Origin: Trochalopteron elliotii
Lineage: Eukaryota; Chordata; Aves; Passeriformes; Leiothrichidae
Assembly (NCBI GenBank): GCA_024734555.1
Contig: JANPWX010000172.1
Span: 333,973-397,972, forward strand
Direction of reading: 5' to 3'
Length of the DNA stretch: 64,000 bases
Position 1 is the first letter of the stretch. Each line of letters starts with the position of its first letter. This document shows, in pieces, positions 1 through 64,000 of the stretch. The notes beneath the pieces were generated by a model that worked only from the letters and a program-made list of their open reading frames with translations, was not told the origin of the DNA and searched no databases. The position numbers and the translations under genes were made by a program.

Positions 1-2433
1 TATTATAATATAAACTACTACAAGAGATTTCTTTCAACATCTCAAACATAGTTTTCTGTGGGAGGAATTACCTCAATACACACATTTCAAAATTTTAGCA
101 ATTAGATCTTGTCTGATTTTGGGGCAAGTCTTCATCTGGCCTCATTCCTCCTATAGTATTCTATATTATATAGTATATTGCTATAGTATTCTATACTATA
201 GCAAATAGCAGCATGCTTTAGTTAGTCTGGGAGACATATTCCAAGAGTTAATTAAGGTTTGATGCAGATTTGTCAGTAAGTGACTCATTGTCCTTTAGCC
301 TTTGTGGTGCAAACTGCCAGATGTGAGATTCTCATGTGCTCCTACAGCCCAGTCAATCTCCCTTCAAGTTCACTAGGTCTCTGTTCTGAGTTCAGTCAGG
401 GCCCATCAGAATCCTGGTGGGATTCTTTGGAGCAACTCAGTGTAAAGAAAGTGTAACCAGGCAGCTGTGGTCATTGGCAGACCTTCAAAATTTGATAAAG
501 AACAAGAACATTTCTTTCCACTTGCTCGAATACTCCAAGCAATAGCAAATGCTGAGGTGAAGATAATGTACCTTTAAGTGTCAAGAGAACATTATCTCAA
601 AAACAGACCAAAAAAAAAAAAAACGGGGGGGGGGGGGGGGGGGGGCTGGGAGGTGTGAGAAGTAGTTTTTTATTGGTAGAATAAAAAGGAATTGAGAAAC
701 TTTGCTAAGAAGGTTGCTGAAGTTACTTTATGCTACTGTCACTTTATTGATGTTTTTTCATCAGGTGCTGAATCAGTCCTGTCCTATAAGTTTCTAGGAT
801 TTATGAACTTCTGATTGGAGTAGGTGGTAAACAGAGCTTGTCTGGACTGGCAGGATACTTCTGCTCCCTGGAGGTTTTCCAAATTACACAGAGGAAACCA
901 GGGCCTCAGGGTAAACTAGTAGGTATTAGCTGAATCTGTTGAGTTCATGACTTCAAGAACGTGTTTTGTTGTTGCACAAGCTTGATAAAATCACAGTCAA
1001 AACAGTGGGATTTACAGTAACAACTCCTATGGTTCCTGTGGTTTCCAGCTGTACCTCTTTTTGTTATTTTTGAAAACTGGGTGGTGAAAATATATTTTAG
1101 TGTCCACTTATGTAGTTCATGGAATTTTAGTAGTTTCTCCACTTTTTCCAAGGCAGCTGTTCACATGTTACAAAGATGTGGTTGGAGTTCTGGTATTTAT
1201 AGTTAGTGATTTAGTACAAGTCTTTGTATATACATGTTTGTATATTGTATTTGTTTAGGGGTGTAAAGTTGAAGTAGGTGAACATATAAAAAAAAATTTG
1301 TCCTTGTTGCATGTGAGTCCTTTAATCACCAAAACCATCCATATGCAAAGATTAGAAATATAATTGAGTGAGATGCTCTTATCAGGTTTACAGACATTGC
1401 ACGGCTATGTGATCAAGCAGCAAAAGTGGGAACATTTTCATCTTCACTCTATGTAGACAAGCAATATTTCTGAATGTCAGTTGTAGCTGAATAAGGATCT
1501 GATTTTGGCCAAATTTGGTGGATGCCAGTCCCCAAAAAGCCCTTCTGTAAACTTGGTCCATGGCCAAACTACCACAGTGTGTGTAGCTCAAGGCTTTCTC
1601 AGCCTCTGGTTTTCAGAGGGAGATAGATGCTGTTCTGCTTTGAAAAATGCAGCATGTTCTTCAGTGTGTTCATGGTGTCTAACTTCTTGTGCCCTCCTTT
1701 TCTGGTCAAATGATGTGCAGCGTAAGATGTGGACTTAAGTGGTCATTTCCTCCCTGCTGTTTCCAAGCAGGAAAATTTCTAAGCCTCTGTTAACAAGCCT
1801 GAAGGTTTGCTTTGCTAGGTTTTGTGACAGCTTGGTCATAACAGCCAGCATGACCTTATTCTGTATTTCAAATGTGGTCACACTCAAATGCAACTGATGT
1901 GCGTTGTTTTCTTTCTGGAAACCCAAGCCAAAAAGTATTCCATGTTTATACCACATGGTCCCACACCATGTCTCCCTCAGGGCAACAGTGCACACCTCAG
2001 TTTTGTTGAGGTTTTCTGCAGCTAAGAAAGGTCTCCTAAATAAATTCACTAACAAAAAAAAATAAGGTCTTTCAGAATCAACAGAATTTAAAATGGATCT
2101 GATTCTTCAATGCCATTCCCACACATTTTTGGTATGGTAATGGCTGTTCTTGATGGGAGCTTTCATGGCTTGCAATATCCCTTTTCAGTACATCCATGAG
2201 GAGTTTTCTTCAATCTTTACAGGTAGGTCATGTCAAAACTTCAGTGTCTGATACAGGGTGGGGAAAGGCAAACTGCATTTCACTTTGGATTTATACAGCA
2301 AATTAGTGATATGTAAATAAACTGAAAAAGTAAGGAGAAGTCAGCGATGTATTGCCACCACAAACATGTATTTCACACTTTTTCTGTATCAATATTTTAA
2401 CAGAATATGAGTGATTGCCTCCTTTCCTTACAG
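1..2433. other. Intron of the dynein pseudogene, upstream edge
   Basis: No dynein-like coding was recognised here. It holds an A-run followed by a 21-base G-run at 609-645, otherwise unique AT-rich sequence. A preceding AAA4 P-loop exon is expected upstream but was not seen in this segment. Confidence 0.5.
609..645 (+). repeat. A-run followed by (G)21 homopolymer
   Basis: About 15 A, one C, then 21 uninterrupted G at 625-645. It can form a G-quadruplex and is prone to length errors in sequencing and assembly. Confidence 0.95.
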
Positions 2434-2557
2434 GTAGATCTTGCCAGTTTGCACATCAAGACAGGTGCCAAGAATATGCCCGCAGTGTTCTTGCTGACAG
2501 ATGCCCAAGTTCCAGATGAATGCTTTCTTGTGCTGATTAATGACTTGGTAGCATCAG
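2434..2557 (+). pseudogene. DNAH11: Dynein pseudogene exon A (AAA4)
   Basis: Starts after the acceptor ccttacag and ends before GTGATT. The 124-bp frame is fully open and reads [19 protein letters not shown] followed by [12 protein letters not shown], the AAA4 core of outer-arm heavy chains. It ends in phase 1, compatible with exon B. This is one of the best preserved pieces and on its own would pass for a functional exon. Confidence 0.92.
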
Positions 2558-3364
2558 GTGATTAAACCAACAAATTTCTTGAAAGATCTTTTCCAATGAC
2601 AAATGATCTGTGTTTTCATTGAACTTTAAAGACATTATTTCTCTTTCAGATGTTTGTAGGGGGAGAATCTAGAGAGGCCATGTCAAGCCATCCAACTTGA
2701 GCATTGAGTCAAACTTGGTTAAGAAAGCATGGCTTGTTGAGGAGACAAATTGCTAAGGCATATCATGCATAGGTGCATTGGTCTGGAGGGAAAGAAGAAT
2801 GTCCCTTTGACTTAACATTATGTTTGCTTTGGTGTGATTTCACTAATATTAAGCAATGTCGCCTGACTGCACAAGTGTAGCATGTAGCAATGAAGCTTCA
2901 CTCATGTTTTGAAGATTCTGGAGAATCTGGACTCTGAATGAGGGGATGTGGGGATAAGATGGAAGAAATAATGCACATCTGGACAGCTGGAGTGCATCTT
3001 GAAAGATTTTTTTAGAAGTTATATTTACATTTGCAACTAGACTAGTAAACAATTTACCGATAGCCTGGGAAAAAAAGAACCACCATTCTGAGGGGAACAT
3101 AATTTATAAGTGAACTTCCTATCAGGGAAAATTCAAACCAAAGTTGTTTTCTATCCCTTAAAAAAAAAAAGAAGAAAAGAAAAGAAAAAGAAAAGAATAG
3201 TTCCTTTTAGGCAAAAAGACATAGGGAACAGGAGGAGACTGTTTTGTTACTAGATATATGTAGCATCATACCATAGCTCTGGTTATGTGCTTAAATGCCA
3301 TTGGGCTAAATACCATGTAGAAGATTATTTGTCATGTGTTACCTACCCCTCTGTCTTTTCATAG
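2558..3364. other. Intron A-B
   Basis: Short intron with intact-looking GTGATT donor and ttttcatag acceptor. It carries an A/G purine stretch near 3160-3195 and nothing else recognised. Confidence 0.6.
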
Positions 3365-3504
3365 GAGAGGTTCCAGATCTGTTCAGGGATGAAGACATGA
3401 AGGTCATAGTTGCAGGAGTTAGAAAAGAAGTCTGAGCCCTGGGCCTGAAGGACATCAGAGAGCACTGCTGGAGGTGATTCCTGAGAGTGTGGCTGCAGTA
3501 GAAA
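3365..3504 (+). pseudogene. DNAH11: Dynein pseudogene exon B (AAA4), three stops
   Basis: Follows acceptor ttcatag and ends at donor GTAAGG. Reads GEVPDLFRDEDMKVIVAGVR, then a stop, then GLKDIREHCWR, matching the AAA4 segment that follows LINDLLASG in the family. The length (140 bp) fits the expected phase with no indel. In-frame stops sit at 3433-3435 (TGA), 3475-3477 (TGA, where the family has Phe after CWK) and 3499-3501 (TAG). Confidence 0.92.
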
Positions 3505-6500
3505 GTAAGGCACATTTCAGGGGCAAGAAACAGTCATGAGCTGATCAAAATAGCAACACATTTCAGTTATCTCATAAGCCAGCATATGTTGGCATACTTC
3601 TCTTGAAAGCTTACTTGCTGACGTGTGGCACCAGATTTGCCTCTCCTATGTTACCCCTGTGATAACCTGCCTGTGTGGAACCTTGGTGAACATCAAATTT
3701 TGCTCCTAGATCTGGCTGTTGACTTCCTGCCTGTTCACAGGAAAGTCACATCGCTGCTCTATGTCTTAGTTTCACATCTTGGACATAGTGAGGCAGTTCA
3801 GAGAGAAGGTGCTCATGAGAAGTTTGTGGTGCTGTTAATGGAATTGTAAATATTCTTCCTGATCACACACATAGTAATTCTGTATGTGTGCTCAACTCTT
3901 AAACTTTTGCACAAATGACTGAAATGTCACAGAAAATGTTAATTCTTTCTACTTTTCCTATGCCATATAGAACTGGAAAAAATAAGGTATCCATGTAAGT
4001 GTTTTCAGATTTAAAACTGTTTAGCAATACACATAATATTATACCATCATTGCAACGAGTGTCTCTCCTAAACTCTGTTTTAGAGACACTGTTTTGGAGG
4101 GAAACTAGTTCTCTCCTGGGAGCCGGAAAGCAGTAGCTGGGAAAACTGGTTTGGCAGTGGCATCTTAAGGAACTTTCAGGTAATGTAGGCTTCAATTCAC
4201 GCATTATCTGAAATATCTGTGTAGCTGATAAGAAAAGGAGAAGTCTGAAAACCATTAATCCTTAAGAATGAGAATGTTTTGAAAGGGATATATGCCTCAT
4301 ACTTTTTGTACTAAAATGATTTGCTTGATTGGGGATTAAAAGAGCCCTCCTGTAGCAGATTATTTCACAATGACCTTCTGTGGGGGCTCTGTTTCTCAAT
4401 TTTCTGAGGCCTTTAACCACCACTGTTCTAAAGAGCATTCGAGTAGACTATGAGTTTTTACCAAGTTCTTACACTTTATAACACTCCACTTTCTCTTTTC
4501 TTTCCCCCTTTTCTTCTGTTTTTCCAATCCTGCTTAAGTTTTGCTGAAGCTCCCTCCTAACTCTAATTTTGTTGCCATTACTTCTTCATTCCACAAATTT
4601 ATTCTGCAACATAAAGGCCAATGGAGACTGATGTACAATCTAGTGTGACATATTCTGTATCATTTTCAATTTTACAGACTTCAGTGACATGGTCAATAGT
4701 GGTGCTTACCTTCTGCATTTTTCTTTCTGACAGTACTATTTGTCTCTGTTTCATTACTGTTGTGTTTGTATATATATTTTTTAAGAAAGGATGGGGAAAA
4801 ATTACTTCTAATATCTCTCTTCATTTTCTCCTTTCACATTTTTACTCTTTATATTTTCCTTATTCCCACAGTAATTTCTTCTCCCCTTTCCTTTCCTTTT
4901 TTTTTCTGTTCTTTTTAAGGGCTTTTTGAAAGCCAGCTTTCAAACTCCTTTTACCTTGCAACAATTTCACCAGTCCCCTACTGTGCAAATTAGCACTTCT
5001 GGTGGCAAGAACAGGACATGTTGTATTCATGTTGCAGGGAAGCAAAACAGTGGCATTATAGTACTGAAGGAGACATAAATTTCCTGAGTTAACACACTGG
5101 TAGATATCTATATGAACTTTTAGTTAGTGCAGGGTGACTTATCACCTCCTCTTTCCCTAGCTCTGAAGAACAAAAGACTAATATTATGTGAAAGAGAACA
5201 AAAAGGTGAATATAGACAGTTTCATGATGTTAAAGCTCAGTGAAGTGATATAGTTTCATTTTTCCGTTTCATTTAAAAAAAAATCAACATCCTACATTAA
5301 GCCACATTTTCTCTTGAGCTCACCTATAATCCTTACATCCTGCAGTTCTGTCTCTGCTGAGGAATCTGTAGCTCAGGAACCAAAACTACTACAGTGCTGT
5401 TCTTTGAATCTCTTTGGTTTTGTGTTGGTTTTGCTTTGCTTGTTTTCAATCTGGACATTGCAATCAGTTCTGCTGTCAATGTACTACCCTATGTGTGTAG
5501 GTGCAAAATTCGAATTGAAAGTATGTCAGGTGAAGACAATGGGTTGCACCATTATAAAATATGGGTCCACAACTGAAGGGTATCTGAGGAGAGATAAACA
5601 CCTGAGAATTTCAAAAATTTTCATAGCAAATTATGAAATAAATTATAAAGGAAGAATGATGCTCAAGCAAAGGTAGTTGATTAACACTGTAAATGTTAAT
5701 GTGCTGATGGGTCTAAGGCACACTCAAGTTGAGACATTTCTGAAGCTCAGTGATTTACTTGGGTTCCAGAATTTTTTCAACAACCCAAATCTCTGTGCAG
5801 TAATCACTCTTAAATACTCTGCACATCACCAAGATTTCTTGGAAAAGCAGAGGTCAGAAGAAGCAATTATTTCTCAAAAGCATTAATAAGATGAGATCAG
5901 TCAGTCTTGCTGTCTCTGGAGCTCCATCTGATTTTACTTTACTGTACTGTACTTTATTGGTCATGGTAACCCTTCAGCTTTTCCCCAAAGATGTGAACAC
6001 CATGCCTAAATGCCCTCATGCCCTACAGAAGCATACCCTCAAATGAACCATTTCCAGTAAGTATACCCTTTGCAGTATCTCATCTTTGCATGGTCTTCCA
6101 GGTTCTCACTTCAATCTCCTCAGTCCTCTTAAATATTACTATATATTCCAAAGTCAGACATTTTAAATTATTTTTCCTTTGAACTGAATCTCTGTTATTC
6201 AGTCCATGTGCAGCCAGTTTTCTTCATGAGCTGCTGATGGGTACTTCAAGTACTTGCTCCTCCATCCTTGAGCAAGTGTCTTCATAGTGTATTTTCCTCA
6301 TGTAAAGTTTACAGTCCCTCAGTGGCTGTTGAGAAGTCCCAGCACTAAGAACTAAATTTTCTAGTTTTAGGGGAATTCCATTTCTCCAATTTCCTTCCAG
6401 CTTGGCATGACTCCTTTAGCCATCACATCCTTATAATGGTCTCCTCTTTCTATAGTCCTGTCAGGATTTAGCTGATTTCCCATTTTCTGTGGAATTTAGT

Positions 6501-9500
6501 AGTACAGTAATTTCATGCTTCAACCAGAATTAAAGTCAAACATAGGCAGAGTGGGTGTCCTGCATTGCCACAGGCAATCTTGTCTATATTTTTATGATTA
6601 CTTTTCTTTTGAATTATTGTTTTTCATTTTCAAATCCTCTTTCATTGGCTTTTTCCTTGTGGTTTGTCTTGCTACTGGCAGAATATCTATTTTTATCTGT
6701 GAATCTGAGAGGAACTTGTGAAGCCCCATCAGAGCTCAGTTTTGGCCAGCTCTCATGGTTTTTCCTTTGAGGGCATAAATACACATCTATCTGCTTGAGT
6801 GCTTAAATTCCAGCCAAAAAGAACTATGTTTTTAGGGTTTATGGTTCTTTGTTAAACTAATACTGACCCCAGATTTGTTTTGGATTTTGGTTTGGGTTTA
6901 TTTTTTGTTGTTTGTTTTGTTTGATTCAGTGGGGGGTAGCTATCGAGGATTTCTAAGTTCTGTAGCACAGAAAACATCTGTTTCTTCAGTTGGCAGGCTC
7001 TTACAGAGTTCCTGTTTCTGTATGAAAAACTCCAGGCTTTTCTGACTTGGATGTCAGCCATCTCTTCTTGAGCAGTCAGAGAGTTGATTTTTAAGGATAC
7101 ATCTGTATAAGTAAAATTATGAAGGGCATTTTGTGGTCCTGAGGACTAGCAGCATGAAAAGGCTGGCATCCATATGGCTTAGCTTTTCTCATGCTCTTCT
7201 CATAAAATGGTGGTGGTGGCATAGAGCTGGCCAGGACTAATTCCTGGTCTGTGCAGCTCCTCACTCCTGCCACAGCACTGCTTAGTTTCATATGGGAAAA
7301 CCATGAGAGTGCACTAACACTTAGACAGGATGGGCCCTGTGAGACCAGTGGCCAAGTATGTGCCAAGGTGCTCTTTAGTCTTCTGTCTTGCTCTGTTTGA
7401 AACACTTAGTGAACCTAGAGGGCTTGCATATTTGAGACAAACAGGAGAAGGTTGAGCCGAAAAATATAGTGTAAGATGCACAACTGTAGTGAGAGTGATA
7501 TGTGTGAGGCTCAAATGGACACTTGAGAAAACAGGGGGTTTGTGTTAGGAGTAGTGAATGCTACATGGAAGCTGGTACTGATTTCACAAGATAACTGTTC
7601 TTCTATCTGCAAGTAATGATTGTCTTCATTACTCCATTGTGTGTGTTTAAATCTCAAAAATCCTCAAAGAAAGGGATGTGTCTATCTTCGAGAGCTTACT
7701 ACTTTTTTCTATTTCTATATGAAATACCTTCACTGTGATATTTATATCCTGGTTGTCTTGCAAGACATTCTCCATTTTTTAAATGGAGAATTTCCTATTC
7801 TTTGGGGTTTTTCCCTCTGTCAAATTAAACTATAATGTATGGCTTGGACAAAAGAGAAATGTTTTCAAAATAAGACCTTCTTGCTTATGCAAAGATTGTT
7901 CAAAATGTAGTCAGTAATAATTACTCAATTTTCCTCACAGTTCTCTTGCTAACCAATCACATGGCATCTTCATTATTCTATGTGCAAAGGAAGCAGTGCA
8001 CAAGGTCCTTTGTAGTATAGGGAATTCACTGGGGAGAAAGCAAATGAACCCTGAAAACATGCCATATCAAATCTATGCCTGGTGTGAATTTACCAAACTT
8101 CACTAAAGCTACAGAAAGAAGGGTCGTGCTGTGGATCTGGTTACATTCTTTATATGACTACCTTTTCAAGTATATGCTGCATCCTATATTTTAGTTCATG
8201 GAAAGTAATTAACAAATAGATAGTTATCTAATCAGGGTATTTTATTATATCCAGGGCTGTGCTGGAATTTCCTGTTTAACAATACAGTATAGTAAAAATC
8301 TCTTAGCTATGTGTTTTAAGGAAAAATAATGGAAATTTTGAATAGTATGTCACAGTTTGAGCTCTAGGACCAGATATTCCAATAAGTAATTTATTAAATG
8401 ATTGAGAAATTGTTCTTCTACACTTCACCCTGTCACAATAATCTACAAAGTTTTTTGTAAGTAATTCATTTTACCTATCATTACATCTTTATTGGATTTG
8501 ATCATTTCTCTTCACTGCTTGTAAGGCTTCTAGAATTCAGTTTTGCAGAATTCATCTACTTTCTCTCTTCTTTGCCTTCACAACACTTCAATTCGATTGT
8601 TACCTACTACTTTGTAAACCTGTACTTGTAAATTTGTACTTATACATTTGAATACATCTGCCAAGGGCAAGGAGAGAACAGGGAGGTTCTGGGTATCACT
8701 TAGTAAATCTAGAATTTAGATGCTAGAGTAAGGTTTAAAGTAAACAATCCTAAAAGCCCAGTATTGCTTTCTCAGGGATCTGCAGTTTGTATAAACTAAT
8801 GCAGCTCCTTGTATATACAAGTAATTATTCTAAATCACTCCTAACAAATTACATTGGATAGGGAAAGCATCCTCTCCCCTAAAGTTCAATCTAAGATTGA
8901 TATAAATAGTAATCATCCCATACAAACAATTTTTCAATTTTTAGGGAGATTAAAATATTACTTAGGGTATAAAACTAAAGAAAACAGTATGTTCTGATTT
9001 TTTTTTCCTGGCAAATGGTGCAAGACTTTGATTTGAACTCTTCTTGCAGTCCAGTACTTAGAGAGTTAAGTCCAAATATGAGCAATGTGAGGAGCGTAGG
9101 AGGGTGTAGAAGATGAAACTTCAAGCAAGTCTGTGTATGGTTTGCAGCTTTGGAGGTGTGATAGATTCAGTTTGGCACCTCTGCTATAGCAAGGGCACTT
9201 GTGAGCAGCACATCAAAGCAGGGACTGATCTCTCCAGGCTCTCCATTGCTGCTGCTACCATAGCAGGGGTGGTGTGCAGGTTTGAGAAGGTGGCCACTAG
9301 AAGAATAAAGAAGAGAAAATTAGGTTCCCCGGGCTTCAACACTGATCACCATGAGTCTTGGTATTACAACTGAGCATAGAATTTTTTCAGAAAATGAGGT
9401 GGCATGAGGGAGAAATGTCTAACTGAAGGATAAATAATGTAACCAAGAACCAAATTCAGAAAACTCAACAATGTTCAGGAGTCGTGAAACAGACCTAAGA

Positions 9501-11052
9501 AGATTCTTACCCTACATTTTTTCTGCTTCTCTGATTCAGAGTCTTGTGGTAGAGACCATTTATTCTTGTATCTTTTTGATTGTTTCTTGTGTGTGTGCCC
9601 ATCTTCATCATCAGAGGTAAATTCCAAGATCTTTCTGTGTCTTTGTACAGTGTCAATATAATTTTCACCACTTGGCTGAAATTCTATATGGGCATTTCTG
9701 CCATTTGCCTCTTCAGTCATTCAAAGTAGATGATTTCCTCTGTACCTTAAGCCAACTTGCTAATTGGCCCATCTTTGTAACATTCCTGGGCAACCTGGGT
9801 ATTCTTGGTTTGACTTGGTTCTACTATCTAGACTATTTGCATAAATTCCTGTCTTGTGTTTTCTAGTGCAGAGATATATTTTTAGAAACTATGAGATAGT
9901 GGCAATTCTTTTCCAGCTTCTATTTTATCTTCTTTCCAGACACTATTGAACCATTTTCCATTGTTACTATCTCCTCATCACTTTATCTCTTCTATCTGAC
10001 TGCTTAAAAACTCAGTGAAGTATTGAGCTAGGTCAACCTCTTCTTTCATTGCTTCTTTTTTTACTTCTTTTCTTTCAGTTTTCTGCTCTTCTTCGTTTTT
10101 TATCCAGTTTTCTTTTATAAGAATACCAATTCCCATTTAGCCTAAAGGAAGAATAAACTTGTCACTTCCCTGGCATGCCTGACTGGCCTCTATCCTGGCT
10201 CTCGTGGCTGTTGGACAAGTTATAAACTCTTCTGAAATATTTTGGATGTTTTCTATTGGAATTAACCAGATCAGTGACATATGGTTTGAGATGTCCTGTA
10301 CAATGAAAATCTCTCCTTTAGGAAGAAGAATAGAGGGGAGACTCTATTCCTGTCTTAACAGCCTGGTGTCTGTCATTTTACCAATTAACCAAGAGCGCAT
10401 ACAATGGCCATATCTTGTGCTAACTGCAGTAAGCAGGTTCACAGAATCAGCTGAGGACTAGAATAACCCTTCCTTCCTGAATGCAAGCTGCTTTGTGTAG
10501 ACCTGGTGATGTCAAGGCCCAGGCACAGTTTTATTTTCCTTTGAATATTTTGGCCTATCCTTTTTGTACATCTCTTTCCATTTTTATTAAGAATGATCCC
10601 TTAAAAGTCCCATGCAAGCTAAGATCCAAATCTCCTTTTCTTCCTGCTCTTTTAGAGGGGTCGCACTGCACATGAAGAGGCTTGAATAGATTTAGAACCT
10701 CAATAACAGGGTTTCTGTCGCCATGACCAGCTGAATGTGCCCCTTCTGGCTGTCTGCATGCCAGCCAGCCCCTGTGCCTGCCTTATCATCTGTAGCTATC
10801 AAACTGAGTAACTGATACCAACATGGCGAGAGCAGAAGGAAGCTGCAAAAGTGCCATGTTTGTACAAGGGAAAAGGAGCAAAACCGATTTGCCCAAGGTT
10901 GCTGACAAAGTTTATTAGCTGCCAAATTTGACTTGGAGCCCTAGCTGTGTACTGGCTGCTGCTGGACCATGGTTCAGTGCACGCCTCTCTTTGATGGCCT
11001 CATCTTGCCCTGTGATTCTTTTCTCTCCCTGTTCCCTCCCTCCTCTCTGCAG
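3505..11052. other. Long intron B-C
   Basis: AT-rich unique sequence. The only structure recognised is the minus-strand coding-like stretch at about 9.48-10.14 kb, described separately. The open frames at 3625-3849, 5314-5676 and 7091-7405 have no family resemblance and look like chance. Confidence 0.5.
9475..10140 (-). pseudogene. Decayed coding-like stretch, unidentified, antisense in intron B-C
   Basis: On the minus strand an open frame at 9475-9720 reads a charged, nuclear-type sequence with RHRKILEFTSDDEDGH and SLPQDSESEKQKKCR, then meets GTAAGA at its 3' side like a splice donor. Further 5' (9720-10140) protein-like pieces continue in changing frames with stops, for example EEVDLAQYFTEFLSSQIEEI and LENTRQEFMQIV. 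The mixture suggests a broken gene fragment or retrocopy rather than a live exon. No poly-A tail was seen. I do not recognise the family. It could also be a genuine exon at 9510-9720 of an antisense transcript. Confidence 0.45.
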
Positions 11053-11213
11053 ATTGTCCTGTGTTTCTGTCCCATCAGTCCCATGCTGTGAGCATGAGCT
11101 GGGAACTTCCCAGCCGTGGTTAACTGCCCTGCTATTGACTGGCTTCATGAGTGGCCATGGGAAGCCCTTCCCTCCAGCAGCAGGAGGTTCATTGTGGAAG
11201 CTGAGGGAGTGAG
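11053..11213 (+). pseudogene. DNAH11: Dynein pseudogene exon C (end of AAA4), two stops
   Basis: Acceptor tctctgcag, donor probably GTACAG. Reads IVLCFCPISPML, stop, Ala, stop, then [20 protein letters not shown] and [11 protein letters not shown]. This is the AAA4 segment that in the family reads LCFSPVG, NCTAIDWFHxWPQEA, SRRFIEE. TGA codons lie at 11089-11091 and 11095-11097. The 3' end is about one base short for the phase of exon D, suggesting a small deletion there. Confidence 0.9.
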
Positions 11214-11657
11214 GTACAGTTTCAAGCTTGTCAGTTTCCTAAGAAAACAGTGGAGATCACTGGAAGATCAATAACTGAATAAGCTGGGAAAAAACAAGGC
11301 TCTTTTTACTCCTTGCTGCATACTTACTGCCTTTGGTGTTGTTCAAGTTCACCCCTGCTAAAAGTTGAATTTTAATGGTATGTCACTGCCTGATTTCTTC
11401 AGGAGATTTCAGGGAGCTGTCTAGCACAGGCAGCGAAGGGAGGGAAAGGGAAGCATGCAATTCATAACACTGTCTTTGCAGAATCCTTCCATTCAAGACT
11501 TTTTAGGATCTTACAGATAGAGTCTATTTAACCCTTTCCAATGCAGTTAAATATATTCAGTAGAACTGCAGCAAATAAGGCTAAAATATTGTTCTGCACA
11601 GTCCAGGTGAACCAAAGAGTTCTCCATCTATTCAGCAGTTAGACAGGTAGAAATGTC

Positions 11658-11663
11658 CCCTGG
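11658..11663 (+). repeat. Target-site duplication, left copy (ccctgg)
   Basis: The hexamer ccctgg abuts the TG end of the LTR and is repeated exactly at 12375-12380 next to its CA end. Confidence 0.85.
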
Positions 11664-12374
11664 TGTAGGATCTTCCGTGGACGGCAGGGAGAGGGAACTC
11701 TGCAAACCTGAGACATTCTAGAACACGTGGTTTTATTGCAAGGATCGTGGGTAAAAAGGGCCTTGCCTTCAGCCACCAGCCTCGGCTGAAGGGAAGTCCC
11801 AAAGAGAGAGGGAGAGAGAGAACAAGAGGGTAAGAGGTAAGAGAGGAGAAAGCAAGAGAGTCAGAGAGAGGTGGCAGGGGTCGGAGTGCAGGGGGAAGAG
11901 CTAAGAGAGAGCTAGAGAGAGGAAAAGGGCCAGCGAGAGCAAGAGAGGAGGAGAGTCAGAGCATGAGGTCTTTGTTACAATACATTATATCTCCTTTTGT
12001 GTTGAATATTCTAATTTACACTAACCAACCAGTACATGACACAAAACCCTACAGAATCTACATACAGCCTATAAGAACTACTACATTACCATACTGTGTT
12101 ATATTTTAAACTCTAAAAACTACTCTTTAGATTATTCTCTTTTGCTACACTGATCTTTGGATTCCTTAGCCAGCAGAAAGGTATTGTTCAATCAAAAGGG
12201 ATTCTCCTTCAACTGGCTAGGCTATTGTTTTCAGGTTATATAGTAACTAAGGCTCAGTATCCTACAACTCCAAGCAAGCTTTCATTTCAATTTTCGATTA
12301 TAGGTTTCATATTTTCAGAATCTTTTGCTAAGCAATCATATTTATAAGGTTTCCCTGATTCATCTTCTCCAACA
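11664..12374 (-). mobile_element. Solo LTR of an endogenous retrovirus, minus orientation
   Basis: A 711-bp block on the + strand begins TGTAGGATC and ends CTCCAACA, so it is bounded by TG...CA, and is flanked by the perfect 6-bp repeat ccctgg. Read on the minus strand it has a polyadenylation signal AATAAA (11732-11737) about 70 bp before the 3' end, as expected of an LTR. A long GA-rich stretch (about 11795-11960) is CT-rich in the element's own direction. No internal viral genes are present, so it is a recombined solo LTR. A 6-bp duplication is typical of ERVK-like elements; class assignment is inference. Confidence 0.88.
11795..11962 (+). repeat. GA-rich (purine) low-complexity tract inside the LTR
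   Basis: About 165 bp of imperfect GAGA/AGAG/GGAG units on the + strand, lying within the LTR on its 3' side. Purine/pyrimidine asymmetry is nearly complete over long runs. Confidence 0.85.
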
Positions 12375-12380
12375 CCCTGG
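12375..12380 (+). repeat. Target-site duplication, right copy (ccctgg)
   Basis: Exact copy of the hexamer at 11658-11663, placed immediately after the LTR. Confidence 0.85.
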
Positions 12381-12789
12381 AAAGGCAACCCATGGCACCA
12401 CATGGCAAATGTATTTAGCATTTTAATATCTGGGCAATTATTCTCTTCTTGTTGCTGATTGATGCAGAGTGTGAATGTTTGTTTTCAGAAAAAAAAACCC
12501 AAACAAACCACATGCATTGGTGAGTTTTTCTTCAGGGGAAAGGAATATTCTCATATTCTTCTAAGACTTTCAGCAAGCTGCCTCTGATGTCCTTCCTAGC
12601 ACTGGACAACATGCTACAACTTTCATGCTGGCAGTGAGACTGCTGGAGTTATTCACATAGATCTGGAAAATGCTTGCTCTCCTTCACAGACTGCCATTGC
12701 AGAAGTTTCATTCCGCTGTTATATTTGAGACCATTTGTTTGTGTAGGGGGGGTTTTAATCAGGTAAGGCTGAGGATTTCAGGAATTCCC

Positions 12790-13090
12790 GAGGAAGTGCG
12801 GTCTGGTTTTAGTTGAGTGCAGCACCGGGCAGCTTTGCATTTGCAGCGTTTACCCTTCGTTCAGACCGACAAAAAATACAGCAGTAGTCGTGAAATGAAG
12901 GTGAAGGAGAGGGCAAGGGATGGCTGGTGCTGCTTCCAGGGATCCCGTGGGTGCTCCCGTCCCCGGGCTGTGCGGGGAACAGGGCTGCGGGACCCGCTCC
13001 AGGCTCCCTGGCTGCCGCTCCTGTGGCACTCCGGCGGCACACGGATGCCTCCTGTAGGACTGCGGGGGAGGGAGAGATGTTTGCAGACAA
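12790..13090. other. GC- and CpG-rich island inside an AT-rich intron
   Basis: The segment has many CG dinucleotides and G/C runs, in contrast to its flanks. Overlapping open frames on both strands are a by-product of the GC content. It is not a dynein exon. It could be a small CpG island, cryptic promoter or non-coding exon, or the scar of an old GC-rich insertion. Nothing in the sequence decides. Confidence 0.5.
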
Positions 13091-16000
13091 ACCTGGCGTT
13101 TGGGTGTTTCATCAGCTGCTCCTGCTTTTTTAAAACAGACTTATAGTGTCATCAGGATAGATATTTGTTGTCTGGTGAGCTGGGGGGGATATCCGATTGT
13201 ATTAATTTCTAATGTGATACTAACCTTATATGAAAGAAACAGATATGATTGCATGGAGAAAAGAGGCTTTTTTTTAAATTTAAGCATTATGTTCCTCAAT
13301 AATTATTTTCTTTTTAGCTAATTAATAAAGATTTCTCTGATCTTAGCAACTGTTAATGAGTTTCTTTTTTCACATTGGTGTTAACTGCTCCTGGTAAGTA
13401 TCTTTCCTGTTTAATTCATAGCAAGTGAAATAAATGTCAACTAACAAAATAACATGACACTTTATTGACAGGGAATTAAGGGGTTTGTGTCATCAATGTA
13501 CGTAAAGCAGTACTGGGTGCATGAGTCATGTGCAGCTTATAGGAAGACAAAAAAACAAAGAGCAGAATGCAAAAAATAATAGAATGAGGCAGGGGAAAGG
13601 TTTTAAAGTGATAAGGAAAAAGTAGTCAGAACAGAGACATTGAAATAACAGAGATGCTATGTCAGTTATGGGTGGGGAGAGAAGGGGAGGCAGGAAGAAA
13701 AAGCAAAACTGAACCGGAATGGTAGGAGAGGTGTAAAGCAAAGGGTCTGAGGAGGAGTAAAAGCAAAGTCAAGGGAGAATGACCAAGTTAGTAAAGGGAG
13801 GGGCAACAAGATAATTGCAGAGATGTATTAGTATATCAGGAGAATGAGAGGGGCTGGGTGGAAAAGGACCACCCTGAAGAAAAGCGAATCTTAGAGTCTG
13901 CCATCCCCTTTCCATCAAAGATTTATAGGGGGCAGTGTCCTCTCCTTCTCTGTAGTGCTGGTGTGTTAATGTGTCATTTTGCTTGCTCCATTTTAGGTAT
14001 TTAAGGAAGGTCCTTTTTTTGTTCTTAGCATAGAAATCTTGTTTGCTAGTGCTCACCTGTGTCTGCCTTGTGCTGTTCCTTATCATTGATCAGCAGTGTG
14101 AGGTCTGCTCTGACCAATTATTTTGGCATAATTGACACTTGGCTCCTAATTGTCTTTTTCACACTTCCAAAAATTGAGCAAAAGTAGTTGATAAAGGATT
14201 TTTTGTTTAATGCTGTATAACAATATTACAGATTACTTTTAGTTAGGGTAGCTTGAAGTTAAACTAATGATTTTTTTTTTTCCCCTCTTAAAAGTTCAAT
14301 ACAAATATGGCATCATATTTATATCGCTTTAATAAAAAATGGAAAATTTCTGAGTTTAAATGGTGAAGGAAAACTATAAAAGCTTCCAGTGATTGCGGGA
14401 ACTGAGAAGGAAGTTTTGGGGGGTTTGGTTTGGGGTTTTTTTCTCTCTCTCTTTGTTTTCAAAATACAATTACCCTTCTGGAAGATATGGTTTATCCAGG
14501 GAAAGAAGTGGGTCAGGTTGAGCTCAGCAGGGAGATGGTGAGTTGCACGGTCAGTGTGTTCTATGAAGGGTGCTGCTGTGAACATCCCTTTTACCCTGTG
14601 TGAAAATATCTGAACAGAAAGAACAGAAAGATCCTACCTAATTGTGCTGCCTGTTGGAAGCAGGCGTTGCAAGACCCTTTTCACCTGGAAGGACACTGGC
14701 CACTGTGTGGGTTAAGGACAAGAAACAGTTCAGAGGTATCTGAAGGGAAATGGAAAGTATCAGAAATTTAATCAGTTCTGATGTCTTTGATTTCTTGGGA
14801 GAGAGAGGAAAAGAGCCCTCTTCTGTTTCAGTGCTGAAATTGCTAAACCTCATTTTAAAAGAGCACAAGAAAAAAACAGTGTGTTCTGAAATCCATGTAC
14901 TGAGCTTCATGAACTTACAAAGGTGCTTTTATTCCTCATTTGATATGAGACACAATCTACAGTATTTTGAAATATCTGTGTCCAAATTCATCCTGACAGA
15001 CTCCTTTCCTACTTTCATCTGGTGTCACATATCACTCAGTGCAGAATAAAAGGATCAGTATTCTTTAATTCAACTCTTTGAAAATAACACACATGTACAT
15101 CTCTATGATCTTTGAGTATTTTATTGTTGCTATGTTTTATGCTGCTTCTCTGCTGTTTAGCACCAAACAGCATACACTGTTAAGCATACCAGGAATAAAT
15201 CCATTATGCTCCTAGTTCATCATACTCCAAGGTATTTTACAACGTTCAATGTGGCAAAGTAACCACCTGGAGTAATATTTTGCCTTCTCTCCTTGCCTGT
15301 TAAACTCCCTCCTGTCCTCCCTCTCATGCTTCCCAGTTACCTTTTCCTTCTAGCAAACACTGACTTGACTTTTTTCTCAGTTTTGATAATTGCCTGCAAC
15401 GTGTTAATTTTCAGTGATATTGGTCTTTTTTGTTATTTGCTTGGCATGTTCCAGCTAGCTCAACCTAACTGCAAAGAGTTAAGATTTATGTATTTGATAG
15501 TAATGACTATTTTATATCCTGAGAAAAGATAGAGGGAGTATGCAGGCAAAATTCCTGTACAAACTACTCATAACTTGCCTTGGGTTGTTTTTTTTTTTCA
15601 TGTTTAAAGTCAATCAGCCAAGGCCTAGAGTGGAGAGATTGTATAAGAATGAGCCTACTTCACCCTCATATTTTCTTTCAAAATATATGTAGGTTTAATC
15701 CTCAGTTGTCTTTAGCACTAATGAATGGTTTTGGTTTGTACCAGCCTAATCTTCATTATTGGCTTCAAGCTACTTTATGTTTTCTAGCAAACTGCTGTTA
15801 AATCAGATTTTGTTACTGTATCGGCTCTTTTTTTTTTGCTTTTTTTTTCCCCCACAAAGAAGGCTAAATTAGCAATAATAATTTCCTTTACTTACAACCC
15901 TGAATGGGCATATATTGAAAAGTACAATGTAGTATTAAAAAAAAAAATCCTGGAGATAAATGAATGGCAGAATAAATAATTTATGCTAATGAAATTACTG

Positions 16001-18509
16001 CAATTAGTAGTTCCACAATGACCCTTTTAAAAGCCACAGCTGTTAATGTCAGGAAGTGCTGTCACCGCTGACCTTATCATAAGAGAAAGTGACAAATTGA
16101 AAATGCAGGGAAGACCAATCCTCAAAGAGGTCTGTTCGGGAACGATTAGTGTTTTCTGAAAACCAGTGTGAATTACAGCCAGCTGCTCTCTGGCTCGGCG
16201 TGTCTCCCATGCTGTGCCATTTTGTTAAGCTCCATAACAATAGTTATTTTGCCCCATTGAGACAAGTTGTCTCGGGCCACTTCCAGCTCTACCAGAACCC
16301 ACTCTGTCCCTCACTGATTTACAAATGAAACTGTTGTTAGAGGGCTTTTCAGGGCTGCTGAGTAGAGACCTCTCATAAGGATCATGTGTGGGGAGGTTGT
16401 CTTTTGCTGGGAAGAGCTGTACTACTGCAGGGTGTGTATGTGTCACAAACAATGAAAAAGGGAGAAAAGGGCTGAAACGTATTTCAGTTGGAAGCTAAAT
16501 GCTGCCCAAATCTGCATAAAATGTCTATTCCTGCTGACTGACCTTGCTTTTACAAGCAATTTTTTAAAAGATGAATTTATGCTGCTTTGCTTCTGCTAAT
16601 GATGTTCTGGTTTTTCCTACTTGTAAAGCAATTTGCCTCTGCTTTCCCTAAACGCAAATCATTCTTTATTTAGTTCCTGCTTTTATTTCTGTTTTTCTGA
16701 TCATAGGTGAAATAGGTATTCTTCTACACTAGCTCTGAAATGACACAAGAAAATAATGAGTTTTCTTACTGAGAAAAATGGCAAGCCTTTCTGCATCAAC
16801 CTGATTGTAATATTAATGATGTAGGCTTAAAACATTTGACTGCATGAACAGCCACTCACGAGCAATTTTCCCAAAGTTCCCTAAGCATTATTGACAATGC
16901 TTTGGTAAATTATGTGTGACTTTCCTAAGAGTTGGTGTAGCTCATTTAATTCATATTAATTGATTTTTAGGCTTCCCTTGATTAATTGAACTGGGTTCGT
17001 CTTGTACAGAATGCAATAAATAATCATTAAAATGAGGGAGATGTGACTCCACAAATGATAAAGTTTAAGTGTGCTAGAAGTCACAGAGGACAAAACGAAA
17101 GTTAGTTAGAGTGATGGAGTTAAATGGGTTTTCTTAGTATTTCCCTTTTAATTTTGCATGCAGTACTCTTGCTTAGACATGTATATTAATTTGTTCTATT
17201 AATATATGTGGATAGGGTTCCACAAAAGAACAAAATGAACAAAAATTAATTCTGGGGATTTCCTGTTTCTTGTTTATGCTGGGAGGGTATACTCCAGTTC
17301 AAAGGACTGGAGTGGTGTCTTGTATTTGCTAGTTGAGTTTTCGACAAATTTAGAAAAAGGACCTTTGAACTTTGATCCTATACCCCTCTTCTTGCTGTCA
17401 GAGGTGAATAAAGACAGGCATTTTATCTCTGCATTTTTCTTGGAAACACATGACTTAATGACCATCTGGAGCTGTTTTAACTGTGCCTGGCCTGTTTTGA
17501 TTTTTACATAGTATGTGAAATTTCCAGTCTCCAGCTGCGTTTTGGTCTCTGTGATGAGAGAAAAACCCCATGTGGTGCCGTGTGGGACCCAACACAGGGC
17601 CACAATAGTGCTCTGGGATCCCTTCTGCAGTGTGATGAGATTTGCTTGTAGCTGGACTTAGAGTTGGTGTTTTGATGCCTGACTGGCACATAGGGAAGAG
17701 CCTCCACTGTCACAGCTTGGAGTGAATCTGAACTCCATGAAGTCATAGCCACTTTTCTGATTAATATCCCTTGAAGCTGATTGAATGTAATTTTAGCACA
17801 GAAATGTTGATGATTTTCTGACATTTTATGGTGTCTAGAGGCTCAGCTTTCAGGGGCACTCCACAGTGGTCTAAATCCTGCTGTTGTTACAGTTTGTTCA
17901 TCTATCTTTCAGAAGCACAGATAAGCAGGGATGGTACAGCTTTGGAAATCTAAATTGTGGTGTCCAGTTCTGTTCAAACTGAAGTTGATGGCAGAAGTGC
18001 ACTTCACTCCAAACAGGAATTTGATGATATATGGAGGTTGTGAGAACCAGTGTGATTAGAGCAACCACTCTACTGTATTTCTTTAACCTAGAGAGGATTT
18101 CTCTTCAACAGGAGTTCCAAAGGTGAAGTAGAAAATCCATAGAATATTAACTCTGCATATAGCAGTATAATGAAGTGGTTTAATCTCTGTTCCTATTTTT
18201 TAGGAGTGTTTATTAAAAGATAATAAAGTATGTTGAAGCACTGAGCTTCTGTGGTGATGAAGATTTGATGAATGTCAGTGCAAAATTAATTAATTTATGT
18301 GCAAAACAGTTGGGGAAGGCTCATTTTGCTTTAATGTTTTTTTCCATGCTGACAACATTATATTTAGGGTAAACTGAAAAGGAGTTTTGTGAATGAGCCA
18401 TCCTTAGAAAAATATATGGATATATTTAAGTTATACAGATGTAGTTAATTTTGGAAGGATTTCTTTGTTCCTGTGTTTAAATTTGCTCTATTTCCTTGGG
18501 TATGTACAG

Positions 18510-18770
18510 CCACTCAAGCAGGACTCCATGGTTTATGGTAATTTTATGGCTTCTGCCCACACCAGTGTGAATGTCCTGAGTGCCAAGTACAATCATAATG
18601 AGAGCCAGTACAATTGCACCACTCCAAATAGTTTTCTGGAGCAAATCATGCTTTATAATAACCTCCTAAACAAAAAAACAAGAGGCTGTCATGACACATG
18701 GAATACTTGGTAAATGGCATGCAGAAGCTTTTTTCAGAAACAAGGGAGGCAGCAGCTTTCCAGGTAAACT
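18510..18770 (+). pseudogene. DNAH11: Dynein pseudogene exon D (AAA4 to stalk base), frameshifted
   Basis: Acceptor tatgtacag. Reads FMASAHTSVNVLSAKYNHNE, then YNCTTPNSFLEQIMLYNNLL, the family's HTSVN..RYNYTTPKSFLEQI block. After NKK the frame breaks near 18690-18700, and the continuation in another frame reads MEYLVNGMQKL, matching ERLVNGIQKL in DNAH11. The exon probably ends at 18770 before GTAGAA (reading QV); the GTAAAC at 18764 is an alternative donor. Confidence 0.9.
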
Positions 18771-20811
18771 GTAGAAGTCACAACATTTTCTTTCATTCTT
18801 TATAAATAATCTTTGTTTTATTGCAAATCATTATTGCCTTTTCATTAGACTGATTAGTTGTGGAGTGGCATTTTTGTGTTTCATTCCTGGTTTTTTTATT
18901 ATTATTATTTGGGAGGGGGTTTGTTTGGTTGGTTTTTTTGTTTGATTGGTTGGGGTTTTTTTGGTTGGGTTTTTTGGGTTTTTTTTGGTTTTTTTTTTTT
19001 TTTTTTTTTTTTGCATAGAAGGTCTTTGAGCTATTTAGCTGCATTTGGAAAATTGGAGGGGACAATCCATTTAAGCAAAGACAAAGTCTGGAGGGAGGGA
19101 GAGTGTAGTGGGGTTACTGTAAAATGGTGGGAGGGAAACGTGCCACAGTAAAAGCTAAACCCAGGGTGAGAGAAGAGGCAGCTCGATACGTGTGGATTTT
19201 GTGCATGGCCAGTGACCAGCTGAGGGGTAATGAAAGCAGGAGGAACATGTGTGAAGCCTTTCCATGAGGTGTTCTCACCTGCTGGTGAGGCTGGTGCCAC
19301 TTAGCCCTCAGTTAGTGCTTCTGCTTACAGTTCATTGATGGTTGATCAACCCACAAAGACAGAAAGGAGGGGAATCTGCTTGTAAGCCTTTACCCCATCC
19401 CACCCACACACATGTTCCCTAACCCCCCTGGCAAATGCTGAAGACAAACCATAATCCAGCAATTTCTTTATTAAAAACTAAAATTCTGTGTGCCTTTATG
19501 CAAATGAAATGCTCAGCTGCAGTCTGCATAACATTGCATCTTGATGCTGCTGCATGAGGTTAATAATGGGAGCTGGCTGGCTTATTCCCACTTTGTCAGC
19601 TGAAGACCTTCAAAAAATGGTCAATAGAAAAGAGTGGCTGAGTTTTTAAAGACTGTTTTTAATAGAATGGCCCCTGCTAGTAAATTATTAAAATGCTCTT
19701 TTTCTCTGATTTCTAATTTGATGAGGACCAAATGGTAATTGGACAATTTCATGTGCTGCATGCTGTGCTGGCTAACAGACCCACAGCTTCAGGCACTATC
19801 TACCCAGGCACTTGCACATTGAGCCATTTTTACCCTGCACTCTGGAGCTTTACAGAAGAATATCAAATGAAGCACTGTTTAGTATTTTTCTTAAAGAAAA
19901 AGACATAAAGTCAGCCGAAACAAATTGAAAAATAAAGTGAGGAGAGATTTGGGATCTATACAGATATTTGTTAAAACTCAGTATTACAGCTTTGTCAAAT
20001 CAAATGGTCAAGTTTTGAAAAGGTAAATTGGGTAGGTTTTGCAAGATTTCAGGAGCCCACCAAATCAGGAGAGCCCTCAAGACGTTCCGTGTGATTAAAG
20101 TTTCAGCCCTCTAATATTTGTTTTCCACTTACTCTTATCAACCCTATCCAGATGAGATCAACAAGACCCCACTGGTTACAATATATCTTGATTAGCTGCC
20201 AGACAAAATGATTGGTAGGTTAGCAGGAAAACAAAAAAAAAAACCCAAACCATGCCAAACTCACAGTTATTTGAAACAGTTTCTTTATATGAGAAAAGAT
20301 GTTGTTGCTGGATTTTTTTTATATGAGTTTCTCAGCTGTCAGGCAATGAATTGCTATTTCAGCGAACTAACAGATAGCTTTTGTTCAGCAGTCTTTGAGC
20401 ATGCCTTAACCTTACAGCAAAGCTCTGCTGGCATTATCTGCTCAGAGTGAATACCAGGCATTTTTCATAACATCCTTCTGCCTCTATGTTGGTGTCTTGC
20501 CACGTGCAGCAGCTGCTCCTCTTTTGCCCTGCTGGGACACCCAATTGCAGCCCCAACCTCAGCAGCAGGACAGGCCTCTGAACATATCAGGAGAGCTGTG
20601 GGGCCTGTGGTGGGTACACTTAGGCTGACATTAAATTATTTACATCAACAAAATTCTGTCAGGTACAAAAGGGAAAAAAGGTATAAAAATGAAAAGAAAA
20701 TGCTTCTCGTTAGAGACTCATAAAACATGAGTTTTGTTTTCAGTTCAGCTTTTGGGTCTCAGAGTCATGCCTAATGACCTGAATAATGCATCATCTTTTG
20801 CCCTGTAGCAG
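18771..20811. other. Intron D-E
   Basis: Contains a G/T low-complexity tract ending in 24 T (18885-19012). The part at 19440-19760 is unique sequence with many short palindromes and TAAT cores. No coding recognised. Confidence 0.55.
18885..19012 (+). repeat. G/T-rich tract ending in (T)24
   Basis: Runs of TTTTGGTT-like units followed by 24 T at 18989-19012. On the minus strand it resembles a degenerate poly-A tail, but no element body was recognised beside it. Confidence 0.85.
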
Positions 20812-20952
20812 ATCTAAAATCCGAACTTGCTACTCAAGAGGCAGAACTGCAACTGAAAAAATCAAGATACTGAAGGTTTGATTGCTAAGATAGGGTTTCA
20901 GACTGAGAAACTGAGCCAAGAAAAAGCCATTGCAGATCCAGAGGAGCTAAAG
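20812..20952 (+). pseudogene. DNAH11: Dynein pseudogene exon E (stalk coiled coil 1), frameshifted
   Basis: Acceptor ctgtagcag, donor GTCAGT. Reads [15 protein letters not shown], then after one extra A in the A-run at 20856-20861 continues in the next frame as [20 protein letters not shown] and AIADPEELK. This is the ascending stalk helix. The 1-bp insertion alone would end the protein within a few codons. Confidence 0.93.
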
Positions 20953-23900
20953 GTCAGTCTAATTCTCCTATTTACAGATGTTGAGCTATATTTAGAACAA
21001 AATAAACCTTTTTAGGTGAACAGTTTTGAACAACTTCCTTTCCAGGGAGCATAAAGCTTAAAGAATTATTATACTTACATGTGTAACAGCATTTCACACC
21101 ATGATTACCACTTGACCTTTCTTTACATTATGCCTTTTCCTAACCTTTTAGCTGTTTTAATGAGATGAAAGAACAATAAACACTGAGCTCATTCAAGCAT
21201 TTAATGGATGTGGATCTTGAAAATCAGACCTATTTGTAATACAGTAAAGGTCAAAGAGTCATCTCTTAGCACTTCAGATTTCTAAAGCCTTTGAGACTCT
21301 AGGTAAATTGAACAACTCAATTGATACAGAAGTTCATTCCACCATTTTACAAGGTACAAAACTTGAATCTTAAGATTATAATAGCATTCCTGATAATATA
21401 TGTCTTCAGTGTTGACTCCTTTTTGCTTTCAGTTCAGCCTATTAGCATTAGTTATCAACATCTATGTTGGAAACACAGAGGCTCACGTGCTTTGCTGTTC
21501 ACCACAGAATGAATAGAAATGCATAATTTCATCAGGAGTCTAAAATTTCTATCTACAGTTGTAAGCATGGCTTTTGAAATAAAGCACCAGCAGTATGGAG
21601 TGCTGTAAAGTGAAGTTCCTCTACCTTTGAAGTCTGGAAGGCTCATTCAAGATTGGCATTTTGCCACAAAATCTCATGTACATTGTGTCGTTGGCCAATA
21701 GTGCATAGAGAGAAGTTTTTAATTGACTTGTAATAGTTGTTAATGCCTGATTTTGAGATATGGAAACTTCAATTTTCCAAGGATTTTGTAGTTTCCAGAT
21801 ATTGACCAGCAGAGAAGACTGTCCTATCTAAACATTCAAAATAGTCTCTCATTTTCTTCTATTTTGTTTCTTAAATACTTACCACCAGATGATATTTAAT
21901 ACGTTTCCAAAAACCTTGTGTTTAATCCTGATTTTATTGAGAGAAAAGTAGTTTTTGATACTGAGATAAATGAAGACCTTTATATTTCTCTCGATTATAC
22001 TGACTACAGACTTCAGCCTTTTGCTGATCCTAATCTCACAGAGGACTTAAAAATAACCACGAAGTTTCAAGTCCACATAGTGCAATTTATTAAACTTGTA
22101 CAAATGGGATCCCACAGCTCAATATCTTACCAAACACTCTTCAGTGATGCTTTTCCTGTATTGGTTCCATATGCTTCTGATAAATTTGGATGTTCAAAAT
22201 ACACCCTTAACACAATTTTATTTACTTCATTAAGCAGCTAGGTGAAACACATAGAGTGATTATTGTGAGATAATCACATCTTTGGGCCACTTTGTTTCAG
22301 GGATGAAGTTCAGTGCCTGACACTAATGATTGCTGTTACTCCACTGTTCATTGCTTTATTGCACTTCTGAAATGTTTTCATTGGAAATGAAAGTGTCATT
22401 TTGTGCTACATTAATCTAAAACTGTTTCATAAGGCTAATGATAGTTTCTAAACACTAATCTTCTCTCATTTTTTGTTACCAAAAAAAGCCCAGCAAATGA
22501 GAATATATCTTCAGCTAAGTAATTTGTAAAGACTCTTCCTAATTGATTAAAACATGTCACCATTTAAAAAATTATTTTTGCTTTCCTGTTATACAGATTT
22601 CAAATTGGAGCTTACAAGAGCTTTTTGAGTTTTATCACCTTAAGCAAGTAAATACCTTGGAGGTATTGACCTGGAGTGAAGTATTACTTAAAAAAGAATA
22701 AGTGAAGAATGGAAATGACTTTAGATCAGATTTATTAGGAAAGGTGAGGTCAGTCTGGATTCCACATAACTGTGGCAGGACTACACATACATATACATAC
22801 ATATACACATACATATAGTAATAAACAAGGGTTTTACCATGGTCATGACACTGCTAAGGTTTTAAAACAGTGGGCAGTAACACTGCTGTTGTTTTGCTGG
22901 CCATTATTGTGCTCTGAATGTTGTCAGCCAGAGCAGCTTACACATGAAGGTGCATATGCCATTGCCTTTTAAAATAGGACCTACCCCTTTAAAAACGTGC
23001 AGATCATGATGTAGGTATAGGTGTGTTAGTGACACCAACTGAGGGTTAAGAGCAAATCATAAAAGCTACATCACAGGAGATGAGGGACATATTTAACTTG
23101 ATTAGTAACTTGTCATTTATAATGTAATGCATATTGATTTTTAATATTTGTTATTTCCACAGCCAGTAGCAGTGTGTGTCCTATCTAATAAATGTGTACA
23201 TGGAAAATATGTCTGACAATTGTAGAAACAAGTTTTGTAAGGATATTAAATTCTTACATAGGCTTGTTACTGCCAATGAAGAGTGCTTGATCCAAGTATT
23301 AACATCTTGATCGCTGTAATATCTTCTTTCTCTGTAATTAAAGTAGTTTTAAGCAAGACCTGACAGGAAATGAGCCTGTGAGATGAGCATGAGGTACAAG
23401 GATAAAGATGAACCAAGTCTAACTGACTTCAGCCTCAGGCAATGTATCTTTAAAAGTGTGTATAGTAATCTTCCATATACACAATTGCTGATGATACAGA
23501 ATGCCCCCCAGGTTTGCTCTCCCAAATAAATATCCAGCAATGAAATCATAATCCGCTTTTAAACAGATAATTAAATTGTTGCAGAAAGTTGTAGAGGCAC
23601 TCAGATTTCATGTAAGACTGATGCTAACTGATGTAAAGTCACTGATCTAAGCCACTGTTAAGCCAAAATAAGTGTCTTGACAAAGCTGCTTGAACTGATG
23701 ATTTTTTAATTTCCAAACCTGAAATTAAGTAAGTACAGTGTTTTCCTATAGGCCATTTCCCTTTCTCCCATTCCCTCCCTTGTTGTGACCTGTGGTTTCA
23801 GATTTGAGGAATTAAAAGAAGGCAAATTGCAAAAGATGGAGGCTGGTTTGACAAATTTTATATGTTTTCCTGTACCTCAAAACTGGAGTGAATATTTTAC

Positions 23901-24249
23901 TACTTAGGGAAAGCTCCAGTGCAACACTGAACCAGCCATTTACTTCTTGGTATTTCCTCTAATTGTCTAAAAGAAAACCCTTTAAAGGGGAAGAAGGGCC
24001 AGTGAGGGAAAAAAAGTGCGTTATATTTATTTCATTTTCCCCTAATTTCTCAAGCGAGGCATAAATCACAAATTGTGTTTGTGACAGTGAATACTTCTGT
24101 GTTTTGGGGGAAATATTTTTTATTTGTACTGAATAACATGTCTAAACCAACTAGCTAGCAGAATTCCAATTTTACCTTTGAGATGAAAGCAGGATTTAGC
24201 TTCTGCTTCTCAAAAAGTTGAGCACTATATACACTGGAACTTCTAACAG
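20953..24249. other. Interval E-F; expected stalk-tip exon not found
   Basis: In the family the sequence between exons E and F carries the rest of coiled coil 1 and the start of the microtubule-binding tip. I could not find a trace of it. A short ATAC/ATAT tract lies at 22779-22818. A 107-codon open frame at 21918-22241 has no family likeness. Confidence 0.5.
22779..22818 (+). repeat. (ACAT/ATAC)n microsatellite
   Basis: Imperfect tetranucleotide array of about 40 bp. Confidence 0.8.
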
Positions 24250-24427
24250 GTTGATGACTCTTTGCAAGATTTAATCGACTATGATAAGGAGCATATTTCT
24301 AAGAATTGTCTGAAGGTCGCCAAGAAACATTGCTTTTAGGATCCAGATTTCAACGCAAATTATGTTAATACAAAATTCTTTGCAGCAGCTGGTGTCTGTG
24401 CCTGGGCCATCAGTTTAGTAAAATTCA
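24250..24427 (+). pseudogene. DNAH11: Dynein pseudogene exon F (stalk tip to coiled coil 2), one stop
   Basis: Acceptor tctaacag. Reads VDDSLQDLIDYDKEHISKNC, then LKVAKKHCF, stop, DPDFNANYVNTKFFAAAGVC and AWAISLVKF. The family has VDDFLQ.LINYDKEHI..NCLKVV and DPEFNP..KSFAAAGLCAW. TAG at 24337-24339 is in frame from the exon start. The expected Tyr-Glu before the donor is missing, with GTGAGA following KF directly. Confidence 0.93.
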
Positions 24428-25204
24428 GTGAGATATGTATATATCAGCTCTTGAACTAGCCCTGATGGGGGAATTTTGGTTAATGAATTTTTTATTATTT
24501 TAGTAGGCTCAGCTTAGTGTTCTGGGGAGCATGTAGTAACCACCAGAGATAAAGTGGAAAGTGTTCAGTACTTGGCAGTATGTATGCATGTATTTATTTT
24601 TAGTAGGAAGTAGTAAACAAAGATGTAGCTGTCCAGAACTTTTCAATCATTACAATGCAACAGCTGGGAAATATTCTCCAGATGTACATGTTTCACTTGA
24701 AACATCCATCCTGGGTCTGGCTGTATGGAGTATAAGACAGGGTTTATCACTTTTGATTCCCTGGAGCACCTGGCAAGAGGATTTCTCCATTCATCCTAGC
24801 ATTATGGCATGCTCATTTAATTACAGAATAGTAAAAGATTTATCAATTGTAGATGAAATCTACTCAAGTGTAATGCCTGTCTGATTTCCACCTGTATTCT
24901 AAAATTGTGAAAGTGATACATATAAATTAATTCTAGTTGGAGAGTGGACCCACTAAAGTTGCATTCAGTTCTGCTTAAGATATCCTTCTGTAGACTATCA
25001 TAAAATCTGCTGTAGTCAGTAATGAAAGAAACCTTTGCCTGACTCACTGTTGTGTAGAGAGTTAGGTCTAAAGCAAAGATATGAAAGTAATGAAAGACTA
25101 CTAGGGTTATCTTAAAGTCTTTCACCAGGAGTAATTTGTAGTTTTTGTAATAAAGTGAGACCAATTTCTTCTCTAATGTACCAATGGGACATGTCTTTTT
25201 CAAG
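24428..25204. other. Intron F-G
   Basis: About 780 bp with intact-looking borders. Nothing else recognised. Confidence 0.55.
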
Positions 25205-25304
25205 GTGTGTTGTGAGAGAGAACCAAAATGTTGTGTGCTGGCTCAGGCTAACACTGAATTAGCGGCAGCTACAGGAAAACTAAAGTCATCAGAAAAAGCT
25301 TCTT
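25205..25304 (+). pseudogene. DNAH11: Dynein pseudogene exon G (stalk coiled coil 2)
   Basis: Acceptor ttttcaag, donor GTAAGT. Open frame reads VCCEREPKCCVLAQANTELA then AATGKLKSSEK. The family has VYCDVEPKRQALAQAN.ELAAATEKL. No stop, but conserved Tyr and Arg-Gln are replaced (Tyr to Cys, Arg-Gln to Cys-Cys), consistent with drift. Confidence 0.9.
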
Positions 25305-27751
25305 GTAAGTACTGCTTGATTAATAACCTTCATTCTCTAACAATTTGAGCCCACTTAATTGAATTTATTTATTTATTTAAATGTGGTTTATTTGTATTGA
25401 TTTTATTAATATATTGTTTAAATATTAAAGGTGTGCTCTCATTAGAGATTATCACTATTTTCCCCACAAATGTACTGAAGAACATTCCACAGTTTGGGTG
25501 GCAGCACAAGAAGATGCTTACCCCAAATGACAGAATTTCCTCAAAGCCACCTAAGCACACTATAGCCAAAAGACTAATAACTGAAATGGTAGTTGATAGA
25601 AGTAAATGACTGGGAGTTTTACAAGAAATATATGCCAAGTTTTTATACCAGTAATGACCTACTGCAGTATAGCAATAATATCCAGAAAGGGCATTGGAAG
25701 CTCGCGCTCGTTTGTGTTTACATTTGTCATTAAACATATAATAAAAACAGCATCAAATCTCCTCTGATTTTCTGAAGGACCCACAAACACAGGTACATGT
25801 GTGCACACATGCACATAGAAGAGGAAACTTTGATTAGTCTTTTACTGACAAGTGTCTTGTGAGTTAATGATGTAATTGAAGACCACACTTGTGATCAAGT
25901 ATCTATTGAACTTTTGAGAGGGATTATTTATTGTTTGAGTACACATTTAATGGAACAACTGCAGTACAAAGCACTCTTGATACAAAAAGATCTTATGGTA
26001 TTTTGGGAGATGGAAGGAGTTTCTGCTGCAAGCTAATCAACCTTACTTAGCAAAGAAATCTTCAAATGCTTCAAAAGCTGTGACATAAATTAGGTTTAAA
26101 GGACTTTGACTTTGCCTCAGACCTTTTTGTTGGTGATATTTAGATCTGTAACCTCACAATTTAAAATATCAAGCAGTAAACAAAGGCTGAACAAATCTGT
26201 AATGTAGCATTTATTCTCACTGTTTTCTCTTGAATTAGCATTTTTAAAGAATGAAAAACATTCAGTTTTATGGAAACTCTTGGAAGCCTGTGAGTTATGC
26301 TATTTTAGAATTTTATTCTTTATTTCAGGAATTTCCTGGTTTTCTTCCTGCTATTTTGATATCCATTTTTTTCTTGTTCTGAAACAGGTATTTTCTTCTT
26401 CTGAAGCAGGTATTTTTCTTCCATGTGAAACAGCCTTATCCTTAAGACCTTGGAGTTGCCCATTCATATCAAAATCTGCCCTAATGAAGCTTGTATCTGC
26501 TCTAAAATACAGTTTCGTGGAAGCATAATGGGTTTTTATTTCCCATATCTGTACTGATGTGTGTGTCTATTAAGTACAAATGCTTTTGGACAAAAATAGC
26601 CTTATAGTGTTGCTTCAGGAAGTTGTGGTTTTTTGGGTTTTCTTTGTTTTTTTTGTTTTTTCTTATTTTTAATAAACAGCAGTCACCCCTGAAACTTACA
26701 GAATCTTTTATTGTTTTAATGTGCTCCTCTGAAAAAAGCACAAATACTTCTCAGTTCTTTGCCTGACAGTATCTCAAATAACCTTTTCGTAGTTTAGGTG
26801 ACCTTGCATTCAATCAGCCTCCAAATCTGAATCATCCTTTTTTTACATTTATTTACTTCCCCTTTCCTCTCCTCATGCATTTTTCTGAGGGTTGTTAGCA
26901 GCAGTCTTTCTCTGAGCTATGCCTAGTTCCTAATGGGAAGAATTCTGCACTACAGGCAAAGTTGCAATTCCTTTGCATTTTTCTGTTTCCTGTGTTAGAC
27001 CAACACTTGTCATACTGTCATTTACTATGAATACTTTTACTAACAACTTTTTAAAATCCATACTGCATATTCAACCAGGATTCCCTTTACATGAAGGAAG
27101 GATCTCATTAAAACTCTTATCTGTATAACTGATTCATACCCTAACTGATCCACCTGATGAACTTTTCTAAGGAATTGTAGCTTTAATTTTTAATTCTCTA
27201 GCAGGTTTTACTTATAACAATAATAAGTTCCAGAGCTCATGGGGTTGTTGAATGAATAACTCAATTGTTGGTCGGTTAAATTCACTGTTGACAAATGCAA
27301 AATAATACATATTTGAACTTTCTATTAATACTTCTTGATTGCTGTTTATTTATTAGCATCTTAGGGAAGAAGACATCAGGGCTAATCATGAAGAATTCAA
27401 AGACAACCTTGAAGTTATTCCTGTATTGAGTTGAGAATAGGAGTGGATTACCCTCAAAGATCTTTCTAAACTCTACCATTTTATGACTCCAAAAGTGAAC
27501 AGAAATTTAGTTCATTCAGTAATATTTTACAAGGTGAACTTCATCTGAAGAACAAAAAGAAAATACCTGTTTATGCAGTGTGTATACTATTTATGCTAAG
27601 ATGTATTTGTAACATTTAAGTGTTATATAGTAAAAACTCCTGCACACATCACTCAGGAAAACTTGGTTTTGACTTGTTTCTTATAGCTGAGTTGTGACTT
27701 GGTCCAGAAATTTGAAGATGCCAAGAAGAGATTCAGTTTTATTATATGAAA

Positions 27752-28421
27752 TGTCGGAGTCCAGGGCATCCCTTTGGATGACCTGGGACCCGAGGAAGGG
27801 AGTTTGAACCCTGGACAGGGGCTGTGAAGCCGGTCCAGGGGGGTTGGAGACCTTGGCACACAGCCCAGGAAGGCACCGAGTTTGACTTCAGTCCATGGGA
27901 GAGGCTTCCAACACTGAGAGAGGAATTACAAACCTCAAAGGTGTGAAAATAGTAGCTTAGCACAGCACGGGGTGAAAAATTTTGTAGTTTTAGGATTCTT
28001 AGCATAGAGGTAAATGGGGGACAAGATGGAGGATTTAGGGTGTTGCCCTAGGTTCCTCTCCTTCCTTGTCCTCCATCTTCTGGGGTGGTGATGACACAAA
28101 GTAGTAAAAAGGGATTGGGTCAAGGTAGAAATGATCTTTCTAGTATAGGCACTAGACATTGGCACAAAATAATAAATAATGGACACGTAGTGATCTGTAT
28201 AAGAGCAAAGCAACACCCCATGGGCGGGCAGTCGTCTCGTGTCCCAGCCGCTGTCCGGACCTCGGCTGGGTGTGGAGAGAATTCTGAGATACCAAATAAT
28301 AAACAACACGAGAAACCTGAAAACAAGGCCTTGAAGACTCCTCTTTTTTCGTGTGACGCGGCTCAGGGCTTTCAGAGGGCCAAGGACTCTTAACAGCCAG
28401 AATCTCGGGTGGGAAACCAAA
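27752..28421 (+). mobile_element. Retroviral LTR-like element, probable solo LTR, plus orientation
   Basis: A GC-rich, CpG-containing block of about 670 bp begins abruptly with TGTCGGAGTCC in AT-rich intron. It has a TATA-like tataagag near 28199 and an AATAAA at 28298-28303 about 120 bp before the apparent end, an LTR-like U3-R-U5 order. The right edge is uncertain (composition changes near 28421) and I found no clean target duplication. A 161-codon minus-strand and a 102-codon plus-strand open frame within it are by-products of base composition. It does not resemble the LTR at 11.7 kb closely. Confidence 0.65.
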
Positions 28422-30639
28422 CCTGAGAATTAAAAACCTTAAAAAATGTAAACACTTAGGTAATTCATGTCTTTATCTACCATTTTCTTACTGAGGATTG
28501 TTGGCCAAAAAAAAAGATTAAGGCAAATTATTCCCCTTGAGCATTACTACATTTGTTTCTTGTGGTCCACATGTTGCATTCATCTCCCAGGAAGAATGTA
28601 CAGTCACTGTTTTTAGGCGCTCTACTATACAGCTTCCAATCTCTTCACTTCAAAAGCTTCAGTTACAGCATAATCCTTTGCACAGGTCAGTGCAAAATAT
28701 TGTTTGTTCCAATGTCTTGCAAATGCCAGATAGGAATAGGATTCTCATCTAGTGTGTCATCCTTTTTTTTCTGTTTGTGAGGTGATTGAAGTTACTGAAT
28801 TCCACAAACTGCTTATCTATATATATGCTGTATCCAAACAGCTTCCATACACTTGCAGTAACAATGATTTCTGTATCTATTGTACTCAAATCATATAGTT
28901 TCTTGTTAATGGAGAGACAATGTTAAAATGTTATCTAAAGAAAATATTTGAAAGTGATTGAAGTAACCTAGTTTTAATTGCATGTCTAATTTTATCTAAT
29001 AGCTGTGTGGCAGACTGGAAATTATCAAGATGTCTATAAGTACTGCATAACATTAAGACACATATAAAAGACATTGATAACTTCCCCAGGTCTGGCAACT
29101 AGAAGGAAAAAAAATAAATTGCAAGTTAACAGGCATCAGAACTTTAAACAATCTATGAAATTTAGAAGGGTTTTTTTTTCTAGAATTGCAATAGGTTGAG
29201 AGTGTGACACACAGTTTATAAAATGTTAATTCAAAAAAATTCACCTATAGGAAATTATATGGCTGAGAGATGTATTTCCCCTGATGGTTAGTGCCTGGTT
29301 TCCTACCTATAAAATGTTAGAGGATGATGAGAGGCTGAGTTAGTTAGAAAAGTTCAGTAGCTGGAATGAAGTGTCCAGACTGGTGAGTACAGGATCCCTT
29401 CGTGTCTTTGCACTTTGCTCTCTGGGCTCATCCTTTTTCTCAGTCTAAACATGTACAACATGGTCAACAGTGAATAAATTTCTCTGCAGATTTTCATCCC
29501 TATTCAATGATCCTGAACTGCACTGTTGAATGTTACATCTAAAATCAGCTTGGCTTCCTCAGCTGGAAACTTGCATTAATCCGTATGCTAAAGGACATGG
29601 CATGCAACATGCTGTTCATGGGAATCGCTGTTATGTACAGCAGTAGCATTAACCAGGATTAGCTGATGAAAAAATGCAAATTCAGCACGAAACAATGACA
29701 TTTTGCTGTCATCCATCTTTAGAGTTTGAATAAAATGCTATAGATGTATTCAGCAGTTTTCTTTGTCTTTTCTAGAGAGTTTTGCATCTAGCAAAGTTTC
29801 AACAGTTCCATTTTTCCAACCATGGTGCTTCTTGATCTGCTTGATTTAATTCTTCATTCAGTATTTTTTAATGTGGACCCCTGGCCTATTGCAACCTGTT
29901 CCAGCTGGTTCACGTCAAGCTTTCTAAAAGTAAGATTCACTGTGTTAGGAAGTCTGTGAAATTAGTATAAAGGGAAGGCAAACTTGTATGGTTTTTTCTG
30001 GGAAAAGAAAAACGAACCATGCAGGCACTTCTTAGCAACAGGTACTTAGATTTTATTTACCTTAGCAGCTGACAACCCTGTCTAGCCCATCAGCCTGTAG
30101 AAAGCTCTTAGTGCTTATCTGAGTTGTATGAGTAAACAAGTCAGAGTTGTGTCCATAAAAACAAGAATTCTTCTAATGTTAAAGGAAGGTCACTCTCTAT
30201 ATGTGGACATTTTTCTGTACCTGTCTCTCTGGGTTATCAGCCAGCTGTATCCAGTCAGTGGGATTTCCCCCTCATCTTCAATTCATTTCTTGCCCTTTTC
30301 CCTTTCAGTCATTTACTTTCCTGGCTCTTTTCCATCTTCCTCTATCAATTTTCTGAAGAATAAACTTGAAGGCAGAGCATCAGATGCTAGTGATCTCTGC
30401 TTCTGCATTCATGGATATTCTGTGCTCCCTGACTCATAACTCAGCTTCTTTCAGTTGGCAGAGAGAGGGAAGGAGAGTTGTATATATTTTTCATATGGAA
30501 GTTTTTGTGGCCAGCAATTCTCAGTGATGATAACCTGTGCAGCTGTTAGTAATCAATAACACACTTTCAGTCTAGGCAGCACAGTTAGACTAACCTCCTT
30601 TCACTTTTCATGGGCTCCAGAATACATCTTTAAATGAGA

Positions 30640-30990
30640 AATGGTGAGGGGATCGACTGCCCCCACAGTCAGTTCACAGGCAACACCAAGTTGGGCAGGA
30701 GTATTGATCTGCTGGAAGGTAAGGAGGCTCTGCAGAGTGAACTGGAGAGGCTCTATTCCCAAGCAACAAGGACAAGAGAAAATGGCCTTAGATTGTGTCA
30801 GAGAATGATTAGATTGCATATTAGAAAAATTTCTTCACCAGAAAGGGTTGCCAGGTAGAGTCACCATCCATCTCTGAAGGTATTTCAAAGATGTGTAGAT
30901 GTGACATTTAGGGACATGGTTCAGTGGTGGGCTTGGCAGTGCTGAGTTAACAATTGGACTCAATGATCTTAAAGGTAATTGCTGACCAAA
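30640..30990 (+). mobile_element. CR1 LINE 3' fragment with internal deletion
   Basis: Strongly recalls the avian CR1 3' region: ggggatcgactgcccccaca, caacaccaagttgggcagga, ctgctggaaggtaaggaggc, then aatggccttagattgtgtca, aaaaatttcttcacca, agtcaccatccatctctg, ttagggacatggttcagtgg and ttggactcaatgatcttaaa. The middle section between ctgcagag..ctgga and acaaggacaagag is shorter than in intact copies, so there is an internal deletion. It is an old, diverged copy and lies in the sense direction of the dynein pseudogene. Confidence 0.9.
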
Positions 30991-33018
30991 AGTATTTTAT
31001 TGTCTATGGACAACATTGTAATAAATATTGTTACAGTAATCTTATTTTGATAGTAAATATGCACAGGTACTAATAGAAATACACTATGTATTTCAAACAT
31101 TTTAAATGTTCTGAAGATGATTAAAAAACATGCTGTGGAGGATGATGGCTATGAATCCTTTCTTTTATGTTAAATTTTTAATATCCCATCAAGTCCAACA
31201 ATTGCTATACAGTAAATTGATTACAGTAAATTGAACAAAAAGGTAGTTAGGAAATATGAGTTTCTTCAGAAACAAAATTATTTTATAAGTATTTTGAGTG
31301 GAAATAAATCAGATTTCCATCCTTCATGAGACTAGGTATCTGCTAAGAATATTTGTAAAAATTATGATTTTTGCATTCATATATATTTCACAATAAGTAT
31401 GCCTCTGCTATGCAAGAAAGAAAAAAAGAGAAGTAAAGTTTAGTAGTGCTAAGGCTAAAAAGTTGGGCCAAGCTGATCCTTTTTGCAGAAGTGGTGCAAT
31501 TTGTATTATTTATCATTACAATCATTGTTATTAATATATGAGAGCACTTAAAATATACTCTTTGCCTGACAAAGATTATGCAAGGGCACAGTCCAGCAGG
31601 TTGGCTATGGAGAGTAATGGCTCTCTGCTGTGATTTATGGAACAGAGTTTCCTAGCACTAGCTTCCTTGAAAACAAGTGTATTTAAAATACATGGTTTAT
31701 CCCATAGAATTTAGGGTGCTGGGGTATAAAATGCAATATATGATTCTGCTGTTGCTAAACTTTATTTATGTTGCATGCTATGAAAAGACGACAAAAGGGA
31801 ATGGTGTGTTTTGTAGTGACAACTTTCCTATTCAGACATCATAGGATAAGAGCTGCTGTGATAAAGGAGACTATTATGTATCAAAAAAATCAAGTCCCAC
31901 AGATATTGAGTCATTGCTTACTGTTTGTCTCACTCTCTCATCTTTACTACCTGAGCCTTTGATGGATGAGTGTACTTGAACTATAGTCAGCTCTATGTTA
32001 TCATGCAGGCAAACTTGAGCTGTCTAGAAATAAGTGTCTCCTTAAAAAGAGTAAAGAACTGTTCCTGTGCTCTTCTTATGCCTTGAGTGCTAGATTGATG
32101 AAATTTTACTTATAGCCCATCTCTTTTAGATGCTCTTTTTTAGGGCAAGTCCTCATACTTATTGAGTCCAAGTCCTCATCAGTCTCTCAGTGCAAGATTC
32201 ATCACCATAAAAAGTGTATTGGCTGCTTCATTATCCCTAAAGAAATCAAGTCAACTTTCTTTATTAATCTACAAGATGCATCTTCCCCTTTTGCCAATAA
32301 ATTTCTTACTTTAAATTTATAAATTATGTCTAAATTTCCTGGTTGCACACCACCAATTCAAGCATCAAAGCTGACAGAAAAGAGCCAAACCTCTGATCCG
32401 ACAAAAATGGTGAAAACAGCTTTTGTGGAGGTATGCACAACTTGGTCCTGCTGCTGTTCTTTCATTAAATCCCACATAGGAAAGTTTTGCCCTCAAATGG
32501 AACTCACTGTTGTTACTCTAGAGTAACATACTCTGTATTTGTTACTCCAGAGAAACAAATCTGTTTGAGGCCACTTGTTTAGTGGCACGTGCAGTATGAA
32601 ACTCCTGAGAGCAAAGCCAGGGATGTTGCTGCCTTCTGGGCAAAGTGCAGAGAAGTGTGGTTGAAGGTGCAGATCAGTGTGCAGATCTGCATCTGCCTGT
32701 GAGCAAATTACTGAATGCTTTTGTGTCTCCAAGCTCATATACAAAATGAAAATAATAATTCTGTCTTGCTTTTTTTTTAAAATTTAAATTGTTGTTAATA
32801 AATGTACTTATGGTGGTCCAGGAGCAGCAGAAAAAAAACCACAGAATTTAGCAAAACATTTCCTCTGAAGTGTGTGTCCCTCAGAGTTAAAGGTACTACC
32901 TACAATTATTGTCATTAAAATATATCACTCAAAATAGAAATAATAATACCTTTAAAGAACAAACAAAGCACTCAACAAACCTTAGCTACTCTATTTACCC
33001 ATCCTTTTTCTCCATAAG

Positions 33019-33129
33019 CTCACATCTTCACTTGAGAAAACAGTTGAAGAAACAGTCCCATGTCAAGATGGCATAAACAGAATAAGCAAAATAACTGGGC
33101 TAGCCAACAGGTTGGTTAAGTGACCTGAG
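33019..33129 (+). pseudogene. DNAH11: Dynein pseudogene exon H (end of stalk coiled coil 2), one stop
   Basis: Acceptor ctccataag, donor GTAAGA, 111 bp (37 codons). Reads LTSSLEKTVEETVPCQDGIN, then RISKITGLANRLVK, stop, PE. DNAH11 has LTASFEKATAEKV.CQEEVN.TNKTI.LANRLVKELE. The TGA at 33121-33123 replaces a Glu codon. The short segment expected just before LTSS is not visible. Confidence 0.9.
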
Positions 33130-36100
33130 GTAAGATTTTGCCTGAATGTTCATCCTAGTGTGAGTTTTTAAATGGTTGAAATTTTTTGTTGAACAGGAGG
33201 ATAAGCCTGAATTTTTGAAGATTGTGTGGGGAAAATAGGTAGAGGGGGAGGACATAGGTGACAGGATGACAGTTATTAGAAATCCTTTAACCTAAAAAAA
33301 CAAGACCCAATCAAACAACCTCAAAATACAAATAAACTCTCAATAAAATTGTGTGAAGTAAAATGTGCTGCGTCACAATTGTATTTCCTAAAAATCAAGT
33401 ATTGCTGAGAAACTGACATTGGCATGATTGCTGGAGAGAAATCTCAATAACGAAGTCACCACATTTATACACAACTGTGAACACATTGTGACAGCCTGGG
33501 CAGCCTCTGGTTAATGAGCAGAAAGACTGAATAATCCTCTAGGTCAGGATGGAGCCGCCCTGCATCTGCCCTTGTTGCACTTTGGATTGCAAATAAGTGG
33601 AAGGCACCCATCAGATATTTGCTATTTGCTTTTGGTTTTTTCAGAAACTAATAATTTTTAAATAAGAATGAAATGTATTTATGTTAAAATTATATATATT
33701 TCAGTGTGATTATTAACTTTATTTGCAGACAAATATCATTAAAGCTACTGCATGCCTATTTAACAGAACCATTGGAGTCAGCTGCAGCATTGCTGAGCAG
33801 TCTCTCGAGGTCTTTACAGAAAATGTTCTGTCTCCATTCATCATCTAGAATTTCAACAACTCCTTTTTTTGACAAATAAGTGTATATCACTGGAAATAGA
33901 AGGTACAAGGAATATTTACACTAGGACATGAGTTCCCAAGGTGGTCTAGTCTGAATAAATAGTTTAGGTTGCATTTCTTAAAATCCCTGTGACCTTGGTT
34001 TCTAAGATCAGTACGGATACATTTGTTTCTGCAAATATCTCAGCAGAGACTAGCAATCAATATTAAATCAGTTTGGAAAAAAAATTTTAAAAATGTAACA
34101 GCATAAAACTAATCAAAAAACCCCAGTGCAATTAAAACAGAAGATATTTTTTCATCTGATTCTGAAATTACTATGCTAGAAATGTAAAATACGTAAATAA
34201 TCTTTCCTTTGGTAGAAAAGCAGTGAAGTTGATGTTATGGTCTGCATATGACAACTTTTGTTTGCCTCAAGACACCTGAAATGGTCCCTATTGGCCTGGC
34301 CTTGCAGCCCTCCAAAGCCTTTGGAAGCTCTGTGCAAATCCATGGCCTTAGCCCATAGTTAGTCTCCCTCTCTTGAAGATTTACACATAGCTAAAAGAAG
34401 TTTATCTCCAAAATTTGAGGTTTTATTAGTGATCTTATTGTGTAAGTTAAGGGGGAAAATATTGGAAAGGATTAATTGAGAATGTCAAGCCTTTTCCTCT
34501 GAGAATAAATTCTTTTTGACTAGAACAGGAGACAGTTAACTTCTGAAAAGCATCAAGACTGATGATTTTGTCTATATAGCATTGACCTGGAAGCTCAGCC
34601 ATTCCGACTAATAAATCAGGCAATTTATATTTAATCATTAACTAACTCCCGAGCTGAACAGCTGTTCAAAATTAGAAATGGGTCACCCCAGCCAGGATGA
34701 CATTACAGGCAATCTATAATGCATTAGAATAAAATTATAGTGATTTTTAACTGTCTGAAAATTTATTACACTGCATGTTCCAACTTTTAAACCCTTGTTA
34801 GCCAATGTCACTAATGATTTATGGTGCTTGGCTGATATGGTAAAATTACTGAAGATTTAAATAGACAATCATTCTATGTTTAGCAAATCTTCAAATCTCA
34901 AAGCTATTTTGGAGAATGAGGTGGGTGCTCTTTATTGTTTATGACTTACCCGTCAGTGACAACAAGAAGAGAGAACGGATAAATCAAAAAGCCCTCTTGT
35001 GAATTAATGGATTTATTGTCTTGTTGCCCTCATTTAATGATTTATAGAAAAATCCAATGGCTTCTGTAGGCAAAAATGGTTGTCTAAAGTACTTCAAAGC
35101 AAAACTGCTACATAGCAAAGATTGCTGTTAGAACCTTTAACAGGAATGGTCCTTTACTTGCCGGTTGTTGGGAATCTTTTATGGATGGAACTGGGGCTTA
35201 AGAGGCCTTCACACACCAAAAAACAGTGAAACCTATACATGCTAGCTTTTTTAAGCTGCATACTTTGATTAAAGATACTTTTATTTTCTTAGTGGATCTT
35301 CTATATTCCTCTATATTCCTCTTTGTAGACATTTGCTTTGTGCTAGAGTTTAACAGTCACTAGTTTGTCTAGAGCTTTGCTTTCCCTGGAACCTTTCCCT
35401 GTCCTTTTCCACCAAAAATTTGCTTGCAGATAAAATCCTTTTCCAGAAACCTCCTTCTACCTTGCAGCCTAGGTAGAAAAAATTGCCCCATGTATTTTCA
35501 GTGGTATGACTCTGGAAATAAATGTTGTTCTTAACTCTTTTAAGACTCCTCTGAAATGGGTTGAACATTTTTATGAATAAAAATAAACCATACTGTGATG
35601 TTTTATTTTTAAGATGCTTTCATTGAACAGTAGTGAGACAAAATACCTCATTTCAGTTTTGATAGTTTTCCTTCAAGTGAGGAAGGGTGGAAAATAAGAG
35701 ACAAATACACTTGAAAAGTTATATTAAAATAGATATTTATTAATAGTCCTCTACAGAAGAAACAGCAAGGAGTTCTATGTCATTAGGTTCTATGTCATCA
35801 GCTTTGTGTAGATACAGTGACAATAGATGTACCTATATGTTCAGATATTTTTTGTGCATTGTGTGAAAATTAATATTAGGAACCCTGATAATAGCCTTGT
35901 TTTTTCACAAGGAACTATTTCAGCTCATGGAAATTATTGTATTGGTTGTCTTACAGTCAGAGATAAATCGTGTTTACAGTCTTTTGATATATTTAGATGA
36001 ATGTGTTACACATGGGAGATAGATACGTCGCATGCTTGCAGAGGGGAGTGTATTCCTGCTGGGACCTTTGTGTTTTCAGCGCATTTATCAAAAGTTAGGC

Positions 36101-37267
36101 TTATTTTGGGCTCAGAGTTTAGAACCAAGAGTTAGACAATTTAAGGTGGTAATGTGTTCTGTAATACTATTGTAACCATTATACTGTGCCACAGAAGCTG
36201 CATTAGAGGTATGGTGCCATTCTTATTACTACTAATTGTGCAAATTTGACTCAACTTAAATATATATAATTCTTTTTATTATAAATAACTGTCAGATATA
36301 CATGGGGGTTGATTTTTGTTTCAGTGCACACTTTTGAAAAGAAGCTTCAGTCTTAAAGCCGGCAATGAGGACTAGACATGTTCAGGGAGAAGGAAAACTT
36401 TGATGGAAGAGTTTTTAAGATACTTCTGAATGGGGGAGGAGATAGTTCAGGCTAAATAGTGATGATGCAGTGCTTTCCTTTATTTATGGCTTTTGAATTC
36501 AATCCAAAAATCACTAATAAGGAAGCCTGGAACAACACCATGAAGGAATTGGTGGGGGTTTGCCCTTTGCTTCAGTAAGGAAAAAAATTAATTCCAGGCA
36601 TCTGGCATAACTCTTCTATTATGCTTCAACCAGCCCCTGCTGTTTGTTCCAAACAACTTATTTATTCACTCTCTCTTATTCTGTTGTGCTGGGTTAGGCA
36701 TTTCTCTTCCCAGCCCATACCTGTTTGGGAAGCATTTCTATTTTATTTCATCTCCTTGCAAGTGCCTGTGAGAAGCTGGCACCCAGCAAGGGCGGCTGTG
36801 ATATGGCTGCTCTGTGACAGCCCCCTCCTCAGTGAAGGGGCACTCAACACGAGTTTTGCTGCAGCTGGTGCCCCATAGGGAGCTGCATGGCTGCCTCTGC
36901 TCCCAGAGATGGCCCCATTCTCTGGCTTTTGAGGGTAACTGGACTATATTAATAAGATGTCATGGGAATCCTGCTTTTATAATTTCTTTGTGGACAAATA
37001 CTGATTTATGTTTCAGAAATAGGTGCTCAAGAGCATACATAAGCATTGAATTTGCAATATCAGAATACACTGAATTTTATAATATATGATGCATTTTTAA
37101 CTTTATTGGACTATAAATATTTTTATGAAGTAAATGTCTTAAGAGAAAACACTTTTATAAAATCTGTTATAAATATGATAAACTGCTTCTCGTCACTTTC
37201 TTTTCATCTGAAACTCCACTGGGATCCTCCTTACCTTTCTGCCTTACTTTAATTTATATCTCCCCAG
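33130..37267. other. Interval H-I; expected IRWG..TLCGD exon not found
   Basis: The family has an exon here reading IRWGQSI...EKTLCGDVLL. I found no trace. The part at 34680-35070 is unique AT-rich sequence with several ATTA/TAAT cores. Confidence 0.5.
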
Positions 37268-37607
37268 TTATCCTGTGCGTTGCACTGAGTCATGTCTTGC
37301 TACTTGGTAACCTTGCTGGATGATTATATTCCACTCTGATTCTAAGGCTCCTTTTCCTGTGACAGAGGGCCTGGACCCAATTGCCACATTGACAGATGAT
37401 GCCATGGCTGTGGCGTGGAGCAACGAGGGTGATAGGATGTCAACAGAAAATGCCACTGTTCTAACAAACTGTGAGTGCTGACCTCTGATGATGGATCCCC
37501 AGCAACAGGGAATTAAATGGATAAAGAATAAATATGGAGCTGACCTTAAAGTCGTATGTCTAGGGCAGAAAGGATATGCGCGTGCTGAAGAATTGGCTCT
37601 CGCCTTT
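37268..37607 (+). pseudogene. DNAH11: Dynein pseudogene exon I (AAA5), stop, frameshift and deletions
   Basis: Probable acceptor tctccccag. The 5' part is badly decayed, with LLDDYIPL recalling ELV..KWVPFL. After a frame change it reads [39 protein letters not shown], Glu-Cys, stop, [20 protein letters not shown] and [24 protein letters not shown]11 has SIP.TEGLDLI.MLTDDATIA and [15 protein letters not shown]. Trp of ERWPL became TGA (37479-37481). Three codons (LPS before DRMSTEN) are deleted in frame. The 3' border lacks a clear GT donor and is approximate. Confidence 0.92.
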
Positions 37608-38486
37608 ACTGCCTTTAAGTTCCCCTAATTTTCATAAGGGATGTTTGTTGGAATGCACTTACTTAAAGAATTGAAATATTACAACAGTTCTGCTCATCTA
37701 TCCATTGTATCATTTTCCTTTTAAAACTGTGCTTGAAAAGGTGCCCTTCTTATGTTGCTTTCAAGTGATGAGGAGGGAATGAAGTGGAGGTTGAGGTCCA
37801 CTTCTTGTGAGGGTCAAATCACTTTTTCAACAGTAAGGTAAGGTGCAAAGCCTGATAAGACCTTACTTGCACTTTACAGTTTAGTCAGAAGAGCACAGCA
37901 TGTGCACCTCAGATGCATGTGCAGCATTCAAGGCAAAAGCCAATATTGGGTCATTTCCTGGTAAACAAACATGGTTTTAATTCTTATTACTGAATTATAT
38001 GTCAGCTGATAGCACTAGCATGTAACTGAATTTTTCATATATTTTCTTATCTTTACTTAGATTTAGGGAAGCAATGCTCCATTTCAAAGGATTTTCAGAA
38101 GTTTTTTTACTAAATTCCAGATATAACATGCAATTACACAACAGAGTAAATGGTCATAGTAATGCCTGATTTCTAAAATAGGTCTTAATCATCTAGCCTG
38201 TCTGCTCATTTGAATCAGCTCTTTTCTCTCATCTGTCCTGGTTTGCTTTTCATTCTTTTTCCAACCCTCACAAATAATCATGATTTTTCATTCACACTCA
38301 GTAGTACCCTGCTTTGTGAAGCTATATTGTCTGATTACTTATCTTTTCATTATTATCTACTCCTTTTTCCATGCCCATTGGAACAGATTTCTGCCAAGTC
38401 ATTCAGATTCTAAATGTTCTTGAAGTCCTTCAACAAAGTGTTTATAATTTAAATGAGGATATACCAAAAGCTGTAACACAAGAATA

Positions 38487-38535
38487 TATATAGATAGATA
38501 TAGATATGGATTAGCTATAGATAGATATAGATATA
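38487..38535 (+). repeat. (TAGATA)n microsatellite
   Basis: Imperfect TAGATA/TATAGA units, interrupted by tggattagc. Confidence 0.85.
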
Positions 38536-38621
38536 TGCTCCCCCAACATTTCTATGTCAATTCCAGTGTCCTTCATGTAGGGCTGTACCATCATATTTGC
38601 TTTATGAGCAAAAATCCCCAG

Positions 38622-38653
38622 CAATATATATATATATATATATATGTATATGA
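38622..38653 (+). repeat. (TA)n microsatellite
   Basis: About 30 bp of TA with one G interruption. Confidence 0.9.
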
Positions 38654-41183
38654 GGAATAGCAAAAGCATAGGTAGAAAGATGTTGAACTCAAAACTGTCA
38701 AACTCTTAAACACTGGGCAAATATTTGTGAACAGTTTTCCATGGTTTAACCACTTGCTTTTAGAAAAACTTCACTATTTATATTATATAAAGGAAATCTT
38801 TCTATATCCAGCATTTATCTAATATTGGAGGGGGGGAGTTTATTTTTCAGATAAAGTTTTTTTGAATACCATTGAAAGACCTTTAGCTTTTGATGAGACT
38901 ACTAATTGAAAACATGTGTGACTGATCCCACACTTGATCCTCTGCTTGGAAGACATACAGTTAAAAAGGGAAGGTATGTATGCTTGAGTAATCAAAATTT
39001 TTCCATGACAACTGGATCTATATTGTTTTGATTGCCACCTTTTGTGTAGTGCTTCAACTCCTCATGTAACAAATGATTTCTTTTTAAAATGCAATGGCTA
39101 AAATCTGGAGATGAGTGGATATTAAAATGTTAGTATCTGCATCTGATTAGATAGCAAAATTATGTTCTCAGTTTCCAAATCGAATACAAAATACTAACTA
39201 TATAGATGTGTTTCTAAAATTTGACTGGAATTCTTTACCTTTTTTCTTCAAAAAAAGGAGTAAAATAAGGAGTAGCATATATTATAATTCAGCTCAAAAG
39301 AAGGGAAAGTATTTCCTTTCCATGTTAGACATCTATAGGAAGGGGTAGGGCATTGGAAATGTCAGGCTAGATTTGGATTTAACAATAGAGGGTTTTCCAG
39401 CTGCAATATCAGCTTAAGAAAATGATGCCTTCCCTATGCCATAATTGGTTTTTCGGCCACCTCATGAAATAATGAAGCAGTTTAAAAAGGAAAAATGCAA
39501 ATAAGCAAAAAAAAACACAAACAAAAACCTGGAAAGGAAGACAAATGAAGAAAATCTGATATGGTAGGACACAGGGCAGAAATAAGTAAGCCAGAGATGG
39601 GGACTGTTTACATTGTTATTGCTGCCAACCTCCCACACATCAAAGCACTCCAGCTGATCCTGGCCATGAATTCATCAAGGCAGATGTCACAGTGGTGTTA
39701 ATGCCTGCTCAGTTCTCCCCCCAAACCTGGTCTGCTACCACCAAAACTCTCACACCCCGTTTTTCATGCAAGTGCTCAGAATACTCGAATTCAGGGCCTG
39801 TTCTGGGCTCTCCCTCCCAAGGAAAGGCTGCAGCTCCACCCCAGAGGTCTGCAGCTGGGCATTCCAGTAGGAGACTCAAACTGGGTGACACAAGGCTGAG
39901 CTAATGAGTTTCCTCTGTTCTGACACAGCAGTGGCAGAAGTGGTAGATGGTACAAGGGAAGGTAACCTTATGTTCTGACACTTGTGGGGTGATGTCTGTG
40001 AATCTCATCTTTCATTCCCATGCCTCCTTTCTTCTCTGTAGTTTGAAAAATTGTCAAACTTAAAAAATACCAATAAGAATATTTAAGATCGTATTTAGAT
40101 ACCATTTAGATACACATTTTCATGATGATAATAGGGAAAATAAAGGAGTTTGTACTTGGTACAAAGAGAATTTCAGTCTGTAATGTCTTCCATAATTTTT
40201 CACAAAAACTTTGCATGAAATTTTGAGTCCTCAATGCAGATATCAGCTAAAAGAATAATGTTGATTTGTGGTTGCTTGAGAGTAAGCTTATTTAATCTCA
40301 TTAAATATTTCATCTGACAAACAGAAATGCCATGTCATTGTTTCTGCTCATATGTGAATTTATTTTTAAGTCTGAAATTGTTCCTTATTTCTATTCTTGT
40401 TTGCAAGCAACAAAATTAATGAGCTAGATTTTTCATGTTGGAGAATGTGATGTTTATTCTGATAAAAAGCCAGACGTACTCCTGGGGTATTTCTGGATGG
40501 ATCTCAAATGTTAGTCAGAGTGGTTAGAGTGCTTGCACAGCTTCACATTGTTGAAAGTGAAAATATGAAGGAAATTGTAAATAAAGAAATTATTTTATTT
40601 TGGACAGATTACCCAAGATTTTTCTCCCTCCTTCTCACCCTATATTTTAGGCATTGGTGCCTGCACAGTAAATCTAAGCAGTAAAAAGCAGCTCAAATCT
40701 CCTTGTATACATGAAGCTCCTGGAAGATGTACTCTTGCCCTGCACTGTGAGACCTTGAAATGATCCCCCTTTGTTGCATTTCTCTATAGCTGTATTTGAA
40801 GTACTTCAGAGTAAGAGCATACAGCTGGCTTTTCAGAATCCATAGTGAAGAAACTTTACTGAAAATTAGTACTATACTGGTCTAAAAGAGAAATCAGAAT
40901 TTTCACAAGGTAACAGGCTTTTAAGGCATGGGAGGATGTGAGGGGATGTGAAACAACAGAAAGAAGTTGGATTGAAAAGGACAAGGGTCACAGCAATATA
41001 GTTTTGCATTTATTTAGGAAAGGCTTCCATGTAGCACAATGAAGCTGAGTATGTGGACACAAAAGCAAATATATGAAGCTATTCAAAAATAGGTTCTTCT
41101 GCCAAATATTTTAGGCTGCATAACATGACCTGACATTCTGTGCCTGATTGAAGATGCACAAGTCACCTTTGAGGGGCACATGT

Positions 41184-41217
41184 GTGTATGTGTGTGTAAT
41201 TATATATATATATATAC
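41184..41217 (+). repeat. TG/TA dinucleotide repeat
   Basis: tgtgtgtatgtgtgtgtaat followed by a TA run. Confidence 0.85.
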
Positions 41218-44200
41218 ACCACAATATACATATACCTCAAAATATGTACCCCTTTATTTCCAAATAAGCAGAGTTTGCCTCATTCTTGATTAATTTCTGT
41301 TATTTTTTTATTTTAGTACTTCTGCCAGGTACTTTGAACTTTTTTTTCCTAATAAAGAAAGACTAGAAAGGTATTTGTGATAGATATGGTACAGTCCAGC
41401 AGTTGAAGTTCATTAATAATTGGAATGTTGCAGAGTATGAAGTAATGAATACTAATTACTCCTTTCATGTCTGACAGCACCCCACGGACCAATACATCAG
41501 CCCAGACTTTAATTTGGTTCTAGTAATGGTTTCATCAATAGTACATTAATTCTGTGTTTGAAAAGATGTACAGTTGAACCTGACCCACACAGTAGATACC
41601 ACTGTCATAAAATGGCCACATACTGACAACAACTGGATAATTACAAATAATTAAATCCACTGAGCTTCAGACAATCCTAATTTTAAGTAAAATATATCTT
41701 ATCATATCAATCGACAGAAAGCATAGCAAGGGAGATTTATCAACTTGTACTCCTTCCAAAACAAATTTACTAGCCTGTTTATTAGAGAACTTGCTGATCT
41801 GTGAACCACTTCATAAAAGTACCTCTCCCCTTCCTTCTTTGCAAGATGGTTCTTATGTTGCACTCCTGGGTATTCTGCCACACCAGTGCTTGGTATTGTT
41901 TCTGAATGAAGCCTGCAAAAGAAATTCTCAGCCTTGGAGAACTTCAAATGGATAAATTTATGTTTTCCTCAAAACCAGGTCACAATAGGGTGAACTAAAG
42001 GTACTTGTTATCTCTGAAAAGCAGACTTCATGCTTAAGTGCCTTAGTATGTATTTAGAAGCGAGACAAATTTTGAGTGTTCAAATTTGGATACATTTTTA
42101 TTTTTAACTTTGGAACTGCAAAACTGCTCAGTTTTTTCTAATGCACTTTAGACTGTGGCCTTATATTCAAAATGACTTTAAAATGCTAAGACTTTTGTTC
42201 AAATGTTTCAAGGTATCTGCTTTGAGAAGGAGGAGAAAAAATAATGAAATATTTTTAAGAAAATATCAGTTGTAATACATAGCTTTATGTAAGCATGGAA
42301 CACACAAGACAAAAAGTAAGAAATTTGGGTGCAATGTCTTAGAAATGTACGCAAAAATTATTCAAGATGCAAATACTTAGGTTTTTTTGGAGCAGATAAA
42401 CCAAGGCATAAAATTAAATAGGTACCAACTCTATATGGTGCTGGGTTTTGGCCTTCACCTGCTCTAAGAGAAACTGTGCCATTGAATGAATTTGATGTGG
42501 ATGGCCCTTAATATTTGAATTTTTACCTGTGCCTGTCCTATCCTGTTTCCCCAGCATCTCTCTTTTGGAAATCACTGACTGTGAGCATTAACTATAACAG
42601 ATCAATGTTATTTTGGCTCCTGGAGAGCAGACAGAAGAATAAACTCATTGTTCAGAGGCCCCTGTTTACATTTGCATGGGCTGTTACACTTCCTGAACTC
42701 CTCTGCACAGTCACAAGGAGGTAGTCATGTCTGTTGAGCTGCAAGAATAGGTTATTAAGAGATTTTTTTAAGATGTCTTGAAATTTGATTTATGTGCAAA
42801 CGTAGCTTGTATGAACAAGTTTCCATTCTTATGAGGCATGACTATTATTCGTGAAACAGCAAGAGAATTTGCTCAATTTCTCCACAGGGAGAAGCTTTCC
42901 TTGCCTTGAACATCTTGTCATCTGTGCAGCTTCAAGGCAGTGCTTTTCCCACTGAGCTAGTTTGACCAACTTGCACAGTTTGCCTACTGAGATTGCCTAG
43001 TAACAGCTCCATTCTGTGCTTGTTTTCACCTGATTTATTCAACTTTGTTCTCTACATTACTTGTTGGGGTTTGCAATTCGGTTCCAGAAGCTTTTAATTT
43101 TAAGCAGCGGGAACTTAACGAGAGCTCCTCTGGAAAATGTGTTTATCCCTCTTTCTTCCCACTGAAAAATATTGTTTCCCTTTACTTTCCTGTCCAAAAA
43201 TTTATCACTTATTTCATTCTTGCTGAGCTGATCCAAAACGTCTCTACAGGAAGCTATCCTGCCATTCCAGCATTTAGAGTTATGGTGTGTTTTGGAGAAC
43301 ATCTGCCCTGAAAGGTATGCTTTAATTTTATGTTGCATGAAAGTGTCCAATAAGAAAAGATGTTGCATAAGCTCTTGAGTCATTTCATCACATGAAGTCA
43401 TGTTCCTATATCCAAAATTTCTCACCTTCATGAGTTCCTGTCTTTGAAAGACCTTTGTTACCTTAGGTAGAACATACACAAGGGAATAGAAGGTTTTTGT
43501 GTCAATCAATCAAGTTTGACAGGTCAGACAAAACGTTACACAAGTCTAGTCTTCTCATAGCTGAGTGCTCGTGTTACCTCCAGGAATTTATTTGTTTTTA
43601 TATTTGCTTTGGTTAAAAAAAAATTATGCTCAAGCCATACACAGCTTTTAAAATCATTTTTGAATCCCTTAATCTATTTTCTTTCAAAATATATGAGAAT
43701 TTCAACAGGAAAAAAAACACCAGTGGGGAACAATCTCTTTTTAATTTACTTTGTTTGTTCTTAAATACCAGGGAGCTGGGACTCACATGAAAGATGCTAT
43801 GTCTATTCCTGGGTAGAGTGGTGGATTAGTTCCATCCATTCTGTCTGCCTCACCTGAGGGAATAGGAGATTATGAAGAAAACATTGCCAAAATGGGAACT
43901 GGTCTTTAGAAATTTCTTTGGTGACTATTTTTTTTGTATTCATTCTATTATGGACTTCCATTATCTGTACCTATTTTGCTGCATTTCTTCATAATCCAGA
44001 ATTAATCTCTAATCAGATATATTTTACTGAAAAAAATAAGATTTCCTGCTGGGCTCCCCACCTCTCTGTTTATCATTGTTGCTTATACTCTTACACTATG
44101 CAAGAGCAAGAGCAAAACATTTCTTTTTCCCAAATCTGTAATTAACAGAAAACCTACAACACCTGCAGTAATAAAACCCACCAAGTCATTATGTAGGTTT

Positions 44201-44410
44201 TGCCTTTCATAGGTGATAATCACAGAAATTGGTTTATTGCTTCTGTGAATTGAGAACTCCTAAAGGAAATATTTTAATCCAGAGCTTTAAAACTTGTTAT
44301 ATTGCCTCATAGATGTTCTGAAGCATAGTGTGACTCCCTTAACAAAGGTTTTTCTTCTGATAAAGCAAACTGAAGAACTTGCCTTTTGTCAGATCTCTTG
44401 TTTGGTCTGT

Positions 44411-44430
44411 TTGTGTGTGTGTGTGTGTCT
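44411..44430 (+). repeat. (GT)n microsatellite
   Basis: About nine uninterrupted TG units. Confidence 0.85.
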
Positions 44431-46094
44431 TGAAAGCAAAGCAAGATTGTTTTCTCTGTGTCAAGCTCTACAGTTTTGCTCCCTCCAGCTGCAGCCAGTT
44501 TTGAAGGCTGTGGAGAGACCATGTTGCAGAACTGGACAGTGAATTCATGTCCACCTGAGAGAGGCTGTATAATCTGAAGGACATGACCATATGGCTAAAT
44601 TATTGCGGTATTATATGATCATAAGCCTGGAAAAGCCATTTCCAATTGTTTGCATGGCAATATTATACATTATATTTCTGATGTTGAGTTTTGTAGAATC
44701 ATGGGTTTCCCAGCACTAGACATAGTAGGTTTCCTTAAGAAATTCACTTAAAGTATATCATAAGCAGCTCTCTGTTCTTTCTTCTCCCTAGTGAAATGCA
44801 GAAGGGTCTCAGCACACCATTTCATTTAGACTGTGTCTTATAGCTAAGGGCATTTCAGAAGCAGGCAAGAGTCTTAAGAGCTGAAACCTACGTTCCTGCC
44901 TCTGACAATGCCCTGTGATAGCCTTGAAAGAAAGCAATGTTAAAATTTCTACAGAAGGTAATTGTTTCACTCATGTTCTGATGTGACTTTCACAAATCAC
45001 ATTTTAAGTGTTTAGGATCTATGCTAATGCAATCACTTTGGAAACTGAGTTAACAAATGCCAATTCGAATTTTATGAAAAGAGTTCATGTCTACCTATGT
45101 TCCATGTTATAAATGTTCTATTGGCCCTTTTTTAAACAGAGTTTTATTACTAATATTTGAATCACCTTTCTTGGCAGAGAACATTCAAAACCATTGCTGT
45201 ACAGAAAATACTGGTTTTGTGCTCATGTGGGGCAAATGAATCCTGAAAATTGACTAACTGTTCACTGGGCAAGTCAATGACAAAAAAGTGTCACTGGGTC
45301 ACACCAGACCAGACACATGGCACACACTGTAGCCCACAAGTAATCTTTCAAATTTTTTTGGTGCTATGCACAGAAGTAGGAAGGTGAACTTCATGTTGCC
45401 TCGCTGCTAGGCTCCAAAATGGTAGCTCAGCAGTAGCAGAGTGGCTGTATAGGACAGGCTTCACCCCTCACTGAAGATAAGGGATCAGGACATGACAGTT
45501 CTTCAGTAAGGGATTTCAGTAAATAAAAGGTGAACCTAGGATAATTCATACTTTCATCCAACAAATAATTATTCTGGAATGAAACATTAAGTAAATTACC
45601 TTTAAAAACCATTATATTTGTTGTTTCAGTTAACAGCCATTTCCTCTCCTCTAGTCTATCCATTTGTTATAAATATATGTCCCTGCTTAGTTTTTTAGGC
45701 TATATATTTAAGGAAATTATAGTAAAAACTAACAACGATCTCGTTGGCATTTTTTTGAAAACTTTCCTAAGTTTCTGGTAAGTAATGATAGTAGACATTT
45801 ATCCCTAAGCCACAGACTCCTCGGTATAGCAGTGAATAATCCCCTGTGTCTGCTGTATATACAAATGAAACTACAACAATTAAGAAATACTCTGTGTATT
45901 CCTCATATACTTTTGGTGTGTTCAATCATACTCATTTTGTTTCTCAAGTTGCAAGCACCTAAAATTTGGCTTGTATGCATTTGGTATACTGCTAAGATCA
46001 TACAGAACCCATTTGTTCTGTAAACCTATCTGAGATACCTATGAGGTTTTAATATAGTGAGATCCCCATTCTTGTGCATTTTATTCTTTCCCAG

Positions 46095-46301
46095 ATGTAC
46101 CAAGATTGAAGACAAAAAATGTGAGTTCAACAAGAATTTTCATCTCATCCTTCACACTAAACTGGCTAACCCTCACTTACAAGCCAGAACTGCAGGCTCA
46201 GACCACCTTCATTAATTTCACTGTCACCAGGGAGAGGCTGGAAGACCAGCTGTTGGCTGAGGTTGTTTATGCTGAAAGGCAAGACTCACAAAAAACATAA
46301 T
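46095..46301 (+). pseudogene. DNAH11: Dynein pseudogene exon J (AAA5), frameshift and stop
   Basis: Acceptor tttcccag, donor GTAAGG. Reads [27 protein letters not shown], then after an extra base near 46176 continues in the next frame as [40 protein letters not shown]11 has [29 protein letters not shown] and QLLAEVVSIERPD. TAA at 46298-46300 replaces the expected final Lys. Confidence 0.95.
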
Positions 46302-47597
46302 GTAAGGACTATATTTTGATTTGTCTGCTGCCTGTTCTGAAATTTTAAGTCTAGAATTAATATGCCTGTTTGAATCCAGTGTACTGTAATTGTTAGTAGC
46401 TGATATTAGAAAGATTTTAGAAGTCTGGAAAGTGTAGAAAGTTCTTTTACCGATCTGTTCAAACATGTGCTCCCAAAGAGATTGTCTTGACCTAAAGCTC
46501 TGCTAGAAATTAAATTTATTGTGATATTATTCCCACACTTCTCTCTACTGCTTGGTTTGCTCTGTGCATTGCATTTAATTTATAGTGCAGGATTAAAGCC
46601 CTCTGCAGAGCTTTGTGCTTCAGCGATCTTGAATCAATGACTGTAAATAAAATTCCATGCCAGTCTGTACAAGGATATAATGGCACTGTTAGGAGCTAGG
46701 GCATTTGGTTAATAAATCACAATTTATTTCTGCCAGATGCTGTTCTGTGGCTTCTGCAGTCATACCAATATATAGTATGAGGAGAAATGCTTTTATAAGT
46801 GGTTATAGGAAGGACCTTGGGCAGACTGTAATCTATGAGATAGAACATGAAAAATAAAATACTTAGGGGTGTGAAATTAATTACAAGAATACCTCATATT
46901 TCTCTCGTGTGTCTTTCCAGTCATTCCATGTAAATAACTAACTTTATCCACAAAATTTGCTCTACCTGTTTGAGGTACTCCTGCTTCATGCAAGGGCAAA
47001 CTGGGTCAGGAGGTTTAATTACCCCTTGAAGAGTGAAAGCCATATACTTGGGAATGAGGTCTGAAAACAGCTGTCCATTTACTTCTGCATCTGCACATTG
47101 TTCCACCTGGGACTGCATGCTTACAAGGCCTGTATCACCCAGGGTTTTGGTGTGAGTCAGTCTGACTGACTGAGAACTCCCCATAAGATGAGTCGAGCTC
47201 TTGCACTGTCTGGTCAGTCCAGCAGAGCAGACTATGATGATGTTTTTCCACTCTGTGGCCAAAGTGAGGTTCTTCAGCCTTGTGCTATCCTCTGGTTTTC
47301 TCAGCTGCCACATAGATTACCACTTGCCACCCCTGGCAAGATCACAGTCCTTTTGTGTAGTCTCAGGAGGAAGGGCACTAGGAGAGAGATAAAGTTTTAG
47401 TCCATGACGACCTAAACCTTCTTACTTTTGGTGTTGAGCACCTTAGATCTAGTATACTGGTACAGAAAGTAAACTGGCCTTTCAGAAATTAAATCAAATC
47501 ATCTGATGTAATTAAACCAAAAATATAGCTCACAAATGCTATGAAACTTTATTACTTGCTGAGGTTGTTTGAACACAGTGTTTTTGTTCTCTGCTAG
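46302..47597. other. Intron J-K
   Basis: About 1.3 kb. Nothing recognised; the 130-codon minus-strand open frame at 46921-47313 has no family likeness. Confidence 0.55.
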
Positions 47598-47762
47598 TCA
47601 GTCCTCACCAAAAAGCAGAACAGTGTCACGATTGAGCTCAGGCAGCTGGAGGGTGACAGGCTGCTCAGCCTGTCAGCTGCCCAGGGCAGTCTCCTAGACA
47701 ACAGTGAACTTGTAAAGAAAATCAAATCAGCAAAGTCAACTGCAACAGAAATTCAACACTAG
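47598..47762 (+). pseudogene. DNAH11: Dynein pseudogene exon K (AAA5-AAA6 linker helix), stop and donor damage
   Basis: Acceptor ctctgctag. Reads SVLTKKQNSVTIELRQLEGD, RLLSLSAAQGSLLDNSELVK, KIKSAKSTATEIQH, stop. DNAH11 has LVLTKHQN.FKIELK.LE and LSAAEGSFLDDTKLVE...AEIEHK. The terminal Lys codon is TAG, and the donor is GCAGTT instead of GT. Confidence 0.94.
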
Positions 47763-48261
47763 GCAGTTGCAATTGAACTGTTTCTAACAACTTAAAGTCA
47801 CCTGTAAAATGTTTATTCTTATTATCCTATTATTTTAAGTGCAACATTTCTATGAGCTAGAATAGGAATAGTCAAATTGCTGTCTTTCCGAAAAGGGCTG
47901 TACTCCCCATATTCACATTTTCATATCTATATGTAGTTGTCACACATTTGATTTTTTTTAGGTGTTTGAATTAGTACTCATAAAATTAATAAATACCAAC
48001 ATGAAATTAGAACAAATGTATTAATATATGATTGCCATGTTTTCACAGGTAAACAGGCATATTTCTGCAGAGGACAGTTATTCCCTAAAGTTTGTCTAAG
48101 ATAAGAAGCTTGCTTACTTTAAATATTTGCTACTGTCAGAAATAAAGTCAATTTTCTAGAGTATATCTATATTTTTTTCTATATGGATAGGAATATTTTG
48201 GAAATTGTGCGGGATAATCGTGGCACATTAAAAAATAAACAGGACACCTGTCATCATTCAA
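47763..48261. other. Intron K-L
   Basis: About 500 bp with a damaged 5' donor (GC) and a damaged 3' acceptor (AA). Nothing else recognised. Confidence 0.6.
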
Positions 48262-48402
48262 GTAGCTGAAGCCAAAGAAAATGAAGCTCAGGATAACAGA
48301 ACAAGAGAGCATTACAGACTGACAACCACAAGAGCATGCATTCCTTACTCCGGGAGTGTCAGCCTGGGCAGTGTCAACACCATCTACCACTTTCTACTGA
48401 AG
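48262..48402 (+). pseudogene. DNAH11: Dynein pseudogene exon L, open frame but acceptor lost
   Basis: 141 bp, 47 codons, no stop. Reads VAEAKENEAQDNRTREHYRL, TTTRACIPYSGSVSLGSVNT, IYHFLLK. DNAH11 has VIEAKENERKINEARE.YRP and VAARASLLYF.....KINPLYQFSLK, aligning without gaps. The expected AG before the first codon reads AA; AG occurs one base later. Donor GTAAAA. The frame survives but many conserved residues are replaced (ASLLYF to ACIPYS). Confidence 0.9.
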
Positions 48403-49026
48403 GTAAAAATGTCTCTTGCTGACTTTTTTTCAAAGTGCGAGAAAAAGAATTCTGCCTCCAGCAGTGATGCCTGATGCATTACTTATTACTTGTTCCAGAT
48501 GTTTACATTGGCAGAGCTGCATGTCTGAGGAGAGAGAACACGATGTGATCTCCTGCTGATCTGTAACATGGTACATCCTCACGGGTCTCTTTGTTGGCTG
48601 CCTCCATTCTGACAGTGCTTTCTGACTCTGCTTGCAAAAATTTACCTTCCTTCTGTTAAGCCATCCCACAGGGCCAGGAAGGAAGAGTTTGGAGGAATTC
48701 TGTATAAACAATTCCCTGTCGTAAATCTACCAAATGATCTAATGCTGTGAGCAAGGGAGATCACCCACTGCAAAATTACCAGCTTGCTCAAGTGAGAGAG
48801 TCTCCATGCTGAGTTAAATAAGGAAGCAGAATAGTATTGCTGTTTGCAGCCCTCACCCCTGGTTTGCTGGAAGTTTCCTTTAAAAGCCTCTTTTCAGCCT
48901 CTTGCGTTTTACACTGCTTAGGTCATCTCTTTATAGGAGCCTACAGTAGGAAACCAATTATCTTATGAGTAATAAAGCAAAAAAAGCAAAATTCAAATAA
49001 ATAAAAATAATTGTACTAACTTTCAG
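48403..49026. other. Intron L-M
   Basis: About 620 bp. Nothing recognised beyond the splice borders. Confidence 0.6.
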
Positions 49027-49261
49027 GCCTTCAATGCATCTTCCACAAAGCAATTAAACAGGCTGAAAAATCAGAAGATATTCAGTATTGTATCTCTAAC
49101 CTGAAAGAAGCTGTCACATGTTCAACCTGTATTTTCACATGCCAAGGATTTTTGAAAATTATAAGCTCATTTTTCTGGCCCAAACAGCTTTTCAGATGAG
49201 GAAAAATTTTGATATTTGTGATGATGAACATTTACCGAATTTACTGTTTCTTCTGTGGAAG
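49027..49261 (+). pseudogene. DNAH11: Dynein pseudogene exon M, two frameshifts
   Basis: Acceptor actttcag, donor GTGATG. Begins AFNA, loses one base by about 49040, then reads HKAIKQAEKSEDIQYCISNL and KEAVTC; a second one-base loss near 49146 moves the frame again to FENYKLIFLAQTAFQ and a diverged tail ending in NLLFLLW. DNAH11 has [34 protein letters not shown] and LDFLLRF. Confidence 0.92.
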
Positions 49262-50283
49262 GTGATGCCTGTGCCCAAACCCTGTGGTTGTGCAGTTTCT
49301 CACACAGGGTGACTGCTGCTTCAGTATCAATAATAATTGCAGAAATTCCAGAGATGCTATCATGTAATTCTTTTCATTTAAAATGCTGCAATGACTTCAT
49401 GAAGCTAAGTTCAGGATAAACATCATGATTTACTGTTTGCATTTGGATAATTAGAGTTGAAATTGATCTGATATATGAAGTTAGAAGTAAATAATGCATA
49501 TCCCAATAACATTCAGGCTGTTGCTTTTCCTTGTAATTTTAGTAACTGTATGCCCTGGAAAAAATCAGGACTCAGATGTACTGGGAGGCAGAGGTCTGAA
49601 GCAAGTCTGATGACCTTTTTCAATTTTGTGTGCTGTCAAGGTTCTTCTGAGTAGTAAAGAGATAGAGCTCCTTGAATTGTATTTCCTTTTTCAGTTCAGA
49701 GTTGAACACAAAAGAGTCCAGTTGACTTTTTAACTACTCAGCCATGGAGTACCATTAGAGTAGTTTGGAGAAATTGCTTTTCAGTTCTGAATCTTTTTTG
49801 TTATTATTTCTGGTCACATGCCTCAACTAGACAATTTCAGATAAAGTCAAACATTCTACCATAATTGTTTTAGTAGAACTATTGATGTTTTCAAAGTGGA
49901 GTTTTGTTCACTATTTGAGTGCCTTCCTCCTTAGACATCACATACTATATCTTGTGAAGAAGCTCTGTTTTACCGTAAGTTGTCCACTCCCCTAAAAATA
50001 GAATTTTAGCTCCATGCCAACTCCTTACTGCAGTAAATGTCCCATACAGGGTTTTCAATTTGTGATATCTAGATGTTTCACAGTAAGCAAACAATGTCAA
50101 TACCAAGCAAAGTAACCCTTTATCAAAAATACTGGGGTTTTTTTATGTGTGCTTGTGTGTATAGATATGTATCTTTGTATTTTAAGGCAAGTCCTGAGTC
50201 CCTTGGTTGCACTGGGGTTTTTTACATACCTCAGAAATTATCAGTGTCATCCTGTTTCAGTCATCATGCAAAAGGCACATCTG
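49262..50283. other. Intron M-N, 3' border uncertain
   Basis: About 1 kb. The acceptor of exon N is not clear. LSPLVALGFF near 50191 faintly recalls LSPVDFL of DNAH11, so the exon may once have begun earlier. Confidence 0.45.
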
Positions 50284-50489
50284 TATTTGGCATGCTTCCA
50301 GGCTATGGCAGTGATGGATGTGTTCAGAGGGGTAGATAAAGATATTTAAAGATCCATCAAGAAATGGAAGAAGTGGGTGGACTCAATATATCCAGAAAAG
50401 GAGAAGTTCCCCTGGGAGTAGACAAAAAAAAAGCTCTTTGTAGAAACTAATAATAATGTCCATCAGGACAGAATGTCGTATGCCCTGAG
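50284..50489 (+). pseudogene. DNAH11: Dynein pseudogene exon N, two stops
   Basis: Reads ACFQAMAVMDVFRGVDKDI, stop, RSIKKWKKWVDSIYPEKEKF, PWE, stop, then QDRMSYALR before donor GTAGGA. DNAH11 has [40 protein letters not shown] and PDRMTYALR. TAA at 50347-50349 and TAG at 50419-50421. The 5' border is approximate. Confidence 0.93.
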
Positions 50490-51383
50490 GTAGGAAATCT
50501 GAGGGTTCATTTTTCATGGCAAGTGTGTGTGAGGGTGGTGCCTTGCATGGGTCTGAAAAATTCAGAACTTAAGAAGCAAGAAAATAACTTCTAGAACTGG
50601 GTGGTCAACCAGAATTTGAGATCAATTACTTGGTCCTTCACAGTCTGTTCTCCTGGTGAAAAGTTTACGAAGAGGTAGTGTGGTAAGACATGAGTCACAG
50701 CATATTTGGAGAGCTGTGATTCTGGTTTCTTTTAGACTGAATATAGGTACCTGAGGAGAGCAGTCATTGATAAATAGACATACAGCAAGCTATCCTGTTA
50801 ATAGTTAAAAATGTATTTTACAGTGTTATTTCTCATTATGGTTTTAGAGCTGGTAGGTAACCCCACAGCATGACAATTATTCAGGTCTCTCTTTTGAAAA
50901 TGCTATGATACTAAGCAAGATTTTGTAAGTCTTCAGCTGTGGATCCTGACACATTTGTTTTCCAGTTGTACTGCTTTTGTCTTTTGATCCCAAGTGATGG
51001 TCCTATAGACCTGTCCACACCCCACAATCACCATTTTTACCCATTTTTAAATGACTTCTGAGAATGCAAGCTTGGTTCTGGGTATTTATTTTGCCAAGCT
51101 GCCCTGGCTTTATGTGACAGTATTGCCTGCATGTAATGATGTTCTTTTCATTCAGAAGTTGCTGTTTTCTGTCATATGGCCACTATCCTGCAGGGAAATG
51201 GGAAAGATCATCTTCTCTCTTGCTTCCCCACCTGCTTCCCTTCTTGCCTTCAGTTCACTCTCCTGATCATTTCTCTGATGAAATGACCATCGGTGTCAGA
51301 TGCTCAAGTCTGAGAATGGTGCAGACCTGAAGTACTTATCAAGGCACATCTTTTGTGTTCAGCGGATGTTTTGTCATGTATAG
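50490..51383. other. Intron N-O
   Basis: About 900 bp. Nothing recognised. Confidence 0.6.
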
Positions 51384-51532
51384 GAACTTTGTGGAGAAAA
51401 ATCTTGGCTCAAGATATGTGAAAAGCACAAGGATGGATTTAGCAAAATGCTAAGAGGAGGGCAGTCCAGCCACTCCTGTGTTTTTCATCCTGTCTTCATG
51501 ACTAGACCCACTTGAAGATCATGAGACAATAT
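51384..51532 (+). pseudogene. DNAH11: Dynein pseudogene exon O (AAA6), two stops
   Basis: Acceptor catgtatag, donor GTAAGC. Reads NFVEKNLGSRYVKSTRMDLA, Lys-Cys, stop, EEGSPATPVFFILSS, stop, LDPLEDHETI. DNAH11 has [42 protein letters not shown]. TAA at 51451-51453 and TGA at 51499-51501. No indel. Confidence 0.95.
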
Positions 51533-52557
51533 GTAAGCCTCCTATTTGTTTCTGGTTCAAGGACCACTTAACTCTGCTCCTGTTAAAGAAAGGACAGTTG
51601 AGCTCAAAAGTGAAATGGGGCATGCAGGGCTAGAAATGTGCATAAATTTGTTACATGCTTGTGTGTATTTGCTTCTACACATGTATGTGTAGATGTATTT
51701 TTTTTTACTGAACAGAACAAAGCCTTCTGGATTCATCTATCACTGGGATGTAATATGCCTTACTGTGGGATTCAAGTTCCAAAGTTTCTTCCACCCCCAC
51801 CATATTCATGGCAATGGGGTGGATGAAAAGTGTAAGGCCATAAGCACTACAGTATAAAGAAATTTTTAGAGCATTCCTCTGCTTGGCATAATGCAGGTTT
51901 CCTTTGTGCTGTTTTCTACCTTTTGACTAGATGAGGGCCAGAGGGCAATTTTCTCCATGCTCATGTAATCTTGTGCCCCCTGTGACTAAATAATGGTCAT
52001 TATACAAACTATATTCAATTGTATGGGGCTCTGTGGCTTTATACTTAGGATTACTATTCCCCACAGACAATAGTGAGAATACCGGGTTAATACAGCTGTG
52101 ACCTCACTGTGCTCAATTTAAGCTCAGGCCCCACAAGGTGAGAGGCTTGTGCATTTACCCACTGAATCAATCAGTTAAAAAACTGATGCGATATCTACCA
52201 CATGTTGCTCCCTTTTTCATGAGGGAATTGCTCTGTACCCCCCATAAGAGTTTCTAAAGCTCAGTAACAATGCTGAGCATCTATCAAAATGTCAAAAGGT
52301 TCATTATCTTAAAACCAAGGGAACAGATTTCTGCAGGCTTTTTCTAATACCAGCAATAAGGCTGCTGTTGAGAGCTCGCAATTTTGCTTGTTGAAATTGT
52401 AAGGGTTTAGTGAAGTGCTTCAGAGGAAGTAATATGCATTGCACAAGTGATAGTGAAATTAATGGGGGCATTTTCATTCTTTTTCCTTTCTACTCTGCTA
52501 ATTTTCCCATCTCCTCCCCCTCCATCACTCACCCTTCCCCAATTATTTCTATTGTAG
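51533..52557. other. Intron O-P
   Basis: About 1 kb, ending in a good pyrimidine tract and attgtag acceptor. Nothing else recognised. Confidence 0.6.
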
Positions 52558-52685
52558 GCAAAAAGTTTGGGCTCACTATAGACTCTGGAAGATTTCATAA
52601 CATCTCTCTAGGACAAAAGCAGGAGATGGTTGCAAAGGAGGCACTCAAGAAAGCTGCCCCACATGGCCATTGGGTTCTTTTCCAA
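52558..52685 (+). pseudogene. DNAH11: Dynein pseudogene exon P (AAA6), open frame
   Basis: Acceptor ttctattgtag, donor GTGAGT, no stop or indel. Reads [47 protein letters not shown]11 has [20 protein letters not shown] and [16 protein letters not shown] is among the best DNAH11-versus-DNAH9 discriminators in the window. The continuous open frame on either side (52410-52790) is coincidental. Confidence 0.95.
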
Positions 52686-55248
52686 GTGAGTGTCAAACTG
52701 CCTCTGATGGGGGAATACCTCCTCAGCTGGAGGGATGTTCCCAGAACACAAAATATGCGATGGATTACAGAAAAAGTTCTAAACAGCTAATAATCTTGTT
52801 CCATTTGCTTTTGGTTTTGGTTGTAACGGGATAAACGTCATATTAATAGGATGTATGTCACGTTTTGCTGAACAGTGCACTCTCCCAGAAGGAACAGGAG
52901 AGATAAAACAGAAAGCCCCTGATGGGTGGGTAGGACTGCCCTCAGGCACACCCTTCCCCCACCTAATTAAGAGCTCCTATCCATTCAGCGGGCCATAATG
53001 GAGACTTTAATGAAAAGGGTCTGACTCTCCCTGGGGCAGCTGTGTAATTAGTCCTGGAGTGCTGCTTTTCTGAGATAGCAGCCACGGCTTTGGCCAGCTT
53101 TGTATGGACCAAGAACCCACTCTGCTGTGGACAAAGGGATCCGTGGGATGCCCTGGCAAGCTGTGGTTTCCCAGCACAGGAACAGAGTGAACAGGAGCAC
53201 TGTAACCATAAATGCCACTGACAAAAAGATGCTCCCTCCCCAGTGTTTTATGCTAAATAGCCAATGTTTATACGTGACAACCTGTCAGCCCTGAAGCCAA
53301 ACGACAAATGCATGTTCCAGGCCTTGACATTAAGGTGGTTGTGGGAATGGGGTGATTCTCTCCTCTCCTGGTTTTAACCTCAGCAGCCTGCTTTGTCTGC
53401 CAACCAGGTCGTCTGCTACAAATGAAGAGAGAGGTTAAAGTCAGTGTTTTCTCTGAGATGAAACAAAACCATCATGGGATTAAGGAGAGGTCCTGGTGTG
53501 CTAGGCACTGTGAGAGCATGTACAAACTGTCCCCTTCCTCAGCAGTGAAACTGCAAGTGTGCTGAACCATATTTCATGTGAGTGAGCTAATTATGCCAGT
53601 CTGAAAACAATCCTGCATGGAAATGTTGTCAAGTTGGTTTTCAGGGGAATTTCAGGGTTCTCAGCTGCTCCGGGGGCAGAATGACAAAATGGGAGATGGC
53701 GGAGGCAGTGTTGTGTGTCTGAAGCCACAGGGATGTACGGGGAACATCAGAGAAGCTTGTGGTGTTACATGCCTGCTCCATTTTTCAACCTGTTATGACT
53801 GGATTTTGAGGGAGGAGAGAGACAACAATTTTGCTGTAAAGGTTTTTGACAGTGAAGGATTGTGGGAAGTCTGAAAGGAAACTTCATGAAGATGTTGGAC
53901 CAAATCCCAAATGGTGTTAAGCTAGCTAGAACTATTGGGATTTGGATGCACTCAGTGCTTCTCAGGCTTTAGTGTTCTGCTTTTGGGCCCAAAAACCCTG
54001 TATTCAAAAAAAAATTTGGAGCAAAAAGATGAAGTATTTTAGTATGAATTTTATTGTAGGCTAGAGGGTATATAATCAGATATTAAAAAGAAAACAACAA
54101 ACCAACCTACACCTGCTATTCTGACTGACCTGGGAAATACTTTAAAAATTACTTTGGCTTCAGATGTTGCAAAAGCAGTTGACACAGTGGTTGGCAACCT
54201 GGCAAGAAGAAAGACTGACTTCAATTTTTCAGGTGTCATGTTTAACTCTTCTGTCACTCATAATTAATGTCTCAAATTCAGATATCTGATATATTGAATG
54301 CTTATTTTGTTATTTTATTAAGGCTTGAATCACTTCCACTTTGCATTGGATGGATATAGCCTATATGAAGATTCAGGTGCCGCGAGGCTGCAACCATGTA
54401 ATGGGATATGGAAGTCTCCCTCTCTTTCCATTCCCCTATTCCTTTTTCCATGTGGCAAGGGACAGTTTGGGAATATTCCCCCAGCAGACCTCATAATAAA
54501 GTGATGCAGCAGCCAGACTGAGATGTTGTATTCTTTGGCTCTAATTCCTCCTGCCCTGCATGGAGATTGCCAGTGCAATCAGGAGGTTCTGGCACATCAG
54601 TGAAGAGCCAAAGAAAAGCTCGTGGATGAGCTGCAATTTGAGTTGAAATGTTAGTACTGTAACAAAGAAATGTGGAATGTGGGCTAATGGTGTGGTTAAA
54701 ACGTCTTTAGCCCAGCCACATTTTAAACTATTCTCTATATTCCTGTTTTTCACCAGAAAGTGCTTTGGAGGCAGATACTTTTCCATTATAACTCTCTCCT
54801 CTCATCTATCAGTGCCTTTCCACTGTCTTCGTGTGTTTAGAGCCTTAAACACAGTTACACTCTGAAGCAGTCTGAGACGTATTTCCTAAGCAGCAGGATA
54901 GCTGGAACCATTTTTCTGCCTACTGCTTCTGTCTTGTTCCTGGTATATCTTGGATGTGTTTTGTCCTAGTTCCAGTTCTACAAGGAACTTAAAGAGAGTC
55001 CAGGTGTCTTCTGAGCTGTGCTTGTTTTTGTATGTGATAGCACCCACAACCATAGATCACTTAACCCTGAGTTTATAATGTTTTCATTAGCTTCAGAATC
55101 AAGGCCTTAAATTCTAGAAGCTAATGGTGAAACCTCAAAGTGACAATGATGTAACTGTTACCACATTAAAAAGTCACAATGACAATGACTTAAGGACAAC
55201 AAATTTATTTTGTTTTGTAAAATAACCATATTGACTGTTTATCAATGG
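52686..55248. other. Intron P-Q
   Basis: About 2.6 kb of unique sequence. Open frames at 53617-53874 and on the minus strand at 54051-54786 show no family likeness. Confidence 0.55.
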
Positions 55249-55471
55249 AATATTTGTCTAAGTAGCTGAGTAGTTCAGAACCTTGGACAAACTCCTTGAG
55301 CAATACAATATGTCATTCTGGTTTCTGTGTCTTTATCAGTGCTAGCCAGCTCCAACAATAGAAGAGCAAATCGTTCCCCAAGGAATAATAGGAAATTCAA
55401 TTAAAATTACTGGTGAACCTCCTACAAGGATGCTGGCTAATTTCCATGCTGCTCTCTATGGTTTTGACCAG
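55249..55471 (+). pseudogene. DNAH11: Dynein pseudogene exon Q (AAA6), acceptor lost, frameshifts and stop
   Basis: The expected acceptor AG reads GG. The start NICL recalls NVHL; after an extra base comes VAE, stop (TAG at 55271-55273 for Trp), FRTLDKLLEQYN, a frame change, CHSGFCVFISA, then a one-base loss before [20 protein letters not shown] and [26 protein letters not shown]11 has [35 protein letters not shown] and MLANLHAALYNFDQ. Donor GTAAAA is intact. Confidence 0.94.
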
Positions 55472-57797
55472 GTAAAAGTAAGCTATATTTTTTTCTCTTT
55501 TGTTTGCTTTAATTACTCCTTCCCCTGTGGAGACAGGTGGTAGCACTGATGGCCATTCTGTGGGAGACCAGGACTTGGGACTGTTGTGATTCCAAACAAC
55601 CCAACAGCTGCAGGGTGCCAGTCCTCTGTGGCCTGCACTACCTCTGTGTTTCCCATCAGTGTTGGGCAGGAGGAAAGGTGTGGCAATAACACAAACATTT
55701 GTACTATTCAACAGAGTCATCCACAGGTATGCTGACAAAGATGGAAAGAGCATTTATTGCACCAGCTTTAGCCAGTGGTGCACTTATGAAAAAGACCTAT
55801 ACATGCTTTAAAGTTAGAGCTCTTTCATTCAATGGTACTCACATATTTTTTGCTCTGCTCTAAATTTGGATTGACCAAATGCATAGTCATGACCATTCTC
55901 TCACAGAGAGGATTTACATACCTGTGTGTTCAGGCAATGGCTCAGTACCCTGTGTATGGGTTCCTGTGGTCAGGCATAAAGAAAGGAATTAAAGAGCAAG
56001 GGTTATGTGCTGTTTGTTTTGTCTTTTGCTCTTTCCCTGTGTAAGGTTCTGCTTGGTGGGTGGAAAGAAGAAGGAGGAGAAAGAAGAAGACATGAGAATG
56101 TGGAGAGCACGCGCATCACAGGTCGTGTGTAGCCTCCTTCCCTCCAGATCTCCAGTTATCCCTGTCTGCTACCCCAGGAACTTGTAGAAAGATCTTCAAG
56201 CCCAGTGTGAGTCAGCTTCCCTGCAGCAGTGGCAGTGCTGGAGCAGTCAGCTTGTTCACATCAGCAAAGCAGACCATGATGAAGGCAGCTGTAACTGCAC
56301 ACTCTCGCCTTCCAGCAAGGTATTCACATGTAGCTACTTGAGCACAGCACACATGAGGGCAGAGCTGGGATGTGGAAAGGGTAAGAGTTCCTTTAAAAAG
56401 GAATACTAGACAATACCGGGGGAAAAATAAAAAAAAGAAAAAAAAAATTTAAAAAAAAGCTGCGTCTGAGCTACAAATGGATTGATTTTGATAGCGTGGA
56501 TGATTTGGAAAGATACTTGTGAGAAAGGAAAGAATAGAAAGAATAGCTGCAGTTTTGTAGCTGAGCAGCTGACTGTTAATACAGGATTTTGACCTTTTTT
56601 CAATTTTTTTATAACTTACTATTAGAATAGTTTAAATGGAAAGCCAAAAAATTTCAACAAAATTTTTAAGAAAGGTGGTTCATATACATTGTTGTCCTGC
56701 TTCAGTCTGTGTTTAGTGAAAGAATATATATGTATATATTTAAATTAACCAATTTATAAGCTTGATACTTTAGAGAACTCTCTTTTCTCACCCACTGTTC
56801 TGAGCCGTGGGTGTTTGTGACTTACCACAAATTCCTGTGCAGATACTGTCTTTAATGTATTTCTGGTTAAGGTATTTATGTTTTTTCTTTTTTAATTACA
56901 ATAAGAAAATCAAACTATGCCTAATCCAGATGGAATACATTTCATATGTTTGTGGTTTTATTGAGGGTAGAAACTTGTGTTGTATTTTTCATGGTCAAAC
57001 TCAGCATTCTGATTTAAGGACTTTTTTTTGTCAGACATAAAATCCTTCACCTTTGCCCAGATTCTGCTACATGTTGTTCAGCTCAGGATGATCTATTTCC
57101 TTTTGAAAGACAAGAGTTTATCCCTCTGATGTTTCCTCCACACATCATTATTTTCAAGGGTATCAAAATTAATTTTGTTAAGTTTATTACTTCTTAAACT
57201 AAAGGATAAAATATAGAAAAATGTCAGAGACATAAAGATTAATTTCTGCAAGTTTTACAGGCAAATGCCAAATAATTTAAAAACCAGCTGAAGCCCTGTG
57301 CTGAATATCATCTTGCTGAAATTCTCTACTAACTCTATAAATAATGGAGGCAAAAACAAAAATATTAAACTTCAATTTCAAGCATGACTCTTTGAGAAAT
57401 GGTGTAAAACTTCAGTGAGTTTGAAGTGTTAACCTAGTAAATTTCCTACTTGGGGTAAAGTTTATGGATGATTTAGCTAAGAAACTATAGTGGTTATCTG
57501 AGTACTATTTATAGACTTCTAGGTAAAGACCCTGTTTTTCTTGGTTTCTGCAGCACAACAGTTCTCCTTTCCTAAGGGACATTTGGGAATTAAAATGTCA
57601 CTATCAACAACTTTGCATCTGGGAATTACTGCAAAAAATACTGCCAGTAGCCTCTGTTTCTTTAGAAACCTGTTTCTTTCTCACCCTCCATCCGACTCTG
57701 GCCTTGTGAGCTCGCCCTTTCGGCAGCCGAGGCCGGCACGGCTCCCGACAGCACTGCCTGTTGTTAGTGCATGAGTTACTCCTTGTCTCTTGGACAG
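55472..57797. other. Intron Q-R
   Basis: About 2.3 kb. Contains short A/T-rich low-complexity around 56420-56460. The 118-codon minus-strand frame at 55397-55753 overlaps exon Q and is a shadow. Confidence 0.6.
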
Positions 57798-57968
57798 GAT
57801 ACCCTTGAACTGCGTGCCACAGAAGGGGAATTTAAAAGCTTCCTTTTTCCTCTGTGCAGCTTTCACACTTGCGCTCCTGGGAGACTGAAGTTTGGCCCTC
57901 GGGGCTGGAAGGGAAGGTGCCCGATCCTTGTCACAGTCCTCAGCAACTCTTCAGAGGCCCACAAGAAG
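57798..57968 (+). pseudogene. DNAH11: Dynein pseudogene exon R (C-terminal region), in-frame deletion
   Basis: Acceptor cttggacag, donor GTAAGA. Reads DTLELRATEGEFKSFLFPLC, SFHTCAPGRLKFGPRGWKGR, CPILVTVLSNSSEAHKK. DNAH11 has [37 protein letters not shown] and, after PFSPGDL, TICASVLYNYLEANPK. About seven codons (FSPGDL region) are gone in frame; no stop. GRLKFGP, with Gly-Arg-Leu instead of Glu-Arg-Arg, points to DNAH11. Confidence 0.95.
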
Positions 57969-60900
57969 GTAAGAAGTGGTCAGGTAACCACACATCAAGG
58001 TCATTTCCACTCAGTCGCATGTTTATACTGAATAAGGGGGACAAAGTTCTTTCCCTGAAGCTGTGATTTAAGTAGCTGGCGTTTTATGATGCTGTTGGTG
58101 AGTATGGAAATAAACCAGATCAAAGGTAGTGGGGAGTTGTGGGGTTTTTTTCTGGCAGTGGGTGCTTGAACTTTGTAATACAGGTCAAACCAGTTCCACA
58201 TCAGTAGCTAAGGGGGAAAAAAATGCCCTTCATTATGTTAACAAAAACAGGGGTTTACATGTGCATATATGCCAAATTCATTAGGCAGGTAATGAAGCAT
58301 TTGCACAAATGTAATTACAAACAGCAATTCTGACAGTTCATAACACTGCATTAATAATCACTACAATTAGTTCTGATGATGGAAGCAATTTACAGCACGT
58401 CACATGTATAAATAATGGTGCATTTCCTGAATGTGTCATTATTATGTATTAAGGATGCCACCTTGTTGTGACTTTCTCAGTAATGTTCCCCTTGAGTCAA
58501 AGTTAAGGATATGAGAGTGATTTTTTTCGGAGCTACAGCATATTTCATACTTGTATAGTTTAAATACTGAGTTGAGTCTGTGTAAGTTCTGTATGTGAAA
58601 ATGTGAAATGCCTAAATAAAAGACAGTAATTATTTGTTACTGAATGATATAGGATATTATTGAATAGATCCTCCCATTTTAGTAATTTAAATAAATTTCA
58701 GAGATATTTATAAAGAAAAAAGGAGACAGAAGTGTCACTCCTTGATGATATGGTTTTCTCCATATCTCCCAGCTTGTATTTACTCTGAGAAATTAATTTT
58801 CTCTTTGTCTTCATAACCCTACTCGCCTTCATTTAGTTAGTAGGACATCAAGCTGTTTTTCCTTTTTGTGGTACTTGGTGTCATAGTGAAATAATTGCTT
58901 AATTTTATTATGATGATTTAATAATGCTTCCCATTTAAAAAACAGTCTATGAAATCAGCTTATTCCAACCCTTAGTTTTCTTTGCTAATAAATCTTGTTG
59001 CTTTAAGCTATTCTTTTCAAACCACAATTCATAAGCTGGATAATTCATTTTTCTAATTAATGAGAGGGAGGATTCTGATGGCAGGGAATACTAGAAAGGT
59101 CTGTAAGAGCAAGAATTATTTCTTCTCTCCTCCTGGTAATATTGCTTATTGGCCTTTCTCATTGTACTGCTTAGTGATTCATTACCCTGTGGCTTCATAA
59201 GGATTTTTTTAACGTAGATATTGGAGACAGAAATAAGACAAGAGTTTTTTTTTTTAATGTGAGTTCCTATGTATATATGTCTATGACCTTGTGTTTATAT
59301 ACATACATATATACATACATATATACATACATATATATATAAAATCATATGTATATAATCTTCCAAATTATTGTCTTTTGGGAACAACTTCCTGAAGACA
59401 ATTAAGCATTGACCAGAAAGCAGAAAGCATAAACTGGGCAACTTGAGCTAGCCATCAGCTAGTGGAAATTGCCATAACTCCGTTATAACTTCCACCAGTT
59501 TATAGTGTTTTCCTGAAAATATTTAATCTTGTATCTCAGTTTTTCCTGCTGCTAAGACAAACTCCAGCACACCAACCTGCAATAGTTAAGGTCTCTTCAT
59601 GTGAAGTACAAGATGTCTGATCCTCCCTCACTGTTCCACTCTTGCCCTCCAGCTTCTGACCCCTGCCCACATGTACAAGGTGCTGTCATTGGATGTTGTT
59701 GTGGGGGGGGAAGTAGATTCTGTCCTCTCCATTATCCACCCACTCAGCAACGGCTCTGTGGGTTTTTGGGTACAACAGACCAGTTTTGCATAGAGTACAA
59801 TGGCAATTATGTGAACCTGACAGCCCAAAATATTTCTAATGCAAACTCCGCAGTTTTCTCACACTCGCAAAAATGTCCCTTTTATATCACCAGCTTTGAT
59901 TGTCCCAGTATAATCAATGTACCAGAAGTGTGCAGCTGAACGAGCTTGTACTGCAGTAGAATATTGATATACTCTTCCAAAAGACAAAGGAAAAAGCAAT
60001 TTCTTGAGATAAATATATATGAAATTAGAAAAACATTAAATGAGTTTTTGTTGCTGACAAAGAGAAAAGCAGGTTTATTCTGACTGCAAGAACGTTTCGT
60101 TCTAAATCCAAGTTGCTGGAATTTTTCACAGGGATTCTCTTCTCAGCCTTCTCATCACAAGCATGCAGCACTGCATATTATATTCCAGTGGCTTTTTTAA
60201 AAATTCTTTTTTCATTTTCTTTGAACCAATTTAAAATAAAGATGGATTAGCATTTCACATAAGCAAATTGCTGCATACAAGTTTATGTAGCAAGCAGGCT
60301 GGAATATTTTACTTGTTCTGTTCTGTCACATCATGCAATATTTAAAGCCTATAATTAAGTTTTTACTCAAACTGTTGGGAGGCAAATACTGCCCCCAAGG
60401 GTGTAAAGGTTCCTGTCTGCAAAGGTTTCATCACAAACTGGCATATTTTGCAAACCTAAGGGGAGCAAAAAGAAGCTTCAAATGCTGTGAAGCCAAATAA
60501 AAGAGAGAGACAGTAGTTCCTTGAATAAAATGTTTTATCACCCTTAACCACATGCTTTCTCTGTGGCATTATGACTAGAATTCTACAATAAGCTTACTGC
60601 TTATATGATGTATCAGTAATGGGATTAATATTAATTCCATTTTTACCAAAGTTCTTGAATACTTCCCAATTTCAAATAATGCAGAATTTCAGTAACTAAA
60701 TGTTCCCTAGTGAGGAGATATAAAAGACTGCAATCAGATACAAGTTTTTTATTTCTTCTCCAAGAAAGGCACAGTAGGTTACCTTCCTGTCACTCATGAA
60801 GATTATATCTTTAAAGATCTGTATGGGAAAATACATGCACATATTCACAAAGTTATATTCTCTCATATCATGTGGTGTTTTGAAAATGTGGTTTTCTCTA

Positions 60901-61215
60901 AAGTTTTTTTATAAGGGCTAAGGTAGAAAACAGAAAGCTTGGATAATATATTTTACACCATTACTGAATTTTAGTCAACAATTTGCTATTTTTGCTCAGA
61001 TACCTCTCACTGGACTGAAATAAAAGAAATCTGATTTTAATGTTATTTGCTGAGCAAACCAAACCCAGCAATGCAAATGTATAACCATGAAGCTTCCTGA
61101 AAGGAAGCAGCTGGATTTCTCTTATGTCTCTTAACCGCATCTATTCTGAACAGCCTTGGTTTGTTCTTTAAGCAGGTGACTTGTTTTATTCAGTGATGCA
61201 CTCTATATTCCTCAG
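57969..61215. other. Intron R-S
   Basis: About 3.2 kb. An ATAC/ATAT repeat lies at 59298-59342. The 112-codon frame at 59601-59939 is unlike any family known to me. Confidence 0.55.
59298..59342 (+). repeat. (ATAC/ATAT)n microsatellite
   Basis: Regular 12-bp rhythm of atacatacatat over about 45 bp. Confidence 0.9.
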
Positions 61216-61376
61216 GTGGGTTCCACAGGAAGACTTGCATAACCTCCTCAGTGAGATCATGTAAGGTGGCCACATCAGGGGTGCCTGGGACTGCAGCCTC
61301 TGCTGGATCTGTCTGCAAGAATTCCTCAGCCCAGTCCTGCTGAGAACTTTCACACATGCCTAAAGCTCTTGAACAG
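61216..61376 (+). pseudogene. DNAH11: Dynein pseudogene exon S (C-terminal region), stops and frame damage
   Basis: Acceptor attcctcag, apparent donor GTACAG. After about four extra bases at the start it reads VPQEDLHNLLSEIM, stop, GGHIRGAWDCSLCWICLQEF, LSPVLL. The family has [40 protein letters not shown]. TAA at 61262-61264 replaces Tyr of the otherwise invariant MYGGHIT. The last part has two more stops and no clear likeness. This is the last dynein exon I can see. Confidence 0.93.
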
Positions 61377-61819
61377 GTACAGAGTGTGTTTAATCCAAGA
61401 GAAAGTGAAGACCACGCTCTTTCTCATCCAGGCAGCCCCACCTGCAGCAAGGTCTTGTCTGGCTGTGGGGAAATAAATTTGTTGATGATTTATCATGAGC
61501 AGATTTTGGCTGAAGGGGTTTGTGAGTTGGCAGACTGCTTGTCTACTTTTGCAAGTACCATTAATTGGTAACTTGAATTCAGTACTTCACAACACTGCTT
61601 GTACAGTGAGCTTAATGACATTGGATACACTTAGGTTTCCATTTTCCTAGGAAAACTATTTTAAGGTGCTTCCATTTAGAAAGTTTTGGGTAGGCATGGG
61701 AAAGCATCTCTTATGGAACTGCACTTTAATCAATGTAACTTATAGACTCACCAGTTTCAGCAGTCCAGAATGACACTATTCTCAGAACTTACTCTTAGTC
61801 TTTGCACATTTTCTTCCTC

Positions 61820-61839
61820 AAAAAAAAAAAAAAAAAAAA
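61820..61839 (+). repeat. (A)20 run
   Basis: Twenty uninterrupted A. No retroposon body recognised upstream. Confidence 0.9.
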
Positions 61840-62204
61840 TTATACATTTCCTTGCATCTCACTCTTTCTAAAATAGGGAAAATAGCTTGTAAGACTGTTT
61901 TTAATTTTCCACTACCCTCTCACACGTCTGTTTCTGTAGCTTTGTCAGGTTATCACCAGCTGACATATACTGAATTATTCAAATTTCATTATTGAGTTTT
62001 CATCCTGGACAGCAGTGTATGTGGAGCATCCGTGACTCCAAAGGGCCAGATTGCCAAAGTTGCTTCTAATCAGCAACAAATACTAAAATTTTTGAGGCTA
62101 TGAAAAGAAAATGCTGCTTTAACTTTAGTTGTAAGAAGTTTTGCATGGAAACTGCTTTAATCTATTTTCATATACACAGTCATAACAAATGTGGATGTTT
62201 ATAC

Positions 62205-62300
62205 AGGGGTGTGTGTATATATGTACACACATATATAATACAGATATGTAATATATGTATTATATATATGTATTTTTTTATATATGTATATATAAATATT
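62205..62300 (+). repeat. TATG/TATA/CATA low-complexity repeat
   Basis: About 95 bp of alternating purine-pyrimidine TA, TG and CA units, with possible hairpins. Open frames of 61-77 codons across it on both strands are artefacts. Confidence 0.9.
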
Positions 62301-63234
62301 AAAAAACTCTGTCTGCTTCTCCTTAGCTGCTGAAGAAGCCACTTTAGAGAACTGATTGTACACAATTTGCTAAAAAACAGCCAAGAGATTTTTTCAAGTG
62401 CCCTTTCCAGATTTATGTTTCATTCTCTAAAGGTAAAAAGCTCATTTATGAGGGGAAAAAAATTATCATGTTACATGTGAGCAGGCCATTTGTGGAGCCA
62501 GGCTAAGCTTGGAAAAGTGCCCCTGTTGCCCCTGGCAGTGGGTTGAAGCCTGCCTTTTGGCTGGGAGAGAGAGGAGCAAGCTGGTGTCTCCTTGGTCCCA
62601 AAGAAGTGGGATTTCATATGTCAAAGAGCCACACTCAGCTGAAGGCAATTGGAAGTAACTGCTCAGAAGAAGATGCCCAAGAGTAAGTTGCCATGGAGAT
62701 GGAAAGGCTAAACACCACTGTACTCCTGACCTCGAAAGAGGCTGATTTCTCCACATGACAGTTGAGGTCATGGGGGCATGGTGGGAAGCTCATCCTGCCG
62801 GCTCCAGCTCTGCCTCTAGCCTATGGATAAGTAAAGAATTACTGCTTTACTACTTTAGGTAGTCCATTAACCTTCACAAGCCTGAACTTTCATTCAAATA
62901 ATTGCAAAATAAGTATAGGTGGTGAAACCTGAACAGAATCACTGCTATTTGTATGCCCTTTGGAAAGTTTAGGGACCCAACCCTTAGCGTGGATCCACTG
63001 GTATTTTAAACAGTGAGGTAGGTATCTTTCCTAGCTTCTTGCTGTAATTGGAAAAAGCTAAAGCCCAGAATTACCAGCAAAACCAGAAAATCATTCAGTG
63101 ACTGGCAGCCAAATGAATGTAAACAGGATGGTCCTTCAGCAGTGGTGGGGCTTTGTATTCACTGGGGAGATTTCCTTCTCTTTTTAACTTCTTTCCTTAT
63201 GGTGAGTTCTTTTAGCTACATATTCATTCCACAG

Positions 63235-63410
63235 GGTCCATAAGAATAACCCACTATGTATCAGCTCTGATAGACCTCACCTGGGAACAGTGGTAAAGAC
63301 AGAAGGGCGGCAAGTTCCTGCTCCATACCCCAGAAACCCACAGCCTCCCTCTGTGCACATGACTCCCACAGATGCAGTAAAATCTGATTTAAGTGCCAGC
63401 AGAGAGACTG
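63235..63410 (+). CDS. Candidate coding exon of an unidentified neighbouring gene
   Basis: Bounded by a good acceptor (tattcattccacag) and a consensus donor (GTAAGT), with one frame open throughout: VHKNNPLCISSDRPHLGTVV, KTEGRQVPAPYPRNPQPPSV, HMTPTDAVKSDLSASRET. Proline- and serine-rich, low-complexity, suggesting a disordered linker. It ends one base into a codon, and the exon candidate at 63926 begins with the two bases needed to complete it. No dynein likeness. In mammals the neighbour past the DNAH11 3' end (CDCA7L) lies on the opposite strand, and this does not resemble it. Function unknown. Confidence 0.55.
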
Positions 63411-63925
63411 GTAAGTACAGATTGTCTGACAGAATTGATCTTCCACTCGAGGTAAATAACAGGGCTTTTTTTCAAAACCTCAGCACTACTTCAAAGTGGC
63501 GTCTTAAGATACAGCTTATTGTGGGTGAGGTTAGTGGTGCAAGTTCAGGCACAGGTAAATGGCTGGTTGCAGAACCAAAATGACTTCAGAAATAAGTGCT
63601 TGCTGGTGTTATTTTGAGCAGTAGCTTGTTGTAGACTGTTCTAAATGCCAGAAGCTCTTAAATGTTATTGTGATTTTGTGGAGTGGACCCTGCATTAGGA
63701 AGAAATAGCTTTTGTGAAAAGTACCACTTAGAGCTAGAAATATTTTTCAGCAAAAACAACTTCAAGCCTCGTTTAAATTGCAGACAACTCTATGACAATA
63801 AGTTCAGAGAAATTCTTTGAATTCAGTGAAGTTCTTACAGCACAGGAGATGGGGAAGTCTAGAAAATAAATGTGACAGCTACAGCTTTTATTCTTATTTT
63901 ATTTATTACTTTTTATTTTATTTAG
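63411..63925. other. Putative intron of the neighbouring gene candidate
   Basis: 515 bp from GTAAGT to tttatttag. Nothing else recognised. Confidence 0.5.
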
Positions 63926-64000
63926 GAGGTCAGCCCACTGAGAGTACATCTCACCAAAGTCCTGTCTATATAAATCTTGATATGCTCCAAAGTCCCAAGT
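63926..64000 (+). CDS. Candidate coding exon, partial at the right edge, same unidentified gene
   Basis: Follows a strong pyrimidine-rich acceptor (ttttatttatttag). Completing the Gly codon begun in the previous candidate, it reads GGQPTESTSHQSPVYINLDM, LQSPK and continues off the window. The SPVYxNL motif faintly recalls tyrosine-containing linkers of the ARHGAP12/27 group, but that likeness is too short to name a gene. Confidence 0.5.

Follow-up and report, generated by a model that had tools for sequence, protein, structure and literature searches.

The window, the whole 64,000-nucleotide stretch that was analysed, carries a row of decayed exons of DNAH11. DNAH11 is a motor protein of moving cilia, and in mammals its defects lead to primary ciliary dyskinesia, an airway disease, and to randomised or reversed organ side. 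Crocodile DNAH11 (P0005) was compared with the window by tblastn (E<=1e-3). All 25 HSPs were collinear and on the + strand, spanning crocodile residues 2795-4126 at window positions 766-61336, while each of 20 dinucleotide-shuffled control windows gave 0 HSPs. Identity to the crocodile protein was 67.7% over 1132 window residues. Merging the HSPs split by frameshifts gave 22 exon blocks, 21 of them within the span that an earlier note had described as twenty collinear exon remnants on one strand, and one upstream of it (748-916). Block limits were set by hand from the tblastn results and a spliced alignment, tolerant of frameshifts, to a profile built from 23 intact and five bird DNAH11s, and lesions were counted from this alignment within the 22 blocks only. 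The remnants are as follows.

748-916, + strand: DNAH11 exon remnant with the AAA4 P-loop, which lacks two codons (GVGG--KQSL); stops 769, 787; frameshift ~764 (block edge, less certain)
2434-2557, + strand: DNAH11 exon remnant; 88% identity to crocodile; lesion-free; AG and GT borders present
3365-3504, + strand: DNAH11 exon remnant; stops 3433, 3475, 3499
11053-11208, + strand: DNAH11 exon remnant; stops 11089, 11095
18510-18770, + strand: DNAH11 exon remnant; frameshift ~18678; stop 18692
20809-20955, + strand: DNAH11 exon remnant, stalk region; frameshift ~20856
21278-21401, + strand: weak, frameshifted remnant of the stalk exon that follows; from spliced alignment only, without tblastn support, and outside the count
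24250-24436, + strand: DNAH11 exon remnant; stop 24337
25196-25304, + strand: DNAH11 exon remnant; frameshift ~25289
33010-33129, + strand: DNAH11 exon remnant; stop 33121
37224-37604, + strand: DNAH11 exon remnant (AAA5); stop 37479; three codons absent near 37430
38838-38985, + strand: DNAH11 exon remnant; frameshifts ~38901, ~38917
46093-46301, + strand: DNAH11 exon remnant; frameshifts ~46177, ~46295 (the second near the block end, less certain)
47589-47770, + strand: DNAH11 exon remnant; frameshift ~47760 (near the block end, less certain)
48253-48402, + strand: DNAH11 exon remnant; 54% identity to crocodile; no stop or frameshift
49027-49195, + strand: DNAH11 exon remnant; frameshifts ~49036, ~49149; AT at donor
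49641-49762, + strand: DNAH11 exon remnant; frameshift ~49710
50302-50489, + strand: DNAH11 exon remnant; stops 50347, 50441; frameshifts ~50419, ~50459
51384-51532, + strand: DNAH11 exon remnant; stops 51451, 51499
52558-52685, + strand: DNAH11 exon remnant (AAA6); Pfam Dynein_heavy; no stop or frameshift
55262-55471, + strand: DNAH11 exon remnant; frameshifts ~55310, ~55344
57798-57968, + strand: DNAH11 exon remnant; seven codons absent near 57923
61220-61342, + strand: DNAH11 exon remnant; stop 61262
C160:398506-404978: remaining C-terminal exons, outside the window

The 22 blocks contain 16 stops and 16 frameshifts, together with eight short residue deletions (some adjoining a frameshift) and three inserted codons. 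A stop or frameshift was present in 18 of the 22 blocks, and in 17 of the 21 that the earlier note had covered, so its figure of at least 14 disabled exons was conservative. Read by eye, AG and GT stood at or near the expected border in most blocks, as had been claimed; the base at 2434 directly follows an AG acceptor, and a clear donor loss was seen at 49196, where AT replaces GT. The blocks extend over 60 kb with their introns kept, and because introns separate them a retrocopy is excluded, as the earlier note had argued. Mini-exons that the spliced alignment placed outside tblastn-supported blocks, or past window position 61342, were dropped as forced fits; the true last exons lie outside the window.

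Searching the bird's own assembly revealed that the decayed gene occupies C160:282973-404978, with 65 of 65 HSPs on the + strand and 48 in-frame stops in 2911 aligned residues, the lesions being scattered over 120 kb. In crocodile numbering, each 500-residue bin from residue 500 onwards holds at least one stop, the bins of the tail among them, and none was counted in residues 199-499. The AAA1 ATP-binding loop (Walker A) is destroyed, reading GPACTDKTETMED where GPAGTGKTETTKD is expected; DNAH9 of the same genome retains GPAGTGKTETTKD. The window was changed at 117 of 457 sites that are invariant in 23 vertebrate DNAH11s, compared to 0.2-3.2% for intact species in a leave-one-out analysis. Of 1098 sites invariant across DNAH11 and DNAH9, the decayed locus was changed at 333. 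The corresponding figures from this assembly were 25 of 489 over seven DNAH9 loci and 15 of 208 at one DNAH17 locus. Judged from sequence, selective constraint on the locus is lost.

A tree of DNAH11 and DNAH9 proteins, with DNAH17 left out, placed the window and five bird DNAH11 models in one clade (100/100) with crocodile as sister (96/92), and DNAH9 in a separate clade (100/100). At 37 diagnostic sites the window was DNAH11-like at 27, DNAH9-like at one and otherwise at nine; in a comparison with DNAH17 from the PDB (9fqr) that covered a fragment, 14 of 20 sites were DNAH11-like and one was DNAH9/17-like. The locus is flanked upstream by SP4-type zinc fingers (+ strand, C160:263.3-264.6 kb) and downstream by a zf-4CXXC_R1 domain as in CDCA7L (- strand, C160:406.5-407.5 kb); CDCA7L was looked for at the end of the window and was absent there, this neighbour lying beyond it. 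We take the flanking genes to be SP4 and CDCA7L, and the human order to be SP4-DNAH11-CDCA7L. The tree, the diagnostic sites and the SP4-like and CDCA7L-like flanks indicate that the locus is the DNAH11 ortholog, the identity first proposed for it. It is like the DNAH11 (left-right dynein) of other vertebrates in exon order, flanking genes and residue identity, but differs in its stops, its frameshifts and its lost AAA1 ATP-binding loop.

The earlier note had suggested comparing other birds. Five bird DNAH11 models were obtained, four among the 120 matches listed (1570 scored) and a fifth, from plover, by a separate search. All five are flagged LOW QUALITY, a flag that is weak alone, being also carried by at least two non-bird DNAH11 entries. 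No intact bird DNAH11 was found among the 120 matches listed; a DNAH9 control on the protein database listed 120 matches that were all from mammals bar one sturgeon, and does not demonstrate coverage of full-length bird heavy chains. Of 116 non-bird DNAH11s, 114 have the AAA1 motif GPAGTGKTETTKD, which none of the five bird models retains. Its GK core was broken in four of them; the penguin loop, GPASTGKT, still matches GxxxxGKT, the general pattern of an ATP-binding loop. The bird models were changed at 9-18% of invariant sites, the tail as much as the motor, and had 33-61 alignment gap runs compared to 2-9 in 21 intact proteins. Well-flanked single-residue gaps fell at R/Q/W/E/K in 49 of 93 cases (p=6e-8), a bias consistent with masked stops. 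All six birds examined look broken, and the decay is not private to one lineage. The loss proposed by the earlier note is supported.

Most lesions and changes are lineage-private and few lie on the shared stem, so selection on DNAH11 may have ceased near the onset of the modern-bird radiation or later. No disabling lesion common to all birds was found in the window and the five models, and a single ancestral inactivating event is therefore not demonstrated. Independent losses in many bird lineages, in place of one ancestral loss of selection, are a possibility that we take seriously while leaning away from it. Of the 1162 invariant sites for which each of the five birds had coverage, 291 were changed in a single bird, 17 carried the same change in all five, and 11 carried differing changes. 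Among 176 distinct short gaps, nine occurred in at least two birds. The compared birds stem from a fast radiation, however, and a single loss shortly before it would likewise leave few shared changes. The broken appearance of all six birds also speaks against separate losses, as do four window stops (crocodile residues 2796, 2913, 2950 and 2952) that each match a single-residue gap in one other bird, although this overlap may be either sharing or recurrence. Constraining the five other birds to one clade without the window was not rejected (p-AU 0.163).

A decayed duplicate, with an intact DNAH11 elsewhere, for example unassembled or on a GC-rich microchromosome, is improbable. The assembly is split into 2215 contigs, our genome search with the C-terminal 1693 residues of crocodile DNAH11 scored the best 28 of 218 candidates, and there are avian genes that turned up after having long been called missing (PMC12954441, in which a term search gave no hit for DNAH or dynein). 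Against this, the decayed copy is itself the syntenic one, and the DNAH11 model is broken in five other birds too. Among the 28 scored candidates were the decayed locus, DNAH9 (C226), DNAH17 (C1006) and more distant dyneins, and no second locus exceeded 76% identity to crocodile DNAH11, though DNAH17 was recovered on a 97.6-kb contig; within that search, the claim that the only copy was lost held up. DNAH9 and DNAH17 belong with DNAH11 to the beta-type outer-arm heavy-chain family, but lie at separate loci, and the exons examined are open and conserved. Three traced stops in DNAH9 (L012/L017, L015) and one DNAH17 match fall beyond exon ends; a further stop lies within a DNAH9 match at C226:2457732, and in the single frame-split pair on C1006 one HSP extends into an intron. 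A second, older, decayed beta-type heavy chain was observed at C179; it is not an intact DNAH11.

It is similarly improbable that the locus keeps a partial function, whether through a truncated protein made of the tail, a noncoding transcript or elements that regulate SP4 and CDCA7L. The locus has still not been deleted, four of the 22 blocks (2434-2557, 48253-48402, 52558-52685 and 57798-57968) have no stop or frameshift, and residues 199-499 are free of counted stops; yet the stops beyond them reach into the tail, the tail is changed like the motor at invariant sites in the five other birds, and Rfam gave no match at gathering scores within the window. An intact gene made to look broken by assembly or sequencing error is barely conceivable, as the earlier note had held for isolated errors, with lesions along 120 kb, the examined DNAH9 and DNAH17 exons open in the same assembly, and a quarter of otherwise invariant residues substituted, which indel error would not produce.

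Collectively, these results suggest, with a probability of roughly 0.93, that the locus is DNAH11 itself, a unitary pseudogene that has been inactivated at the gene's ancestral position and is decaying there. GULO in primates, a classical unitary pseudogene, is likewise a single-copy gene that decays in place and keeps its introns; in contrast to GULO, DNAH11 is one isoform within a multi-subunit motor, and its paralogs are still present. MMP21, lost in cetartiodactyls, and CIROP and PKD1L1 are further laterality genes lost in clades that do not use ciliary flow for left-right. Those genes act in flow sensing or signalling, whereas DNAH11 is a motor subunit that also serves airway cilia, and unflagged DNAH11 entries exist for lizard, pig and cattle. 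MMP21 in cetartiodactyls is treated in the accessible part of PMC5872349. No report of DNAH11 loss in birds was found in the literature searched, which covered few subscription journals and was available in part.

In the mammalian outer dynein arm, the beta-type chain is DNAH11 proximally and DNAH9 distally. We consider it fairly probable that modern birds have all lost DNAH11 and that their motile cilia run on DNAH9 or DNAH17-type chains without this proximal-distal division. The outer arms of these birds would then be built with DNAH9, or with DNAH17 in sperm. In birds, as known from the chick, the left-right organiser seems to work without cilia-driven flow; DNAH11 may therefore already have had no embryonic role left, so that its loss was tolerated. 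Cilia of chick Hensen's node are described as likely immotile in PMC9816872. A chameleon, pig and cow are described as having no motile ciliated organiser or room for flow. Since the lizard, pig and cattle DNAH11 entries among the 120 matches listed nevertheless lack the LOW QUALITY flag, the absence of nodal flow is not by itself enough to account for loss of DNAH11. A chicken transgene was mapped in 2015 into the "thirteenth intron in the DNAH11" (PMC4447378, partial text), so an annotated DNAH11 locus existed in chicken, whether or not it was intact. Dnah11 is also named as one of the conserved targets of ciliated cells in a lung-cell atlas whose species include birds, the accessible part leaving the species unstated (PMC8648889).

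If this reading is true, birds would be natural knockouts for a gene behind human ciliary dyskinesia and situs inversus, which bears on how left and right are set in birds without nodal flow. If chicken is included, past chick work on the "left-right dynein" may have tracked either a paralog or a gene that is dead. Lizards and even-toed ungulates, which are described as having no flow but have unflagged DNAH11 entries, would offer the comparison that separates the embryonic from the airway role. If a whole vertebrate group can live, breathe and clear mucus without DNAH11, the subunit is not required for building an outer arm, and what DNAH11 contributes could be asked directly.

An initial match at 52395-52790 of the window fell in the Pfam Dynein_heavy region, with PDB matches to DNAH17 (9fqr) and DNAH9 (8j07). 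Searching 5.8 billion proteins with this exon returned three proteins among 17 candidates: the predicted DNAH11 models of king vulture, stork and plover. Crocodile DNAH11 (P0005) gave 25 HSPs in the window, every one collinear and on the + strand, and none in each of 20 dinucleotide-shuffled windows. These HSPs form 22 exon blocks containing 16 stops, 16 frameshifts and 8 short residue deletions, and a stop or frameshift is present in 18 of the 22. The collinear, one-strand exon remnants and the disabling lesions across many exons described in the earlier note are thus borne out. Ahead of the first supported block, at 462-543, the spliced alignment alone placed what may be a weak trace of one more DNAH11 exon. 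The window also holds tandem repeats, microsatellite-like (TATATACATACA) at 59296-59358 and T-rich at 18919-19012. No Rfam match reached gathering score anywhere within the window.

The window spans C160:333973-397972, and the gene continues in its contig on either side; with these stretches the remnant occupies C160:282973-404978 and covers crocodile residues 199-4472 in 65 HSPs, all on the + strand. Its 2911 aligned residues include 48 in-frame stops; 43 stops in 2391 residues remain when five residues are trimmed off every HSP end, and from residue 500 onwards no 500-residue bin is free of them. The ATP-binding loop of AAA1, GPAGTGKTETTKD in crocodile, reads GPACTDKTETMED. SP4-type zinc fingers lie upstream (+ strand) and a CDCA7L-type zf-4CXXC_R1 domain lies downstream (- strand), the same SP4-DNAH11-CDCA7L order as in human. 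The remnant is DNAH11 at its ancestral position, not a moved copy.

A 29-protein tree (1148 columns) united the window with predicted DNAH11 models from five birds (king vulture, stork, plover, penguin and gannet) in one clade (100/100), which adjoined crocodile (96/92) within DNAH11; DNAH9 formed a separate clade. At 37 sites separating DNAH11 from DNAH9, the window was DNAH11-like at 27, DNAH9-like at one and neither at nine. The PDB DNAH17 fragment gave 20 sites at which crocodile DNAH11 is unlike either paralog; the window agreed with DNAH11 at 14 of them and with the paralogs at one. A public Cricetulus griseus record named dynein heavy chain 17 (P0217) fell inside DNAH9 and looks misnamed.

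The earlier note had proposed loss of the only copy. We queried the assembly (1.04 Gb, 2215 contigs) with a C-terminal stretch of crocodile DNAH11 (1693 residues), and none of the best 28 of 218 candidates exceeded 76% identity to it, in keeping with that proposal. These 28 places comprised DNAH9 on C226, DNAH17 on C1006 and the C160 locus, together with less closely related dyneins on C27, C12 and C64. Single stops were found in 2 of 11 C226 matches and 0 of 12 C1006 matches in this search, and in 2 of 9 and 1 of 6 in another genome search; those in loci L012/L017, L015 and L014 fall beyond exon ends, and one further stop is at C226:2457732. Three AAA1-region exons on C1006 matched PDB DNAH17 best, at 98, 89 and 76%, compared to 90, 81 and 65% for crocodile DNAH11. 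One AAA6 exon was closer to DNAH9 (79%) than to DNAH17 (75%), with DNAH11 the worst fit.

Constraint was assessed against 23 DNAH11 proteins, coelacanth to mammals, chosen from 116 non-bird ones. The window blocks cover 457 invariant sites, of which 117 are changed, seven to stops; leaving out each of the 23 intact proteins in turn gave changes at 0.2-3.2% of sites invariant in the rest. Where 17 DNAH11 and 5 DNAH9 proteins all agree, changes within the assembly numbered 333/1098 for DNAH11, 25/489 for DNAH9 (seven loci, C226) and 15/208 for DNAH17 (one locus, C1006), the two control values being partly due to HSPs extending into introns. The single stop counted for DNAH9 sits beyond an exon end, and DNAH9 retains its AAA1 loop.

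A Pfam search also found a beta-type exon on another contig, and tblastn with crocodile DNAH11 delimited the following feature.

C179:1038629-1076731 (loci L034 and L037-L041), outside the window: remnant of another beta-type dynein heavy chain

It comprises eight matches (E<=0.01) with two stops and one clean exon at C179:1069563. Overall identity was 55% to crocodile DNAH11 and 47% to DNAH9, and the clean exon was nearly equally close to DNAH11 (70%) and DNAH17 (68%), favouring no one paralog. Its long branch (0.72) joined near the DNAH11 base with weak support and gave no sign of a recent duplicate of the C160 gene. It is possibly a fourth ancient beta chain, independently lost.

Comparison with other birds extended the result. 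All five models are labelled LOW QUALITY. Of the sites at which the 23 intact proteins do not vary (up to 1591 compared), 9.1-17.8% are changed in these models, in the tail as well as the motor. Of the 116 non-bird proteins, 114 have the AAA1 sequence GPAGTGKTETTKD, but none of the five bird models does: the lysine of the loop is R in vulture and stork, the preceding glycine is C in plover and S in gannet, and the penguin loop, GPASTGKT, still matches the general pattern. Alignment gap runs numbered 33-61 in the birds compared to 2-9 in 21 intact proteins. Well-flanked single-residue gaps lay at R, Q, W, E or K in 49 of 93 cases (expected 26%, p=6e-8), as would result from masking of stop codons in the models. 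At 51063-51335, an intron of the window aligns with the plover model at 53% amino-acid identity; here the annotation pipeline apparently took intron for exon. No intact bird DNAH11 was present among the 120 listed of 1570 scored proteins, a search whose bird coverage control (DNAH9) failed. In one passage of a clinical paper, NCBI RefSeq proteins were aligned 'where available', with chicken given for DNAH5, not DNAH11 (PMC8584573). On the other side, part of a 2015 paper maps a chicken transgene to the thirteenth intron of DNAH11 on chromosome 2 (PMC4447378); an annotated chicken locus thus existed. A tetrapod gene-evolution study gives, in one place, 74 taxa for Dnah11 and 117 for its neighbour Sp4 (PMC8375169).

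All five birds could be scored at 1162 invariant sites. At 17 of these they share an identical change, at 11 all five are changed but not alike, and 291 are altered in a single bird. Nine of 176 distinct short gaps are common to at least two birds. No window lesion was found in common across the window and all five models; four window stops each match a single-residue gap in one other bird. A clade of the five without the window was not rejected (p-AU 0.163). The few shared and many single-bird changes suggest that selection was kept along most of the bird stem. From these sequences, it seems to have failed near or during the bird radiation, whether in one event shortly before it or repeatedly.

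In mammalian outer arms, DNAH11 is the proximal and DNAH9 the distal beta-type chain. One paper describes random left-right gene expression in iv mice, which carry a mutation in Dnah11 (PMC4292827). Chick Hensen's node cilia are described in a passage of another as likely immotile, with cell movements setting side (PMC9816872), which would make the embryonic role of DNAH11 dispensable. A chameleon is described as having no motile organiser cilia, although its Dnah11 is expressed in the otic vesicle and the kidney (PMC10126504). The five lizard DNAH11s among the 23 showed no loss of constraint (0.2-1.7% change, leave-one-out), suggesting that loss in birds would need a second step. In its simplest form, DNAH9 or DNAH17 would replace DNAH11 in airway, oviduct and sperm.

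The open-access literature searched held no prior report of DNAH11 loss in birds. Collectively, the decay of DNAH11 is confirmed, and its interpretation as gene loss, extended beyond one species, is supported. The locus is in kind an ordinary unitary pseudogene, made notable by which gene was lost and by the apparent spread of that loss among birds.
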